A program made the position numbers and the translations under genes. Of a stretch of DNA of 64,000 bases, positions 1 to 64,000 are shown piece by piece. A model generated the notes under the pieces. It made no database searches. It worked only from the letters and a program-made list of their open reading frames with translations, and was not told the origin of the DNA. The stretch comes from Prauserella flavalba (lineage in GTDB: Bacteria; Actinomycetota; Actinomycetes; Mycobacteriales; Pseudonocardiaceae). Numbering within the stretch: position 1 is the stretch's first letter; each line of letters opens with the position of its first letter. Location: positions 1 to 64,000 of the forward strand of contig NZ_MASU01000014.1 of assembly GCF_003202235.1 (NCBI RefSeq), written 5' to 3'.

Positions 1-5
1 TCGGG

Positions 6-1760
6 CGGGGCCTGTCAAGTGCTCCGCAGGTGTGTTGCGCGGCGAGGTGATCGAGGCTTCTGGTAAGGCAGGGATCGACCAAGATCATCCTGCTGCGAGA
101 GGTCCCGTTGCGCGATCAGTGTGCCCTTTCTTCGTCCCGGCTCACCGGGGAGGATGCCCGATTCCGGATGGCGCCGGGGCATCTGGGCGAGTTGACTCGT
201 TACCTCCCCGTGGAGCTCGTCGACGCCGTGTTGGCCGAAACCCGAACCGTGGAGCGGAGACTGCGGTGCCTGCCGTCTCGGGTCGGGGTGTACTTCGTCT
301 TGGCGCTCACGCTGTTCCCGTCGTTGGGGTACTCGCGGGTGTGGGACAAGCTGACCGCCGGGCTGCGGAGTTATGTCCGCCTCTGCCCGAGTGAGAAGGC
401 TCTTCGTGACCTCCGTCGGCGGCTCGGGCCCGCGCCGTTCAAGGCCTTGTTCGAGATCGTGGCTGGTCCTCTGGCGCAACCGACCACGGCAGGGGTGTGC
501 TACCGGCGCTGGCGGACCGTCGCCTTCGATGGCTGCAGCGCGGTGAAGGTCCCCGACTGCGAGCGCAACCGCGCCTGGCTGGGGAGGATCCAGGCGCGGC
601 TGGGTTGGGCGGGCTATCCCATGCTTCGGCTGATGACATTGTGCGAGACAGGGACGCGCGGCGTGCTCGGCGCCGCGTTCGGACCGATCAGCCAGTACGA
701 AACCGGGTATGCACGCCAGTTGCTGCCGCTATTGGACGCGACCATGCTCGTACTAGCCGACAGAGGCTTCGACGCCGACGACTTCCTCGCCGACACCGCC
801 GCGACTGGCGCCCAGCTCCTTATCCGTGTGACCGCCCGACGCCGGCCGGCGATCCTTGCCGCACTACCCGATGGTTCCTACCTGACCCGGTTGGGCCGCT
901 TGAAGCTCCGCGTCATCGACGCGGAGATCACGATGACTGCGAGCAGCGGTGAACGGGTTGTGGAGCACTACCGGATCGCCACCACGCTGCTGGACTGCCG
1001 TCGTGACCCCGCCGAGACGCTGGTGCGGCTCTACCACGAACGGTGGGAGGTCGAGTCCGCCTTCTACGCCCTGCGGCACACCCTGCTGCGCGGAACCGTA
1101 CTGCGGTCACACGATCCCATCGGTCTCGAGCAAGAACTGTGGGCCCAGCTCACCGTCTACCAGCTCCTACGCACGGCCATGGTCGACGCGGTGGAGTCCC
1201 GGCCAGGCTCCGATCCCGACCGCGCCAGCTTCACCATCGCTCTGGAGGCCGCGCGAGATCAGCTAACCCTTGCCGCGCCGGCACAAGACGCCGCGCGCGA
1301 CGCACTGATCGGTGTCGTCGGCACCGCGATCCTGGCCGGTCTGTTGCCTCCTCGACGTCGCCGCACCAGCGCCCGAGCGGTCAAGGCAGGTCGCACCCGC
1401 TATCCCGTCAAACCGGATGAGCGTCGTCCCCGCCGCAGTCGCCCGATCACGAGCCTGGTCCTCATAGTCCGGCCCGCTCCTACCAGCCCACCGTCGACCA
1501 GATCAGACGACCCCGTAGATCGCCGCAAGGCTGTCCGCGGGACCAGGCCGATGGGCGCAGGGCACCGCAACCGCGTCTTCCACCTGATGTCCCGTCAGCC
1601 GGACCGTGTCTGGCGCCCGATCGAAGTCGCCGCGCACCTGGACGTCCCGAACATCGCGACGCAGATGAACCAATGGGCCACCGAAGGCGTGCTCCGCAAA
1701 GTCGGCTACGGCAAATACACCCTGGCCGACGAATGGAAAACAGCCCATTGACAGGCCCCG
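6..1760 (+). mobile_element. IS4-family insertion sequence, apparently complete
   Basis: A 13-bp perfect terminal inverted repeat is visible: CGGGGCCTGTCAA at 6-18 and its complement at 1748-1760. Two bases further out the match continues imperfectly. One transposase gene fills the element, and its TGA stop (1749-1751) lies inside the right inverted repeat. The window starts only five bases before the left repeat, so no target-site duplication can be confirmed. The right end lies about 30 bp from the broken end of an IS256-family transposase, so this element, or a deletion linked to it, probably removed the other half of that IS. Confidence 0.85.
108..1751 (+). CDS. IS4-family transposase
   Basis: DDE transposase that moves the surrounding element. 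Counting from the TTG at 108 (547 residues), an IS4-type N-terminal domain occupies about residues 20-110. The catalytic acidic residues are D141 (VAFDGC), D218 (LADRGFD) and E316 within the IS4 signature Y309-x2-R312-x3-E316, with R in place of the usual lysine seven residues later. The C-terminal 100 residues look like an added winged-helix segment (around RPIEVAAHLDV). The start is uncertain: TTG at 108 or ATG at 168, the latter still upstream of the conserved domain. The reading frame is intact and the ends are present, so the copy may be active. Confidence 0.85.
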   Translation: MRDQCALSSSRLTGEDARFRMAPGHLGELTRYLPVELVDAVLAETRTVERRLRCLPSRVGVYFVLALTLFPSLGYSRVWDKLTAGLRSYVRLCPSEKALRDLRRRLGPAPFKALFEIVAGPLAQPTTAGVCYRRWRTVAFDGCSAVKVPDCERNRAWLGRIQARLGWAGYPMLRLMTLCETGTRGVLGAAFGPISQYETGYARQLLPLLDATMLVLADRGFDADDFLADTAATGAQLLIRVTARRRPAILAALPDGSYLTRLGRLKLRVIDAEITMTASSGERVVEHYRIATTLLDCRRDPAETLVRLYHERWEVESAFYALRHTLLRGTVLRSHDPIGLEQELWAQLTVYQLLRTAMVDAVESRPGSDPDRASFTIALEAARDQLTLAAPAQDAARDALIGVVGTAILAGLLPPRRRRTSARAVKAGRTRYPVKPDERRPRRSRPITSLVLIVRPAPTSPPSTRSDDPVDRRKAVRGTRPMGAGHRNRVFHLMSRQPDRVWRPIEVAAHLDVPNIATQMNQWATEGVLRKVGYGKYTLADEWKTAH

Positions 1761-1767
1761 TCCCGGC

Positions 1768-2532
1768 TTAACTTCGTGGCCTTGCTCGGACGCCGCGGTT
1801 TTTCAGGTCGACCAGGACGCTCATCCAGAACTTCGCGCCCTCGCCGCCGGTACCGGCCCACAGCCCCAGGACGTCCCTGCGGCCGTCGACGGTGACCCCG
1901 ATGGCCGCGTAGAAGGGCCGGTTCGCGACCTGGCCGTCACGAACCTTGACCACGATGGCGTCCACGAACACCGCCGCGTACACCGACTCCAAGGGCCGTG
2001 AGGCCCAGTCCTGCATCTCGGCGATCACCTTGTCGGTGATCCGGGAGATCGTTTCTTTGCTCACCGAGGCCCCGTAGATTTCCGAGAAATGAGCCGAGAT
2101 CTCCCCAGTTGTCATGCCCTTCGCGTACAGCGACAGCACGACCTCGTCCACGTCCCGCAGGCGACGCTGGCGCTTCTTGACGATCGTTGGCTCGAATGTG
2201 GATTCCCGGTCACGTGGAACGTCGATCTCGACCTCGCCGACAGCATCCGAAACCACGGTCTTCTTCCGCGTTCCGTTCCGAATATTTGTGGACTCCCGAT
2301 CCGAATCGACACGGTTCTTCTCGTGTCCGAGGTGGTCGGTCATCTCCTCGTTCAGCGCTGTTTCCAGCACGTTCTTCGTGAAGAGTTTCAACAGCCCGTC
2401 CGGGCCGGTCAGCTCCAGCCCACGGTGCCGCGCCTCGGCCACCATCGCCGCCGCAGCGGCCTGCTCCGGCGACAACCCGGATTCCGACTTCCTGATCTCC
2501 TTCTCTGCGCCCACGGCGTCAGATGCCATCAC
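1768..2532 (-). pseudogene. IS256-family transposase, 3' half missing
   Basis: The 254-residue open frame matches the N-terminal portion of IS256/mutator transposases, which are normally about 400 residues. The N-terminal half carries the LFTKNVLETALNEEMTDHLG motif, the RNGTRKKTV segment and the first catalytic aspartate in FVDAIVVKV. Homology stops after VDLKNRGV; the last few residues (RARPRS) are read-through into unrelated sequence. The second catalytic D and the E are absent, so the protein cannot be an active transposase. The IS4-family element begins about 30 bp beyond the break. Confidence 0.85.
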
Positions 2533-2579
2533 TCACAGTGCCCATCCCGCCGGACCTCAGCCCGGCGTGTCGGGCCAGA

Positions 2580-2602
2580 AACACCGTTCACGACACAGTC
2601 CC
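2580..2602 (-). repeat. Surviving terminal inverted repeat of the IS256-family remnant
   Basis: Read on the minus strand this end starts GGGACTGTGTCGTGAACGG, the usual look of an actinobacterial IS256-family terminus. The base after it (2603) is the first base of a tyrosine codon in an excisionase-like frame, so the element's outer boundary is at 2602/2603. The opposite end is missing, so the target duplication (likely beginning TACCTCGG) cannot be verified. Confidence 0.65.
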
Positions 2603-2746
2603 TACCTCGGCGTGCCGGTCAAGACGCTGTACGACTGGCGCACCAAAGGCTACGGCCCCGAGGGCAAACGAGTCGGCAAGTACGTGCCATACAAGCCAGA
2701 CGACGTGATCGCCTGGTTCGAATCGCTGGACGATCACGCAGCTTGA
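2603..2746 (+). pseudogene. Excisionase-like helix-turn-helix protein, 5' end lost to IS256
   Basis: The 47-residue remnant begins YLGVPVKTLYDWRTKGYGP and ends IAWFESLDDHAA. This is the MerR/Xis-type helix-turn-helix of small DNA-binding proteins encoded just upstream of actinobacterial integrases: a recognition helix followed by a wing with a KYVPYKPDDV turn. The start codon and first helix are missing because the IS256 remnant begins at the preceding base. The frame stays open upstream, but those residues belong to the IS antisense strand. It sits 11 bp before the integrase start, consistent with a former xis-int pair. Confidence 0.75.
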
Positions 2747-3454
2747 CAGGAGCGAAGATGGCACGACCACCAACGCCGGTCGGCACCTACGGGGTGATCC
2801 GGACGAAGCGGATCGCCACGAAGACGTGGGAGGCCACGGCCCGGTTCCGTATGGCTGATGGCCGGTTGAAGCGGGTCGGCCGAACGGGCCCGAGCAAGGC
2901 AGCCGCCGAGTCACGGTTGAAGGAGGCCATGGCCGAGCTGTCCGCCGAGGTACGCAGCGACGAGCTGTCCGGCGACACGCGCATGGCGAAAGTGGCCGAC
3001 CTGTGGGTCAAGGAGTTGTTGCGGGAAGAGGCATTGGGCGATCGCTCGCCCAACACGGTGCGCCTGTACCGGGGGCAGCTGCGCAACTGGGTACTCCCCC
3101 ACCTCCGCGAACTGCAAGCACGTGAGGTCACCGTATCGACCTGCGACCGGCTAGTGAAGAAGGTGCACGACGCGACCAGCTATGACAACGCGAAGAGCGT
3201 CCGTGCCGTGCTCACGGGTCTGTGGCCTATGCTGTGCGTCATGGGGCGATGACCGTCAACCCGGCGCGGTCCATCGGTCGGCTGGCTCGGGGAGAGCAAA
3301 AGGAGGTCGCAGCGCTCGACCTGGCACAGCGGTCGGATCTCCTCACCAGGCTGGAGACGCTGGCGCAGAAGAAGCAGACCGACAGCAGGGGACGAAGGCT
3401 CGGCGTTCGAGTTCATGAGCTTGGCCCTGTTCGTCGGACACATCGGGTGTGGGG

Positions 3455-4315
3455 TCAGTGGTGTTGGTCTGACTCCGTGTGCAGGGCTTCAAACGTGACG
3501 GGGCTGTGCATTCCGATGCGGGAGTGTCTCCGTTTCGGGTTATACCAGAATTCTATCCATTCGAAGATTGCGTTGGCAAGTTCCTCGCGGGTTTTCCACT
3601 GTTTAGCGTCGAGGAGTTCGAGTTGCAGGGTGCCCCAGAAGGATTCCATCATGGAATTGTCGTAGCAGTCTCCGACGGTGCCCATCGAGGCGAGCAGGCC
3701 GGCGGCCCGGAGTCGCTGGCCGAACGCCCAGGAGGTGTATTGCGCGCCGTGGTCGGAATGTAGGATTGTTGTCCCGGTTTCGGGGTTTCGGCGCAGGATG
3801 GCCATGCCGAGGGCGTCGGTGACCAGTTCGGAGCGCATGTGGTCGGCGATCGACCAGCCGATGATGAGGCGGGAATAGGAGTCCATCACCGCGGCGCAGT
3901 ACACCTTCCCGTCGCCGGTGGGGTGCTCGGTGATGTCGGTGATCCACAGGCGGTTGGGCTCCTCGACGGCGAAGTTGCGATTGACCAGGTCGGTGGCTGG
4001 ATCTGCGGCGGGGTCGCGCACGGTGCAGCCACGCCGGCGGCGCCGGTAGAGGCCCTGGATGCCGGCCTGTCGCATGAGTCGTGCGACCCGTTTGTGGTTG
4101 ACCGGCAGGCCCAGCCCGAGCGTGAGTTCGGCGTGCACCCGCGGCCAACCGTAGGTGCCGCGGGACTCGGCGTGAATCTGGCGGATGTGCTTGAGTAACA
4201 ATTCGTTCTCCTCGTCACGGGCCGAGGGCGGCCGGGTGGACCACTCGTAATAGCCGGAACGGGAAACCTTCAACACCCGGCAGGCCACCGCGACGTCAAT
4301 ACCGTCGTCGGCCAA
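3455..4315 (-). CDS. IS3-family transposase, OrfB (DDE integrase domain)
   Basis: Catalytic half of the IS3 transposase. It has the HTH_21-like N-terminal segment (SRSGYYEW, RGTYGWPRVHAEL) followed by an rve integrase core with D in WITDITE, D in LHSDHGAQYTS and E in NSMMESFWGTL. The frame stays open upstream of 4315, through KHTPKVIYPLVREL, to the frameshift site inside the end of orfA. The functional product is therefore most likely an OrfAB fusion rather than a protein starting at 4315. All three catalytic residues are present and no disabling change is visible. Confidence 0.9.
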   Translation of the reverse strand: MADDGIDVAVACRVLKVSRSGYYEWSTRPPSARDEENELLLKHIRQIHAESRGTYGWPRVHAELTLGLGLPVNHKRVARLMRQAGIQGLYRRRRRGCTVRDPAADPATDLVNRNFAVEEPNRLWITDITEHPTGDGKVYCAAVMDSYSRLIIGWSIADHMRSELVTDALGMAILRRNPETGTTILHSDHGAQYTSWAFGQRLRAAGLLASMGTVGDCYDNSMMESFWGTLQLELLDAKQWKTREELANAIFEWIEFWYNPKRRHSRIGMHSPVTFEALHTESDQHH

Positions 4316-4335
4316 CTCACGGACCAGCGGGTAGA

Positions 4336-4626
4336 TTACTTTGGGAGTATGTTTTCCCGGGCGAAATAGGCCGCTGCTCGTTTAAGGATCTCGTTTTCCA
4401 GCTCGAGCTGCCGGTTCTTTTTACGCAGCTCGGCCAGTTCCTTCTTCTCCGCACTGGTCAGCCGCGCCGAGTCACCGTCCTCATCGGCGTCCGCCTGGGC
4501 CATCCAGTTCCGCAGACACGACTCGCTGATGCCCAGGTCCTTGGCCAGCGCGGCGACCGGTTTGTCGCCCAGACGAGCCAACTCGACGGCACGCTGACGA
4601 AACTCAGGCGGGTGTGGTGCAGGCAC
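4336..4626 (-). CDS. IS3-family transposase, OrfA (helix-turn-helix and leucine zipper)
   Basis: A 96-residue DNA-binding subunit. The N-terminal helix-turn-helix (EFRQRAVELARLGDKPVAAL, LGISESCLRNWM) recognises the IS ends. A C-terminal coiled coil (ELAELRKKNRQLELENEILK) mediates multimerisation, as is normal for this family. The gene ends in TAA at 4336-4338 directly after a slippery heptamer, so some ribosomes should continue into orfB. Confidence 0.9.
   Translation of the reverse strand: MPAPHPPEFRQRAVELARLGDKPVAALAKDLGISESCLRNWMAQADADEDGDSARLTSAEKKELAELRKKNRQLELENEILKRAAAYFARENILPK
4339..4345 (-). other. Programmed -1 ribosomal frameshift heptamer between orfA and orfB
   Basis: On the minus strand the last codons of orfA read C CCA AAG followed at once by TAA. 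C-CCA-AAG fits the X-XXY-YYZ slippery heptamer. Slipping back one base gives CCC AAA, which is the frame that leads into orfB. The placement right against the stop codon is what IS3 elements use to make the OrfAB fusion. The call rests on sequence pattern only. Confidence 0.7.
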
Positions 4627-5280
4627 CGCAACATCCTCCCTGGTGACCGACGGTCACCTCAGGTCAGGTGTCCGGGCCACGGGGCCAAGCTCATTCACGT
4701 GTGGCTCGATCTGCCGGACATCGTGCGCACCATGCTCGCAACCGGCGTGCGGCTCGGTGAGCTGCTAGCGCTGGCTGGCGATGACGTGGACCCCGCTCAG
4801 CGGCTCGTGCACGTGGATCACCACATCGTGCGAGTGAAGGGTGTCGGTCTCGTGCGGGTCGCCAAGCGCAAGGGCAAGCGGGCAGGCCTGACGTTGCAGG
4901 TTCCGGAGTGGTCGGTACCGATGCTGCGGCGGCGCAAGCTCGCCTCGGGCGGCGGCCCACTGTTCCCCTCGGCGAACGGCGAGTGGCTGGACCCGAGCAA
5001 TGTGATTCACCGCATTCAGGAAGCGTTCGCGGCCGTCGGGTACGGCTGGGTCACCTCCCACGTGTTCCGCAAGACGGTGGCGACCGTGCTCGACGAGGCG
5101 GGCCTGCCGCTGAGCGCGATCGCGGACCAGCTCGGCAACACGCAGAACGTGGCGGACAAGCGCTACCGTCGTCGGCGCGTCGCCAACAAGGCCTCGGCGG
5201 ACGCGCTGGAAGGCATGTTCACACAGGAAGCCGGAGCCTGAAAATGGCGGGTTTCTGGCGGGTTGGCGGTTCCTGGCCCC

Positions 5281-5314
5281 GCAAAACAAAGAACCCCAGG
5301 CCGCTGACCTGGGG
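5281..5314 (-). terminator. Rho-independent terminator of tRNA-Asn
   Basis: Downstream of the tRNA on the minus strand, CCCCAGG (5308-5314) pairs with CCTGGGG (5294-5300) across a 7-base loop. A T-rich tract, TTCTTTGTTTTG, follows. This classic stem plus T-run is unusual for this GC-rich genome and supports a monocistronic tRNA transcript. Confidence 0.75.
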
Positions 5315-5319
5315 TGAAG

Positions 5320-5392
<73 letters not shown>

Positions 5393-5552
5393 TCGCTGTC
5401 GTCGGCTGGATCGCTCCGGCCAACGGGTTAACACTCTAGCCCATGCCCGATCACCGCCTCGCACCACCCCCGCACCACGCGCCACGAGCGTTCCGCGCCC
5501 GGCTGCGGGACAATGAACCACCAGGTCGACAGCGACGAGGAGGCATCGAGAG

Positions 5553-5804
5553 ATGAAGACGTTCCTGCTTGGCGCAGCCGTGGGGTACGTCCTGGGCGCC
5601 CGTGCCGGGCGTGCGCGATACGAACAGATCGTGCGGACCTACCGCAAGATCGCCGACCACCCCGCCGTGCAGGGCGCCGCGGGCGTCGCCAGGGCGAAGG
5701 TCGGCGAGAAGGTCGGCGACAAGCTGCCCTTCGGCCAGCGGTCGCACACCCCACAGGGCACGAACGGGCAGTACACGACGGAGCCCAACGCCAGCCAGGC
5801 CTGA
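5553..5804 (+). CDS. Small conserved actinobacterial protein with N-terminal glycine-zipper-like helix (YtxH-like)
   Basis: An 83-residue protein. Residues 3-18 (TFLLGAAVGYVLGARAG) form a short hydrophobic, glycine-patterned helix. A basic amphipathic segment follows (RARYEQIVRTYRKI) and then a polar tail. This layout is common among small YtxH-like or membrane-peripheral actinobacterial proteins of unknown function. ATG 5553 is preceded by a GAGGAGG ribosome site. It is monocistronic, between the tRNA and a convergent methyltransferase gene, with a strong hairpin 5 bp after its stop. No enzymatic motif is visible. Confidence 0.75.
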   Translation: MKTFLLGAAVGYVLGARAGRARYEQIVRTYRKIADHPAVQGAAGVARAKVGEKVGDKLPFGQRSHTPQGTNGQYTTEPNASQA

Positions 5805-5808
5805 TCGG

Positions 5809-5837
5809 TGGGGGCGCCGGTCCGCCCGGCGCCCCCA
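5809..5837. terminator. Bidirectional hairpin between convergent genes
   Basis: A 12-bp perfect stem, TGGGGGCGCCGG paired with its complement at 5826-5837 around the loop TCCGC. It fills the gap between the small protein ending at 5804 and the methyltransferase ending at 5839. No T-run follows on either side, which is usual for GC-rich actinobacterial terminators. Confidence 0.65.
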
Positions 5838-5838
5838 G

Positions 5839-6603
5839 CTAGGGCACGCGCGCGACAGCGAACACGCGACGGAACGGGAACCACGTCGTGCCATCCGCGC
5901 GCGGCGGGTACGCCTCGTCCAGCAACGTCGCCAGCTGCGCCCGGAACGCCTCCCAGTCCGCATCCGGCAACGCCGCCCTCACCGGCCGCAGCGCGGTCCC
6001 GCTGATCCACTCCAGTACCGCGTTCTCGCCGGTCAGCCGCTGGTTGTAGGTGGTCTCCCACGCGTCGACCGCACAGCCGAGATCGGCGAAGAGGTCCGCG
6101 TACTGCCTCGGGGTGTCCACGGCGTCGTCCTCGCGCAGCACCACGCCCTCCAGCCGCTCGGCCCACTCGGGGCTCGCCGCGAGCCGCCTGGTGAGCGTGT
6201 GGGACGGGGCGTTCATGTTGCCGGGGACCTGCATCGCCAGCCACGCGCCCGGTGGCAGCTCCGCGACCCACCGCCGCAGCAGTTCCCGGTGCCCGGGCAC
6301 CCAGTGCAGCACGGCGTTGGTCACGACCACGTCCGTGTCGGGCGCAGGCGTCCACTCCGTCACGTCGCCCTCGCGCGCCGCCACGCCGGCCTCACGCGCG
6401 GCGGCGACCATCTCCGGCGAGCTGTCGATCGCCTCCACCACCGCGGCGGGCCAGCGCCGCGCGAGCGTCGCCGTCAGGTTGCCGGGGCCGCAGCCCAGGT
6501 CGACCACCCTGCGCGGGGCCTCCGCCTCCACGCGCGCCACCAGCTCGAAGAACGGCCGCGCGCGCAGGTCGCCGTAGTCGAGGTACTTCGCCGGATCCCA
6601 CAT
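5839..6603 (-). CDS. tam: Class I SAM-dependent methyltransferase, trans-aconitate 2-methyltransferase type
   Basis: A 254-residue soluble enzyme. It has the SAM-binding motif I VVDLGCGPGNLTATLA (about residues 33-48), the acidic residue after motif II (AIDSSPEM), motif III around EGDVTEW, and NAVLHWVPGHRELLRRW, which is characteristic of the Tam subfamily. Tam methylates trans-aconitate, an aconitase side-product; substrate specificity here is inferred from family resemblance. The start at ATG 6603 (MWDPAKYLDY) is chosen because the family begins W-[DN]-[PA]-x-x-Y and GGGAGG precedes it. The open frame continues upstream but without homology. Confidence 0.85.
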   Translation of the reverse strand: MWDPAKYLDYGDLRARPFFELVARVEAEAPRRVVDLGCGPGNLTATLARRWPAAVVEAIDSSPEMVAAAREAGVAAREGDVTEWTPAPDTDVVVTNAVLHWVPGHRELLRRWVAELPPGAWLAMQVPGNMNAPSHTLTRRLAASPEWAERLEGVVLREDDAVDTPRQYADLFADLGCAVDAWETTYNQRLTGENAVLEWISGTALRPVRAALPDADWEAFRAQLATLLDEAYPPRADGTTWFPFRRVFAVARVP

Positions 6604-6628
6604 ATCGCCTCCCAGTACGAGCGTACTG

Positions 6629-7150
6629 TTATGGCGCTCCACCCGCGAGCTTCGCGGCGGCCTCCTCCGCCATGCTCGCCAGTACGTCGGTGTCGGCACC
6701 CCGATCGGGCCGCACCTGGAGCACGGAGGTGTCGGTTCCGGGCACCTTGCGCACCACGAACCAGGCTCCACCACCGTCGAGCTCCTTGCGGTAACGCTGG
6801 CGGATGGAACCCTCCACGCGCTGACGCACGAGCTGCGGGATCTTGCCCGGCTTCGGCAGCACGTGCCGCACCGGCTCGCGGTCGGCCAGCAGCACGGCCC
6901 CGCCCGCGGTGCGCGCCTCGGTGGCCTCGGTCACCGTCAGCGCGTCGCCCTTCCACACGGCCTTGCTGATCAGGTGCCAGCCGATACGGCGCACGCCGGT
7001 GCCCTCCGGCAGCCACAGCCCAAGCGCCGTCACGGCCACGTGCCCGCCCGTACCGCTGGGCGCGACCGCGAGCACGTGCTCGTCCTCGGCGAGCGCCTCC
7101 CGCAGCGCCTCCGGCAACGGCTCGCCGAACAGGCGGCTGAGCAGCCCCAT
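6629..7150 (-). CDS. Conserved actinobacterial protein of unknown function, coupled to dnaG
   Basis: A 173-residue soluble protein beginning MGLLSRLFGEPLPEAL. The middle (HVAVTALGLWLPEG, RIGWHLISKAVWKGDALTV) reads as a beta-rich, PH-like fold with a conserved tryptophan pair. The C-terminal part is charged (RQRVEGSIRQRYRKELDGGGAWFVVRK). I recognise the pattern as a widespread actinobacterial hypothetical but know no function. Its ATG shares a base with the TGA stop of dnaG, so it is translationally coupled to primase and probably in the same operon. Confidence 0.75.
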   Translation of the reverse strand: MGLLSRLFGEPLPEALREALAEDEHVLAVAPSGTGGHVAVTALGLWLPEGTGVRRIGWHLISKAVWKGDALTVTEATEARTAGGAVLLADREPVRHVLPKPGKIPQLVRQRVEGSIRQRYRKELDGGGAWFVVRKVPGTDTSVLQVRPDRGADTDVLASMAEEAAAKLAGGAP

Positions 7151-9045
7151 CAGTCGAGCCCGCCCACGGCCTGCTCGCGCAGCGCCTTCCGGTACTGCTC
7201 GAGCGCCACCAGGTCACCGAACAACGCGCGGTAGTCGTCCGCGGCGTCCACCGGCGAGAGCCGCTGCAACTTGGACTTCAGCTCCCCGATCTGCCTGCCC
7301 ACGAGGTTCTCCTGCACGGCGGCCAGCATCACCGACACGTACCGCATGTCGGCCTCGCCCTTGGCCTGCATCGGCTCCACCGCGAGCTCGGAGAGCAGGG
7401 AGCCGATCGTCCCTTGTGGAGCGTGCTGCGCGGCGGCGTCGATCAGCGCGGGACCGGTGAGCCCGGACGCCGTGCCGCCCGCGGCCAGCACGGCGCGGTG
7501 CACGGCCACGTACGCCGGGTGGGTGAAGGCGTCCTCGGGCAGGCTGTCGTAGGCCGGCCCGGCCAGCGCCGGCTCCTGCAACGCCGCCTTGAGCACCTCA
7601 CGCTGGGCGCGCAGCACGGGGTCCCGGGGGTCGGGCCGCTCCACGTCGTTGGCGCCGGCCTCCGGCGCCGAGCCGTTGCGGGCGGCCGGCCTGCGGCCAT
7701 TGAGCTTCACCGGCACGCCGCTGCTCTCCCGCACGCGGCGCACGACCATGGCCTCGTCCTGCCAGCCGACCCACCACGCGAGCTTCGTGGCGTAACCGTC
7801 CCGCTTGGCGCGGTCCTTGATCTGCGCGACCAGCGGAACGGTCCGTTGCAGCGCCGACACCTGGCCGTCCACGGAGTCGAGGTCGTACTCGGCGAGCAGG
7901 CTGCGGATCGCGAACTCGAACAGGGGAATCCGGCGCGCCACCAGGTCGCGCACGGCCGCGTCGCCCTTGGCCAGCCGCAGCTCGCACGGGTCCATACCAT
8001 CGGGAGCCACCGCGATGTAGGTCTGGCCGGCGAAGGTCTGGTCGCCCTCGAACGCCTTCAGCGCCGCCTTCTGCCCCGCCTCGTCGCCGTCGAAGGTGAA
8101 GATCACCTCGCCGCGGAAGGCGTCGTCGTCCATCATCAGCTGCCGCAGCACCCGCATGTGGTCCTCGCCGAACGCGGTGCCCGACGACGCCACGGCGGTG
8201 GGCACGCCCGCCTCGTGCATGGCCATCACGTCGGTGTAGCCCTCGACCACCACGACCTGGTGCCGCCTGGCGATCTCCCGCTTGGCGAGGTCGAGCCCGA
8301 ACAGCACCTGCGACTTCTTGTAGATCGGGCTCTCGCTGGTGTTGAGGTACTTGGCCTGGATCGGGTCGTCGTCGAAGATACGCCGCGCGCCGAAGCCGAC
8401 GATGTCGCCGCCGCGGTCCTTGATCGGCCACACGAGCCTGCGGTGGAACCGGTCGATCGGGCCCTGCCTGCCCTCCTTCGAGATCTGCGCCTTGTAGAGC
8501 TCGGCCAGCTCGAAACCGTTGTTCAGCAGGTGCTTGGTGAGCCGGTCCCAGCCGCCCGGCGCGAACCCGCAGCCGAACCTCGCCGCGGCGGCCTGGTCGA
8601 ATCCGCGCTCGGTGAGGAACTCCCTCGCCGCCTGCGCCTCGGGGGTGGCCAGCTGCTCGGCGTAGTACGCCTGCGCGGCCTTGTGCACCTCCACCAGCCG
8701 CAGCCGCGTCCCGCGGTCGCGCTTGACGCTGCCCCCGCCGCCCTCGTACGTCAGCCGCAGGCCGATGCGGTCGGCGAGCCGCTCGACCGACTCGACGAAG
8801 CCGAGATGCTCGATCTGCATGATGAACTTGATGACGTCGCCGCCCTCGCCACAGCCGAAGCAGTGGAACGTGCCGTGCGTGGGGCGCACGTTGAACGACG
8901 GCGTCTTCTCCTCGTGGAAGGGGCAGAGGCCCTTCAGCGCGCCGCCGCCCGCGCGGCGCAGCGCGACGTACTCGCCGACGACGTCGTCGATCCGACTGCG
9001 CTCGCGCACCTGCGCGATGTCGCTCTCCCGGATCCTTCCCGCCAC
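7150..9045 (-). CDS. dnaG: DNA primase
   Basis: Synthesises RNA primers at the replication fork. The 631-residue product has the CHC2 zinc-binding domain at the N-terminus (C41-P-F-H44, C62-x2-C65). A catalytic RNAP-basic and TOPRIM core follows (VVVEGYTDVMAMHEAG; metal-binding acidic cluster FTFDGDEAG). A C-terminal helicase-binding region follows an Ala/Gly-rich linker near residue 450. The start is set at GTG 9045 (MAGRIRESDIAQVRERS), the family's normal N-terminus; the open frame runs nearly 900 bp further upstream only as antisense of the sigma-factor gene. Dgt, the usual neighbour, is 6 kb away, separated by an accessory block. Confidence 0.95.
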   Translation of the reverse strand: MAGRIRESDIAQVRERSRIDDVVGEYVALRRAGGGALKGLCPFHEEKTPSFNVRPTHGTFHCFGCGEGGDVIKFIMQIEHLGFVESVERLADRIGLRLTYEGGGGSVKRDRGTRLRLVEVHKAAQAYYAEQLATPEAQAAREFLTERGFDQAAAARFGCGFAPGGWDRLTKHLLNNGFELAELYKAQISKEGRQGPIDRFHRRLVWPIKDRGGDIVGFGARRIFDDDPIQAKYLNTSESPIYKKSQVLFGLDLAKREIARRHQVVVVEGYTDVMAMHEAGVPTAVASSGTAFGEDHMRVLRQLMMDDDAFRGEVIFTFDGDEAGQKAALKAFEGDQTFAGQTYIAVAPDGMDPCELRLAKGDAAVRDLVARRIPLFEFAIRSLLAEYDLDSVDGQVSALQRTVPLVAQIKDRAKRDGYATKLAWWVGWQDEAMVVRRVRESSGVPVKLNGRRPAARNGSAPEAGANDVERPDPRDPVLRAQREVLKAALQEPALAGPAYDSLPEDAFTHPAYVAVHRAVLAAGGTASGLTGPALIDAAAQHAPQGTIGSLLSELAVEPMQAKGEADMRYVSVMLAAVQENLVGRQIGELKSKLQRLSPVDAADDYRALFGDLVALEQYRKALREQAVGGLD

Positions 9046-9062
9046 GGGACCCACTCTAGTGT

Positions 9063-9079
9063 CCTCCGCGGCACGGAGG
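9063..9079. promoter_or_regulatory. Inverted repeat between divergent dnaG and sigma-factor genes
   Basis: CCTCCG-CGGCA-CGGAGG, a 6-5-6 perfect inverted repeat in the 54-bp gap between the dnaG start and the ECF sigma start. It could be an operator or part of a leader hairpin. Only its symmetry and position support it. Confidence 0.35.
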
Positions 9080-9099
9080 TCTTCGGCCATACTCGGCCT

Positions 9100-10026
9100 A
9101 TGACCGCCACCGGGAACGCACTCGCCGAGGAGTTCTCCGCGCACCGCTCCCACCTGATCGCGGTGGCCTACCGGCTCACCGGCTCGCTCGCCGACTCCGA
9201 GGACGCCGTGCAGGAGGCGTGGCTGCGGCTCAGCGCGCTGCCGCAGGAGAAACGGGACGAGATCCACGAGCTGCGCGCGTGGCTCACGACGGTCGTGGGG
9301 CGCATCTGCCTCGACCGGCTGCGCTCGGCCACCGCGCGCAGGGAGCAGTACGTCGGCGAGTGGCTGCCCGAGCCGATCGTCACCCCGCTGGGTGCCCCGC
9401 CCAGCGAGGACCCGCTGGATGCCGTGGTGCGCGACGACGGCGTGCGCATGGCCGCGATGGTGGTGCTCGACAAGCTCAGGCCCGAGCAGCGCGTCGCGTT
9501 CGTGCTGCACGACGCCTTCTCGGTGCCGTTCTCCGAGATCGCGGACATCCTCGGAGTCTCGTCCGACACGGCCCGGCAGTACGCCTCGCGCGGACGGCGG
9601 GCGCTGGCCGACGCCGACCCGCCGTCCCGCGAGAGCCTCGACGAGCAGCGGGAGATCCTCGAACGCTTCCTGACCGCCGTGCTGAGCGGCGACGTGCACG
9701 CCGTGGCCGAGATACTGCACCCCGACGTGGTGCTCATCGGGGACTCCAACGGCAAGGCCAGGACCACCCGCCGGATCATGGTCGGCGCCGAGAAGATCAT
9801 GCGCTTCTTCGAGGGCCTCCTGCGCACGTACAAGCCCGGCGCGTTCGACACGGCGCGCCCGGTGCTGGTCAACGGCGACCTCGGGGTGTACGTCCCGCCC
9901 GCGCCGGGCGAGGGCTATCGCGACCTCGACGCGCACGTGCAGACCTTCTCGATCCGCGACGGCAAGGTCGTCACGATCTACGACCAGGCCAACCCGGACA
10001 AGATCGCCCGCGCCGTGGGCCGGTGA
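9100..10026 (+). CDS. sigJ: ECF41-type extracytoplasmic-function RNA polymerase sigma factor (SigJ-like)
   Basis: A 308-residue sigma factor. Sigma region 2 spans about residues 10-75 (AYRLTGSLADSEDAVQEAWLR) and region 4 about 115-165 (LRPEQRVAFVLHDAFSVPFS, ILGVSSDTARQYASRGRR). A C-terminal SnoaL-like extension spans about 175-305 and, in this family, tunes promoter binding in place of an anti-sigma factor. ECF41 proteins carry DGGGK-like and NGxPG-like signatures in that extension; here these read GDSNGKA and VNGDLG. The family usually sits next to a carboxymuconolactone decarboxylase / oxidoreductase / epimerase gene. A candidate, 11790-12371, lies just beyond the kinase gene. Start ATG 9100; a shared terminator hairpin follows. 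Confidence 0.9.
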   Translation: MTATGNALAEEFSAHRSHLIAVAYRLTGSLADSEDAVQEAWLRLSALPQEKRDEIHELRAWLTTVVGRICLDRLRSATARREQYVGEWLPEPIVTPLGAPPSEDPLDAVVRDDGVRMAAMVVLDKLRPEQRVAFVLHDAFSVPFSEIADILGVSSDTARQYASRGRRALADADPPSRESLDEQREILERFLTAVLSGDVHAVAEILHPDVVLIGDSNGKARTTRRIMVGAEKIMRFFEGLLRTYKPGAFDTARPVLVNGDLGVYVPPAPGEGYRDLDAHVQTFSIRDGKVVTIYDQANPDKIARAVGR

Positions 10027-10055
10027 GCGGCTCGTGAGCTAGGTCACGAGCCGCT
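10026..10055. terminator. Bidirectional hairpin overlapping the kinase stop codon
   Basis: GCGGCTCGTGA (10027-10037) pairs with TCACGAGCCGC (10044-10054) around a 6-base loop; one further A-T pair extends the stem. The loop contains the TAG stop of the minus-strand kinase gene (10039-10041). It serves both convergent genes. Confidence 0.65.
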
Positions 10056-11316
10056 TGATCGTGGGCGAAAAGCTCCCCTCGCGGATTCTGTCGGAGACCA
10101 TGTCGATCTGCTGTCTCGTCGCGGGAATCATGATCGGCGTACCCTTCACCATGCACCGCTGAGCCAGTTCGATGAAGATGTCCGTGACCGCGACGCGGTT
10201 GTACCGATGGGCGAGTTCGAGCAGTTCTTGCAGGCACACCTCCCGCAGCTCGAGGTCGGGAGAACATACGAACACGCGCCGCGCCAGCACCGCGACGGAA
10301 TCGGCGTACTCCGGCGAGATCGGTACCTGGTCGACCCACCGGAAGTAGGCACGGACGATCTCGTTGAGGTCGGGCCCGTGTGTGAGCGCCAGCGCCCGAA
10401 GCGTCGGCCCGACCAGCCGGGGAAGCGTGGTCAGATAGAGCTCGAGATCAGCGGAGTAACGCCGAAGCGTTGTGGCGATCGTGGCCGCCGCCGACAATTC
10501 ACCGGCGAGGAGTTCGGTCTGGGCGCGCTGGACGACGTCCACGGCGGCCGAAGCCCCTGGTTGCGGCCGCGCCGCACGACCGGCGTGCACGAGCGTGACC
10601 TCGGCCAGCAACTCGCCGGCGTCGCGATAACGCCGGGACGGCTGTCCCTGCGTGCTCTTCTCGACGATCCGCCGGAATGGCCACGGCACTCTGTCCAGCT
10701 CGACAACCGGCAGAGGTACTTCTTTGGTCAGGATCGTGAAGAGAATCGTGCCCAGACTGTAGATGTCCGACGCCTCGCTTACTGCGTTCGGCTTCTCACG
10801 CCGCTCGGGCGCGGAGTACCCATAATCCATCGCACCGGGCTCCCCAGCCGCACACTGAGGCGAGATCGCCCGCCACAGCCCGACATCCGATAACGCCCAC
10901 CTGCCTCGGTACCGAAGCGCGTTCGCGGGTTTGAGATCTCCGTGTACCAAACCCCGAGAATGGAGGAACGCGACCCCTCGGACGAGCTCGGCGAAAATGG
11001 CGGCCGCCTTGTCGAGCGTGTCCGCCGCACCGGAACAGACATAGGCACCGAGAGAGTAGTCGGCCATGGGCATGAGGTAGTACGGCGGATCCGCTCCGAA
11101 GTCGATCCCGTAGACGGGCAGTACGTAAGGACTCGTCAGTCCACGTTGAATAGCTATTTCGCGCTCGAAACGCCTTCGCTCGTCCGCGCGCAGCGGCCTC
11201 CCGATCGAATCGCGAAATTCCTTGATGAGCACCGACTCCACATCGTTCCCAGATTTTGCCAGATAGATGATCGAATTATTGGTGATTGCGTGTATCCTGC
11301 CCCTCGGAATGAACAT
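10039..11316 (-). CDS. Ser/Thr protein kinase-like protein with partly degenerate motifs
   Basis: About 425 residues with no transmembrane segment. Residues 20-240 form a protein-kinase fold. The ATP-binding lysine is in VLIKEF and the alpha-C glutamate in RRFEREIAI. The catalytic loop is HGDLKPAN (HGD instead of HRD) and the metal motif is DVG instead of DFG (ALSDVGLW). An APE-like SAPERR and SDIYSLGTILF complete the C-lobe. No glycine-rich loop is recognisable. Residues 260-425 are helical with no family I can name. The catalytic Asp and Lys remain, so activity is possible. The start is ATG 11316 behind GAGGAA; GTG 11319 also fits. Lower GC than its neighbours suggests later acquisition; it separates an ECF41 sigma gene from a likely partner. 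Confidence 0.82.
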   Translation of the reverse strand: MFIPRGRIHAITNNSIIYLAKSGNDVESVLIKEFRDSIGRPLRADERRRFEREIAIQRGLTSPYVLPVYGIDFGADPPYYLMPMADYSLGAYVCSGAADTLDKAAAIFAELVRGVAFLHSRGLVHGDLKPANALRYRGRWALSDVGLWRAISPQCAAGEPGAMDYGYSAPERREKPNAVSEASDIYSLGTILFTILTKEVPLPVVELDRVPWPFRRIVEKSTQGQPSRRYRDAGELLAEVTLVHAGRAARPQPGASAAVDVVQRAQTELLAGELSAAATIATTLRRYSADLELYLTTLPRLVGPTLRALALTHGPDLNEIVRAYFRWVDQVPISPEYADSVAVLARRVFVCSPDLELREVCLQELLELAHRYNRVAVTDIFIELAQRCMVKGTPIMIPATRQQIDMVSDRIREGSFSPTIKRLVT

Positions 11317-11319
11317 CAC

Positions 11320-11789
11320 GGTTCCTCAGCGGTTTTCGACCCCGACGATCTGCCATTACGAAAACGTCAACTGACCTCAAGGAGGCTTTTCCGCGCGGAT
11401 CACGACGCGGGCAGCCGCAGCCGGCACGATTCCCCATCGGTGCCGCTCGCCGGCATTCGGCCGAGCGCCACGGGGCAGGCCAACGAGACCGTTGCCCAGC
11501 AGTGTGGGGATCCGCGCAGCACATGACCTGCCTCCTCGCTGAGACCTGTCCACCGTGCAGTCGCCCGCTGCGCATGCCCTGTTACGGTACGAATTGCGGC
11601 GAGTCCGAATCGTGACACCGGTTTCTGGAACGCAACCGTCGCGCCTGACCGCAGTGACACGAGGGGCCCCGGCGCGCGACAGCCCGCGCCGGGGCCCCGG
11701 TACGGAGCACCGGATACGCCCCCGGCCGGCACCGGCCGTCATCCGGCAAGCGGCCCGGATCCGGCTACATCGTGGCGGGGTGAGTCCGG
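11320..11789. other. 470-bp intergenic region between kinase and CMD-family gene
   Basis: No convincing gene is present: short open frames here lack ribosome sites and family signatures. The half nearest the kinase is less GC-rich and should hold its promoter. The half nearest the CMD-family gene holds the strong hairpin at 11663-11698 and a second GC-rich inverted segment around 11700-11765, fitting a transcription end for the minus-strand gene. Confidence 0.6.
11663..11698 (-). terminator. Strong hairpin downstream of the CMD-family gene
   Basis: A 14-bp perfect stem, GGGGCCCCGGCGCG (11663-11676) against 11685-11698, with an 8-base loop. It lies about 90 bp after the stop of the CMD-family gene on the minus strand. 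No T-run is present. Confidence 0.6.
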
Positions 11790-12371
11790 TCAGGAGGGCT
11801 GATCGGCGGGCACCGGGACCCGGCAGGCGTCGCCGGAGGTGAAGCCCTGGTCGGTGATGTCGAGGGCGCTGTTGATCCTGGCCCGCATGTTCTCGAGCCC
11901 GATCTGGTAGGTGAGCTCGACGACGCCCTTGCGGCCGAACTCGCGCTCCAGCTCCGCGACCTGCTCGTCGGTGACGCTCACCGGGCTGTCGGTCATCGCG
12001 TCGGCGTAGGCGAGCGCGAGCCGCTCCTGGTGGGTGAACCTCGGTGACGTCGCGTAGTTGTCGATGTCCTTGAGGCGGTCGATGTCGAGGCCCTCGTGCT
12101 TCTGCAGCATCGTGCCGAAGTCGACGCACCACGAGCAGCCGAGCCGCACGGCCGTGCGGTAGACGGCCAGCTCACGCACGGTGACGGGAAGTGACCGCGA
12201 CGCCTTCTCCGCCAGCATCTCGTGTGTCGCGTACGTCCACAGCAGCGGGCGATGGTGGGCGCAGACGGTCATCGGCTCGGGCACGGCACCGTAGCGCTTG
12301 CGGGCGAACCGGTAGCTCAGGCGGACGAGCAGGCCTGCGTCCCTGGTGGGCACTCCGGAAATGCGGGGCAT
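11790..12371 (-). CDS. Carboxymuconolactone decarboxylase-family (AhpD-like) protein
   Basis: A 193-residue, mostly helical protein of the AhpD/CMD superfamily. The redox-type C-x-x-C is in RLGCSWCVDFGTML at about residues 80-93, followed by helices typical of the fold (FTHQERLALAYADAMTDSPV, EVAELEREFGRKGVVELTYQIGLENM). Members act as peroxidase-linked disulfide reductases or lactone decarboxylases; the cysteine pair favours a redox role. ATG 12371 has AGGAGGAG just upstream. As a C of the COE partners (CMD, oxidoreductase, epimerase) it is a plausible target of the ECF41 sigma factor 1.8 kb away, and a near-consensus promoter lies at 12393-12418. Confidence 0.85.
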   Translation of the reverse strand: MPRISGVPTRDAGLLVRLSYRFARKRYGAVPEPMTVCAHHRPLLWTYATHEMLAEKASRSLPVTVRELAVYRTAVRLGCSWCVDFGTMLQKHEGLDIDRLKDIDNYATSPRFTHQERLALAYADAMTDSPVSVTDEQVAELEREFGRKGVVELTYQIGLENMRARINSALDITDQGFTSGDACRVPVPADQPS

Positions 12372-12392
12372 CGGTCTCCTCCTGTGGTGACT

Positions 12393-12418
12393 GACGGGGT
12401 CACCAGCTGGACGAGACA
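12393..12418 (-). promoter_or_regulatory. Candidate ECF41-type promoter for the CMD-family gene
   Basis: On the minus strand TGTCTCG is followed after 15 bases by CGTC. The ECF41 consensus as I remember it is TGTCACA, about 16 bases, CGTC. The -10 element lies about 22 bases before the ATG at 12371, leaving room for a short leader. The match is imperfect but sits exactly where the sigma factor's expected target gene begins. Confidence 0.45.
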
Positions 12419-12420
12419 GC

Positions 12421-14208
12421 TCAGCCGGGTGTGACAGCACGGACGTCCCACACCCACATGCCGCCGACCGGCCGGGCGTTCTGGTCCAGCAGCCGGTCGA
12501 CCGTGGTGCGCAGGGCGTCGGCCTGGTCGGCCCTCATGGGCAGCACCACGACGTCGGCCTTCCAGTACCGCAGATCCGCCGCCGCCTGCCGCCTGCCCGC
12601 CGGGGAGATGGCCGGCGCCACGCCCGTGTCGGCGACCTGTTCGAGCAGCTCCGACACCGGGCGCCGCACGGCGCCGTAGGTGCCGCGGCCGTCGGTCGAC
12701 GGGCCGACGAAGTAGCCCTCGGCGAGCGGGAAGCCGAACCCGGCCTCCACCTGCCAGTGCAGGGCCTCGGCGTCGCCGGTGTCGGGCAGTGGCACCACGA
12801 CCACCGACCCGCCGGGTTCCACGTACTGGCGCCAGGTGTCGTCGGCGAAGAACTGCGGCACCGGGTCGCGCTCGTGCACGCGCAGCTCGGTGGGGGCGAT
12901 CGGCACGAGCGCGAACGCGAGGGCGCCGAACCAGCCGATGCGCGCGGCGTAGCCCCAGTCGCGTGCCAGGTCGAGCCGCAGCACCCGCTCGGTGGCCAGC
13001 GCCAGCAGGATCCCCGCGGGCACCACGGCGCCCAGCGCGAACCGGGACTCCAGCACCGACTCGTACAGCGGCAGGTCGAACATCAGCATCCAGGGACCGG
13101 GGATCGACGTGGCCTCGCCGTTCACGACGAGCAGCACGCCCATCGAGATCCACGCGAGCGCGAACATCGCGACCGCCAGCGCCCTGGCCGCCGCCACCCG
13201 CCACAGCGCGATGGTCACCGCGGTGAGCAGCAGCACCAGCGGCCAGCCGAAGAAGGCGTTCTCCTCGGTGCGGTTGAGCGAGAACTCCTTGGCGACCTCC
13301 GGGTCGCCGACCACCGACTCGGTGGAGAACGCCGTGAACGCCGCCGCGTCGTTGCCGAGCAGACCGTGCTCGATGCTGCCGTAGCTCTGCGGGCCCGCGA
13401 ACTGCCACCACAGCGGGAACGCCACGAGCGCGAACGTCACTCCCGCGCCGACGAGGATCCCGGTGCCCAGCGGCCTCGCCATCGCGAGAGCCTCCTCGGG
13501 CCGCGACAGCGCGTAGACGATCGCGAACACCGCCATCGTGGTGGCCGCGATCAGCAGCGGCTCCTCGCCGAGGAACACCTGGTAGGTCACGAGGAGCCCG
13601 AGCAGCACGCCATTGCGTACGGGCCGCTGGCCGCGCGCGAGCTTGAGCAGCCGCAGCACGATGAACGGCAGCAGGAACAGCGCGACGAAGTTCGGGTGCG
13701 CGTTGGCGTGGGAGATGATCGACGGGGCGAACGCGCAGAACGCCGCGCCGATCGCCGCACCGGCACGGGTGTCGACGACGTGCCGGGAGAGCACCCAGTA
13801 CCAGGCGCCTGCCGTCGCGGCGAGGCCGCCGGTGAGGGTCAGCACCCACGTGGTGGTGGGCCCGAACAGCACGGTCACGGGCGTGAGCGGGATACCGACG
13901 CCGAGCATGGCCGTGTTGGCCATGAGGTTCACGCCCAGCGGATAGTTCTGAAAGTCCGAGAAGAGCGGGTTCTCCAGGTGCAGCACGGAGCGGGCCGTGA
14001 CCGCGAAGAACCACTCCCACATGTTCTGGTCCTGCACGCTGCTGCTGAGGTACCCGCTGCCCAGGTTCATCCACAGTGGACGGTAGATGAGGAAGGCGGC
14101 GAGCACGTAGGCCGCCAGCACCGCGAGGTCGGCGACCCGGCCCCGGTGCGGCCACCGGACGCGCGGGACCTCGGCGGCCGGCGACCGCATGTCGGCGGCC
14201 GCCGTCAC
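12421..14208 (-). CDS. Large polytopic membrane protein, GT-C-glycosyltransferase-like
   Basis: 595 residues. About eleven to twelve hydrophobic segments fall between residues 25 and 450, starting LAVLAAYVLAAFLIYRPLW; a soluble C-terminal domain of about 140 residues follows. After the first helix comes an extended loop with SSSVQDQNMWEWFFA, an acidic-aromatic loop like those of GT-C glycosyltransferases that use polyprenyl-phosphate sugars. No exact family can be named. GTG 14208 overlaps the TGA of the serpin gene (GTGA), so the two are translationally coupled; ATG 14190 is an alternative start. Likely function is cell-envelope glycan transfer, by inference. Confidence 0.72.
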   Translation of the reverse strand: MTAAADMRSPAAEVPRVRWPHRGRVADLAVLAAYVLAAFLIYRPLWMNLGSGYLSSSVQDQNMWEWFFAVTARSVLHLENPLFSDFQNYPLGVNLMANTAMLGVGIPLTPVTVLFGPTTTWVLTLTGGLAATAGAWYWVLSRHVVDTRAGAAIGAAFCAFAPSIISHANAHPNFVALFLLPFIVLRLLKLARGQRPVRNGVLLGLLVTYQVFLGEEPLLIAATTMAVFAIVYALSRPEEALAMARPLGTGILVGAGVTFALVAFPLWWQFAGPQSYGSIEHGLLGNDAAAFTAFSTESVVGDPEVAKEFSLNRTEENAFFGWPLVLLLTAVTIALWRVAAARALAVAMFALAWISMGVLLVVNGEATSIPGPWMLMFDLPLYESVLESRFALGAVVPAGILLALATERVLRLDLARDWGYAARIGWFGALAFALVPIAPTELRVHERDPVPQFFADDTWRQYVEPGGSVVVVPLPDTGDAEALHWQVEAGFGFPLAEGYFVGPSTDGRGTYGAVRRPVSELLEQVADTGVAPAISPAGRRQAAADLRYWKADVVVLPMRADQADALRTTVDRLLDQNARPVGGMWVWDVRAVTPG

Positions 14209-15317
14209 GGCTCGACGACCCGGGCCAGGAAGTAGACGGCCCCGGTGCCGCTGTGCCGGACGAGGAGCAGGAACGGACGGTCGACGGTGACCGTCACGGG
14301 CTCGCCGACCGGCATGGAGACCATCCGCATCGTCACCGCGGTGGCGGCGGCGCCCTCCAGCCCGCCCTCGTCGAGGCGCAGCACGGCCTGGTGCAGCACG
14401 TCGGACACGAGCAGCCTCGGATCGTCGGTGAGCCCGCTGAAGTCGGCCTCCGGCGTGAACATCGTGTGCACGCCGAGCGAGTGCAGCGCCGGCTTGAGCC
14501 TGGTGCGCACGTCCAGCGACACCCGCGGCAGCGACAGGTTCACCATGCCCCCGCGCCGGGCGGCCAGTAGCTCGGCGAGCAGGTTCTCGTCCATCGTGGA
14601 CTCCCGCTCGGCGAGGTCGCCGTCGGGCAGCAGCACCACGGCCTCCACGCCGCCGACCGCGGGCAGCGACACCAGGCGCCAGCCCGCGTGCTCGGCGTAG
14701 CCGAGGCGCTCGGACTGCCGCATCGTCGGCACCCGGCGGGTGCCGGAGGGCGCGTGGAAGTCCGCGTCGGCGGTCTCCGCCTCCCGGAAGGGGTAGGTCC
14801 AGGCCACGCGCAGGTACAGGGCGTTGACCAGCGTCGCGACGGTGTCCTCCCCGACCGTGCCCGGCGGCAGCAGCTCGGGGATCAGCTCGCGAGTCGCCTT
14901 CGCGACGTCGCCGTTGATCGCGGCGCGGGCGGCCTCGGGGTCCTCGACGAACGGCGCGCCCGCGACCCCGCCCGACGGCCAGGTGGCCAGCTCGGTGAGG
15001 AAGTCACGCCTGAGCGGCAGCCCGTCCCACGCCCACAGCGTGTTGGCCACCTCCAGCACGGGCTCCTCCTGGCCCGCCCGAGGTGTCAGCTCCGCGGCCT
15101 CGCGCAGCATCCGGGCGTGCTCCTCGGCGCCCTCGGCCGACCCGGCGAGCAGCGCGGCGGTCTCCTCGGCGGCGGGTCCGCGGGCGGCGCTGGTCACCAG
15201 GCCGAGCGCACTCGCCGCGGAGTACGGCGAGAAGCAGGCGTCACCGGCTCCGGCCGCGGCGCGGTGCACCGCGAGCGCGAAGCGGAGATGTGCGCGTTCC
15301 CTGCCGGAGACGGACAT
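14205..15317 (-). CDS. Serpin-family serine protease inhibitor
   Basis: 370 residues spanning the full serpin fold. Helix A/B region has FSPYSAASALGLVTSAARG, the breach strand NALYLRVAWTYPF, then VVLLPDGD. The reactive-centre loop starts with the hinge EGAAATAVTMRMV and is followed by the conserved C-terminal strand DRPFLLLVRHSGTGAVYFLARV. The small-residue hinge is what inhibitory serpins need for loop insertion, so it is probably inhibitory. No signal peptide is visible, so it is either cytoplasmic or exported by another route. Prokaryotic serpins are scattered and usually target host, predator or own proteases; the target here is unknown. Translationally coupled to the downstream membrane protein. 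Confidence 0.88.
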   Translation of the reverse strand: MSVSGRERAHLRFALAVHRAAAGAGDACFSPYSAASALGLVTSAARGPAAEETAALLAGSAEGAEEHARMLREAAELTPRAGQEEPVLEVANTLWAWDGLPLRRDFLTELATWPSGGVAGAPFVEDPEAARAAINGDVAKATRELIPELLPPGTVGEDTVATLVNALYLRVAWTYPFREAETADADFHAPSGTRRVPTMRQSERLGYAEHAGWRLVSLPAVGGVEAVVLLPDGDLAERESTMDENLLAELLAARRGGMVNLSLPRVSLDVRTRLKPALHSLGVHTMFTPEADFSGLTDDPRLLVSDVLHQAVLRLDEGGLEGAAATAVTMRMVSMPVGEPVTVTVDRPFLLLVRHSGTGAVYFLARVVEP

Positions 15318-15345
15318 TCCCCGACGTTACCGCGTTTACTGTGCG

Positions 15346-16623
15346 CTAACTGTGCCGCCCCGTGTGCCACGCGTGCCAGGCATGGGCCTGTGCGTCGGTG
15401 AGCGAGGCGAGCTGGTCGATCACCACGCGCAGCTTCGCCGCGTCGTCCCCGGCCGCCTCCCACGCGGGCAGGAAGATCGGGTCGAGCGACTCGGGCGCAC
15501 GCCTGGCCACCACGTCGACCAGCTCCGCGAGCAGCTGCCGCTGGCCCTCCTGCATGGCCAGCCTGCGCCGGTCGCTCATCACGTAGCGCAACGCGAGCGC
15601 CTTCAGCAGGGCCACCTCGGCGCCGACCTGCTCGGGCACGGCCAGCCGCGCCTCGTAACGGCGCAGCGGTCCGTCGCCGTGAGCATCGCGGGTTCCGGTG
15701 ACGGCGGCCGAGGCGAAACGGCCCACCAGCTCGCTGGTGAGCCGTTTGAGCGCGACCTGCGCCGACAGCGACGAGTCGTAGCCGTTGGTCGCGAGAGCGG
15801 CCACCACCGGCAGGTTCAGCAGCTCCTTCGCAGCACGTTCCACAGTGGACACCGGGCTGCTCGTGAAGTGCCGCGCCGCGAGCTCCGCGACGGCGGTGCG
15901 CTCCTCGGCGTCGGCGAGCACGCTCAGTGAGATACGGCCCGCGAGCACCCCGTCCTCGACGTCGTGCACCGAGTACGCCACGTCGTCGGCCCAGTCCATG
16001 ATCTGCGCCTCGAGGCACGTGCTCCGGCCAGGCGTGCCGTCGCGCATCCAGCGGAAGACGTCGAGGTCGTCGTCGTACACCCCGAACTTCGCCGTGCCCT
16101 CCTCGCGCGGCCACGGGTACTTCGTGGCCGCGTCGAGGCACGCGCGCGTGAGGTTGAGGCCCGCGGTCTCGTCGCCGTCGCCGAGCACCTTCGGTTCGAG
16201 CCGGGTGAGGATGCGCAGCGTCTGCGCGTTGCCCTCGAAGCCCCCGCACGCCCGCGCCGCCTCGTCGAGCGCCTGCTCGCCGTTGTGGCCGAACGGCGGG
16301 TGCCCGATGTCGTGGGCGAGGCCCGCGGTGTCGACGAGGTCGGGGTCCGCGCCCAGTTCGGCGGCGATGCCCCTGCCGATCTGGGCGACCTCCAGCGAGT
16401 GGGTCAGCCGCGTGCGCGGGACACCGCTCACCTCGGCACCCTCGCCCGGCCCGACGACCTGCGTCTTCCCGGCGAGCCTGCGCAGTGCGGCCGAGTGCAG
16501 CACCCTGGCCCGGTCGCGCGCGAACGGGCTGCGCCCGTCGCCACGGGCGCCGGGCAGCGCGGCCCGTTTCGGGGGCTCGGCGTGCCTGCGCTCGCGGTCG
16601 TGCTCGCTGTAGACGGCGTTCAT
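15346..16623 (-). CDS. dgt: Deoxyguanosinetriphosphate triphosphohydrolase-like protein
   Basis: 425-residue HD-domain hydrolase that cleaves dNTPs (classically dGTP) to deoxynucleoside plus triphosphate. Metal ligands are visible: H75 in [14 protein letters not shown]104-D105 in [17 protein letters not shown], and the later D in [18 protein letters not shown]. The N-terminal [25 protein letters not shown] is typical of the actinobacterial subgroup. It is normally next to dnaG; here the two are separated by an accessory block of five genes. Start ATG 16623. Confidence 0.93.
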
Positions 16624-16641
16624 CGAACGCCACTGTATGCG

Positions 16642-17283
16642 CTACCGCAGGCCGGTGCCGCCGATGTTGTCGGCCGGGTTCTTCGACAGCCGGTAGTACA
16701 GCAGCGCCCCGGTCTCGCGGAAGATGTAGCGCGCCTGCGTCTCGCGGGTCTGCACGATCGGCCCGGTGTGGGTCGGCGACGTGAACGCCTCCAGCCCCAC
16801 GTCCTCGGCCATCGTGCCCGCACGCAGGGAGTGCCACGGGTCGCTCACGATCACCGCGGTGCTCCAGCCCCTCGCGTGGATCGCGCCGGCCACGGCCCGC
16901 AGCGAGCGCAGCGTGTCGCTGCCCTCCCCCACCGCGATCGTGCTCGCGCTCGGCACGCCGTTCTCCACGAGCCAGTTCGCCCCGGCCTCAGCCTCGGTGT
17001 AGGCGTCGCCCTCGCGGTTGCCGCCGGAAGTGACGATGTGCCCGGCGACGCCCTCGTCGTACAGGTCCTTGGCGTGGGACAACCTGGCCTCGAAGATCTT
17101 CGACGGCACGCCGTTGTACTGCGCCGCACCGAGGACGACGATCGCATCGACGCGCGGCCGCTCGTCGGCACGGGCCACGTACCAGACCCGGAACGCGGTA
17201 CCGCCGAGCACGAGCAGCGCGACGAGCACGACCCCGAAGACCGCCCTCCGGATCCAGCTCACCGCGGGAGCGTGGGAGGTCAT
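16642..17283 (-). CDS. YdcF/DUF218-family membrane-anchored protein
   Basis: 213 residues. One N-terminal membrane helix (residues 11-33, RRAVFGVVLVALLVLGGTAF) is followed by a DUF218 domain: DAIVVLGAAQYNGVPSKIFEARL, VTSGGNREGDAYTEAEAG, SDTLRSL and VSDPWHSLRAGTMAEDVG. Family members (YdcF, SanA, ElyC) act at the envelope, some in lipid-carrier or peptidoglycan metabolism; the exact reaction is unknown. It lies 7 bp downstream of glyQS and 18 bp upstream of dgt, so it is probably part of the same transcript. Confidence 0.85.
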   Translation of the reverse strand: MTSHAPAVSWIRRAVFGVVLVALLVLGGTAFRVWYVARADERPRVDAIVVLGAAQYNGVPSKIFEARLSHAKDLYDEGVAGHIVTSGGNREGDAYTEAEAGANWLVENGVPSASTIAVGEGSDTLRSLRAVAGAIHARGWSTAVIVSDPWHSLRAGTMAEDVGLEAFTSPTHTGPIVQTRETQARYIFRETGALLYYRLSKNPADNIGGTGLR

Positions 17284-17290
17284 GGGTGCC

Positions 17291-18679
<1,389 letters not shown>

Positions 18680-18769
18680 TCAACGCTCCGGGGCATGCGG
18701 AATCGGCTATGACAGTGAGCTACCAGCGTAGCCCGCGTGTCGCACCGCACGTCCCCGGGGATGGGCCGT

Positions 18770-19429
18770 TCACGGACGGGTGACGAGCTCCGCGATGACG
18801 ATCCGGTTGTCCTCGTAACCGTCGGTGCCGCCCACGTAGTCGCCACCGCACGTGACCAGCACGAGCCGGTGCGGACCGTCCTGCGCGAACAGCCGTTGCG
18901 CGTGCGCGGGCAGGTCGTTCTTGTGCAGCGTCAGCACCTCGGTGACGCGGTAGCCCCACCGGCCGCCGCCCGGGTCGACGACGGTCACGTCCTGCCCCGC
19001 GTGCGAGCGCCACAGCTGCTCGAACGGCCCCGTCCGGCCCGCCCAGTTGACGTGCCCGGACAGCAGGGCGACCCCGCGCTCGGCGCCGAGCTCCGCGCCC
19101 CACCACGTCGCCTCCTCAAGCCCGTCCGGGATCGGGAGCGTGCCGTCGGAGGTCACCTCACGGCGCACGAGCGTCGCCGTACTGCCCTCGGGCAGCCGCA
19201 CCGTCCCGGGCGGCTGCGACACCGGCGTGTGGCGCACGGGCACCGCCTCGGGCCGCAGTGCCGTGCTCGACGCCGTCGTCGTGCTCGACGGCGGCGGGCT
19301 GTGCGTGGTGGTGACCGGGGGCGGTGCGGCGGCCGGCTCGCCACCGTTGGTCAGCACGAGCGTGCCGGCCACGACGGCCGCGACGGCGAGCAGCCCGAGG
19401 GCCGCCGCGGCGAGGCCGTGTCGCGGCAC
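18770..19429 (-). CDS. srtF: Class F sortase
   Basis: 219-residue cysteine transpeptidase that links surface proteins to the envelope. Residues 5-28 are a signal-anchor helix, residues 32-75 a Pro/Thr-rich linker. The catalytic beta-barrel carries H126 (LSGHVNW), C194 (LVTCGGDY) and R209 (YEDNRIV), the full triad in class-F spacing. It starts at GTG 19429, 2 bp after the stop of the gene for its probable substrate, which has a C-terminal sorting-type tail. The pair forms a self-contained surface-anchoring module between glyQS and the ArsR-Zur genes. Confidence 0.88.
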   Translation of the reverse strand: MPRHGLAAAALGLLAVAAVVAGTLVLTNGGEPAAAPPPVTTTHSPPPSSTTTASSTALRPEAVPVRHTPVSQPPGTVRLPEGSTATLVRREVTSDGTLPIPDGLEEATWWGAELGAERGVALLSGHVNWAGRTGPFEQLWRSHAGQDVTVVDPGGGRWGYRVTEVLTLHKNDLPAHAQRLFAQDGPHRLVLVTCGGDYVGGTDGYEDNRIVIAELVTRP

Positions 19430-19431
19430 GG

Positions 19432-20469
19432 CTACTCCTCCCCCTCGAGGGCGGTGGCCTGCCTGCGGCTCCTGGCCAGCAACAGCGCGGCGACGCCGAG
19501 CACGACCCCGCCGCCGACGAGTGCCCAGCCGAACGGCTCGCCAGCACCCGTGTCCGCCTGTGCCCCGGCGGGGATCTTCACCGGCACCACGGGGTCGGCG
19601 CGGTCCTCACCGGGGTCGGACGTCACCGGCGTGAAGCCGTCCGGCAGCGAGCAGCTGACGCCGCCGAGCACGAAGCGGGTGGTCACGTCGCGCAGGTCGG
19701 CGCCCTCGGCGTCGCGCACGTGCGTGACGATCTCCAGCTGCCAGCCCGCGGCGGTGGTGACCGGGCCGGAGCGCCACTGGTCCTGGCGCACGAGCTGGTC
19801 GAACGACGTCACCCTGCTGATCGTGACGTCGGAGACCGTCTGCGCCGGATCGGCTCCCTCGACCTCGGTCGGCGGGCCGAAGGGCAGGTTCTCGATCCGC
19901 AGCGGCTCGTCGCCCGCGGGCGCCGCCCGCTCCTCGCCGAGCACCCACAGGCGGCCGGTGGTGGTCTCGGCGGTGAGCGCGTCCGGTGCGGCGCACTCGA
20001 CGGTGCTCCTGGCGCGCTCGAACGCCACGACGGTGGTGTCGGAGGCGAGGTCGCGCAGGGCGTAGTCGGCCTCGGCCGTGGCGGTGGGCACGGTGGTGTC
20101 CTCGAGCGTCGCCGTGACCTCGTGGTCCCCGCCGGTGACGCCGCCGGGGAACGGGCTCTCACCGCCGGTGACCGTGCCGAAGCGCAGCAAGTAGTGCGGG
20201 CCGACGGCCTCGCGTTCGCCGTCGGATCCGGGCAGCGCCGAACGGCTCTGCGCGAGCCGGGACGTGCCAGGCAGCAGCGGCGAGCGCTGCGTCTCGCTGA
20301 TCACCGACCCGCCGTCCTCGCCGATCCGCACGGCGGCGACGTTGGCGAACGCGACCGGTCCCGTGTCCTCGTCGACGGCGCGATCCTGCGCCTGCGCCAC
20401 GACGGGTGCGACCGCGAACGCGGCCACCACGGCACCACCGACGGCCAGCTTGGTGACGAAACGACTCAT
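19432..20469 (-). CDS. Secreted surface protein with C-terminal sortase-type anchor
   Basis: 345 residues. Signal peptide: MSRFVTKLAVGGAVVAAFAVAPVVAQAQD, cleavage near AQA. The mature part is acidic and beta-rich with no catalytic motif. The C-terminus ends in a Pro/Ala spacer, a degenerate sorting motif (QADTGAGE in place of LPxTG), a hydrophobic helix (GWALVGGGVVLGVAALLLA) and a positive tail RSRRQ. The start ATG 20469 is preferred because AGGGGAAG precedes it; the frame stays open to 20490. With the sortase gene immediately downstream, covalent attachment to the envelope is a fair inference. Cysteines in VECAAPD and VSCSLPD could form a disulfide. Confidence 0.82.
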   Translation of the reverse strand: MSRFVTKLAVGGAVVAAFAVAPVVAQAQDRAVDEDTGPVAFANVAAVRIGEDGGSVISETQRSPLLPGTSRLAQSRSALPGSDGEREAVGPHYLLRFGTVTGGESPFPGGVTGGDHEVTATLEDTTVPTATAEADYALRDLASDTTVVAFERARSTVECAAPDALTAETTTGRLWVLGEERAAPAGDEPLRIENLPFGPPTEVEGADPAQTVSDVTISRVTSFDQLVRQDQWRSGPVTTAAGWQLEIVTHVRDAEGADLRDVTTRFVLGGVSCSLPDGFTPVTSDPGEDRADPVVPVKIPAGAQADTGAGEPFGWALVGGGVVLGVAALLLARSRRQATALEGEE

Positions 20470-20615
20470 GCTTCCCCTCAGCCAGGTCAACGCGACTGCG
20501 ATTCACCTTTGCCCACGAACCCGGTCGAATCGGGCAGACCGGCACCCAGCTCACTCGATCGGAGTAGAGCGGACGTGCCGATCACGAGGCCCAGATCACC
20601 ATCGCCAGCGCATTA

Positions 20616-20630
20616 GGATGGTATGCATCC
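20616..20630. promoter_or_regulatory. Inverted repeat, candidate ArsR/SmtB-type operator
   Basis: GGATG-GTATG-CATCC, a 5-5-5 perfect inverted repeat 36 bp upstream of the ArsR-family start and inside the divergent gap with the surface-protein gene. It contains a TATGCAT core, the most AT-rich spot nearby, and sits where the ArsR-Zur promoter must be. Metal-responsive ArsR proteins commonly bind such repeats next to their own promoter. Confidence 0.45.
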
Positions 20631-20665
20631 GCTGGCCACCCGTGACGACCAAGGCTGGAGATCAC

Positions 20666-21061
20666 ATGTCGACGGTGAGTTCGAACGCGGCTCCCTCGGG
20701 GCTTCCCGGCGGCGCCGAGTCGCACGAACACTCGCCGTCGCGGGAGAACCGGCCCGCCCCGCCGCCGCTGCCCGCGGCGACGCTCGCCGACGCCGGTGAG
20801 CTGCTGCGCGCGCTCGCGGCACCGGTGCGGATCGCGATCGTGCTGCAGCTGCGTGCCGCCGACCGCTGTGTGCACGAGCTGGTCGACGCGCTCGACGTCG
20901 CCCAGCCGCTGATCAGCCAGCACCTGCGGGTGCTCAAGGCCGCCGGTGTGGTACATGGTGAACGACGTGGCCGGGAGGTCGTCTATCGCCTGGTGGACGA
21001 TCACCTGGCGCATATCGTGGTCGACGCCGTCGCCCACGTGCAGGAGGAGGGTCAGGCATGA
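20666..21061 (+). CDS. smtB: ArsR/SmtB-family metal-responsive repressor
   Basis: 131 residues. A disordered N-terminal 40 residues rich in Pro, Ser and Glu precedes a winged helix: ALAAPVRIAIVLQLRAADRCVHELVDAL, DVAQPLISQHLRVLKAAGVV (recognition helix), GREVVYRLVDDHLAHIVVDAVAHV. The last helix has D-x-H-x2-H-x5-H, matching the alpha-5 metal site of SmtB-type zinc sensors (DDHLAHIVVDAVAH). ATG 20666 follows CTGGAG. Its TGA overlaps the ATG of zur (ATGA). The ArsR-Zur pair matches the smtB-zur operon of M. tuberculosis, which controls zinc export and uptake. Confidence 0.9.
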   Translation: MSTVSSNAAPSGLPGGAESHEHSPSRENRPAPPPLPAATLADAGELLRALAAPVRIAIVLQLRAADRCVHELVDALDVAQPLISQHLRVLKAAGVVHGERRGREVVYRLVDDHLAHIVVDAVAHVQEEGQA

Positions 21062-21489
21062 GCTCACCGGCGACTCGCGGCCGCGCGCCGATGCCAGGGC
21101 GGAGGGCGACGAAGCAGCGTGCCGCGGTGGTCGAGCTGCTGGCCGAGGTCGACGACTTCCGGTCGGCGCAGGAGCTCTACGACGAGCTGCGCAAGCGCGG
21201 CGAGGGCATCGGGCTGACCACGGTGTACCGCACGCTCCAGTCCCTGTCGGAGGCCGACGAGATCGACGTGCTGCGCACCGACTCCGGCGAGGCGCTGTAC
21301 CGCCGCTGCTCGGAGCACCACCACCATCACCTCGTGTGCCGCCGCTGCGGGTTCACCGTCGAGGTCGAGGGCCCCGCCGTCGAGCGGTGGGCCGAGAAGA
21401 TCGCCGCGGGCAACGGCTTCTCCGACATCAGCCACACCATCGAGATCGTCGGCACCTGTTCCACCTGCGCCCAGCGCAACGGCGCCTGA
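21058..21489 (+). CDS. zur: Fur-family zinc uptake regulator
   Basis: 143 residues. A winged-helix N-terminal domain (SAQELYDELRKRGEGIGLTTVYRTLQ) and a dimerisation domain with the structural zinc site C94-x2-C97 and C134-x2-C137. A five-histidine run, H87-H91, lies in the regulatory zinc-binding region (CSEHHHHHLVCRRCGF). Coupling to an SmtB-like gene supports zinc rather than iron sensing. Zur represses zinc uptake genes when zinc is plentiful. The convergent permease/YcgQ pair beyond the repeats is a candidate member of its regulon, though I see no clear AT-rich Zur box. Confidence 0.9.
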   Translation: MSSPATRGRAPMPGRRATKQRAAVVELLAEVDDFRSAQELYDELRKRGEGIGLTTVYRTLQSLSEADEIDVLRTDSGEALYRRCSEHHHHHLVCRRCGFTVEVEGPAVERWAEKIAAGNGFSDISHTIEIVGTCSTCAQRNGA

Positions 21490-21502
21490 CCCGACCGCAG
21501 CC

Positions 21503-21555
21503 GCAGTGAAGGCCACCATGCCTGCGTTGAACGCAGTGAAGGTGGCCTTCACTGC
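21503..21555. repeat. 53-bp palindromic repeat, class A (copy A1, degenerate left arm)
   Basis: The right arm and centre match the class A consensus (arms GCAGTGAAGG-CCA-CCTTCACTGC, centre GCGTTGAACGC). The left arm has changed to CCACCATGCCTGC. It begins 14 bp after the zur stop and, with B1, fills the convergent gap between zur and the YcgQ-like gene, so it is likely to end transcription in both directions. Confidence 0.85.
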
Positions 21556-21566
21556 TGACTCGACTG

Positions 21567-21619
21567 GCCCCCAAGGCCACCTTTGTTGCGTTGAACGCAA
21601 CAAAGGTGGCCTTGGGGGC
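21567..21619. repeat. 53-bp palindromic repeat, class B (copy B1)
   Basis: Perfect palindrome 26-1-26. The arm begins GCCCCCAAGGCCACCTTTG and the centre is again GCGTTGAACGC. It shares the AAGGCCACCTT core with class A but has different flanks. It lies directly beside A1 in the convergent zur / YcgQ-like gap. Confidence 0.9.
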
Positions 21620-21639
21620 AGGTAGGCGGGCCCTCTGGA

Positions 21640-22365
21640 TCAGTACTCGTACGGGTCCTTGGGGGCGGGGACCTCCTGGAGGGTTCCCACCGTCAGCGCC
21701 GGGACGTAGCCGCTGTCGGCCGTGTTCACCCCCGGCACCACCTTGCCCGTCACCCGTATCCACGTGTCGGTGGGCAGGGCGGCGGCGTTGCCGCCGTCGA
21801 GACGCACTCGCACCGGGTAGGCGTCCGCGGCGCAGCAGCCGATCACCAGCCGTGCCAGCAGCGTCTCGCCCTCGTCGTGCACCACGAAGCCCGTGAGCGA
21901 CACCGTGCGCCCGTCCACCGACCGCGCCTCGTCCCAGCCCGCCCTGCTGACGAAGTCCGTGACGGTCATCGGCAGCGGGTCGCCCCGCGGCAGCGGCGGG
22001 AAACTCGCACCGGCCCCGGCGGGGGCGAAGCCCTCGGCCGTGCCGCCGCGGGTGCGCGTCACCGAGTCGGAGCCGAGCGCGGGCGGCGCCACCAGGAACA
22101 CCGCGAGCACCGGCACCATCAGCAGCCACGCCGAGCGCGCCGGGTGGTGATGCTCGTGCCCCGGTTCCTCGACGGCCCGGCGGCGCGCCGCGAGCACGTC
22201 CCGCACGATCGCGACGGCTCCGAGCGCGACGGTCACCGCACCGGCGCCGAGCAGCCACGGCTGGTGCGCCGGCTTGACGTAGCGCAGGTAGTCGCCGGTG
22301 ATGGCGATCTTCAGCAGCGCCCCGCCGAGCAACAGCAGCAGGATGTTCTGCGTCTCCCGCCTCAT
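21640..22365 (-). CDS. YcgQ-like membrane protein (TIGR03943 / UPF0703 family)
   Basis: 241 residues. Three hydrophobic segments: residues 6-24, 36-57 and, after a His-rich loop (EEPGHEHHHPARS), 81-99. An extracytoplasmic domain follows with VSLTGFVVHDEGETLLARLVIGCCAADAYPVRV and WIRVTGKVVPG, an OB-like fold carrying a CC pair. The family is the constant partner of DUF318 permeases (YcgR in Bacillus). The histidine cluster and double cysteine suggest metal handling. ATG 22365 overlaps the stop of the permease gene (ATGA). Confidence 0.83.
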   Translation of the reverse strand: MRRETQNILLLLLGGALLKIAITGDYLRYVKPAHQPWLLGAGAVTVALGAVAIVRDVLAARRRAVEEPGHEHHHPARSAWLLMVPVLAVFLVAPPALGSDSVTRTRGGTAEGFAPAGAGASFPPLPRGDPLPMTVTDFVSRAGWDEARSVDGRTVSLTGFVVHDEGETLLARLVIGCCAADAYPVRVRLDGGNAAALPTDTWIRVTGKVVPGVNTADSGYVPALTVGTLQEVPAPKDPYEY

Positions 22366-23369
22366 CGCACACCCCCGAGGAACAGCAGCCCCGCCCCGAC
22401 CCCGCACAGGACCGCCACGACGAACGTCACCGGCGCGAACCGCAGCGCGAACGGCCTGCCGAACGTCCCGGCCTGCAAGGCGAACAGCTTCAGGTCGATC
22501 GCGGGCCCCACCACCAGGAACACGAGCCTCGGCAGCAGCGGCAGCGCCGAAAGCGACGCCGCGACGAACGCGTCCGCCTCGCTGCACAGCGACAGCACCA
22601 CGGCCAGCACCGCCATCACCAGGATGCCCAGCACGATCTGGTCGCCGAGCGTCCCGAACCACTCCCCCGGCACCAGCACGCCGAGCGCGGCCGACACGAG
22701 CGCGCCGAGCACGAGGAACCCGCCCGCCTCCACCAGGTCGGCGCGCGACGTCTCGGCGAAGACCTTCCAGCGGTCCCTGCCCTCGACCTCGGGCAGCCTG
22801 CGCAGCGCCCGCTCGGCGATCCATTCGAGCTTGCCCCAGCGGATCCACAGCCAGCCCATGATCATCGCGGTGAAGAGCGAGCCGACGAACCGCGCGAGCA
22901 CCATCCCCGGTTCGCCGGGGAACGCCACGGCCGTCGAGACGATCACCACCGGGTTCACGGCGGGCGCCGCCAGCAGGAACGTCAGCGCCGCGGCCGGGGC
23001 GACGCCCTGCCCGATGAGCCTGCGCGCCACCGGAACCGACGCGCACTCGCACCCGGCCAGCGCGACCCCGGAGAGTCCCGCCACGCCCACCGCCGCGCTC
23101 TCCCTGCGCGGCAGCACCCTGCGCAGCACGCGAGCCGGGACGAACGCCGCGATCGCACCGCTGATGAGCACGCCGAGCACCAGGAACGGCAGCGCCTGCA
23201 CGCACACCGCAACGAACACCGTCGCGCCGGTACGCAGCGCGGGCACGTCGAGCACCGACCGCAGCCACGACTGGCCGAGGATCGCGACCACCAGCACCAC
23301 GCAGAGCACCTCGACCGAGGTGATCCGCAGGCGCCCCGAGCCGGGCCGCGCCTGCGTGCTGCTACCCAC
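22362..23369 (-). CDS. YcgR-like permease (DUF318 / UPF0718 family)
   Basis: 335 residues with about eight transmembrane helices. Family signatures include LPFLVLGVLISGAIAAFVP, the re-entrant segment GVALAGCECASVPVARRLIGQG, FLLAAPAVNPVVIVSTAVAF, and SLCSEADAFVAAS. The conserved polar pairs E-C and S-E-A-D inside the membrane are typical of this transporter family, related to arsenite/organoarsenical permeases. Substrate is unknown; the neighbouring Zur and SmtB genes and the His/Cys-rich partner point to a divalent metal. GTG 23369 directly abuts the stop of the YbjN-like gene. Confidence 0.83.
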   Translation of the reverse strand: MGSSTQARPGSGRLRITSVEVLCVVLVVAILGQSWLRSVLDVPALRTGATVFVAVCVQALPFLVLGVLISGAIAAFVPARVLRRVLPRRESAAVGVAGLSGVALAGCECASVPVARRLIGQGVAPAAALTFLLAAPAVNPVVIVSTAVAFPGEPGMVLARFVGSLFTAMIMGWLWIRWGKLEWIAERALRRLPEVEGRDRWKVFAETSRADLVEAGGFLVLGALVSAALGVLVPGEWFGTLGDQIVLGILVMAVLAVVLSLCSEADAFVAASLSALPLLPRLVFLVVGPAIDLKLFALQAGTFGRPFALRFAPVTFVVAVLCGVGAGLLFLGGVR

Positions 23370-23786
23370 TCACGCTCCCGCGCCGAGCAGCTCGGAACGC
23401 ACCTGCGAGGCCGTGGACACCACGAGCATCAGCAGCGTCCCGAGCGGTGCGACGTCGAGGCCCTGCGCGGGGAAGGCGTAGCGCAGCGTGAGGTCCATGC
23501 CGCGTTCGGAGTGCACGAGCCCCAGTGTGCCGAAGAGCCCCTGGCCGGCGCGCTCGGCGACCGCGACGGCGAGGCCGGGGTCGTCGGGCAGGTCCCAACC
23601 GACCACACAGGTCATGCTGAGCACGGCGAGTCCGTCGGCCAGCCGCATCGCCTGCACGACGCACGGCACGTCGGAGTGCGAGAACGTGAGCGTGCCGTCG
23701 TCGTCGACCTTGACCTCCAGGTAGCGCTCCAGCGCCCGCTGGGCGGCGGTGAGCAGCTCTGCCGTGTCGGCTGCCTCGGATGTCAT
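23370..23786 (-). CDS. YbjN-domain protein
   Basis: 138 residues, soluble alpha/beta YbjN fold resembling type III secretion chaperones: [39 protein letters not shown] and [20 protein letters not shown]. YbjN-like proteins are common next to uppS in actinobacteria; their role is unknown. ATG 23786, behind AAGGAGG, overlaps the TGA of uppS; the longer open frame upstream is uppS antisense frame and is not used. Confidence 0.82.
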
Positions 23787-24619
23787 GAGCGGGCCTCCTT
23801 GGCCGCGGCGTCGACCGCTCCGCCGAAGCGCCGGTCCCGCTTGGCGTACTCGAGGCACGCCTCCCAGAGCTTGCGGCGGTCGAAGTCGGGAAACAGCGTG
23901 TCCTGGAAGACGAACTCGGCGTAGGCCGACTGCCACAGCATGAAGTTCGACGTCCGCAGCTCTCCCGAGGGCCGCAGGAACAGGTCCACGTCGGGCATCT
24001 CGGGCTGGTACAGGTACTTCGCGAGCGTGCGCTCGTCCACCTTGTCCGGGTTGATCTTGCCCTCGGCGGCGAGCTGGGCGATGCGCCGCGCGGCGTCGCC
24101 GATCTCGGCCCGGCCGCCGTAGTTCACGCACATGGTCATGTTGAGCAGCGTGTTGTGCCTGGTTTTCTCCTCGGCAGCCTGCAGCTCCTTGATCACGCTA
24201 CGCCACAGTTTCGGCGTGCGGCCCGCCCAGCGGATCCGTACGCCGATCGAGCCGAGGTAGTCGACCTGGCGGCGGATCGTGTCGCGGTTGAAGCCCATGA
24301 GGAAGCGCACCTCGTCGGGGCTGCGCTTCCAGTTCTCGGTGGAGAAGGCGTACACCGAGAGCCATTTGACGCCGAGCTCGACGGCGCCGCTGGCCACGTC
24401 GATCATCACGGCCTCGCCGCGTTTGTGCCCCTCGATGCGGGGCAGCCCACGCTGGTTGGCCCACCGGCCGTTGCCGTCCATCACCAGCGCGACGTGGTTC
24501 GGCACCAGCTCGGCCGGGATCCGCGGCGGGCACTCGCCGGAAGGATGCGGGTCAGGCGCCCGCACCGCCCCCTGCGACGCCCTCAGTGACGTCGCCGCCT
24601 CGCGTCCCCTGCGCCGCAC
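23783..24619 (-). CDS. uppS: Isoprenyl diphosphate synthase (decaprenyl/undecaprenyl, cis type)
   Basis: 278 residues. Adds cis isoprene units to make the polyprenyl diphosphate carrier for peptidoglycan and arabinogalactan. Catalytic D in [16 protein letters not shown], then [32 protein letters not shown], and the C-terminal [28 protein letters not shown] all match the UppS family. The N-terminal 35 residues are a variable extension; GTG 24619 lies inside the 3' end of recO (68-bp overlap), so the genes are coupled. A downstream start cannot be ruled out. Confidence 0.93.
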
Positions 24620-25415
24620 CTGTCACCTCCGTGTCGCCGGACATCGCGTCCGACCCTAACGCGCCGGTGATCGGGGCCTCGCGGGCACGGCGTTCGACGA
24701 ACGGCAGGGAGCGCAGCTGCCGCTCCAGATGCCACTGCAGGTGCGCCGCGACCAGTCCGCTCGCGTCGCGGCGCACGCTGGAGGTGGTCTCCTCGGCCAC
24801 GGGCCAGTCGCCGTGCAGCAGCGCCGCGAGCAGCACCAGCACCTCGGGCGCGGGGTGCACCGAGCCGGGCACGCGGCAGCGGCCGCACAGGGAGCCGCCT
24901 GCCTGGACGTTGAACGCGCGGTGCGGGCCGGGCTCGCCGCAGCGCGCGCACTCGGTGATGGCCGGCTCCCAGCCCGCGAACGCCATCGCGCGCAGGAAGA
25001 ACGCGTCGAGCACCAGCGACGCGTCGCGCCGCCCTTCGGCCAGCGCCCGCAGCGCGCCCGTCACCAGCAGATACAGCTTCAGGGCGGGCTCGCCCTCCTC
25101 CGCGCTGAGCCGGTCGGCGGTCTCGGTGATGGCGACGGCCGCGGTGTAGCGCGGGTAGTCGCCGACGATCGGCAGCGCGAACGCGTCGACGGTCTCGACC
25201 TGCGTGATCACGTCGAGCGTGCGGCCCGTGTAGAACTGCGTGTCGACGTTGTTGAACGGCTCCAGCCGGGCACCGAAGCGCGACGTGATGCGCCGCACGC
25301 CCTTCGCCACGGCGCGGACCTTGCCGTGCCGCCGGGTGAGCATGGTGACGATGCGGTCGGCCTCGCCGAGCTTGTGCAACCGCAGCACCACGCCGGTGTC
25401 CCGATACAGACTCAC
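24552..25415 (-). CDS. recO: DNA repair protein RecO
   Basis: 287 residues. Loads RecA with RecR during gap repair. An N-terminal OB fold ([41 protein letters not shown]) precedes a helical domain and a zinc finger CARCGEPGP ... LCGRCR (four Cys). The C-terminal 45 residues are an Ala/Gly/Thr-rich tail overlapping the uppS start. Starts at GTG 25415. The class A repeat A2 lies just upstream, between recO and era. Confidence 0.92.
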
Positions 25416-25435
25416 GTTGTCATGGTCCCACGTCT

Positions 25436-25488
25436 GCAGTGAAGGCCACCTTCACTGCGTTGAACGCAGTGAAGGTGGCCTTCACTGC
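25436..25488. repeat. 53-bp palindromic repeat, class A (copy A2)
   Basis: Perfect 26-1-26 palindrome; each 23-bp arm is itself a 10-3-10 palindrome. It is the only complete copy in the window located between two genes on the same strand (era, then recO), 24 bp after the era stop and 20 bp before the recO start. If it terminates transcription, recO-uppS must have their own promoter in a very small space. Confidence 0.92.
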
Positions 25489-25512
25489 GGTTGGGTGCCG
25501 CGGGCCGCGGGC

Positions 25513-26412
25513 TCAGAAGCCGAGGCGGCCCAGCTGTTTCGGGTCCCGCTGCCAGTCCTTGGCCACCTTGACGTGCAGGTCGAGGTACACCTTCGTGCCG
25601 AGCAGCGCCTCGATGTGCTTGCGCGCGTCCGCGCCGACCTGCTTGAGCCTGCTGCCGCGGTGGCCCAGCACGATGCCCTTCTGGCTCGGCCGCTCCACGA
25701 ACACGTGCGCGTAGACGTCGATGAGGTCGTCGCGGCCCTCGCGGGGCTGCATCTCCTCCACGACCACCGCGATCGAGTGCGGCAGCTCGTCGCGCACGCC
25801 CTCCAGCGCTGCCTCCCTGATCAGCTCGGCGACCAGGGTCTGCTCGGGCTCGTCGGTGAGGTCGCCGCCCGGGTAGAGCTGCGGCCCTTCCGGCAGCCGC
25901 CGCACGAGCACGTCGGCGAGCGTGCCGACCTGGTAACCGTCGACAGCGGACACGGGCACCAGGTCGGCGAACTCCATGACCTCCTGCAGCGCCACGAGCT
26001 GCTGCGCGACCTGGTCGGGCGTGGCGAGATCGGTCTTGGTGACGATGCCCACGACCGGGGTATGCCTGGCGATCTTGGCGAGCTCACTGGCGATGAACTT
26101 GTCGCCGGGGCCCACCTTCTCGTTGGCGGGCACGCAGAAGCCCACGACGTCCACTTCGGACCACGTCGAGCGCACGACGTCGTTGAGCCGCTGGCCGAGC
26201 AGCGTGCGCGGGCGGTGCAGGCCGGGGGTGTCGATGATGATCAGCTGCGCGTCGTCGCGGTGCACGATGCCGCGGATTGCGTGCCGCGTGGTCTGTGGCT
26301 TGCTCGACGTGATGGCGATCTTGGTGCCGACGAGGGCGTTGGTGAGCGTCGACTTCCCCGCGTTGGGGCGCCCGACGAAGCAGGCGAACCCGGACCGGTG
26401 CTCGTCGGTCAC
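25513..26412 (-). CDS. era: GTPase Era
   Basis: 299 residues. Ribosome-assembly GTPase that binds the 3' end of 16S rRNA. G1 GRPNAGKST, G2 with TTRHAI, G3 DTPG, G4 TKTD and a C-terminal KH domain with the GxxG-like turn HRGSRLKQVG. GTG 26412 overlaps the stop of the preceding gene by GTGA, linking it to the cytidine-deaminase-like gene and the CBS protein. Confidence 0.95.
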   Translation of the reverse strand: MTDEHRSGFACFVGRPNAGKSTLTNALVGTKIAITSSKPQTTRHAIRGIVHRDDAQLIIIDTPGLHRPRTLLGQRLNDVVRSTWSEVDVVGFCVPANEKVGPGDKFIASELAKIARHTPVVGIVTKTDLATPDQVAQQLVALQEVMEFADLVPVSAVDGYQVGTLADVLVRRLPEGPQLYPGGDLTDEPEQTLVAELIREAALEGVRDELPHSIAVVVEEMQPREGRDDLIDVYAHVFVERPSQKGIVLGHRGSRLKQVGADARKHIEALLGTKVYLDLHVKVAKDWQRDPKQLGRLGF

Positions 26413-26744
26413 CGAAGGATCTCCTGTACGGCGCCGGACGGGTCGGCCCGCAGGATCGGCGCGCTCGGGGTGAGGTCGTGCACGGCCTGCACGGACGCGC
26501 CCTTGATCATGACCTCGCTCGTGACCACGGCGGCGGCCTCGAGTCCCTCGGCTCCGCTGGACACGGCGGCGGCGACGGCGGCCTGCAACGCGGTCAGCTT
26601 GAACGAGGGCAGGTCGACCGTGGCGGCGGCGTAGGTGCGCCCGTCGGTGTCGCGCACGGCGGCCCCTTCCTCCGCCTGGATACGGGCTCGGGTGGAGCGC
26701 GCGAGGATGATGATCTTCTCGTCCTCCGGGTCAAGGTCAGGCAT
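26409..26744 (-). CDS. Cytidine-deaminase-fold protein without catalytic residues
   Basis: 111 residues. The order of secondary-structure elements and the segments GRTYAAATVDLPSF and TALQAAVAAAVSSGAEGLEAAAVV follow the cytidine deaminase fold. The zinc ligands and catalytic Glu (HAE/CAE and PCxxC) are missing: TALQAAV stands where T-x-C-A-E-R is expected. It is therefore unlikely to deaminate. The gene is a fixed neighbour of era in actinobacteria (as Rv2365c in M. tuberculosis), suggesting a retained structural or regulatory role. It overlaps the stop of the CBS gene by 8 bp. Confidence 0.75.
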   Translation of the reverse strand: MPDLDPEDEKIIILARSTRARIQAEEGAAVRDTDGRTYAAATVDLPSFKLTALQAAVAAAVSSGAEGLEAAAVVTSEVMIKGASVQAVHDLTPSAPILRADPSGAVQEILR

Positions 26745-28065
26745 GTTCGACGCTCCTATCGCGCTCGTCCGTTCCGTTCTGCCGGGGCGGCGCCCACTCC
26801 TCGTCGGTGGGGCGTACCACCACCGTCGTGATGCGCATCCTGCCGCGCCGGTCCTTGCCGCCCTCGGCCCGCAGCCGCAGGCCCTCGATCTCGGCCTCCG
26901 CGCCGGGCAGCGGGACGCGGCCGAGCCGCTGCGCGAGCAGCCCGCCGACGGTCTCCACGTCGTGGCCGGAGAGGTCGACGTGGAACAGCTCGCCGAGGTC
27001 GTCGATGCCGAGACGCGCCGACACGCGCACCACGCGCTCGCCGAGGTGCTCGACGGGCGGGCGCTCGCCGGTGTCGGACTCGTCGGTGATCTCGCCGACG
27101 ATCTCCTCCAGGATGTCCTCGATGGTGAGCAGGCCCGCCGTGCCGCCGTACTCGTCGACGGCGATCGCCATGTGGTGGCGCGACACCTGCATCTCCTTGA
27201 GCAGGCTGTCGAGCCGCTTGGAGTCGGGCACGAAGCTGGCAGGGTTCATCAGCTCGCCCACCTGACGCGCGCTGCCGCCGTCCGCCATCGACGCCCGCAC
27301 CAGGTCCTTGAGGTTCACCACGCCCACGATGTCGTCAACGGACTCGCCGATCACCGGCAGCCGCGTGAACCCGGTGCGCATCGACAGGGCGAGCGCCTGG
27401 CGCAAGGTCTTGCCCTGCTCGATCCAGACGATCTCCGTGCGCGGCACCATCACCTCGCGCGCGACGGTGTCCCCCAGTTCGAACACCGAGTGGATCATTT
27501 CGCGCTCGTCGGTGCCCACGACGCCGCGCTCGCCCGCGAGGTCGACCAGCTCGCGCAGCTCGGTCTCGGTGGTGAACGGGCCCTCGCGGAACCCCTTTCC
27601 TGGCGTGATCGCGTTGCCGAGCACGATGAGGAGCTTGCTGAGCGGGCCGAGGATGGTGCCGAGTACGCGCACGGGTCCGGCGACGAGCGTGCCGACGCGG
27701 TAGGGGTGCTGCCTGCCGATGGTGCGCGGGCCGACGCCGACGAGGACGTAGCTGACGAGCACCATGATCAGCCCGGCGGCGAGCACGGCGAGCGGGACCG
27801 GCTGGAACCACCGCACGCTGACGATGGTGACGAGCACGGTCGCGGTCAGCTCGCAGCCCATGCGCAGCAGCAACAGGAGGTTGATGTGCCTGCTGCGCTC
27901 GCCGATCACGGCGAGCAGCTGGCGGGCGCCGACGCGGCCGAGCCGGACGAGCCCCTCGACGCGGGCCTGCGAAACGGTGCTCACGGCGGCGTCGGCGGCG
28001 GCGAACACACCGCCGAGCAGCACCAGCAGCGTGGCGATGACCAGCAGTACGGCGGAGCTGGTCAC
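26737..28065 (-). CDS. HlyC/CorC-family membrane protein with DUF21 and CBS pair
   Basis: 442 residues. A DUF21 (CNNM) transmembrane domain with about four helices (residues 3-130) is followed by a tandem CBS pair ([20 protein letters not shown] ... [50 protein letters not shown]) and a CorC_HlyC C-terminal domain ([19 protein letters not shown]). Related proteins export or sense Mg2+/Co2+. The start GTG 28065 overlaps the ybeY stop (GTGA). Confidence 0.88.
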
Positions 28066-28613
28066 GGTGCCTCCGGGTCGTTCCCCCCGTCGAGCCCGGC
28101 CGCCCCGAGCAGACGGTCGTCGTTGCTGCGCTGGACGTCCTGCCGCTGCGCGGCGAGTGCCGCGGCGCGGAAGTCGGCCAGGATCCGCCGCTGCAGCGCG
28201 AACATCTCGCGCTCCTCGGCGGGCTCGGCGTGGTCGTAGCCGAGCAGGTGGAGCACGCCGTGGACGGTCAGCAGGTGCAGCTCCTCGATGAGCGAGTGCC
28301 CGGCCGTGCGCGCCTGGTCCCTGGCGAACGCGGGGCACAGCACGATGTCACCCAGCAGCGCGGGTGAGGCCTCGGGCGCGTCCGGCCGCCGGGTGGACTC
28401 CAGCTCGTCCATGGGGAACGCCATGACGTCGGTGGGGCCCGGCAGGTCCATCCAGCGCTCGTGGAGGTCCTCCATCACGTCGAGGGTCACCAGCAGCACG
28501 GACAGCTCCGCGAGCGGGCTGACCTCCATGCGGTCCAGCGCGAACCGGGCGGCCGAGACGATCGACGCCTCGTCGACCCCGACACCGGACTCGTTGGCGA
28601 TTTCGATGCTCAC
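28062..28613 (-). CDS. ybeY: Endoribonuclease YbeY (16S rRNA maturation)
   Basis: 183 residues. The zinc metallo-motif H-x3-H-x5-H is present as [11 protein letters not shown]. The preceding [10 protein letters not shown] and GDIVLCPAF are family signatures. It processes the 3' end of 16S rRNA and takes part in ribosome quality control. The C-terminal 35 residues are a low-complexity extension. Coupled to the CBS protein downstream; the phoH gene is 97 bp upstream, the usual order. Confidence 0.93.
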
Positions 28614-28710
28614 GGGTGTTTTCGCCTCCTTCGTCCCTCATCCGGCGAGAACGCCCGCGAGGCACGAACGCATTGTGTCCAATAGAGCGATTCCTCGCGC
28701 TCGTGATCGC

Positions 28711-29793
28711 TCATCGACCGCTGACGGCCCTTCCGTTGCCCGCGGTGGCGTCCTGGGTGGCCTGCCACTTCTCGTACGCGTCGACGATGTCGCCGACCAG
28801 CTTGTGCCGCACCACGTCCTGGCTGTTCAGCGTGGCGAAGTGCAGGTCTTCGACGCCCTCGAGGATGTCGCGCACGATCCGCAGTCCGCTGCGCTGCCCG
28901 CTCGGCAGGTCGACCTGGGTGACGTCACCCGTGACCACGACCTTCGAGCCGAAGCCGAGGCGGGTCAGGAACATCTTCATCTGCTCGGGCGTGGTGTTCT
29001 GCGCCTCGTCGAGGATGATGAACGCGTCGTTGAGCGTGCGGCCGCGCATGTAGGCCAGCGGCGCGATCTCGATCGTGCCCGCCTGCATCAGGCGCGGGAT
29101 CGAGTCGGGGTCGACCATGTCGTGCAGGGCGTCGTACAGCGGCCGCAGGTAGGGGTCGATCTTCTCGTAGAGCGTGCCGGGCAGGAAGCCGAGCCGCTCC
29201 CCGGCCTCGACGGCGGGCCTGGTGAGGATGATGCGGTTGACCTGCTTGGCCTGCAGTGCCTGCACCGCCTTCGCCATCGCGAGGTACGTCTTGCCGGTAC
29301 CGGCGGGGCCGATGCCGAACACGATCGTGTGCTTGTCGATGGCGTCGACGTAGCGCTTCTGGTTCAGCGTCTTGGGCCGGATCGTCCGTCCCCTGCGGGA
29401 CAGGATGTCCATGCTCAGCACGTCGGCCGGCGACTCCGAGGTGCCCGTGGAGAGCATCGTGACGGTGCGCCGCACGGTGTCGGGCCCGACCTGCTGGCCC
29501 CGGGTGGCGAGGGTGACGAGCTCGGCGAAGACGCGCTCGGCGAAGGCGACGTCGGACGGCGCACCGGTGAGGGTGACCTCGTTGCCCCTGACGTGCACGT
29601 CGGCGTCCAGGAGGTCTTCCGCGGCGCGGAGGTTCTCGTCACGAGAGCCGAGCAGAACGAGCGCGGCGGCGTCGGGGATCGGGAACTTCGACTGTGCCGA
29701 CTGACCCGCTGGTTGCGAGACGGCGTCTGCTGGTTGCTGCGGAACGGTTCCGGCCACGTGGCCTCTGGCCTGCTTTCTGCACGTACGTGCCAC
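28711..29793 (-). CDS. phoH: PhoH-family ATPase
   Basis: 360 residues. A variable 30-residue N-terminus, a KH-like domain ([31 protein letters not shown]), then the PhoH P-loop domain: Walker [29 protein letters not shown], Walker B-type [11 protein letters not shown]. Predicted RNA-associated ATPase, possibly a helicase partner of YbeY. The start is uncertain: GTG 29793 is the longest; no strong ribosome site is visible and starts near residue 14 are possible. Confidence 0.9.
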
Positions 29794-29852
29794 TCGTCAT
29801 TGCTGCTTGCCCTGTCGATGTTAACGGCATCGACGCGTCCGGGGCGGCTAGA

Positions 29853-30221
29853 TTACCCGGCCTCACCCGAGTAACGCCCGAAGTGGCCGAGCTGTTCCCC
29901 TCCGAGCACGTGCGCGTGCACGTGGAACACCGTCTGACCTGCGTGGGCGTCGGTGTTGAAGACCACCCGGTAGCCGTTTTCGGTGAGCCCTTCCAGTTCG
30001 GCGACCTTGGCGGCGGTGCCGATGACGTCGGCGAGCAGCTGCGGGTCGGCGGCGGCGAGCTCGGCGACGTTGCGATACCGCTTCTTGGGCACCACGAGCA
30101 CGTGCGTGGTGGCCTGCGGCTGGATGTCGCGGAAGGCCAGCGTCGTCTCGGTCTCGTGCACGATGTCGGCGGGAATCTCCCGGGCGATGATCCGCTCGAA
30201 CAAGGTATCGGCATCACTCAT
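29853..30221 (-). CDS. HIT-family nucleotide-binding protein
   Basis: 122 residues from ATG 30221 (a TTG two codons earlier would add MA). The histidine triad H-x-H-x-H is at the end of VFNTDAHAGQTVFHVHAHVLGG. The N-terminal FERIIAREIPADIVHETETTLAF is typical of HINT/PKCI-like hydrolases, which cleave purine nucleoside phosphoramidates. A single gene between rsmE and phoH, as in related actinobacteria. Confidence 0.92.
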   Translation of the reverse strand: MSDADTLFERIIAREIPADIVHETETTLAFRDIQPQATTHVLVVPKKRYRNVAELAAADPQLLADVIGTAAKVAELEGLTENGYRVVFNTDAHAGQTVFHVHAHVLGGEQLGHFGRYSGEAG

Positions 30222-30602
30222 GGCCAAACCCTAACGGCAACGGCAACCAACAAGGGCAGACGCCAGAAACGGCAACCCCACAACCACATGCCGCGAGGCG
30301 GTTCGGGGGGCGTGGGGGGTGTCCCCCCAGAGAACACAGCGAAACCGCCGACAGGGAGCGGAGGGCCGAAGGCCCGGAGCGACTAAGAAGCCGCGGGGCG
30401 GTGAAGCCTGGGGGTCGCTCCACTCGCCACCGCGGCGCCGCCGGACCGAGGGGGGAGGTGTCCGGCGGGGTCGTCAGCACACGGCCATGCGTGTGTGTCC
30501 GATCGTTAACAACAGTAACGGTTGGTTGCCGAGGTACGCCAGGAAACGCCGGGAAAAGCGGCCGAATAGTCGTGTGGGCAGTACTGCCCGCGTCCGTTCG
30601 GG
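30222..30602. other. 381-bp intergenic region between rsmE and the HIT gene
   Basis: No gene seen. It contains a 6-bp GC hairpin (GGGGGG-TGT-CCCCCC, 30314-30328), which may end the hrcA-dnaJ-rsmE transcript. An AT-rich stretch around 30510-30535 (GATCGTTAACAACAGTAACG) is the least GC-rich spot of the area. The part near 30230 should hold the HIT-gene promoter. Confidence 0.5.
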
Positions 30603-31355
30603 CTACCGCCACCGCGCAGTCAGGGCACCGAGTGCACCGAGCGCGACCGCGCCTGCCGTGGAGGTGCGCAGCACGGTGGATCCGAGCCGTACTTCGACGG
30701 CACCGGCGGCGCGGAACGCCGCGAGCTCGTCGGCGGTGATGCCGCCCTCGGGTCCGACGACGAGGTACAGCTTTCCTTGCTGCGGAAGGGGTACCTCGGT
30801 GAGCGGGTGCTCTGCGCCGGATTCCAGCACGAGTGCACCGTCGGCGTCGGCGAGCAGCGCCGCGAGCTGCCGGGTGCTCACCGGCTCGCCGACGTCGGGC
30901 ACCCGGCCCCTGCGGGCCTGCTTGGCGGCCGCGCGGGCCGTGCCGCGCCAGCGGGCGAGCGCCTTGGCGCCGCGGGGACCGTCGTCCCAGCGCGCGATGC
31001 TGCGTGCCGCGCGCCAGGGCAGCACGGCGTCTGCCCCGGCCTCGGTGGCCAGCTCGACGGCCAGCTCGCCGCGGTCGCCCTTGGCCAGTGCCTGCACGAT
31101 CGTGACGTGCAGTGCGGGCTCGGGCTCGTCGCGCCTCGCCTCCACGGTGAGCTCCAGCCGGGCGTCCCTGCCCGGGTGCACGGCGTCCACCACGCAGTCG
31201 GCGACGCCGCCGTTGCCGTCGGACAGGGTCAGCCGCTCGCCGACGCGTGTGCGGCGGACGGTGACGGCGTGGCGGCCCTCCTCGCCGTCGAGGACGACGT
31301 GCCCGCCCGCCGGCAGCGTCTCGACCAGGAAGACCGGTGGGGTGGTCTCGGTCAC
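30603..31355 (-). CDS. rsmE: 16S rRNA (uracil-1498-N3)-methyltransferase
   Basis: 250 residues. An N-terminal PUA-like domain ([31 protein letters not shown]) is followed by a SPOUT methyltransferase with trefoil-knot motifs [16 protein letters not shown] and [21 protein letters not shown]. Methylates U1498 of 16S rRNA. GTG 31355 overlaps the dnaJ stop (GTGA), giving the hrcA-dnaJ-rsmE operon seen across actinobacteria. Confidence 0.94.
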
Positions 31356-32512
31356 CGGCTCTTGGCGCGCAGCTTCGAGAACAGGCCGCCGTGCTTGGTG
31401 CCGTTGCCCGCGAGCATCGGCGCCTCCTCGCCCCGCAGCTGGGCCAGCTCACGCAGCAGGCCGGACTGCTCGTCGTCGAGCTTGGTCGGCACGACCACCT
31501 CAACGTGAACGTGCAGGTCACCCCTGCCGTCGACGCGGCCGGACGAACGCAGCCTCGGCATGCCCTTGCCGGTGAGCACGAGTTCGGTGTTCGGCTGTGT
31601 GCCCGGCTCGATGTCGATCTCCTGCTCGCCGTCGATCAGCGTCTCCAGCGGCACGACGGCGCCGAGCGCGGCGCTCGTCATCGGGATGCGCAGGTGGCAG
31701 TGCAGGTCGTTGCCCTGCCGGACGAACACGTCGTGCGGTTCCTCGTCGATCTCCACGTAGAGGTCGCCCGCCGGGCCGCCGCCCGCGCCGACCTCGCCCT
31801 GACCGGAGAGCCGGATGCGCATGCCGTCGCCGACGCCCGGCGGGATCTTGGCGGTGACGTTGCGGCGCGCGCGCACGCGGCCGTCGCCGCCGCACTGCTG
31901 GCAGGGGTCGGTGATGACCTCGCCGAAGCCGCGGCACACCGGGCAGGGGCGCGCGGTGACCACCTGGCCGAGGAACGAGCGCTGCACGGACTGGATCTCG
32001 CCCTGGCCGTTGCAGGTGTCACACGTGGTGACGGAGCCGCCCTCCGCGGTTCCGGCGCCGCGGCAGCGGTCGCACAGGATCGCGGTGTCGACGGCGATCT
32101 CCTTGTCGACGCCGGTGGCGCACTCCTCGAGCGACAGGCTCAGCCGGATCAGCGCGTCGGAGCCGGGCTGTACGCGGCTGCGCGGCCCACGGCCCCTGCC
32201 GCCGCCCGCGGCGGCGCCGAAGAAGGCGTCCATGATGTCGCCGAGCCCGCCAAAACCGGCGAACGGGTCAGCGCCACCGCCGCGGCCTGCCCCGTTGTCC
32301 ATCGGGTCCCCGCCGAGGTCGACGATCTTGCGCTTCTGCGGGTCGGAGAGGACCTCGTACGCGGTGGTGACCTCGCTGAACTTGTGCTGCGCGTCCTCGG
32401 ACGGGTTGACGTCGGGGTGCAGCTCGCGGGCGAGTTTGCGGTACGCGCGCTTGATCTCCTGGTCGCTCGCGTTCTTCGGCACGCCCAGAATGCCGTAGTA
32501 GTCCCTCGCCAC
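31352..32512 (-). CDS. dnaJ: Chaperone DnaJ (DnaJ2 type)
   Basis: 386 residues. A J domain with HPD ([16 protein letters not shown]), a Gly/Phe-rich linker ([17 protein letters not shown]), four CxxCxGxG zinc repeats ([32 protein letters not shown]) and a C-terminal substrate-binding domain. Co-chaperone of DnaK. GTG start with AGGAGGA about 11 bp upstream; 40 bp after the hrcA stop. Confidence 0.95.
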
Positions 32513-32552
32513 CGTCTTGACGTCCTCCTAGTAACGAACCACAACGGTCCGG

Positions 32553-33578
32553 CTACTTGCCGGACAGGATCTGGCCCACGTAGTTGGCCACCGCGCGTAC
32601 CGCGGCGATCGTGCCCGGGTAGTCCATCCTGGTCGGACCGACCACACCCATGCCCCCCAGCAGCAGCTGGTCGGAGCCGTACCCGATCGACACGATCGAG
32701 GTGCTCCGCATCTGCTCGTCCTCATTCTCCTCACCGATACTCACGGTGATGGCACCGGGGTTGCGGGCGGCGGCGAGCAGTTTGAGCACCACCACCTGTT
32801 CCTCCAGCGCCTCCAGTACCTGCCGCAGTGAGCCGGGGAAGTCGGCGACGTTGCGCGTGAGGTTGGCCGTGCCGCCGAGGACCAGCCGTTCCTCGGGATG
32901 CTCGACCAGTGACTCGACCAGCACCGTGCACACCCGCGTCATCACGTCCCGCAGCTCGCTCGGGCTCGATTCGGGCAGTTCGGAGACCTTCGCGGCGGCC
33001 TCGGCGAGCCTGTGCCCCGCGAGCGTGCCGTTGAGGACGTCACGTAGCCGCGCCACGGCGTCGTCGGTGACGACGTCGCCGAGGTCGACGGTGCGCTGGT
33101 CGACCCGGCCCGTGTCGGTGATCAGCACGAGCATGAGGCGGGCGGGCGTCAGCGGGACGACCTCGACGTGGCGCACCGTCGAGTTGGTCAGCGTCGGGTA
33201 CTGGATGACGGCGACCTGGCGAGTGAGCTGCGCGAGCAGCCGTACCGAGCGGCGCAGGACGTCGTCGAGGTCGATCGCGCCCTCCAGGAACTGCCTGATC
33301 GCCCTTCGTTCGGCTGGCGACAGCGGCTTGATCTCGGAGAGGCGGTCGACGAACAGCCGGTAGCCCTTGTCCGTGGGGATACGGCCGGCGCTGGTGTGGG
33401 GCTGCGTGATGTAGCCGTCCTCCTCCAGCGCAGCCATGTCGTTGCGGACAGTGGCGCTCGACACACCGAGGTTGTGGCGATCGACCAGTGCCTTGGAGCC
33501 GACGGGCTCCTGGTTCGACACGTAGTCGGCCACGATGGCGCGCAGGACCTCGAAACGCCGCTCGTCAGCGCTGGCCAC
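32553..33578 (-). CDS. hrcA: Heat-inducible transcription repressor HrcA
   Basis: 341 residues. A winged-helix N-terminus ([73 protein letters not shown], shown here by its parts [13 protein letters not shown] and [13 protein letters not shown]) and a GAF-like domain ending [20 protein letters not shown]. Represses chaperone genes through CIRCE operators. I find no CIRCE element (TTAGCACTC-N9-GAGTGCTAA) in the 58-bp gap upstream, so autoregulation is not evident. GTG start after GGAGGTGCC. Confidence 0.94.
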
Positions 33579-33636
33579 GGCACCTCCTCTCGTCGCCTGT
33601 TGACAACGAGTTTACGGTGCCCGAACGCCTCCTCGC

Positions 33637-35133
33637 CTAGACGTTGCGCGGGAAGCCCAGGTTGACGCCGCCGTGGGACGGGTCGAGCCAGCGCGAGGTG
33701 ACGACCTTGGTGCGGGTGAAGAAGTGGAAACCCTCCGGCCCGTATGCGTGGCTGTCGCCGAACAGGGAGTTCTTCCAGCCGCCGAACGAGTAGTAGGCCA
33801 CGGGCACCGGGATCGGCACGTTCACGCCGACCATGCCCACCTCGACCTCGTTCTGGTACCGCCGCGACGCGCCGCCGTCGTTGGTGAAGATCGCGGTGCC
33901 GTTGCCGTAGGGGTTGGCGTTGACCAGCTCCAGCGCGGCGTCGTAGCTGTGGGCGCGGGCGACGCACAGCACGGGCCCGAAGATCTCGTCGGTGTAGATG
34001 GACATGCCGGGCTCGACGTGGTCGAACAGCGTGGGGCCGAGCCAAAAGCCGCCCTCGCCGCCGTCGACGCCGGTGTCCCTGCCGTCCACCACGAGCCGCG
34101 CCCCGGCCTCGACACCCGCGTCGAGATAGGACGCCACGCGCTCGCGGTGGGCCGCCGTCACCAGCGGTCCCATCTCGGAGTCGGGATCGCGGCCGTCGCC
34201 GACCCGCAGCTTGGCCATGCGCTCGGTGATCTTGCTCACCAGCTCGTCGCCGACGGGGTCCACGGCCACGATGACCGACACGGCCATGCACCGCTCCCCC
34301 GCCGAGCCGAACCCGGCCGACACCGCGGCGTCGGCGGCGAGGTCGAGGTCGGCGTCGGGCAGCACGACCATGTGGTTCTTCGCGCCGCCGAGCGCCTGCA
34401 CGCGCTTGCCGGCCGCGGTCCCGGTCTCGTAGACGTAGCGCGCGATCGGCGTGGAGCCGACGAACGAGATCGCCTTCACCACCGGATGCGTCAGCAGCCC
34501 GTCGACGGCCACCTTGTCGCCGTGCAGCACGTTCAGCACGCCGCTGGGCAGCCCGGCCTCGGCGAACAGCTCCGCGATGAAGTTGGCGGCCGAAGGGTCC
34601 TTCTCGCTCGGCTTGAGCACCACGGTGTTGCCGCATGCGATGGCGTTCGGCACGAACCACAGCGGCACCATCGCCGGGAAGTTGAACGGCGAGATCACGC
34701 CGACGACACCGAGCGGCTGGGCCAGCGAGTACACGTCGACCCCGCGCGACGCGTTCTCGCTGTACCCGCCCTTGAGCAGCTGCGGCGCGCCGCACGCGTA
34801 CTCGACGTTCTCGATCGCCCGCTGCACCTCGCCCGCGGCGTCGGAGAGCACCTTGCCGTGCTCGCTCGTCACGATCGCGGCGAGCTCGTCCTTGCGCGCG
34901 ACGAGCAGCTCGCGGAACGTGAACATGATCTTCGTGCGCGCGGCGAGCGAGGTGTCGCGCCAGCCGGGGAACGCCGCGGCCGCGGCGTCCACCGCCTCGG
35001 CGATCTGCCCGTCACCGGCGAAGTCCACCAGTGCGCGGACTTCGCCGGTGGCGGGATCGAACACCTCCCCGGTCCGTTCGGCGACCCCAGCCCAGTTCTT
35101 GCCGTCGATCCAGTGACTGATCCGGTTCGTCAC
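33637..35133 (-). CDS. mmsA: CoA-acylating (methyl)malonate-semialdehyde dehydrogenase
   Basis: 498 residues. Aldehyde dehydrogenase fold with the MmsA pattern: GVVGVISPFNFPAMVPLWFVPNAIACGNTVVLKPSEKDPS (in parts), FVGSTPIARYVYETG, catalytic Cys in GERCMAVS, and TNDGGASRRYQNEVEVGMVGVN. Converts malonate or methylmalonate semialdehyde to acetyl- or propionyl-CoA. It lies 17 bp downstream of a class III aminotransferase that can make malonate semialdehyde from beta-alanine, so its likely job here is the last step of pyrimidine / beta-alanine breakdown; valine or myo-inositol catabolism are alternatives. Confidence 0.9.
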   Translation of the reverse strand: MTNRISHWIDGKNWAGVAERTGEVFDPATGEVRALVDFAGDGQIAEAVDAAAAAFPGWRDTSLAARTKIMFTFRELLVARKDELAAIVTSEHGKVLSDAAGEVQRAIENVEYACGAPQLLKGGYSENASRGVDVYSLAQPLGVVGVISPFNFPAMVPLWFVPNAIACGNTVVLKPSEKDPSAANFIAELFAEAGLPSGVLNVLHGDKVAVDGLLTHPVVKAISFVGSTPIARYVYETGTAAGKRVQALGGAKNHMVVLPDADLDLAADAAVSAGFGSAGERCMAVSVIVAVDPVGDELVSKITERMAKLRVGDGRDPDSEMGPLVTAAHRERVASYLDAGVEAGARLVVDGRDTGVDGGEGGFWLGPTLFDHVEPGMSIYTDEIFGPVLCVARAHSYDAALELVNANPYGNGTAIFTNDGGASRRYQNEVEVGMVGVNVPIPVPVAYYSFGGWKNSLFGDSHAYGPEGFHFFTRTKVVTSRWLDPSHGGVNLGFPRNV

Positions 35134-35150
35134 GCGAGCGTTCTCCTTCG

Positions 35151-36446
35151 TCAGCGGTGGTCAGCGGCGGTGATGGCCTCGCCGAGGATGTCCAGTGCCT
35201 GTTCCGCCTCGTCGTCGGTGAGGGTCATCGGCGGGGCGAGGCGGATGACGTTGTTGTACAGGCCGCCCTTGCCGACGAGCAGCCCCCGGCTCCGGGTCTC
35301 CTCCAGCACCTCCGTCGCGGCGGGCGGGTTCGGCTCGGTGCCGCCGGGGCGCACGAGCTCGATGCCGATCATCAGGCCCTTGCCCCTGACGTCGCCGACG
35401 ATGTCGTGCCGGGCACCGATCTCGTGCAGCCCGGACAGCAGCCGGTCGCCGAGCTTCGCGGCGTTGCCCTGGAGGTCGTGCTCCAGCAGATAGTCCACAG
35501 TGGCCTTGGCTCCCGCGGTGGCGACCGGGTTGCCGCCGAAGGTCGAGATCGAGTTCGCCTGGAGACAGTCCATGATCTCGCCGCGGGCGATCACGCCGCC
35601 GATGGCGAGGCCGTTGCCGACGCCCTTGGCGAACGTCATGATGTCGGGTTTCACGCCGTGTGCGTCCATGCCCCAGAAGTGCTCGCCCGTGCGGCCCCAG
35701 CCGGTCTGCACCTCGTCGGAGATCAGCAGGATGCCGTGTTCGTCGAGAATTTCCTTGAACGAGGCGAAAAGCCCGTCCGGCGGCGTGGAGAACCCGCCGA
35801 CGCCCTGGATCGGCTCGGCGATGAGCGCGGCGACGTCGCCGGACGTGGTGGTCTGGAGTACGTCACGCAGGTCGTCGGCGCACGCGGCGATGTAGCCGTC
35901 GTCGGACAGGTGCGCGAAGGGGCCCCGGTAGCGGTATCCGCCGTGCACGTAGCTGACCTTCACCGGTGAGAGCGAGCTGGCCGACCAGCCGCGGTTGCCG
36001 GTGATTCCGACAGTGCCGAAGGCCCTGCCGTGGTAGGAGTTGCGCATCGCCAGGATCTGGTTGCTGCGGCGGTATTGCGTGGCCAGCAGCAGCGCGGTCT
36101 CGTTGGCCTCGGTGCCGGAGTTGGTGAAGAACACCTTCGCGTCGGCGATTCCGGACAGCTCCGCGATCTGCTCGGCCAGCTCCACCTGTTTGCGGATGAG
36201 GTACAGGGTGGACGTGTGCAGCACGCCGGTGTCGAGCTGGCGGCGGATCGCGTCGGAGATCTCCGCGACGTCGTAGCCGATCGCGTTGGTGAGAATGCCC
36301 GCGAAGAAGTCGAGATAGGTGCGTCCCTGCGAGTCGGTGACGTGCCTGCCTCGGGCGCTGACGATCTCGATGGGGTCCGAGTAGTACAGCGCGAGCCAGT
36401 TCGGCAGCACGGCCCGGTGGCGGCGGAGGAGGTCCGATTCCGTCAT
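35151..36446 (-). CDS. Class III PLP-dependent aminotransferase, probable beta-alanine:pyruvate type
   Basis: 431 residues. Typical motifs: FFTNSGTEANETALLLATQYR, SYHGRAFGTVGITG, ISDEVQTGWGRTGEHFWGMD and PLP-lysine in MTFAKGVGNGLAIGGV. Substrate is not fixed by motifs; pairing with mmsA and the pyrimidine cluster argues for beta-alanine (or beta-aminoisobutyrate) plus a keto acid, giving malonate semialdehyde. ATG 36446 (MTESDLLRRHRAVLPNW) chosen over an in-frame upstream codon. Divergent from the PucR-family regulator, 114 bp apart. Confidence 0.87.
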   Translation of the reverse strand: MTESDLLRRHRAVLPNWLALYYSDPIEIVSARGRHVTDSQGRTYLDFFAGILTNAIGYDVAEISDAIRRQLDTGVLHTSTLYLIRKQVELAEQIAELSGIADAKVFFTNSGTEANETALLLATQYRRSNQILAMRNSYHGRAFGTVGITGNRGWSASSLSPVKVSYVHGGYRYRGPFAHLSDDGYIAACADDLRDVLQTTTSGDVAALIAEPIQGVGGFSTPPDGLFASFKEILDEHGILLISDEVQTGWGRTGEHFWGMDAHGVKPDIMTFAKGVGNGLAIGGVIARGEIMDCLQANSISTFGGNPVATAGAKATVDYLLEHDLQGNAAKLGDRLLSGLHEIGARHDIVGDVRGKGLMIGIELVRPGGTEPNPPAATEVLEETRSRGLLVGKGGLYNNVIRLAPPMTLTDDEAEQALDILGEAITAADHR

Positions 36447-36560
36447 GCGTCCGAGTCTCACGGGGGGCTCGGGCGGAACGCCACCGACAATATGTACCGA
36501 GTACCGCTCATCGCCGTACAGTCTGCTTTCGGCCCGTGTGTTCCGGAGGACAGGAGCGGG

Positions 36561-38207
36561 ATGTACCCGACCGTCGCGGAGGTGCTAGCACTGCCCGTGG
36601 TGCGCCACGGCGGTCCGCGCGTCGTCGCGGGTGCCGCCGGGCTCGACGGGCGGGTGCGCTGGGTGCACGTCGCCGAGGTCGCCGACATCGCCCACCTGCT
36701 CAAGGGCGGCGAGCTGGTGCTCACCACGGGCATCGCGTTACCCGACGACGACACCGCGCTCGCCCGCTACGTCGGCGAGCTCGCGGAGGTGGGCGTGACC
36801 GGGCTCGTCGTCGAGCTGGTGCGGCACTGGAACGACCGGCTGCCCGCCGCGCTCGTCGAGGCCGCCGACAAGCACGGCCTGCCGCTGGTGACGCTCTCCC
36901 GCGAGACCCGCTACGTCACGATCACCGAGGCCGTCAACGGGCTGATCGTCGACGCGCAGGTCGCCGAGCTGAAGGCCGCCGAGCAGGTGCACGAGACGTT
37001 CACCGAGCTCACCGTGTCCGGCGCCGAGCCGCACGTCGTGCTGCGCGAGGTGGCGAGGCTGACCGGGCAGCCGGTGGTGCTGGAGACGTTGTCGCACGAG
37101 GTACTCGCCTACGACGCGACCGGAGCCGACGCGACCGAGCTGCTGGCGGACTGGCAGCCGCGCTCGCGCGCGGTGCGGCTCGGCGAGCGCACCGGGTACG
37201 ACGCGAAGGCGGGCTGGCTGGTGACGATCGTGGGCGCGCGCGGCCACGACTGGGGACGCCTGGTGGTGGCGTGCGCGGAGCCGCCGCCGCACCGGTACGT
37301 GGTGGTGGCCGAGCGGGCGGCGTCGGCACTCGCCGTGCACCACCTGCTCGCGCGCGAGGGCGACACGCTCGAACGGCAGGCCCACCGCGGCGTGCTCGCC
37401 GAGCTGCTCACCTCCCCCGCGACCCCGGCGGAGCTGGCCGCGCGCGCGTCGGCGCTGCGGGTGCCGCTCACTGGCCGCAGGCTCGTCGGCGCCGCGATCA
37501 GGCCCCGGCTCACCGGCACCACGGGCCCGCCGTCGTCGGCGTCGTCCCAGCCGCTGCTGCGGGAGCTCGCCGAGGCGACCGCGCTGGCCACCCGCCGAGC
37601 TCGGGTGTCGGCGCTGGTGGGCAGCGTCGACGACACGAGCGTGCGCGCGCTGCTGTCGCTGTCGCCGCAGGCCAACACCGGTGCGGTGCTGCAGCGCCTG
37701 GCACGGGAGATCCAGCAGGCCAGACCGACGGTGCCGGTGGTGATCGCGGTCGGCACCGCGGTCGACTCGGCCGCCGACGCGGGTCGCAGCCTCACCGAGG
37801 CCGCCCACGTCGCGGCCGCGGCACTCCAGCGCGACGACGAGCCGCGGTGCGGCTACCACCGGCTGGAGGACGTGCGCCTGCGCGGGCTGCTGCACCTGCT
37901 CGGCGACGACGACCGGCTGGCGGCGTTCGCCGCACGCGAACTGGGCCCGCTGCTGGCGCGCGACGCGGCGTCGGGCAGCAGGCTCGTGCAGGCGTTGCGG
38001 CACTTCTGCGAGCACGGCGGCAACAAGTCGGCGGCGGCCGCGGCGGCGCACACCTCGCGCACGGCCTACTACCAGCAGCTGGCCCGCGTCGAGCAGGTGC
38101 TCGGCGTCCAGCTGGAGGACCCGGAGTCGATGTTGTCGCTCCACATGGCACTGCTGGTACACGACGTACTCGCCCGATCGAGCGACCCCGACCACCCGGC
38201 CGAGTAA
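36561..38207 (+). CDS. pucR: PucR-family transcriptional regulator
   Basis: 548 residues. An N-terminal PucR sensory domain (VAEVLALPVVRHGGPRVVAG, DGRVRWVHVAEVADIAHLLKGGELVLTTGIAL), a central GGDEF-like/CdaR region and a C-terminal helix-turn-helix (LRHFCEHGGNKSAAAAAAHTSRTAYYQQLARV). PucR proteins control purine or amino-acid/pyrimidine catabolism, often responding to a pathway intermediate. Divergent from the aminotransferase-mmsA operon, so it probably controls that operon and perhaps the NCS1-hydantoinase operon 3 kb on. ATG 36561 follows AGGAGCGGG. Confidence 0.9.
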   Translation: MYPTVAEVLALPVVRHGGPRVVAGAAGLDGRVRWVHVAEVADIAHLLKGGELVLTTGIALPDDDTALARYVGELAEVGVTGLVVELVRHWNDRLPAALVEAADKHGLPLVTLSRETRYVTITEAVNGLIVDAQVAELKAAEQVHETFTELTVSGAEPHVVLREVARLTGQPVVLETLSHEVLAYDATGADATELLADWQPRSRAVRLGERTGYDAKAGWLVTIVGARGHDWGRLVVACAEPPPHRYVVVAERAASALAVHHLLAREGDTLERQAHRGVLAELLTSPATPAELAARASALRVPLTGRRLVGAAIRPRLTGTTGPPSSASSQPLLRELAEATALATRRARVSALVGSVDDTSVRALLSLSPQANTGAVLQRLAREIQQARPTVPVVIAVGTAVDSAADAGRSLTEAAHVAAAALQRDDEPRCGYHRLEDVRLRGLLHLLGDDDRLAAFAARELGPLLARDAASGSRLVQALRHFCEHGGNKSAAAAAAHTSRTAYYQQLARVEQVLGVQLEDPESMLSLHMALLVHDVLARSSDPDHPAE

Positions 38208-38242
38208 CACATGTCGCGAGCGGCCCTGCCGATATCCGAAGC

Positions 38243-38620
38243 ATGCCCATGTTCGCCGCCGGATCGCTCGCCGCCTGCACGCTCACGATGCTGTGCGCCG
38301 GAGGGCCCGCACCGGTCACCCCCGAATCGTCACTGACGCTCACGCTCCTGACCTCCGACGGCGCCGCGCGTGCCGTGCAGCTGGTGTGCGACCCCGACGC
38401 GGGCACGCACCCGAAGGCCCGCGACGCGTGCGAGGCGCTGGAGCGCGCGGACGGCGACTTCGGGCGCCTCGCCCCGAAGAACCAGCCGTGCCCGATGATC
38501 TACGCGCCGCTGGAGGCCCGCGCGCACGGCCACTGGCGCGGCGAGCCCGTCGACTTCCGCACCGAGTACTCCAACGACTGCGTCGCCGACGCCGAGTCGG
38601 CAGGCGTCTTCGCCTTCTGA
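38243..38620 (+). CDS. Subtilisin-inhibitor-like (SSI) secreted protease inhibitor
   Basis: 125 residues. A short signal peptide (MPMFAAGSLAACTLTMLCAGGPA) precedes an SSI domain. The four conserved cysteines are C49, C63, C83 and C113. The reactive-site loop is C83-P-M85-I86-Y87, so P1 is methionine, as in Streptomyces SSI, predicting inhibition of subtilisin- or chymotrypsin-like proteases. The C-terminal GVFAF matches the family end. It is monocistronic, with a palindromic repeat 16 bp after the stop. A subtilase gene lies at the far right of the window, too distant to claim partnership. Confidence 0.9.
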   Translation: MPMFAAGSLAACTLTMLCAGGPAPVTPESSLTLTLLTSDGAARAVQLVCDPDAGTHPKARDACEALERADGDFGRLAPKNQPCPMIYAPLEARAHGHWRGEPVDFRTEYSNDCVADAESAGVFAF

Positions 38621-38636
38621 CCCTCCACCCCGGTCT

Positions 38637-38689
38637 GCAGTGAAGGCCACCTTCACTGCGTTCAACGCAGTGAAGGTGGCCTTCACTGC
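38637..38689. repeat. 53-bp palindromic repeat, class A (copy A3)
   Basis: Perfect palindrome (inverted orientation of the centre, GCGTTCAACGC). It lies in the convergent gap between the SSI gene (+) and the kinase-TPR gene (-), and its last bases supply the CAG TGA end of the kinase-TPR reading frame. Position fits a bidirectional terminator. Confidence 0.93.
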
Positions 38690-40929
38690 GGTTGGCCGCC
38701 GTTCAACCGCCGCAGGAGGTTCTCCTTCGCCTCGCGCGCGCCCTCGTCCTGTGGTTCCAGCCGCAGCGCCGTGTCGTAGCAGACGAGCGCGTCGCCCAGC
38801 CTGCCCAGCCGCGTCAGGGCCAGCCCCTTGTTGCGCCACACGAACGCCCGTCCCGGCTCGAGCTGGAGCGAGCGCGTGAAACACGCGAGGGCCTCGGCGA
38901 ACCGGCCCAGCTCGCACAGCACGATGCCCCGGTCGTTCCAGTTCTCGCCCGTGGGCGCCAGCTCGAGCGCCCTGTCGTGACACGCGAGCGCCTCGGCCGG
39001 CCTGCCGATACCCGAGTACGTGAGCCCCTTGCCGTTCCACGCGGCGCCGGTCTCCTCGATCCGCAGCGACCGGTCGAAGCACGCCATCGCCTCGTCGTGG
39101 CGCCCCAGTTCACCCAGCGCCCGCGCCTTCGACACCAGCACCAGGTGCCGCAGCGGCTCGATCTCCAGCGCCCGGTCGTAGGCGGCCACGGCCTCCACCA
39201 GGTCGCCGAGCGTGAACAGGACGTCGCCCCGCAGCACCCAGGCCCCGCCGTGCCGAGGCGAGATCCGCAGCACCGCCCTCGCACCGTCGAGGGCCTCGCG
39301 GTGGGCGCCGAGCGCGTGCCACAGCACGGCCTGCTCGTACACCACCTCGGGGTCGGCGGGAAGCAGCCGGGCCGCGCGGCGCAGGGCCCGCTCCGCCTCG
39401 CCGTGCCTGCCGGACATCCGCAGCAGCCTGCCCCTGGCGAGCCACAGGTGACCGTCCTCCGGCGCGTGCGCGAGGCCGTTCTCGTAGCACCGCAACGCCT
39501 CCTCGGGCCACCCCGCGCGGTGCAGCGCCACTCCCCGCGACAGCCACAACCTCGGCTCCGCCGGGTTGAGCCGCAGCGCGCGGTCGAAGCTCACCATCGC
39601 GTCGGCGTGCGTGCCCTGGTCGGTCTGGGCGAGCCCGAGCACGTGCCACAGCTGCGACTCCACCTCCGGCCGGTCGCCGGGCACGGCCCGCAGGCCGCGG
39701 ACCGCACACGTCACGGCGTCGTCGAACCGCCCCAGGTGCCGGAAGCCGAGGCTCTTGTCCACCCAGTCCTGCGGCACCGGGCCGCTCGCGCGGGCGGGCG
39801 ACGGCGCGGGCGTGCCCACGACGGTGCGGTACACGTCCTGCAGCCGCGCCCGCACCTCGGCGAAACCGGCGGGCCGGTCGCCGGGGTCCGGCCGGACGCA
39901 GCGGGCGATCAGCCCGGCCAGCGGAGCAGGCAACGCGCCGGAACATTCCTCCACGTACTCCGCGGCCCTCTTCGGCGGTGGGGTCGTGGCGGTGAGCAGG
40001 CACAGCAGCAGCACGCCGAACGCGTAGACGTCGCTGCGCGTGTCGAGCACGGCGCCGGGCCGGAACTGCTCGGGCGCCATGTACGAGGGGGTTCCGACGA
40101 TCGTGGTGTCGGCGCCCTCCCCGGTCGTGGGCACCGTGGGACCGTCGGCGCGGCCGAACGCGCGGGCCAGCCCGAAGTCGGTGATCATCAGCACGCCGTC
40201 GCGGGAGAGCAGGCAGTTGGCCGGCTTGATGTCGCGGTGCACCAGGCGGAGCTGGTCGTGGGCGTGCCGCATCCCGTCGCAGAACTGCAGGCCGAGCAGC
40301 ATGGCCCGGTGCGGCTCCAGCGGCCCGCTCTCGAGGAGCGTGCCGAGGTCGCCGCCCTCAGCGAAGTCCATCACCAGGCACGGGAAACCCTCGACGTACT
40401 CGAGCCAGCGCGCGGTGACGATGTTGGGATGCGGGTCGAGCATGAGCCACGTGACGGCCTCGCGTTCGAACCGCCTGCGGTCCTCGTCGCTCCACAGCAA
40501 CCGCGCGTCGAACGTTTTGAGAGCGCGCAGCTGCCCGGTGCCCTCCTCGGTGACGGCGTAGACGACGCCGAAGCCGCCCTGCTTCACGCCGTGCACGAGC
40601 CAGTGACCGTCGCGCCCTCCGCGCAGTCGCTGGCCGGCCCGGAAGTTGGCCCTTCCGGGCGGCTCCGGCGGCAGCGCCGCCAGCCCCGCGAGCGCCGTCG
40701 AGTTCACCCGATCGATCTCGAGCGCGCCGCGGTAGGCGAACCGCGCCGCCTCGAACCGGCCCCCGGCGTGGAAGGCGAGCCCGAGGTCGCAGTGGGCCTC
40801 GGGCCGCCACGGCGCCACCCGCGCGGCCTGGCCGAACGCCTCGACCGCGCGCTCGACGTCCCCCGCCGCGAGTGCCTCGTGCCCCGCGCGCCGCAGCCGG
40901 TCGTAGCGGGTGCCGCCAGTCGCCACCAC
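38683..40929 (-). CDS. Ser/Thr protein kinase with N- and C-terminal TPR arrays
   Basis: 748 residues, no transmembrane helix. TPR-like repeats at residues 8-60; a kinase domain at about 95-345 with a Gly-rich loop (KQGGFGVVYAV), ATP lysine (RALKTF), catalytic HRDIKPAN, DFGLA and an activation loop ending GTPSYMAPEQF. Then about ten TPR units through the C-terminus (each with the W-LG-Y-G-A-P pattern, for example AVAAYDRALEIEPLRHLVLV). Intact HRD and DFG suggest an active kinase using TPRs to bind partners. The stop codon lies inside palindrome A3. Divergent from the NCS1 operon; the substrate is unknown. Confidence 0.9.
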   Translation of the reverse strand: MVATGGTRYDRLRRAGHEALAAGDVERAVEAFGQAARVAPWRPEAHCDLGLAFHAGGRFEAARFAYRGALEIDRVNSTALAGLAALPPEPPGRANFRAGQRLRGGRDGHWLVHGVKQGGFGVVYAVTEEGTGQLRALKTFDARLLWSDEDRRRFEREAVTWLMLDPHPNIVTARWLEYVEGFPCLVMDFAEGGDLGTLLESGPLEPHRAMLLGLQFCDGMRHAHDQLRLVHRDIKPANCLLSRDGVLMITDFGLARAFGRADGPTVPTTGEGADTTIVGTPSYMAPEQFRPGAVLDTRSDVYAFGVLLLCLLTATTPPPKRAAEYVEECSGALPAPLAGLIARCVRPDPGDRPAGFAEVRARLQDVYRTVVGTPAPSPARASGPVPQDWVDKSLGFRHLGRFDDAVTCAVRGLRAVPGDRPEVESQLWHVLGLAQTDQGTHADAMVSFDRALRLNPAEPRLWLSRGVALHRAGWPEEALRCYENGLAHAPEDGHLWLARGRLLRMSGRHGEAERALRRAARLLPADPEVVYEQAVLWHALGAHREALDGARAVLRISPRHGGAWVLRGDVLFTLGDLVEAVAAYDRALEIEPLRHLVLVSKARALGELGRHDEAMACFDRSLRIEETGAAWNGKGLTYSGIGRPAEALACHDRALELAPTGENWNDRGIVLCELGRFAEALACFTRSLQLEPGRAFVWRNKGLALTRLGRLGDALVCYDTALRLEPQDEGAREAKENLLRRLNGGQPQ

Positions 40930-41077
40930 TTCTTCATCTCATTGTTTCGCCGGTATTGCACGGGCACGACAACCACCGCGGCGACGGCGGCGCAATCGAC
41001 AGAATGTCATTCGCCACCGGCAAGAGTGAACACTCTGCCAATGCCGGGCGCGTGCACGAGGCGAGCAGGATGCCGCA

Positions 41078-42664
41078 ATGGAGCCGACCACCGCACAGCT
41101 TCGGCACCCGGACGGCCGGGTGGAACTACGCGATGTGTCGTCTCTCCACGGCAGCCGGTACTTCAACGCCGAACTCGCCCCGGTGCCCGTCGAGCGACGA
41201 ACCTGGACCACCTACAACTATTTCGCACTGTGGATGGGAATGGCCCACAACATTCCCTCGTACCTGCTCGCCTCCGGCCTGATCGCCATCGGGATGAACT
41301 GGGTCCAGGCCTTTCTGACGATCACACTCGGCAACCTCATCGTGCTCATTCCCATGCTGCTCAACAGCCATGCGGGAACGAAGTACGGCATTCCCTTCCC
41401 CGTGTTCGCCCGCGCGTTCTACGGCGTGCGCGGCGCCAACCTCGCCGCGCTGCTGCGCGGTTTCGTCGCGTGCGGCTGGTTCGGCATCCAGACCTGGGTC
41501 GGCGGGCAGGCGATCTTCGTGATCCTCGGCGAACTGGTCGGCGACGGCTGGACCGGCGCGCCCGCGGTGCTGGGCCAGCCGTGGACCATGTGGCTCGGCT
41601 TCCTCGCGTTCTGGGCGTTCCAGATGCTCATCATCTGGCGCGGCATCGACGCGGTGCGTCGCTTCGAGAACTGGACGGCACCGCTGGTGACGGTCGGGTT
41701 CCTGATCCTGCTCGGCTGGGTTCTGGTGGAGGCGGGCGGCTTCGGGCCGATCTTCTCGCAGCCGAGCCAGCTGGGCTGGGGCGCCGGTTTCTGGTCGGTG
41801 TTCGCGCCCTCGCTGATGGGCATGATCGCGTTCTGGGCGACGCTGTCGCTGAACATGCCTGACTTCACGCGCTTCGGCATGAGCCAGCGCAAGCAGGCGT
41901 GGGGGCAGGTCCTGGGCCTGCCGACCACGATGTCGTTCATGGCGATCGTGTCGATCATGATCACCTCGGGTGGCATCGTGATCTACGGCGAGGCGATCTG
42001 GGACCCGGTGCTGCTCGCCGCGAGGTTCTCCTCGCCGGTCGTGGTCGTGATCGCGCTCATCGGACTGACACTGGCCACGGTGTCGGCCAACCTGGCCGCG
42101 AACGTCGTGAGCCCGTCCTACGACTTCTCCAACGCCTTCCCCAAGAAGATCAGCTTCCGGGTAGGCGGGCTGATCACCGGGGTCATCGGCATCGCGATCC
42201 AGCCGTGGAACCTGATCTCCGACCCCAACATCTACATCTTCGCGTGGCTGAACTTCTACGGCGGCATCCTGGCCGCGGTGGCGGGCGTCCTCGTCGCGGG
42301 CTACTGGGTGCAGACGCGGACCCGGCTCGCGCTGGCCGACCTCTTCGCCGACCGCGACGGCCGGTACTGGTTCAACGGCGGCTGGAACTGGCGCGCGCTG
42401 GTCGCCACCGCGGTGGGCGCGCTACTGGCCGTCGGCGGTGCCTACTCCGCGCCCGGCGCCGGCCCGTTCCCCGAGAACGGCCTGATCCCGGCGATCAAGG
42501 CGCTTTACGACTACAGCTGGGTCGTCGGCCTCGCCGGCGCGTTCGTGGTGTACCTGGCGCTGATGCTGCCGAACATGCGGCAGGCGCACGTTCCCATTCC
42601 GGAGGAGGAGACAAGTGAGCGAACTGGTGAGAGCCGGCTTGGTCCAGCAACGGTGGACGGGTGA
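41078..42664 (+). CDS. NCS1-family nucleobase/hydantoin:cation symporter
   Basis: 528 residues with 12 transmembrane helices. NCS1 hallmarks: N-terminal YFNAELAPVPVERRTWTTYNYFALWMGMAHNI (in parts), GKYGIPFPVFARAFYGVRGAN-like segment, and WFGIQTWVGGQA. Resembles Mhp1 and allantoin/uracil permeases. It overlaps the following amidohydrolase by 50 bp, so it supplies the substrate of the pyrimidine/hydantoin pathway: uracil, thymine, dihydrouracil or a hydantoin. ATG 41078 begins MEPTTAQLRHPDG. Confidence 0.9.
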   Translation: MEPTTAQLRHPDGRVELRDVSSLHGSRYFNAELAPVPVERRTWTTYNYFALWMGMAHNIPSYLLASGLIAIGMNWVQAFLTITLGNLIVLIPMLLNSHAGTKYGIPFPVFARAFYGVRGANLAALLRGFVACGWFGIQTWVGGQAIFVILGELVGDGWTGAPAVLGQPWTMWLGFLAFWAFQMLIIWRGIDAVRRFENWTAPLVTVGFLILLGWVLVEAGGFGPIFSQPSQLGWGAGFWSVFAPSLMGMIAFWATLSLNMPDFTRFGMSQRKQAWGQVLGLPTTMSFMAIVSIMITSGGIVIYGEAIWDPVLLAARFSSPVVVVIALIGLTLATVSANLAANVVSPSYDFSNAFPKKISFRVGGLITGVIGIAIQPWNLISDPNIYIFAWLNFYGGILAAVAGVLVAGYWVQTRTRLALADLFADRDGRYWFNGGWNWRALVATAVGALLAVGGAYSAPGAGPFPENGLIPAIKALYDYSWVVGLAGAFVVYLALMLPNMRQAHVPIPEEETSERTGESRLGPATVDG

Positions 42665-43457
42665 CAAGGACTCCATGATCGCCGGCGCGGTCGACGCGAT
42701 CGCGAAGGCGGCGTCGCAGGGAGCGCAGGTGGTGTGCCTGCAGGAACTGTTCTACGGCCCCTACTTCTGCCAGGTGCAGGACACCGAGTACTACTCCTAC
42801 ACCGAGGGCATCCCCGACGGCCCGACGACCAGGCTCATGCAGGAGGTCGCCGAGCGGCACGGCGTGGTGCTCGTGGTACCGATGTACGAGCAGGAGCAAC
42901 CCGGCGTCCTGTACAACACCGCCGCGGTGATCGACGCCGACGGCACGTACCTCGGCAAGTACCGCAAGAACCACATCCCGCAGGTGAAGGGGTTCTGGGA
43001 GAAATTCTACTTCCGGCCCGGCAACATGGGCTATCCGGTCTTCGACACGGCGGTCGGCCGGATCGGCGTCTACATCTGCTACGACCGGCACTTCCCCGAG
43101 GGCTGGCGGGCGTTCGGGCTGGCCGGGGCGAAGATCGTGTTCAACCCGTCGGCCACGAGCAGGGGCCTGTCGCAGTACCTGTGGCGGCTGGAGCAGCCCG
43201 CCGCGGCGGTCGCCAACGAGTACTACGTCGGCGCCATCAACCGCGTCGGTGTGGAACCGTTGGGCGACAACGACTTCTACGGCCAGACCTACTTCGTGGA
43301 TCCACGGGGCGAACTCGTGGGCGACGCGGCGTCGGACACCGAGGACGAGGTCGTGGTGCGCGACCTTGACATGGACAAGCTCGCCGAGGTGCGGGAACTG
43401 TGGGCGTTCTACCGCGACCGCAGGCCCGACTCCTACACCACGCTCGTCAACCCGTGA
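42615..43457 (+). CDS. N-carbamoyl-beta-alanine amidohydrolase-like nitrilase-family enzyme
   Basis: 280 residues. Carbon-nitrogen hydrolase triad E44 (VCLQELFYG), K118 (KYRKNHIP) and C155 (GVYICYDRHFPE). Close in pattern to beta-ureidopropionase and N-carbamoylputrescine/carbamoyl-amino-acid hydrolases. With the hydantoinase directly downstream, the expected reaction is N-carbamoyl-beta-alanine to beta-alanine, CO2 and ammonia. GTG 42615 follows GGAGGAG and lies inside the 3' end of the transporter gene, indicating coupling. Confidence 0.88.
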   Translation: MSELVRAGLVQQRWTGDKDSMIAGAVDAIAKAASQGAQVVCLQELFYGPYFCQVQDTEYYSYTEGIPDGPTTRLMQEVAERHGVVLVVPMYEQEQPGVLYNTAAVIDADGTYLGKYRKNHIPQVKGFWEKFYFRPGNMGYPVFDTAVGRIGVYICYDRHFPEGWRAFGLAGAKIVFNPSATSRGLSQYLWRLEQPAAAVANEYYVGAINRVGVEPLGDNDFYGQTYFVDPRGELVGDAASDTEDEVVVRDLDMDKLAEVRELWAFYRDRRPDSYTTLVNP

Positions 43458-43470
43458 GGCGGTGACCGGG

Positions 43471-44856
<1,386 letters not shown>

Positions 44857-44865
44857 GGGGCGACC

Positions 44866-45861
44866 GTGGACTTCGGTGTGGTGCTGCAGACCGACCCGCC
44901 GGCGAGCGAGGTCGTGCGGCTGATGACGGCCGCCGAGCAGCAGGGCTTCGGCTACGGCTGGACGTTCGACTCGGTGGTGCTGTGGCAGGAGCCGTTCGTG
45001 ATCTACTCGCGGATACTGGCGGCGACGTCGTCCATGGTGGTGGGGCCGATGGTGACCAGCCCCGGCACCCGCGACTGGTCGGTGCTGGCCTCGCTCTTCG
45101 CGACGCTCAACGACATGTACGGCAACCGCACGGTGTGCGGAATCGGCCGGGGCGACTCCGCCCACCGGGTCGTCGGCAAGCCACCGTCCACTTTGGCCAC
45201 GCTCGCCGACTGCATGCACGCGGTCAAAGAGCTGGCAGAGGGCCGGGAGGTTGCGTTCGGCGACGCCCCGGTGCGGATCCCGTGGGTCCGCCAAGGGCGG
45301 CTGGAGATGTGGATGGCCGGCTACGGCCCGAAGGCTTTGAAGCTGGCAGGCGAGCAGGCGGACGGGTTCATCCTGCAGTGCGCGGACCCGGCGATCGCCC
45401 GCTGGACGATCGGCTCCGTGCGGGAGGCGGCCCGCGCCGCGGGCCGCGACCCGGCCGGGATCACGGTGTGCGTCGCCGCGCCCGCCTACGTCGGCGACGA
45501 CCTGCCGCACCAGCGGGAGCAGCTGCGCTGGTTCGGTGGGATGGTCGGCAACCACGTCGCTGACCTGGTGGCGCGCTACGGCGACTCGGGACCCGTGCCG
45601 CACGAGCTGACCGACTACATCGCGGGCAGGCACGGCTACGACTACGCCCACCACGGCAAGGCGGGCAACCCGTCGACCGACTTCGTACCCGACGAGATCG
45701 TCGACCGGTTCTGCCTGCTGGGCCCGGCGGCCGCGCACGTCGCGAGGCTGGAGGAACTGGCCGCGCTGGGGGTCGACCAGTTCGCGGTGTACCTGATGCA
45801 CGACCAGCGCGAGCAGACGCTCACCGCTTACGGCGAGGAGATCATCGGAAAACTGGAGTGA
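44866..45861 (+). CDS. Luciferase-like (LLM) class flavin/F420-dependent oxidoreductase
   Basis: 331 residues, TIM-barrel LLM fold: MDFGVVLQTDPPASEVVRLM, GYGWTFDSVVLWQEPF, MVVGPMVTSPGTRDW, GIGRGDSAHRVVGK, MWMAGYGPKALKLAGEQADGFI. Looks like the subfamily (TIGR03842-type) found beside dihydropyrimidinases. The cofactor may be F420 or FMN. No classical dihydropyrimidine dehydrogenase is present, so a role in reducing uracil/thymine, or in modifying another ring substrate, is a working hypothesis only. GTG 44866 is 9 bp after the hydantoinase stop. Confidence 0.85.
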   Translation: MDFGVVLQTDPPASEVVRLMTAAEQQGFGYGWTFDSVVLWQEPFVIYSRILAATSSMVVGPMVTSPGTRDWSVLASLFATLNDMYGNRTVCGIGRGDSAHRVVGKPPSTLATLADCMHAVKELAEGREVAFGDAPVRIPWVRQGRLEMWMAGYGPKALKLAGEQADGFILQCADPAIARWTIGSVREAARAAGRDPAGITVCVAAPAYVGDDLPHQREQLRWFGGMVGNHVADLVARYGDSGPVPHELTDYIAGRHGYDYAHHGKAGNPSTDFVPDEIVDRFCLLGPAAAHVARLEELAALGVDQFAVYLMHDQREQTLTAYGEEIIGKLE

Positions 45862-45865
45862 TCAC

Positions 45866-46828
45866 ATGAGCGTCCGGTTTGGACCTCCCCCCGCCTTCGA
45901 TCCGGAGGCCGCGACGGTGCTCGGCACGGTCGACGACTGGGCCCCGGCTGCGCTCCGGCCCGAGCAGGTGCCCGCGGTTCGCGAGCGGTTCAACGCGCAC
46001 GTGCTCTCCGACGAAGAGCTGCGGCAGGGAGGGCGGATCGACCTGTGGGACCAGCGGGTGTCGGACGAGGTGTCCGTGGTGGTCGGCCGTCCGGCGGAGC
46101 TGAAGGTGCCCGCGCCCGCGGTCTACTGGATCCACGGTGGCGGGATGGTCATGGGGACCAACCGGGGCGGGATCGGCGATCCGCTCGCGTGGGCGCTGGA
46201 GCTCGGGCTCGTCGTGGTGTCGGTCGAATACCGGCTGGCCCCCGAACACCCGCACCCGGTGCCGGTCGAGGACTGCTACGCCGGGCTGCTGTGGACTGAT
46301 CGGAACGCGGACGAGCTCGGTATCGACCCCGCCGGGCTGGTCGTCGCGGGGGCCAGTGCGGGCGGCGGCCTCGGCGCGGCACTCGCGCTGATGGCCCGCG
46401 ACCGGGGCGGGCCGCGGCTCGCCGGTCAGCTGCTGCTCTCGCCCATGCTGGACGACCGCAACGACTCCCCGTCCACACTTCAGCTGACCGGCGTCGGCGT
46501 GTGGGACCGGACGGCGAACGACACCGGCTGGACGGCCCTGCTCGGTGCGGCGCGGGGCGGCCCTGACGTGTCCCCCTACGCCGCGCCTGCCCGCGCGGAA
46601 GACCTGTCGGGACTGCCACCCGCGTTCATCGACGCCGGTTCCGCGGAGTCGTTCCGGGATGAGGACGTCGCGTACGCAAGCCGCATTTGGCTCGCCGGTG
46701 GCGCCGCCGAGCTGCACGTGTGGCCGGGCGGGTACCACCGGTTCGACGCGCTCGTGCCCGACGCGACGCTTTCCCGGGACGCGAAAGCCGCGCGGGTGCG
46801 CTGGCTCCGGCGGATCCTCACCACGTGA
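45866..46828 (+). CDS. Alpha/beta hydrolase, hormone-sensitive-lipase family
   Basis: 320 residues. Oxyanion motif HGGGMV at about residues 90-95, nucleophile serine in GASAGGG, acid in LPPAFIDAGSAE, histidine in GGYHRFDALV. These are the hallmarks of HSL-type esterases. Immediate placement (4 bp) after the LLM gene puts it in the pyrimidine/hydantoin operon; it may hydrolyse an ester or amide intermediate, but no substrate can be read from the sequence. It ends 26 bp before palindrome A4. Confidence 0.87.
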   Translation: MSVRFGPPPAFDPEAATVLGTVDDWAPAALRPEQVPAVRERFNAHVLSDEELRQGGRIDLWDQRVSDEVSVVVGRPAELKVPAPAVYWIHGGGMVMGTNRGGIGDPLAWALELGLVVVSVEYRLAPEHPHPVPVEDCYAGLLWTDRNADELGIDPAGLVVAGASAGGGLGAALALMARDRGGPRLAGQLLLSPMLDDRNDSPSTLQLTGVGVWDRTANDTGWTALLGAARGGPDVSPYAAPARAEDLSGLPPAFIDAGSAESFRDEDVAYASRIWLAGGAAELHVWPGGYHRFDALVPDATLSRDAKAARVRWLRRILTT

Positions 46829-46906
46829 CGCTGCCGGCAGGTCCGTTCCCAGCCGCAGTGAAGGCCACCTTCACTGCGTTCAACGCAGTGAAGGTGGCCT
46901 TCACTG

Positions 46907-47824
46907 AGCCTTTTCCATCTTGATCTTTGTGTGGTTTGGCGTGTTGGTGTGCCGAACGTAGTGAAGCTCCTGGTAGATGGATCGTCGACCAAGATCAACC
47001 CAGGACCACCAGGAGCTTCGCGTGTTGTTGTATCCCGGCACGATCGACCTGTCCACCACCCACCTGCGGTATGTCGCCACCGTGGTCCGCGTCCACCGCC
47101 GCCGGATCGGCAGCCGCTGGCGTCGGCTCTCGGCCGGCCAGCAGGCCCTGCTGGTGCTGGCCCACCTGCGCAACGGCGACCCCTACGCGCGGCTGGCCGC
47201 CGGATTCGGCATCGGGATCGCCACCGTGTACCGCTACATCCGCGAAACGGTCCACCTGCTCGCCGCCCGCGCACCCACCCTCACCGACGCACTCCGGCGC
47301 CTGTCCCGCCACGGCGACAACTACGCCATCCTCGACGGCAGCGTCATCCGCACCGACCGGCTCGCCGCCGACCGACCGTTCTACTCCGGCAAACACCGCC
47401 ACCACGGCATCAACCTGCAAGCACTCACCGACCCGCGCGGCACCCTGCTCTGGGTCTCCGACGGCCTACCCGCAGCGGTCAACGACACCGCCGCAGCCCG
47501 CCACCACAACATCCCCGACGCCTGCCGCCAAGCCGGCATCACCGTGCTGGCCGACAGCGGCTACCACCACATCGCCGACGGGGTGATCACCCCCTACAAA
47601 CGCGTGGGCGGCGGCCACATCACCACCCGGGAACTCAACCCCGGCCAACGCGTAGCCAACACCGCCCTCGCCCGCGTCCGCGCCCCCGGCGAACGCGCCT
47701 TCGCCACCCTCAAAGCCTGGCGCATCCTCACCCGCGTCCGCTGCAGCCCCCACCACGTCACCACACTCGCCAAAGCCATCCACACCCTCGAACACCACCC
47801 CCACCACCAAGGATGAAAAAGGCT
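46907..47824 (+). mobile_element. IS5-like (DDE_4 type) insertion sequence, 918 bp
   Basis: Ends AGCCTTTTCCATC and GATGAAAAAGGCT form a short inverted repeat. A 5-bp duplication CACTG flanks it at 46902-46906 and 47825-47829. One transposase gene fills the element. The insertion point is the last base pair of palindrome A4, so the ancestral sequence can be written exactly. Confidence 0.9.
47022..47816 (+). CDS. IS5-like transposase (DDE_Tnp_4 / HARBI1-like)
   Basis: 264 residues from GTG 47022, preceded by AGGAG. An N-terminal helix-turn-helix (SAGQQALLVLAHLRNGDPY, LAAGFGIGIATVYRYIRETV) leads to the catalytic domain with D in YAILDGSVIRTDRL, the KHRHHGINLQALTDPRG strand, D in VLADSGYHH and E in APGERAFATLKAWRIL. 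All three acidic residues are present, so it is probably functional. A longer start at 46977 is possible but lacks a ribosome site. Confidence 0.87.
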   Translation: MLLYPGTIDLSTTHLRYVATVVRVHRRRIGSRWRRLSAGQQALLVLAHLRNGDPYARLAAGFGIGIATVYRYIRETVHLLAARAPTLTDALRRLSRHGDNYAILDGSVIRTDRLAADRPFYSGKHRHHGINLQALTDPRGTLLWVSDGLPAAVNDTAAARHHNIPDACRQAGITVLADSGYHHIADGVITPYKRVGGGHITTRELNPGQRVANTALARVRAPGERAFATLKAWRILTRVRCSPHHVTTLAKAIHTLEHHPHHQG

Positions 47825-47830
47825 CACTGC

Positions 47831-48185
47831 AGGTCGCTCGGGCGGATGCGAAGCGTGCGTGGGCGCGGCGGCGACCACCACCTCGTTGCCGCTGTCGGTG
47901 AGGACGGCTGCGCAAACGGATGGGCGACCGCGCGCCCGTCTGGACCGAAATCGGCGTCGCGGCCCTGGGCGCGCCGAGGATGCGCGTCGAGATCCGGGCC
48001 ACCGCGATCGTCGGCTCGGCCTAGGAGCGCACTGAACCACCGCTGCCCTACTGCGCGACGCCCAGACGGCGCCTCGCTGCGTTGTCGGAAAGCCCGAGTA
48101 CGACCCGGTACGAGGGCTTCCCTCCGCCTTGCGAAGCCGCCGCCTGGATCGCCGCTCGCTACGGGCGGGGTCGTTCAGCACGCTC
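47831..48185. other. 355-bp region between IS element and beta-lactamase-fold gene
   Basis: No intact gene. The first part holds a short in-frame remnant resembling the end of a RidA-family protein (47902-48024). The second part, about 48065-48170, holds GC-rich imperfect inverted segments around GCCCGAGTAC ... GTACGAGGGC that look like another decayed intergenic repeat. Confidence 0.5.
47902..48024 (+). pseudogene. Possible C-terminal fragment of a RidA-family protein
   Basis: The frame reads GDRAPVWTEIGVAALGAPRMR, then VEIRATAIVGSA and TAG. RidA proteins end with a similar pattern (R-P-x-x-T-x-x-G-V-A-A-L ... V-E-I-x-A-x-A). An in-frame stop lies just upstream and there is no start, so only the last 30 residues or so survive. 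The resemblance is short; it could be chance. Confidence 0.3.
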
Positions 48186-49418
48186 CTAGACCAGCGCCTG
48201 GTAGACGAGCTGGCGTAGTTGCTGGCGCAGCGGATGGGTGCTGGAGGGCAGCAGCTGGGTGAAAAAGAGCACGGTCAGCTCCTCGGCGGGGTCCACCCAG
48301 AACGCCGTGCTGGCCGCGCCGCCCCACGCGTACTCGCCGACGCTGGAGAGGGTCTTGGCCTTCACCGGGTCTTGCAGCACCGAGAACCCGAGCCCGAAGC
48401 CGAAGCCGTCGAACGGCATCTCGGCGAACAGCGGGCGCCCGAACGCCTCCAGGTCCGCCCCACCGGGCAGGTGGTTGCTCGTCATGGCCCGCACCGTGCG
48501 CGGGCTCAGCAGCCGCACGCCGTCCAGCTCGCCGCCGCGCAGCAGGAACTGCGTGAAACGGTGGTAGTCGGCGGCCGTCGAGGCGAGCCCCGCGCCGCCC
48601 TGCAGGCACACGGGCCTGCGCTTGATGCCGTCGCCGAACGCGTCGTTGCGGACCGCGCGGCGGGTGCCGGGTGCGGGGACGTACAGCGCGGCGAGCTGCT
48701 CCTGCGCCTCGCCTTCGACGGAGAACGCCGTGTCGGACATCCCGAGCGGGCCGAAGATCCGCTCGGCGAAGAACTCGTCGAGTGACCGGCCCGACACCAC
48801 CTCGACGAGCCTGCCGAGCACGTCGGTGGCGACCGAGTAGTTCCACTCCGAGCCCGGCTGGAACACCAGCGGCAGGCTCGCCCACGCCTCACAGCACGCG
48901 GCGAGGTCCTTGCCGGGCGGCGTGCTCCACTCGAACCCGGCGGTGCGGTAGAGCGCGTCCACGGGGTGCGCGTGATGGAAGCCGTAGGTGAGCCCCGCGG
49001 TGTGGGTGAGCAGGTGCCACACCCGGATGGGCTCGGTCGCGGGCTCCGTGACCGGCCGCAGCGACGAGCCCTTGGCGTAGACCCGCGGCTCGGTGAACTC
49101 GGGCAGCCAGCGGTGGATGGGGTCGGTGAGGTCGAAGGCGCCCTCCTCGAACAGCATCATCGCCGCGACCGACGTGATCGGCTTGGTCATCGAGAAGATC
49201 CGCCAGCGGGTGCCGGCCTCGACCGGAAGCCCGGCCTCCACGTCTCGCTGCCCGTAGGCGGACACGTGGGCGATCTTGCCGCGCCGGGCGACCACGGTGA
49301 GCCACCCGGGCAGCAGGCCCTCGTCGACGTAGCGGGACATCCGGCGGTCGACGCGGAGGAGGCGGTCCGCGTCGAACCCGAGCTCTGCGGGGTCGGCCTC
49401 GACCTTGAGATCCGTCAT
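48186..49418 (-). CDS. Serine hydrolase of the beta-lactamase / class C esterase family
   Basis: 410 residues. Catalytic S76-M-T-K79 (IFSMTKPITSV), then YSV in EWNYSVATDVLGRL (the Y-x-N-equivalent), and a C-terminal HxG-like region around EYAWGGAASTAFW. This is the EstB/LovD-type esterase group rather than a true beta-lactamase. No signal peptide, so cytoplasmic. ATG 49418 (MTDLKVEADPAELGFD). The gene is 10 bp after the siderophore-interacting protein and probably cotranscribed with it; the substrate might be a siderophore ester, by inference. Confidence 0.87.
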   Translation of the reverse strand: MTDLKVEADPAELGFDADRLLRVDRRMSRYVDEGLLPGWLTVVARRGKIAHVSAYGQRDVEAGLPVEAGTRWRIFSMTKPITSVAAMMLFEEGAFDLTDPIHRWLPEFTEPRVYAKGSSLRPVTEPATEPIRVWHLLTHTAGLTYGFHHAHPVDALYRTAGFEWSTPPGKDLAACCEAWASLPLVFQPGSEWNYSVATDVLGRLVEVVSGRSLDEFFAERIFGPLGMSDTAFSVEGEAQEQLAALYVPAPGTRRAVRNDAFGDGIKRRPVCLQGGAGLASTAADYHRFTQFLLRGGELDGVRLLSPRTVRAMTSNHLPGGADLEAFGRPLFAEMPFDGFGFGLGFSVLQDPVKAKTLSSVGEYAWGGAASTAFWVDPAEELTVLFFTQLLPSSTHPLRQQLRQLVYQALV

Positions 49419-49428
49419 GCCACCGGTT

Positions 49429-50253
49429 CTACCGGACGGCGGCCGCTTCCTCCTGCGCCCGTTCGGCTGCTTTCTCCTGCCGCCAGACCTCGTCGGTGCG
49501 GCCGCGGCGCCAGTAGCCGGAGATCGAGAGCCGGTCCTTGGGCACGCCGCGCTCGTCGAGCAGGTGCCTGCGCAGCTCCTTGACGAACCCGGCCTCGCCG
49601 TGGACGAACGCGTGCACGTTGCCCTCGGGGAAGTCCAGCTCGCGCACGGCGGCGACGAGGTCGTCGCCCTCGGCGCGGTGCAGCCAGCGGATCTGGGCGT
49701 CGCCCTTGGTCGCCAGCGGCTGCTCCTCGGCGGCGTCCTCGACGAGCACGAACGCGCGCACAGTGGCTCCCGCCGGCACCGCCTCCAGGGCCGCGCCGAT
49801 GGCAGGCAGCGCGCTCTCGTCGCCGACGAGCAGGTGCCAATCGGCGTCGGCCGAGGGCGCGTAGGCGCCGCCGGGACCGAGCAGCCACACCTCGTCGCCG
49901 GGCCGCAGGTTCGCGGCCCACGGCCCCGCGAGGCCCTCGTCGCCGTGGTGCACGAAGTCGATGGAGAGCTCACCGGCGGCCGCGTCGTAGTAACGCACCG
50001 TGTACGTCCGTAGGCGGGGCCAGTGCTCGCTCGGCAGCTCCGCCTTGATGGTCCGCATGTCCAGCGGCTCCGGATAGGTCACCCCTGGCGACGGGAAGAC
50101 GACCTTGACGTAGGCGTCGGTGAACTCGTTCGGCCGGAAGGCGGCGAGCCCCTCACCACCCGACACGACCCTGATCATGTGGGGTGTGATGCGTTCGGTG
50201 CGCAGCACCCGCAACCGGATCACCGGGCGGTTGCGATCCCGTGGCTCCGCCAT
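49429..50253 (-). CDS. Siderophore-interacting protein (NAD(P)H:flavin ferric-siderophore reductase)
   Basis: 274 residues. An N-terminal FAD-binding barrel with RLRTYTVRYYD (R-x-Y-T motif) and a Rossmann-like SIP domain starting at WHLLVGDESALPAIGAALEAVP and ending ISGYWRRGRTDEVWR, the latter the family's C-terminal signature. It reduces ferric siderophores in the cytoplasm to release iron. ATG 50253, behind AGGAG, is preferred over upstream in-frame codons because an iron-box sits at 50290-50303, between those upstream codons and this start. Confidence 0.92.
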   Translation of the reverse strand: MAEPRDRNRPVIRLRVLRTERITPHMIRVVSGGEGLAAFRPNEFTDAYVKVVFPSPGVTYPEPLDMRTIKAELPSEHWPRLRTYTVRYYDAAAGELSIDFVHHGDEGLAGPWAANLRPGDEVWLLGPGGAYAPSADADWHLLVGDESALPAIGAALEAVPAGATVRAFVLVEDAAEEQPLATKGDAQIRWLHRAEGDDLVAAVRELDFPEGNVHAFVHGEAGFVKELRRHLLDERGVPKDRLSISGYWRRGRTDEVWRQEKAAERAQEEAAAVR

Positions 50254-50289
50254 GCGTGACTCCTCTGCGGCGCGGAAAGCGTCAGTAGA

Positions 50290-50303
50290 TAAGGCTAGCC
50301 TAA
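50290..50303 (-). promoter_or_regulatory. Iron box (IdeR/DtxR-type operator)
   Basis: On the minus strand TTAGGCTAGCCTTA, close to the core of the IdeR/DtxR consensus (TTAGGTTAGSCTAACCTAA) and palindromic. It lies 37 bp before the start of the siderophore-interacting protein gene, where repression by iron-loaded IdeR is expected. Confidence 0.75.
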
Positions 50304-50415
50304 CATCTTCCAGCACGAGCTCAGCTGAACTGCGTGTCCGGTCGCGCGACCGCACCCGTGACGCTACTCCGCGGCGAGCACTGAGCCGGCGGACACCCGT
50401 CCGCGCCGCGAGCGG

Positions 50416-51432
50416 TCAGTAGTCGATCGCCTCGACGAGCGGCGACGGCTCGTCCATCAGCGCCCAGAACCGGTCTCGCAACGCGACAGTGACGGAGCCA
50501 GGGGTTCCGTCCGCCACCGGTGCGCCGTCCAGGGACGTGATCGGGGTGACGCCTCCTGCGGTTGTGACGGCGATCAGCTCGTCCGCGTCGTAGAGCTCCT
50601 GGCTGGTCACGTCACGCAGGTCGGCGTCGATGCCCATGGCCTTCGCGATCTCGAACACGGTTCGGCGCGTGATACCGGGGAGTGCGTTGCGCGACGGCGA
50701 CACGAGCCGGCCGTCCTTCACGATCACGACGTTGAAACCCGGCCCCTCGGCGACGCAGCCGTCCGCGTCGAGGAGAATCGCGGTCCGCACACCGCGATCC
50801 TTGGCCTCGAAGCTGGCGGCGGTCAGATCACCCCACTGGTAGTTCTTCACGGTCGGATCGATCGTGTTGCGGCCCGCCCGTCGCACGTGCCGGGGAACGA
50901 TGGCCGATGTCCCGAAGATCTGCTCATGTGGCGGGAAGGCCCACAGGTACGGGATCGCGTAGACGTACACCTGCGTGGTCAGCTTGGACAGGTCCTTTTC
51001 GCCCTTGCGCGCGCCGAAGCCGCGAGTCAGCGTGATGTTCACATAGGACTCACGAAGCTGCGACAGCGCGACGCAACGCTTCGCGATGCTCGCCAGCTCT
51101 TCCTTGGTCAGCGGCGATGGCAGCCGAAGCTTCCGTGCGCCGTCGAGCAGCCGGTCGAGGTGGTCGCCGAGGCGGAAGATGTTGCCGTGCCAGACGTGCG
51201 CCACGGTATAGGTCAGGTCGGAATGGCCGAATCCCGTGTCGAAGATCGAGATCCGGGCCTCCGAGGCCGGGACGTACTCGCCCTCGATCCACGCCGCTCC
51301 CCCGGCGAACCGGCTGGAGGTGTCCAGTGCGTAGTCGCTGTACTGGATGACCGAACCCGCGGGGGTGTCCTCGCGGATGGCTCCGGGTTCCACGCTGACG
51401 AGGTTGGTGGTGGCGGAGTCGGTGATCGCCAT
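50416..51432 (-). CDS. Fold-type IV aminotransferase, (R)-selective amine-transaminase-like
   Basis: 338 residues. PLP lysine K196 in IDPTVKNYQWGDLTAASFEA; C-terminal TTAGGVTPITSLDG is the phosphate-binding turn. The start of the small domain reads FDTGFGHSDLTYTVAHVW: histidine 70 and the TYTV that follows match known (R)-amine transaminases (H-S-D-L-T-Y-D-V) rather than branched-chain or D-amino-acid enzymes. The large N-terminal loop and VRRAGRNTIDPTVKN also follow that group. It is encoded 56 bp after an APC permease gene, suggesting import and transamination of an amine or amino acid. Start ATG 51432 behind AGGAAAGG. Confidence 0.85.
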   Translation of the reverse strand: MAITDSATTNLVSVEPGAIREDTPAGSVIQYSDYALDTSSRFAGGAAWIEGEYVPASEARISIFDTGFGHSDLTYTVAHVWHGNIFRLGDHLDRLLDGARKLRLPSPLTKEELASIAKRCVALSQLRESYVNITLTRGFGARKGEKDLSKLTTQVYVYAIPYLWAFPPHEQIFGTSAIVPRHVRRAGRNTIDPTVKNYQWGDLTAASFEAKDRGVRTAILLDADGCVAEGPGFNVVIVKDGRLVSPSRNALPGITRRTVFEIAKAMGIDADLRDVTSQELYDADELIAVTTAGGVTPITSLDGAPVADGTPGSVTVALRDRFWALMDEPSPLVEAIDY

Positions 51433-51488
51433 GATGAGTCCTTTCCTGAAACGTGCGGATGTCAGCGAACAAGGGAGATCGGTGGGGG

Positions 51489-53006
51489 TCAGGTGGCCTG
51501 GTCGTCGCGGACGACACCGGCGCCGGCCACGCGGCGACGCAGCCGGCCGCGCAGCCCGAACGCCCACCAGGCCGCTGCGACGACCAGGACGCCGAGGAAA
51601 ACCCAACCGTTGCCCGCGAACTGCGGAAGAACGATCAGGACCGCGGCAACGACCAGGAACACGGCCAGGCTCACCACGTACAGCGGCATCCGGAGGCGAC
51701 CCAGGTCGAAGGTGCCGGGGTCACCTGCCGGGATCGTGCCGCGGCGCGCCCCGATGATCAATCCGATGGTCTGCAGGATGAAGACCGTGAAGAAGGCCAG
51801 CGACGCGATCCCGATGATGTAGGTGAACGCCGTCTCGTTGATCAACGCTGACAGCAGCAGCATCGTGGAAAGGCAGCCGAGACCGATGACGGCGTTGGTC
51901 GGCGTGAGGCTGGTCGGCGACACGTGCCGCCAGACCCGCGAGAAGGGCAGCATGTTGTCGCGGGCCATCGAGTAGGTCAGCCGCGTGGCGACCAGGATGT
52001 TCGCCAGCAGGCACGCGAGGATGTTGGTCAGTGCGACCGCTACGACGATCTTGGTGACCACCGGTCCGGCCTGCTGGGTGATGATCTCCTCGATCGGGGC
52101 CGAGGGGCGGGCGAGCACCGCGTCGCTGTCCCGGATGGCCAGCACATAGACGATGTACATCAGCAGCTCGATCACGATGGACGAGGCCAGCGCGTAGAAC
52201 ATCGTCCTGGGGATGACACGTCGGCTGTTCTTCGTCTCCTCGGCGACGTCGGCGCACGACTCGACGCCCAGCAGTCCGAAGAACGGCCCGAGTGCGGCAG
52301 CCAGCCAGGCGATCGCGTAGCTGCCCTCCTCGCCGGAACCGCCGGCGGTGAACAGGACGGACAGTGGTTGATGCCGGTCCGGGGCCGAGAACGCGAGCAC
52401 CCCGACCAGGATCGTCGCACCGATGGTGACGGCGAGTTCGAGACTGACACCGATGTTGTTGACCATCGTCGCGAACCGCACACCGTAGATGTTGATCAGG
52501 ACGCAGACCGCGACGACGCCGATGGCCAGCAGGATCTGCGCCGCCTGGCTCATGTCCCAACCGAACAAGCCGCCGAGGTATCCCGAAAGGACGTAGCCGA
52601 CGCCCGTCATGCCACAGATCCATCCGACGAGCGCGATGGATCCGGTGAACCACCCGAGGGTCGGGCCGTTGATCCTGCTCGTCCACTGGTAGGCGTAGCC
52701 GGCAAGCGGGATCTTCGCCGCCAGGTCGGCTGCGATGGCGGCCCAGACCGCGAACACCGCGCCCGCGATCAGGAGCGTCCAGACGAAGGGCGCGCCGGCG
52801 CTGGTGTATCCGGCGCCGAAGCCGGTGAAGACCGCGGTCGTGGCGCTGATCGTGGCAAACCCGATGGCGAAGGAGGCAAGTGGGCCGACGGACCGATCGA
52901 GCTTCTGTGTGTAGCCGAACTCCGCGAGGCGGGCGTCTTCGTCGTCCGCGCCATCGGCGGCGCTGGAGGACGGCGCGCCTGCCGGGAACATCTCGGCCTT
53001 GCTCAT
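51489..53006 (-). CDS. APC-family amino acid/amine permease
   Basis: 505 residues, about 12 transmembrane helices. Conserved segments: VGPLASFAIGFATISATTAVF (helix 1 with the substrate-binding G-x-A turn), AAKIPLAGYAYQWTSRINGP, FGLLGVESCADVAEETKNSRRVIPR. The ETKN-x-x-R-x-I-P motif belongs to the amino-acid/choline transporter (ACT/BAT) group that includes GABA and choline permeases. Located between a LysR regulator (upstream) and an (R)-transaminase-like enzyme (downstream), it probably imports their shared substrate. Confidence 0.88.
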   Translation of the reverse strand: MSKAEMFPAGAPSSSAADGADDEDARLAEFGYTQKLDRSVGPLASFAIGFATISATTAVFTGFGAGYTSAGAPFVWTLLIAGAVFAVWAAIAADLAAKIPLAGYAYQWTSRINGPTLGWFTGSIALVGWICGMTGVGYVLSGYLGGLFGWDMSQAAQILLAIGVVAVCVLINIYGVRFATMVNNIGVSLELAVTIGATILVGVLAFSAPDRHQPLSVLFTAGGSGEEGSYAIAWLAAALGPFFGLLGVESCADVAEETKNSRRVIPRTMFYALASSIVIELLMYIVYVLAIRDSDAVLARPSAPIEEIITQQAGPVVTKIVVAVALTNILACLLANILVATRLTYSMARDNMLPFSRVWRHVSPTSLTPTNAVIGLGCLSTMLLLSALINETAFTYIIGIASLAFFTVFILQTIGLIIGARRGTIPAGDPGTFDLGRLRMPLYVVSLAVFLVVAAVLIVLPQFAGNGWVFLGVLVVAAAWWAFGLRGRLRRRVAGAGVVRDDQAT

Positions 53007-53052
53007 GGTCGCTCCAGTTCGGACGGGCGGACCGCGTCGGGCGGCCGCTTCT

Positions 53053-53068
53053 GCTGACTGGAGTCAGC
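53053..53068. promoter_or_regulatory. Inverted repeat upstream of the permease gene
   Basis: GCTGAC-TGGA-GTCAGC, a 6-4-6 perfect inverted repeat 47 bp before the permease start. Its place in the only gap of the lysR-permease-transaminase row makes it a candidate operator or leader hairpin. Confidence 0.35.
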
Positions 53069-53136
53069 ACACCGGAGACTCAGGCGCGAGGGAAGTTCCT
53101 AATTCTCATGGGATCAATAGCCTGGGTTTATCGGCC

Positions 53137-54066
53137 TCAGTGCTCTTCGAGCCCGTCGCTGCCCCAGTTCTGCTGAACGTGCCGCACGAACAAGTCACCT
53201 TCCCGGGTCAGCAGGCCCGGATCCCAGACCAGAGCGGTATCGCTCGAGGGCCGTCCCGTGATGGGCACGTAGACCACACCCGGTCTTTCGTACAGTCGCG
53301 CACAGGCCTCGGTCGTGAAGCTGATGCCCAGGCCCCGGGCGACGTACGTGGTCTCCGCCTCGTATGTCGCGGCCGTGGCGGCGATCGTGGGCGCGCGCCC
53401 GCCCCTGGCATCCATCGCGAGCCAGTGTTCGCGCCAGCTGCCCGCCGTGTCCGGTGCGGCGACGATCGGTTCGTCGAGCAACTCGCCGATCTCGACCTCG
53501 TTCCGGCCCGCGAGGCGATGGTCGCGGGGCAGGCACGCCACCCAGTGCTCCGAATCGACGACGTGTACGCGATGACGGGGAAGGTCCACCGGCGGACGGA
53601 TGAGGGCCAGCTCGACCGTCCCGTCCGCCAAACCCGCCGTCGGATCCGAGAAGTCGAACTCCGTCGCCTCGACGGTGATCTCGGGATGCGCGATCTCGAA
53701 GTGTCGAACCATCCGGAACAGGAGGTCCGCTCCGGTACCGATCAGATAGCCGAGCCTGATGCGACCGGCTCCGGGATGCGCGAGCGCGACGAGCTGGTCG
53801 ACGGCGGCGTCGACATGCTGCAGCGCTTCACGGGCGGTCGGCAGCCACGCCGCGCCGACTTCCGTGAGCGATACCTCCCTGGTGTTCCTGGCGAACAACA
53901 CGACGTCGAGCTGGCGCTCCAGCTGTTTGATCGCAGTCGAGAGGGCGGGCTGCGTGATGAAGAGCCTGTCGGCAGCCCGGCGATAGTTCAGCTCCTCCCC
54001 GAGGACGACGGCGTATCGCAGCTGCCTCAGCGTGACCGCGGCGTTGTTGACGACTTCCTCCCGCAC
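53137..54066 (-). CDS. LysR-family transcriptional regulator
   Basis: 309 residues. N-terminal winged helix: VTLRQLRYAVVLGEELNYRRAADRLFITQPALSTAIKQLERQLDVVLFAR (in parts), with the LFITQPALSTAIK recognition helix. A two-lobe effector domain follows (GRIRLGYLIGTGADLLF, LALIRPPVDLP). Probably controls the permease and transaminase genes lying downstream in the same orientation, although LysR genes are more often divergent from their targets. GTG 54066 start. Confidence 0.9.
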   Translation of the reverse strand: MREEVVNNAAVTLRQLRYAVVLGEELNYRRAADRLFITQPALSTAIKQLERQLDVVLFARNTREVSLTEVGAAWLPTAREALQHVDAAVDQLVALAHPGAGRIRLGYLIGTGADLLFRMVRHFEIAHPEITVEATEFDFSDPTAGLADGTVELALIRPPVDLPRHRVHVVDSEHWVACLPRDHRLAGRNEVEIGELLDEPIVAAPDTAGSWREHWLAMDARGGRAPTIAATAATYEAETTYVARGLGISFTTEACARLYERPGVVYVPITGRPSSDTALVWDPGLLTREGDLFVRHVQQNWGSDGLEEH

Positions 54067-54184
54067 GGCTCGAAATCCGATCCGCCCGATATTACCTGTT
54101 CAGGGCCTTCTGGCGACGCTCGAGCTGCTGATCCTAACGCCCGATGCGCACTCGGCGACGAGTCTCGCCGTCGAACACGTCGAC

Positions 54185-56065
54185 TCACTCGCCCGCACCA
54201 ACAAGGGCTACGGGCCGCGACCGCGTGGCCGCCAGCGTCGTCCACACGTTGGTGCCGCCGACGACCAGCAGCGCACCGGCGACGGTGAGCCCGAGCAGCT
54301 CCCACGGCACCACGACCGTCGCCGAGCCGGAGATGCGGGCCGTGGCCGCCGCGATGCCCACAAGGGTTCCCGCGGCGGCGACCCCGCCGAGCAGCAGCCC
54401 GACCGCGGTGACGGCCCAGGACTCCACGAGCGCCATGCGCACGACCTGTCCCCTGCTGAGCCCGCTGACCCTCGCCACCGCGAACTCCCGGCGGCGCTCG
54501 GCGGCCGCGATCACCACGGCGTTGATCACCGCGATCAGCGCGTACAGGCCGGAGAGGCCGAGCACGACCGCCATGATCCCGGAGCTGGTGTCCTGCTGCC
54601 TGCTCGCCGAGGCCGTGATCCACTCGTCGAGCGTGCTGACCTCACCGAGCCCGCGCGCCCCGATCGCCGTGGCGAGGTCGCGGGGGTCGGCGCCGGGCTC
54701 GGCCCGCACGATCGTCTCCGACGTGGCCGCCGAGGCGACCGGACCCGGCACCACGCCCGGCGGCAACAGAATCTCCTCGCCGCCGCCCATGGTCTGCGGC
54801 AGTACGGCGACCACGCGCAACGGCACCGTGCGCCCGCCGATACCCGCCTCCAGCTCGGCGCCGAGCGGGTAGAGGCCGGAGCCGACCGCCACGGTGTTGC
54901 CGTGCAGGTCGGCCAGCGAACCCGCCTCGGGCGCGCGGCGGTAGGTCTGCGCGTAGGCCGCCGGATCGACCACGGTGGCGTCGACGTCCTCGACCTCGGT
55001 CTCCACCTCCCCGTCGTCAACGGTGCGCGTGGTGACCGTCATCGGCACCCGCAGCCGCTCGGCGGCCACCGCGACACCGGGCACCGAAGCCAGCTCGGCC
55101 GCACCCGGCCCGGTCGAGGTGACCACGAGGTCGCCGGCGAGGTCACGGCGCAGTTCGTGCTCGGTGGCCTTGTCGATCGACGCGAGCACCCCGGTCTGGC
55201 CGACGAGCAGCGCGACGAGCACGAGCAGCGGCGCCGCCGTGGAGGCGCTGCGCCGCACGCCGTCACGGAGGTTGGCCTGGGCGAGCGTGCCGAGGGTGCT
55301 GCCGCGCAGCAGGAGCCCGAAGAGTCTGCCGACGAACGGGACCACCAGCGGGCTCAGTGCGCTGAGCGCGACCGAGGCGGTGAGCGCGGCGTTGATGGTG
55401 AGCGGGATGGCACCCTCGGGCCCGACGAACGACGCGACGGTGATGAGCGCGACCGTGCCCGCGAGGAACAGCAGCCCGAAGAACCACCGGGCGGCGGTCA
55501 TCACGCGGGCGCCCTCACCGGTGTCCCGCAGCGCGTCGAGCGGGCGGACCTTGCCCGCCCTGCGGGAGGCGGCCAGCACCCCGGCCAGAGAGACGCCGAC
55601 CCCCACGCCTGCCGAGGCGCCGAGGATCCAGTCCTGCCAGTGCGCTGCGAAGTCCGGTGGCACGAAGCCGAGGGAGGTCAGCAGCGACGTCTGCGCGTCC
55701 ATCGCCACGAGGCCGAGCGGCACGCCCGCCGCCGTGCCGAGCAGGCCGAGCAGCAGCGCCTCCGACAGCAGGAGCCTGCGCACCTGTCCCCTGCCCGCCC
55801 CGACGAGCCGCAGCAGCGCGAGGTCACGCCTGCGCTGGGCGACGGTGAAGGCGAACGTGGAGCTGACGATGAAGACGGCGAGGAACGTCGAGACGCCCAG
55901 GGTGACCGCGAGCAGCGTGATCGCCTCGATGAGCCCGGACGTCGCCGCGGTGACGAGGATCAGCAGCGAGGACTGCACGAGCGCCACGCCGAGGCACACG
56001 GTGACGATCGCGCCGATGAACAGCTGCCAGCGTTCGCGGAAGGTGCTCCAGGACAACCGCAGCAC
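54185..56065 (-). CDS. ABC transporter permease, FtsX/MacB-like
   Basis: 626 residues. Two FtsX-type modules: an N-terminal helix (MLRLSWSTFRERWQLFIGAIVTVCLG), a cluster of three helices around residues 60-150 with FLAVFIVSSTFAFTVAQRRRDLALLRLVGAGRGQV, a central extracellular domain of about 200 residues, then three more helices ending with YALIAVINAVVIAAAERRREFAVARVSGLSRGQV. Such permeases export lipids, peptides or toxins or drive envelope remodelling rather than import. Four bp downstream of its ATPase gene. Confidence 0.88.
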   Translation of the reverse strand: MLRLSWSTFRERWQLFIGAIVTVCLGVALVQSSLLILVTAATSGLIEAITLLAVTLGVSTFLAVFIVSSTFAFTVAQRRRDLALLRLVGAGRGQVRRLLLSEALLLGLLGTAAGVPLGLVAMDAQTSLLTSLGFVPPDFAAHWQDWILGASAGVGVGVSLAGVLAASRRAGKVRPLDALRDTGEGARVMTAARWFFGLLFLAGTVALITVASFVGPEGAIPLTINAALTASVALSALSPLVVPFVGRLFGLLLRGSTLGTLAQANLRDGVRRSASTAAPLLVLVALLVGQTGVLASIDKATEHELRRDLAGDLVVTSTGPGAAELASVPGVAVAAERLRVPMTVTTRTVDDGEVETEVEDVDATVVDPAAYAQTYRRAPEAGSLADLHGNTVAVGSGLYPLGAELEAGIGGRTVPLRVVAVLPQTMGGGEEILLPPGVVPGPVASAATSETIVRAEPGADPRDLATAIGARGLGEVSTLDEWITASASRQQDTSSGIMAVVLGLSGLYALIAVINAVVIAAAERRREFAVARVSGLSRGQVVRMALVESWAVTAVGLLLGGVAAAGTLVGIAAATARISGSATVVVPWELLGLTVAGALLVVGGTNVWTTLAATRSRPVALVGAGE

Positions 56066-56068
56066 GGT

Positions 56069-56848
<780 letters not shown>

Positions 56849-56931
56849 CTCAGCGCCGGCAAGCGCCCCGGTCAGCGGTGTCCGCCCCCGAGATCGGGGT
56901 GGGGCCCGCCCTACCTCAGGGGTGACGCCTC

Positions 56932-56967
56932 TTGACAGGTTGCCAACAAGCGGTCAACGTGTCCGCA
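56932..56967 (+). promoter_or_regulatory. Candidate promoter for the GMC oxidoreductase gene, possibly leaderless
   Basis: TTGACA (56932-56937) is followed after 17 bases by CAACGT (56955-56960), six bases before the ATG at 56967. This gives a sigma-70-like promoter whose start site would be at or next to the A of the start codon. The -10 match is weak and there is no clear ribosome site before the ATG, consistent with leaderless translation. Confidence 0.4.
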
Positions 56968-58676
56968 TGACGCAGTTCGACTACGACGTCCTGGTCATCG
57001 GCTCCGGCTTCGGCGGCTCCGTCAGCGCACTGCGCCTGACGGAGAAGGGCTACCGGGTCGGTGTGCTCGAGATGGGCAGGCGGTTCACCGACGAGGAGCT
57101 GCCGAAGACGTCGTGGCGGCTGCGGGACTACGTCTTCGCGCCCGCACTCGGGTGCACGGGCATCCTGCGCATGACGCCGCTCAAGGACGCGCTCGTGCTC
57201 ACCGGCGCCGGTGTGGGCGGCGGTTCGCTCGTCTACGCCAACACGCTCTACGAGCCGCCGGACGCCTTCTACGCCGACCGCCAGTGGGCGCACATCACGG
57301 ACTGGAAGGCCGAGCTCGCGCCGTACTACGACCAGGCCAAGCGCATGCTCGGCGTGACCCGCTACCCGCTTATCTCGCCCGCGGACGAGGTGATGCGCGA
57401 GGTCGCCGAGGACATGGGCATCGGCCACACCTACGGCCCGACACCCGTCGGCGTGTACTTCGGCGAGGAGGGCACGAAGCCCGGCGTGCGCGTGCCCGAC
57501 CCGTTCTTCGGCGGCGTGGGGCCGCAGCGGCGGACGTGCACCCACTGCGGCGAGTGCATGACCGGGTGCCGCCACGGTGCGAAGAACACGATGGTGAAGA
57601 ACTACCTCTACCTCGCCGAGCAGGCCGGCGCGCGTGTGCACCCGATGACCACCGTCACCGAGGTCCGTCCCCTGCCCGGCGGCGGGTACTCCGTCGCCAC
57701 CGTCCACACCGGACGCCCGTGGCGGCGCACGACCTTCACCGCCGAGCAGGTGATCTTCTCCGCCGCGGCACTCGGCACCCAGCGGCTGCTGCACAAGATG
57801 CGCGACCGCGGCGTGCTGCCCCGGCTCTCACCGAGGGTCGGCGTGCTCGCGCGCACCAACTCCGAGGCCATCCTCGCCGCCCGCACCACGCGCAAGGACA
57901 CCGAGTACCACCGCGGCGTCGCGATCACCTCCTCCATCCACCCCGACGAGGTGACCCACGTCGAGCCGGTGCGCTACGGCAAGGGCAGCAACCTGCTCGG
58001 CCTGCTCGGCGCCGTGCTCACCGACCCGGTGCCCGGCAAGCGGCGCTGGGTGCTCGGGCTCAAGCAGATGTGGAAGCACCGGAGGTCGCTGCCCGCGTTG
58101 CACAACCCGAGGCGCTGGTCGGAGCAGACCATCGCGCTGCTGGTTATGCAGACGCTCGACAACTCCGTGACGACGTACACCACACTGGGGCTCTTCGGCA
58201 GGCGCCTGAAGACGAAACAGGGCATCGGCGAGCCGAACCCGACGTGGATCCCGGCGGGACACGAGGTCACGCGCCGGGTCGCGGACAAGATCGGCGGCCT
58301 GCCCGGCGGCGGCTGGAACGACCTGGCGAACATCCCGCTCACCGGGCACTTCATCGGAGGGTGCGCGATCGGCGACTCCCCCGACACCGGCGTGGTGGAC
58401 CCGTACCAGCGGCTGTACGGCTACGAGGGCCTGCACGTGGTGGACGGCTCGACGATCACGGCGAACCTCGGCGTGAACCCGTCGCTGACCATCACCGCGC
58501 AGGCCGAGCGGGCCATCGCGATGTGGCCGAACAAGGGCGAGGAGGATCCGCGCCCCGCACTCGGAGAAAGCTACCGGCGAGTCGCTCCGGTGACTCCGAA
58601 ACACCCGGTCGTGCCTGATTCGGCGCCGGGCGCACTACGGTTGCCACTCTTTCCGGCGAAATCGGAACCGGCGTGA
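56967..58676 (+). CDS. GMC-family FAD-dependent oxidoreductase (ChoD-like)
   Basis: 569 residues. An N-terminal dinucleotide-binding motif VLVIGSGFGGSVSALRLTEKGYRVGVLEMG and a later GGGSLVYANTLYEPPD flavin loop. CTHCGECMTGCRHGAKNTMVKNY is a cysteine-rich ferredoxin-like cluster seen in this subgroup. The C-terminal GGCAIGDSPDTGVVDPYQRLYGYEGLHVVDGSTITANLGVNPSLTITAQAERA (in parts) is the GMC signature. The family includes cholesterol oxidase-like ChoD of mycobacteria; steroid substrate is inference. ATG 56967 chosen because upstream in-frame residues overlap the divergent ABC gene's leader. Confidence 0.88.
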   Translation: MTQFDYDVLVIGSGFGGSVSALRLTEKGYRVGVLEMGRRFTDEELPKTSWRLRDYVFAPALGCTGILRMTPLKDALVLTGAGVGGGSLVYANTLYEPPDAFYADRQWAHITDWKAELAPYYDQAKRMLGVTRYPLISPADEVMREVAEDMGIGHTYGPTPVGVYFGEEGTKPGVRVPDPFFGGVGPQRRTCTHCGECMTGCRHGAKNTMVKNYLYLAEQAGARVHPMTTVTEVRPLPGGGYSVATVHTGRPWRRTTFTAEQVIFSAAALGTQRLLHKMRDRGVLPRLSPRVGVLARTNSEAILAARTTRKDTEYHRGVAITSSIHPDEVTHVEPVRYGKGSNLLGLLGAVLTDPVPGKRRWVLGLKQMWKHRRSLPALHNPRRWSEQTIALLVMQTLDNSVTTYTTLGLFGRRLKTKQGIGEPNPTWIPAGHEVTRRVADKIGGLPGGGWNDLANIPLTGHFIGGCAIGDSPDTGVVDPYQRLYGYEGLHVVDGSTITANLGVNPSLTITAQAERAIAMWPNKGEEDPRPALGESYRRVAPVTPKHPVVPDSAPGALRLPLFPAKSEPA

Positions 58677-58689
58677 GAAACTGCACGAC

Positions 58690-59316
58690 ATGACCGCGGA
58701 ATCGGCACCCAAATGGCGACGGCTCGAACCGGACGAGCGCCGGGAACAGATCTTCACGTGCGCGGCGCAGTTGTTCGGTGAACGGCCTTATGCCGAGGTG
58801 TCCACATCGGACATCGCGGCCAGGGCGGGCGTCGCGCGTGGTCTGATAAACCACTATTTCGGGACGAAGCGCGAACTTTATCTGGCAGTTGTCAAAAGGG
58901 CACTCACCGTGCCCTATGTCGCGGTGGCACAGTTACCGTCCGGTTCGGTGGAGGAACGGACCAATGCCGCGGTCGAATGGTTCCTCGACATGGTGAGCAA
59001 ACAGGAGAAGATGTGGCTCGCCGCGATCACGCCCGAAGGCATCGGACGCGACGTCGAGGTGGAGCGCATCGTGGACGAGGCCGACCGCCGCTCCGCCGAC
59101 CGCGTGCTGCAGGCGATGGGCTTCGCTGAGGACGACCCGCGCTGGGAGCAGCTCAACGCGCTCGTGCGCACCTACGGCGGCATGGTCAAGGCGGCCGGTC
59201 GCGAATGGCTCGTACGCGGCACGCTGAGCCGCGAACAGGTGCGCACGCTCCTGAGCACCCAGCTACTGACCCTGGTGAAGGACGTGCTCCCCCAAATCAC
59301 CCCTGCCCCCCGCTAG
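58690..59316 (+). CDS. TetR-family transcriptional regulator
   Basis: 208 residues. N-terminal helix-turn-helix: RREQIFTCAAQLFGERPYAEVSTSDIAARAGVARGLINHYFGTKRELYLAVV (in parts). The C-terminal ligand domain has no recognisable subfamily. It follows the GMC oxidoreductase by 13 bp on the same strand and probably regulates that gene, the convergent exporter, or both. Confidence 0.9.
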   Translation: MTAESAPKWRRLEPDERREQIFTCAAQLFGERPYAEVSTSDIAARAGVARGLINHYFGTKRELYLAVVKRALTVPYVAVAQLPSGSVEERTNAAVEWFLDMVSKQEKMWLAAITPEGIGRDVEVERIVDEADRRSADRVLQAMGFAEDDPRWEQLNALVRTYGGMVKAAGREWLVRGTLSREQVRTLLSTQLLTLVKDVLPQITPAPR

Positions 59317-59342
59317 CCGCCGCCAAACCGCACCCCGAGAAG

Positions 59343-59399
59343 CGGCCCCCAAGGCCACCTTTGTTGCGTTGAACGCAACAAAGGTGGCCTTGGGGGCCG
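59343..59399. repeat. 57-bp palindromic repeat, class B (copy B2)
   Basis: Perfect palindrome with the same centre GCGTTGAACGC and core AAGGCCACCTTTG as B1, extended by two pairs at the ends. It lies between the convergent TetR gene (ends 59316) and exporter gene (ends 59422). Confidence 0.92.
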
Positions 59400-59421
59400 G
59401 TGACGCGAGCCTGGGCGTGGG

Positions 59422-60969
59422 TCAGTGGGCGAGCATCGGCGGGGTGGGAGCGCCCTCGTCGTCGCCGACCGGCGGGGCGGCGGGCGGGCGCTTCGGCAGG
59501 AACAGCGCCGGGATGATGCAGAGCGCCACCAGCAGCAGCGACCACACGAACGTGGACGCGAACGAGTCGGCCGCCAGCACCGCCGCCGCGTCGTGCGTCT
59601 GCGGGTTCTGCAGCGCCGCCGTCGCCGCGACCTGACCCTGGCTGGTCTCCACGCCGAACTTCCCGGCCAGCAGCGCGGCGAGAATGATCGACATCACCGC
59701 CGCGCCGATGGCCCCGGCCGTCTGCTGGATGATGTTCAACGCGCTCGACGCCTGCGCCACGTCCTTCTTCGTCAGCGTCTGCAGCGCTGCCGACATGATC
59801 GGCATCATCGACGAGCCCATGCCGAGCCCCAGGACGAACAGCGACACCATCAGCAGCCAGTACGGCGTGTCCGCGGCGGCCTGCGCCCATACGGCGAGGC
59901 CCGCGAGGATCACGACGAGACCCGGTAGCACGATCTTGCCCGCGCCCGTGCGGTCGGCGAGCCTGCCCGCGATCGGCATCATCACCATCGCGCCGAGACC
60001 CTGCGGCGCCAGCAGCAGGCCGGCCTGCAACGCCGTCTCGCCGCGCACGAGGATGAAGTACGTCGGCAGCAGCAGCATCGCCCCGAAGAACGCGATCGCG
60101 AACAGCGACATGGTGATCGCCGCGATGGAGAACGTCCTGTCACGGAAGAGCTTCAGGTTCACGAGCGGGTTCTCGACGCGCAGGGCGCGGACGATGAACC
60201 CGGCGATCAGCACGATGCCGAGCGACATCGGCAGCCACACGCTCGTCTCACCGATCCCGCCCGCCGCCGGGATGTCGGACACGCCGTAGATCAGCAGCGC
60301 CAGACCGGGCGAGAGCATCAGCATGCCGGGGAAGTCGAACCTGCCCGCGGGCTGCGGCTCGTCCTTCGGCAGCAGCCGCCACGCGAGGTACAACGCGACC
60401 GCGCCGATCGGCACGTTGATGTAGAAGATCCAGCGCCAGCTCACCGAGTCGACCAGCCAGCCGCCGAGGATCGGGCCCGCGATCGGGCCGAGCAGCATCG
60501 GCACACCGAGCACCGCCATGACGCGGCCGACGCGCTGCGGGCCCGCCGCCCTCGTCATGATCGTCATGCCCGCGGGCATCAGCATGCCGCCGCCGAGGCC
60601 CTGCACGACCCGGAAGGCGATCAGCGACTCGATGCTCCACGCCATGCCCGCCACCACGGAGCCGACGAGGAACAGCACGATCGCGAGCATGTAGAGGCGC
60701 TTGGTGCCGAACCGGTCGGCGGCCCAGCCCGTCACCGGGATCACCGTGGCGAGTGCCAGCATGTAGCCCGTCGCGACCCACTGGATGGTGTCGAACGACG
60801 TCTCGAACTCCAGCGTCAGCTGCTGCAGCGCGACGTTGACGACGGTCGTGTCAAGGATCGCCATGATGGCGCCCACGACCACGACACTGGCGATCTTCAG
60901 GACTCCCCGGTCGAGCTTGTCGTCGGCCGGCGACGGTCTGTCACCGGCACTCATTTCCGAAGTCGTCAT
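59422..60969 (-). CDS. DHA2-family (14-TMS) drug exporter, EmrB/QacA type
   Basis: 515 residues with about 14 transmembrane segments. Motif A-like GWAADRFGTKRLYMLAI, motif C ASAV-like MLMPAGMTIMTRAAGPQRVGR, and the typical start MAILDTTVVNVALQQLTLEFETS. Exports hydrophobic drugs or lipids using the proton gradient. Start ATG 60969 (MTTSEMSAGDRPSP); ATG 60954 also possible. Convergent with the TetR gene. Confidence 0.9.
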   Translation of the reverse strand: MTTSEMSAGDRPSPADDKLDRGVLKIASVVVVGAIMAILDTTVVNVALQQLTLEFETSFDTIQWVATGYMLALATVIPVTGWAADRFGTKRLYMLAIVLFLVGSVVAGMAWSIESLIAFRVVQGLGGGMLMPAGMTIMTRAAGPQRVGRVMAVLGVPMLLGPIAGPILGGWLVDSVSWRWIFYINVPIGAVALYLAWRLLPKDEPQPAGRFDFPGMLMLSPGLALLIYGVSDIPAAGGIGETSVWLPMSLGIVLIAGFIVRALRVENPLVNLKLFRDRTFSIAAITMSLFAIAFFGAMLLLPTYFILVRGETALQAGLLLAPQGLGAMVMMPIAGRLADRTGAGKIVLPGLVVILAGLAVWAQAAADTPYWLLMVSLFVLGLGMGSSMMPIMSAALQTLTKKDVAQASSALNIIQQTAGAIGAAVMSIILAALLAGKFGVETSQGQVAATAALQNPQTHDAAAVLAADSFASTFVWSLLLVALCIIPALFLPKRPPAAPPVGDDEGAPTPPMLAH

Positions 60970-61092
60970 CGAAACCGTTTCTCGTGAAAAAGGCACCAGA
61001 AAAGCGAGGCGCCAAGAAGAATTCCCCCACTTCAGTGCACAATCGTACCCGCGCCGGAATTCGGTCTACAACGCGGTAAAACGTGTCCGGGG

Positions 61093-62028
61093 TCACTTAC
61101 GAGGTACGCGCGTGACCGCGAGGCACCTCAGCACGAGGCTGCCGAAGTACAGCTGACCGGCGCGTTCCCGCACTCCCGTGAGCATGTGGAAGCCCTCGAT
61201 CTCGCCCTCGAGCCGGTGCACGATTTCGCCGAGGGCGGACACTCCGAGCACGCCGCACGTGCGCGCGGGCGACGGCTGCAGCCACGTGGGCAGCTTGCGC
61301 ACCACGGCCCTGGCAGGCGAGGGCAGCTTGCGGACCCGGCCCAGCGACGCCACCTTCGGGCTCGCCTGAGTCACCCAGATCAGGCCGTCGCTGCCCGTGG
61401 AGATGTTGTCCGGATATCCCGGAACATCGTCGAGAAAAAGGTCCTCCGTGCCCGTTTTCGGCCCGGTGAGCCAGATTCTCCGCAACCGGAAAGCCCCGGT
61501 CTCGGCCACCGTCACGAACGACTCGTCGGGCGCGAGCGCCACGCCGTTGGCGAACTCCAGCCCGTCCGCGATCCGCTCCACGGCACCGTCCGGGGTGCGG
61601 CGGAACAGCCTTCCCGCGCCGGTCTGCTCGATGAGGTCGTCACGCCACTTCTCGATGGGGAACACCGTGGAGCTGTCGGTGAAGTAAACCGTGCCGTCGC
61701 CGGCGACCGCCGCGTTGTTGCAGAACAGCATGGGCGCGCCCTCGACCTCGCCCACCAGCGTGCGGACCGTGCCGTCCGCTACCGACACCGCGAGCACCCC
61801 CTTGCGCGCGTCGCAGACGAGCAGCTCGCTCTCGTCGCCGAGGAACTCCAGCCCCAGCGGCCGCCCGCCGGTGTCGGCGACGGCGTCGATCCGCCTGCCG
61901 CCGGGGCCCACGCGGATGATGCGGCCGTCATCGAGTCCGGTGTAGACACCGCCGTCGGCGTCCACCAGCACGTCCTCCGGCCCGCGACCGTTGACCTGGA
62001 TGAGCTCGACCTTGCCGAACCGCGCCAT
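61093..62028 (-). CDS. SMP-30/gluconolactonase/strictosidine-synthase-like beta-propeller protein
   Basis: 311 residues. Six-bladed propeller repeats: GPEDVLVDADGGVYTGLDDGRIIRV, GRPLGLEFLGDESELLVCDARKGVL, FCNNAAVAGDGTVYFTDSS, EFANGVALAPDESFVTVAETGAFRLRRIWL, GYPDNISTGSDGLIWVTQAS. The N-x-D pattern and YPDN are the metal-site elements of the superfamily. Likely a lactonase/esterase; substrate unknown. Ten bp upstream of it ends (in transcription order) the histidine phosphatase gene. Confidence 0.87.
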   Translation of the reverse strand: MARFGKVELIQVNGRGPEDVLVDADGGVYTGLDDGRIIRVGPGGRRIDAVADTGGRPLGLEFLGDESELLVCDARKGVLAVSVADGTVRTLVGEVEGAPMLFCNNAAVAGDGTVYFTDSSTVFPIEKWRDDLIEQTGAGRLFRRTPDGAVERIADGLEFANGVALAPDESFVTVAETGAFRLRRIWLTGPKTGTEDLFLDDVPGYPDNISTGSDGLIWVTQASPKVASLGRVRKLPSPARAVVRKLPTWLQPSPARTCGVLGVSALGEIVHRLEGEIEGFHMLTGVRERAGQLYFGSLVLRCLAVTRVPRK

Positions 62029-62037
62029 GCCGTCCTC

Positions 62038-62700
62038 CTAGCGGTAGCTGAGTAGCTTCCTGGCCTCTCCCTCGAAGTGTCCGTGCTCGTTGAACGACAG
62101 CAGCGTCGTTCCCGACCGGCCCGTGACGAACTTCGTGATGCCCGCGTTCACCACCACGCGGTTGAACGTGATCAGCCCCTCCGCCGGGTCGCCGGTGAGC
62201 AGGCCGCAGAGCGTGGCGATCACGCCGCCGGAGGTGAAGACCACCGCTTGCTCGCCCTTGCCCACCCGCGCGGCCAGCTCCTCGAAGGCGCCACGCACCC
62301 GCGCGAGGAAGGCGGGCCACGTCTCATCGGCGCCGGAGCAGGCGCCCGCGGCGGTCCACGCGGCGAGCGCGGACTCCAGCGCGGCCTGGTACGCCCTCGG
62401 GTCGGCGCTGTCCTGGGCCGCTCCCCCGCCGTGGTGGGCGGCGATGTCGACGTGGTCGTACTCGTTCCAGCGCGGGTCCTCCTTGGCGACCACGCCGGGT
62501 GCGAACCCGGCGAGCGCCTCGGCCGCGGTCGCGCGCTGGCGCGAGAGGGTGCCGCACCACGCCTCGTCCGCGCGGACGCCCCGCCTGCCGAGCTCGGCGC
62601 CCGCCAGCCGCGACTGCTCGTGGCCGCGCTCGGAGAGCACGTCGTAGTCGGCGGCGCCGAAGGACGCCTGCCCGTGCCGCACCAGGTAGATGGCGCCCAT
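62038..62700 (-). CDS. Histidine phosphatase-family protein
   Basis: 220 residues. Phosphoglycerate-mutase-like: phosphorylated histidine in YLVRHGQASFG (residues 5-15), second histidine region WNEYDHVDIAAH and VVFTSGGVIATLCG where family members have H-G. The second catalytic histidine after the S is replaced by S-G-G, a variation seen in some subgroups. Substrate not predictable. ATG 62700, one base after the SDR stop; probably an SDR-phosphatase-SMP30 operon. Confidence 0.87.
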   Translation of the reverse strand: MGAIYLVRHGQASFGAADYDVLSERGHEQSRLAGAELGRRGVRADEAWCGTLSRQRATAAEALAGFAPGVVAKEDPRWNEYDHVDIAAHHGGGAAQDSADPRAYQAALESALAAWTAAGACSGADETWPAFLARVRGAFEELAARVGKGEQAVVFTSGGVIATLCGLLTGDPAEGLITFNRVVVNAGITKFVTGRSGTTLLSFNEHGHFEGEARKLLSYR

Positions 62701-62701
62701 G

Positions 62702-63454
62702 TCAGGTGAACCTCCGCAGCAGCCCCGTCGGCAGCACGCGCAGCACCACGCTGAGCGGTGCCCACGGCACCGTCGGCACGTAGGCCTTGGCCTTCTCGCT
62801 CTCAATGGCCTTGACCAGCGCCTTCCCGCCACGCTCCGCACTCGCGAGCAGCGGCGTCCGGCCGGCCCTTCCGGTCATCTCGGAGGCGATGTAGCCGGGC
62901 AGCAGCGTCGTGACGGCGATGGGCGTGCCGTGGACGTCGGCCCTGATGCCGTCGGCGAGCGTTGCGACGCCCGCCTTCGACGCGGCGTAGGCGGTGAGGT
63001 TGCGTGGCAGGCCCCGCAGGGCGCTGAACGACGACACCACGACAAGGTGGCCGGCACGCTGCTCGCGGAAGATCTCCAGCGCCGCCTCGCACTGGGCGAG
63101 CGCGGCGACGAGGTTGGTCTCCACGGTCTGCCGGTTCGCTGTGAAGTAGCCGGTGCCGATGGGCTGGCCCTTGCCGAGCCCCGCGTTGACGATCACGCGG
63201 TCGAGGGAGCCGAGCTCGTCGCGGAACTCGCGGAACACCGTGAAGACGCGGTCGTGGTCGTTGACGTCGAGCTCGCGGGTGACGACCCGGATGCCGGGGT
63301 ACGCGGCGGTCAGCTCCTCGGCGAGCGCGTCGAGCCGGCCGGTGCGCCGCGCACACAGCGCGAGGTTCCTGCCGTCGGCGGCGAACCGCCTGGCCATGCC
63401 CTCGCCGAGGCCCGCGCTGGCGCCGGTGATCACGATGTTCTTCCGGTAGACCAT
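62702..63454 (-). CDS. Short-chain dehydrogenase/reductase
   Basis: 250 residues. Cofactor motif NIVITGASAGLGEGMA, NAGLGKG, catalytic S in VVSSFSALRG, and Y-x3-K in AYAASKAGV. Classical SDR with NADP preference suggested by the basic residue in LCARRTGR. C-terminal hydrophobic stretch (VVLRVLPTGLLRRFT) may touch the membrane. Head of the three-gene operon with the histidine phosphatase and SMP-30-like genes. Confidence 0.9.
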   Translation of the reverse strand: MVYRKNIVITGASAGLGEGMARRFAADGRNLALCARRTGRLDALAEELTAAYPGIRVVTRELDVNDHDRVFTVFREFRDELGSLDRVIVNAGLGKGQPIGTGYFTANRQTVETNLVAALAQCEAALEIFREQRAGHLVVVSSFSALRGLPRNLTAYAASKAGVATLADGIRADVHGTPIAVTTLLPGYIASEMTGRAGRTPLLASAERGGKALVKAIESEKAKAYVPTVPWAPLSVVLRVLPTGLLRRFT

Positions 63455-63481
63455 GCGCTGACCCTACCGCCTGGTAACACG

Positions 63482-63518
63482 CCGGTGGCCCGGCGCGAAG
63501 CTCGCGCCGGGCCACCGG
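63482..63518 (-). terminator. 17-bp perfect hairpin downstream of the subtilase gene
   Basis: CCGGTGGCCCGGCGCGA (63482-63498) pairs fully with 63502-63518 around a 3-base loop, 17 bp after the subtilase stop on the minus strand and upstream of the SDR gene. No T-run follows. Confidence 0.7.
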
Positions 63519-63535
63519 ATCCGACTGCTGTCAGC

Positions 63536-64000
63536 TCATTCGCCCACGAAGAGCAGGCGGTTCGGCGTGCCCGCGCTCGGGTTGGTGATCTTGTCAGGGG
63601 TGGCGGCCGAGGTCAGGGCGCTCTCCACGTCGGCCGGGGCGGCGTCCGGGTTGGCCGAGAGGTACAGCGCGGCCGCGCCGACCACGTGCGGCGTGGCCAT
63701 CGAGGTGCCGCTGATGGTGTTCTCGCCGCCGTCGTTCCAGGCCGAGGTGATGTCCACGCCCGGGGCGTACAGGTCGACGACCTCGCCGTAGTTGGAGAAG
63801 TCGGCCTGGGCGTCCTGGTTGTCGCTCGCGGCGACCGTGATGCCCTCGGTGACCCTGGCGGGCGAGGTGTTGCCGGCGTCCTGGCCCTCGTTGCCCGCCG
63901 CGATGCCGAACGTGACGCCCGCGGAGATCGCGCCGCGCACGGCGTCGTCGAGCGCCTGGTCGGCGGTGCCGCCGAGGCTCATGTTGGCGACGGACGGCCC
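63536..64000 (-). CDS. Subtilisin-like (S8) serine protease, 3' part only
   Basis: The last 154 residues are visible; the 5' part lies beyond the window. The oxyanion asparagine is in IAAGNEGQD and the catalytic serine in ISGTSMATPHVVGAAALYL, both canonical for secreted subtilases. The C-terminus ends KITNPSAGTPNRLLFVGE, typical for actinobacterial S8 proteases without added domains. The Asp and His of the triad and the propeptide should lie beyond 64000. Confidence 0.92.
   Translation of the reverse strand, partial: GPSVANMSLGGTADQALDDAVRGAISAGVTFGIAAGNEGQDAGNTSPARVTEGITVAASDNQDAQADFSNYGEVVDLYAPGVDITSAWNDGGENTISGTSMATPHVVGAAALYLSANPDAAPADVESALTSAATPDKITNPSAGTPNRLLFVGE

Follow-up and report, generated by a model that had tools for sequence, protein, structure and literature searches.

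The 64-kb window, the whole stretch of DNA analysed here, contains six short palindromes, A1, B1, A2, A3, A4 and B2, each found where a preliminary description had placed it. That description recognized two classes with a common core, and the division is borne out, with both classes also present in G022, a genome of another genus. Near matches to the core AAGGCCACCTT (≤1 mismatch) occur 13 times in the window, 12 inside the six elements and 1 elsewhere. Shuffling the same window yields a mean of 0.39, and 0/100 shuffles reach 13; the six window copies are above chance.

Specifically, A1 (class A, short form; 21503..21555) and B1 (class B, short form; 21567..21619) occupy one interval between convergent gene ends. 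B1 is a perfect 53-bp palindrome with the outer arm GCCCCC. A1 has perfect outer arms and core and mismatched inner arms (ATGCCTGC versus TTCACTGC), with 3 mismatches in its left half and 3 in the inner arms. A2 (class A, short; 25436..25488) is perfect and lies between two minus-strand genes, the stop of one being 24 bp before it and the start of the next 20 bp on. The perfect copy A3 (class A, short; 38637..38689) sits between convergent genes, its right arm including the TGA stop (38683-38685, minus strand) of a kinase/TPR gene, and B2 (class B, short; 59345..59397) is likewise perfect and at convergent gene ends.

A4 (class A, short; 46855..46905) is cut in its right outer arm by an IS5-like insertion sequence (IS) of 920 bp (46906..47825, plus strand), leaving the final two bases of the palindrome (GC) at 47829-47830, past the IS; its span had been given as 46855-46907. 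The IS has the ends GAGCCTTTTC.. and ..AAAAAGGCTC, encodes a DDE_Tnp_4 transposase (46977-47816) and is bordered by the target duplication ACT (46903-46905 and 47826-47828). All copies of this IS in the genome (4/4) lie at the identical base of a class A arm. Beyond it, a single weak 105-bp call (47920-48024) comes first, and the next strong gene call, 48186-49418, is on the minus strand. The preliminary description had A2 alone between same-strand genes; A4 is a second case, scored as tandem in the statistics below, though the "gene" downstream of it belongs to the inserted IS and encodes its transposase. Near-perfect arms, also claimed there, are found in A2, A3, B1 and B2 and not in the inner arms of A1. 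The 10-3-10 palindrome ascribed to each class A half is present in both halves of A2 and A3 and in the right half of A1, and absent from the left half of A1 and the right half of A4, where the cut by the IS leaves one mismatch.

Copy number, forms and fold of the family

The genome-wide count proposed in the preliminary description goes far beyond the window's six: the 8.09-Mb host genome (Prauserella group) holds 153 strict copies and 0 matches to the reversed pattern. The short form consists of two inverted 23-bp REP-like halves flanking a 7-bp centre, GTTSAAC, and spans 53 bp. In the long form (~108 bp), the same halves are joined via a conserved segment of ~62 bp. Solo halves occur too, and halves cluster in places. 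Core near-matches (≤1 mismatch) add 45 in 1.2 Mb, long forms and solo halves included, and conservation extends over the entire 53-bp doublet. In 1.26 Mb (C5:1-1200000 plus the window), 43/44 elements are extragenic, and the remaining one lies inside a weak ORF call only.

Judged by eye, the internal segment of the long form contains a putative G-quadruplex. The 1.26 Mb yielded no recognizable pair of halves spaced a gene's length apart, as in an autonomous parent with the same ends. Among the window, L239 and L241, only the tRNA attained the Rfam gathering score. A single 85-base stretch around A2 gave no plasmid or phage match, and no description of these elements was found among the listed titles and abstract openings of open-access papers.

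The common shape of these elements is a 25-bp long hairpin. For A2 RNA, the long hairpin is predicted at -50.9 kcal/mol versus -15.2 plus -15.2 for two half-hairpins; for B1, the values are -52.6 versus -2.8 plus -4.7 kcal/mol. Among 21 class A short copies in the 1.26 Mb, both halves are perfect palindromes in 4, one half in 10 and none in 7; this tally includes C5:188048, a 54-bp copy that is out of register here and in the flank tallies. No class B short copy has a perfect half palindrome (0/11). Given this large stability advantage of the long hairpin over a pair of half-hairpins, the cloverleaf-like shape suggested previously is not a common property. Perfect halves are confined to a minority.

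The arms vary together, and the stem mostly stays paired as the sequence changes. Of 750 cells, 94.9% are paired, versus 32-48% in slid controls. Double-changed cells number 75 against a shuffled mean of 29.7, a covariation signal inflated by the relatedness of the copies. There is no excess of pairs changed on both sides (8 versus 7.6 shuffled) or of further pair types (11 versus 14.8 shuffled).

Placement at gene ends and features of the flanks

Scoring positions against random expectation, also proposed in the preliminary description, reveals a strong convergent-end bias. The 44 elements in 1.26 Mb comprise 28 in convergent, 15 in tandem and 1 in divergent spacers; 17.0% convergent is expected from intergenic bases (p=7e-12), as are 14.4 divergent elements. 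Tandem copies lie nearer the upstream 3' end in 14/15 cases, in spacers of up to ~420 bp, A2 being the sole exception. Gene context came from our own ORF caller, which uses dicodons and was trained on C5. The count excludes the lone extra halves C5:472145 and C5:605881 as well as C5:737908, a palindrome of a third class, and ORF C5:508376-508711 was dropped as dubious. In ten other genomes, represented by one to three best matches each (23 loci, one without a gene call on one side; the weak carriers L128-L130 left out), the 22 classified loci comprise 11 convergent, 9 tandem and 2 divergent. Convergent gaps free of elements also have stems stronger than shuffled sequence (8.54 versus 5.28), with real/shuffled values of 5.79/4.91 in tandem and 5.89/5.09 in divergent gaps.

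This placement bears on an account without any role in termination, namely a selfish miniature element that can insert at any site but persists only in spacers that are convergent or 3'-flanking, insertions elsewhere being harmful. The near-emptiness of divergent spacers (1/44) fits purging from promoters, and the long, short and solo forms together with the IS hits resemble mobile-element decay. However, 43/44 elements overlap a stop codon or sit ≤35 bp from one, the tandem copies hug the upstream stop more closely than promoter avoidance alone predicts, and pairing mostly persists despite sequence change. We regard a purely selfish element as unlikely. Against the terminator reading favoured below, convergent gaps may be no more than the least harmful landing place. 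Elements just after gene ends are probably two-way transcription stop signals.

The flanks were compared in 66 elements, which take in 11 of G002, some of them orthologous. By eye, the plurality flanks are CCCRACY and RGTYGGG, and a U-tract after the stem is absent. Of the marks of an intrinsic terminator, the elements do have a stable GC-rich hairpin just 3' of the stop codon. Pairing in flank-extended palindromes is near base-composition expectation at most of 14 offsets, with an excess (seen/expected, of 66) at offsets 1, 3 and 11 (26/20.1, 27/19.8 and 32/18.9) and a deficit at offset 8 (10/20.3). Orthologous sites aside, a full flank is shared between copies in a single case, which is due to the IS. 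Direct repeats of ≥4 bp border none of the elements (0/66), whereas a MITE of a DDE transposon would have a flanking target-site duplication; 3-bp direct repeats border 3/66 versus 0.35 expected.

Turnover between species and search for a mobilizer

The comparison was confined to sites with an element in this genome and alignable flanks on both sides. In P. endophytica, 11/13 such sites are also occupied, only 2 of them by unchanged or nearly unchanged elements; class switches and changes between short and long or solo and doublet forms sit in flanks that are 83-96% identical. In P. cavernicola, 14/15 sites are without such an element, and the occupied one holds P. cavernicola's own variant. 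Of two further sites with one-sided synteny, C5:480662 looks identical in P. endophytica, and at C5:605899 the inner arm is CCCT in this genome and CACT in P. endophytica. No clean empty site was found, boundaries being ambiguous, and absence at a site can reflect loss rather than gain. Most other genomes read have different arms, and other genera carry variant arms. The variants are not strictly species-specific: they are shared by P. endophytica, and class A arms also occur in G022. At one peptidase gene end, relatives bear unrelated hairpins, with weak stems only in 15/34.

A family model built here (R1) has matches in 76/150 sampled family genomes, with ≥10 in 41 and ≤5 in 33 of the 76; matches were counted on both strands, and the highest per-genome figures are at least 137, at least 150 or at least 37. 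Recent spread had been suggested for the window copies, and the turnover of sites and forms between species carries signs of it. As read from these genome comparisons, dispersal of the elements is supported.

The mobilization of REPINs is attributed to a cognate RAYT. The preliminary description had suggested looking for such a REP-associated Y1 transposase, and its domain, PF01797, has 0 matches in this genome and in three genus relatives, with 5/14 control genomes positive. Across 41 genomes, PF01797 was present in 0/14 carriers and 5/27 non-carriers; across 150 family genomes, in 12/76 and 20/74 (odds ratio 0.51, p=0.11), including 6/41 with ≥10 and 3/23 with ≥30 matches. Because 12/76 carriers have the domain, we dropped the apparent exclusion and claim only that RAYT is not associated with carriage. 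On the PF01797 searches we reject RAYT as the mobilizer, with the proviso that an enzyme too diverged for this domain would escape them, and no mobilizing enzyme was found. Classical REPINs, with a RAYT acting in trans, would account for the doublet anatomy, spacer, copy number and hairpin/clover alternative, all of them features of the REPINs described in PMC3116915. The PF01797 results and the flanks CCCRACY/RGTYGGG, neither of which is GTAG or CGTC, make this explanation improbable.

Interpretation and comparison with known systems

Ordinary terminators staying in place, alike through selection for one optimal hairpin, would share the 3'-end placement and stable stem, yet the sequence identity is far above the stem's needs, arms differ in most other genomes read and nearly all P. 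cavernicola sites are without such an element, which renders this very improbable. Least credible of all are sites recognized by a DNA-binding or DNA-uptake protein with co-evolving variants, like the terminator-forming Neisseria uptake sequences that the variants and terminator-like placement recall (PMC1852404 and PMC3630211), given the 53-bp conserved unit and only 45 extra core near-matches in 1.2 Mb versus generally 1,000 or more uptake signals (PMC1852404).

We favour, with reasonable though far from full confidence, a spreading population of REPIN-like palindromes that does without a RAYT and acts as U-poor bidirectional terminators; genome comparison supports their dispersal, and we infer termination. 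The palindromes would be copies of a dispersed REPIN-like element, and RNA from either strand would fold into a stable ~25-bp stem right after the stop codon. Such a stem may protect 3' ends or serve as an intrinsic terminator that is U-poor and bidirectional, so that copies landing there would be kept. Without any Y1 (RAYT) transposase, copies would spread and overwrite one another with other copies as templates, either by ectopic gene conversion or by transposing in trans. More tentatively, and with somewhat less than even confidence, these may be RAYT-independent miniature self-spreading terminators, moved or converted by some enzyme or by hairpin-templated recombination, whose arms are rewritten population-wide between lineages while the copies remain largely palindromic. 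A large population that seems active yet has no detectable RAYT lends itself to testing how, in its absence, short palindromes disperse and keep their symmetry, and how repeats turn into terminators in a high-GC genome. Should termination be confirmed, the elements would also supply actinomycete engineering with bidirectional terminators, and mobile DNA would be predicted to set part of the transcript boundaries in these genera.

Like REPINs and BIMEs, the elements have two inverted REP-like halves and a spacer forming one hairpin, are extragenic in a hundred or more copies with clusters of halves in places, can form a long hairpin or paired small hairpins (here with perfect half palindromes in a minority only) and bear signs of dispersal in site and form turnover between species. 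They differ in having two fixed spacings between halves (7 bp or ~62 bp), in the lack of a Y1/RAYT found in this genome and, from the plurality flanks, in lacking GTAG or CGTC as a tag at the foot of the REP (cited section of PMC3733652). REP doublets of SBW25 are random in extragenic space according to the section cited from PMC3116915, whereas the elements here are biased to convergent 3' ends. ISs aimed at REPs, ISPpu9 and IS1397, likewise insert in a repeated palindrome; ISPpu9 is a DEDD IS110-type element, whereas the IS here is DDE, IS5-like, with a 3-bp target duplication (PMC8450116, in part).

Uptake sequence pairs serving as terminators in Neisseria and Pasteurellaceae are also inverted-pair repeats at gene ends with between-species variants, but are built on a 9-11-nt word at higher copy numbers rather than a 53-bp doublet (PMC1852404, in part). 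In the cited section of a Streptomyces Term-seq study (PMC12207403), terminators are U-poor with weak U-tracts and the longest and most stable hairpins, A-tracts, a usual mark of bidirectional terminators, are all but missing, and Rho-dependent ends may be common. These high-GC actinobacterial intrinsic terminators resemble the present elements in their long, stable GC-rich hairpins soon after stops with little or no U-tract; they differ in that here one repeated sequence is dispersed genome-wide with between-species variants.

Anatomy and folding of the palindromes

All six palindromes of the window, four of class A (A1–A4) and two of class B (B1 and B2), lie where the preliminary description placed them, and their abundance is far above chance. 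Each measures 53 bp and consists of an outer arm (GCAGTG in class A, GCCCCC in class B), the core AAGGCCACC, two variable bases, an inner arm (four variable bases and GC), and the centre GTTSAAC, followed by the mirror image. The inner arms of A1 are mismatched, A4 is interrupted by an insertion sequence, and the right arm of A3 includes the TGA stop of the gene converging on it. A strict 41-base pattern finds 153 copies genome-wide in the 8.09-Mb assembly whose contig C14 includes the window, and the reversed pattern finds 0.

In 1.2 Mb of a second contig, C5, plus the window, we counted 32 short forms (53-bp doublets), eight long forms, and four solo halves, leaving out one palindrome of a third class and two further halves. 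In the long form, which occurs in both classes, the same two halves stand ~108 bp apart and enclose a conserved ~62-bp internal segment (GCCCACCCGTCTCCC...). Counted as matches, not elements, this segment is found at least 42 times in P. flavalba, at least 44 times in P. endophytica CGMCC 4.7182, 27 and 9 times in G022 and G012 (genomes of other genera), and once in P. cavernicola ASG 168. It may be an element in its own right; judged by eye, 3 of 7 G012 copies adjoin a recognisable half and 4 of 7 do not. Segments with no visible halves lie at G012 loci L242, L255, L259, and L267. The segment is also repeated at ~52 bp in G022 (contig C14, 129432–129590) and at ~86 bp in P. endophytica (contig C34, 312447–312667). 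A different long palindrome at C5:490584 (L043 ~10584), with TTGACAAA/TTTGTCAA near its centre and a collinear counterpart in P. cavernicola (C11 ~327522), looks operator-like and outside the family.

The shape common to the copies is the long hairpin. Across 30 copies, 94.9% of cells in the 25-bp stem are paired, and sliding the partner by 1–3 columns lowers pairing to 32–48%. The near-perfect arm conservation proposed earlier does not extend to A1. Inner-arm mismatches occur in 11 of the 21 class A copies and in 3 of the 11 of class B. The folding energy is about −51 to −53 kcal/mol for perfect copies and −39.7 for A1; a pair of half-hairpins yields −30.4 kcal/mol for the best class A copy and −7.5 for class B. 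The cloverleaf-like alternative fails as a general property, with both half-palindromes perfect in 4/21 class A and 0/11 class B copies. In the same 30 copies, double-changed stem cells number 75 versus a shuffled mean of 29.7, and the covariation score is 0.237 versus 0.089 shuffled; pairs changed on both sides (8 versus 7.6) and further pair types (11 versus 14.8) show no excess. The copies are related and the A/B class difference supplies much of the signal; therefore, the covariation shows that the arms change together and does not imply many independent events.

Placement at gene ends

Gene context, assigned by a simple gene caller, is convergent for 28 of the 44 features, same-strand for 15, and divergent for 1. 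With the elements removed, 17.0% of intergenic bases belong to convergent spacers; the proposed bias toward convergent gene ends is borne out (p = 7e-12), and divergent features are fewer than expected (1 versus 14.4, p = 5.7e-7). A stop codon is overlapped or lies within 35 bp in 43 of 44 features, and 14 of 15 tandem features are closer to the upstream stop than to the downstream start, A2 alone lying nearer the start (20 bp, versus 24 bp from the stop). Among 22 classifiable loci in other genomes, 11 are convergent, nine tandem, and two divergent. A hairpin seems to be wanted in convergent spacers, since element-free ones exceed their shuffles (stem score 8.54 versus 5.28) by more than tandem (5.79 versus 4.91) or divergent ones (5.89 versus 5.09).

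The spot after an M3 peptidase gene (C5:824515) is occupied by palindromes of very different sequence across relatives. Of 80 relatives retrieved, the 34 with actinobacterial names were examined; the stem score is at least 13 in 19 of these and 5–11 in 15. P. endophytica has class A here, P. cavernicola its own species' GGGCACC variant (GCGGTGAAGGGCACC...), Amycolatopsis rhizosphaerae a 53-bp GCCGTGAAGGGTCCC palindrome, and many Amycolatopsis ordinary GC-rich hairpins. Provided that the next gene is the same in each species, this one site agrees with a terminator function served by whatever hairpin is available. Tandem direct repeats occur at this gene end in Prauserella muralis (L135, CGAGTTCTGCACTCAGGCCCG) and Pseudonocardia bannensis (L167, GACGCGCGAGTCGGGGGATTCG). 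A role in termination is inferred from where the elements lie, how they fold, and how other hairpins take their place.

Turnover between species and genera

We compared 13 C5 sites that carry an element in P. flavalba and are comparable on both sides in P. endophytica (flanks 83–96% identical). An element is present at 11 and none at 724530 and 800509; conversely, a P. endophytica element (C23:183222) is absent from P. flavalba. The copy at 753952 is identical in arms and form, and that at 698753 differs by one arm base; these are the two of 11 shared sites (nearly) unchanged. The other nine differ further. Specifically, inner arms differ at 508603 and 814627; 824515 is class B in P. flavalba and class A in P. 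endophytica; and 737882 is third class versus class B-like, with nothing in P. cavernicola. Short and long forms alternate at 577047 (L047:17048–17100; P. endophytica contig C23) with the same arms and at 468006 with different arms, solo half and doublet at 551522 and 709973, and long form and a cluster of halves at 551123. The third-class palindrome (L055:17883–17935; CCCCCAGTGCGCTGTGGTC...GTTCAAC) has the family's centre and a different core. Because short and long forms swap in both directions at orthologous sites, the internal segment seems to come and go as a whole. P. cavernicola has no element of this family at 14 of 15 compared sites; one of the 14 (441845) holds an unrelated 44-bp palindrome, and the fifteenth site, 824515, holds the species' own variant.

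This turnover is in line with the recent spread suggested earlier. Since arms often vary jointly next to flanks that have altered little, the alignments suggest that arms are replaced by copying over from other copies, not by point mutation. Mutation followed by compensation is a formal alternative for the arm changes, as is loss instead of gain for the site differences.

In other genera the best copies are likewise 53 bp long, mostly have a centre resembling GTTSAAC, and have different arms: GCCATGAAGGCCACC in G012, GCCGTGAAGGTGGCT in G021, GCAGTGAGGGGCACC in G009, and GGTCGCATGGCCACC in G039, from another family of the order. Variants are not one per species, because P. endophytica has P. 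flavalba's arms and G022 has identical class A arms. A palindrome model built on P. flavalba copies, and so biased to similar arms, matches 76 of 150 sampled family genomes (carriers) in 27 of 46 genera, with at least 10 matches in 41 genomes, at least 30 of the 37 scored in 23, and at most five in 33.

Mobilization and comparison with known systems

The REPIN model requires a RAYT, the Y1 transposase (PF01797) that moves REPINs. The search for such an enzyme, proposed in the preliminary description, gave no PF01797 match in P. flavalba or three genus relatives, with matches in 5/14 control genomes; in a 41-genome set, 0/14 carriers were positive. Carriage is not explained by RAYT presence: PF01797 occurs in 12/76 carriers versus 20/74 non-carriers (p = 0.11; two draws of 150 family genomes treated as one sample, since their genome labels agree) and in 6 of the 41 genomes with at least 10 matches. 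No gene-sized spacing between halves was recognised in 1.26 Mb. Among 66 elements, the flanks follow a plurality frame CCCRACY...RGTYGGG, none has flanking direct repeats of 4 bp or more, and 3-bp repeats are slightly in excess (three versus 0.35 expected). At offset 11 outside the palindrome, flanks pair in 32/66 elements versus 18.9 expected. Both the repeats and the pairing may be due to chance or may be vestiges of how the elements inserted. Gene conversion may take the place of a mobilizer.

The palindromes are themselves targets. A 920-bp IS5-like element (window 46906–47825; L222, L223, L224), DDE_Tnp_4 in Pfam and below cut-off for the NCBIfam IS5 model, has four full copies in P. flavalba. 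In all four the insertion point within a class A arm is identical (CTTCACT^GC), one particular end of the IS always points to the body of the palindrome, and ACT is duplicated. In this genome the element thus targets class A palindromes. The single P. endophytica copy (L220) lies outside any palindrome, with ACT on both sides. REP-targeting insertion sequences are already known, as in the report on ISPpu9 (PMC8450116).

Literature searches of open-access papers returned no description of these elements. Their population works like a REPIN population, and we do not file them as REPINs because the tests for a RAYT and for a GTAG or CGTC tag were negative. As hairpins at gene ends, they probably work like the U-poor terminators described from actinobacteria (PMC12207403).
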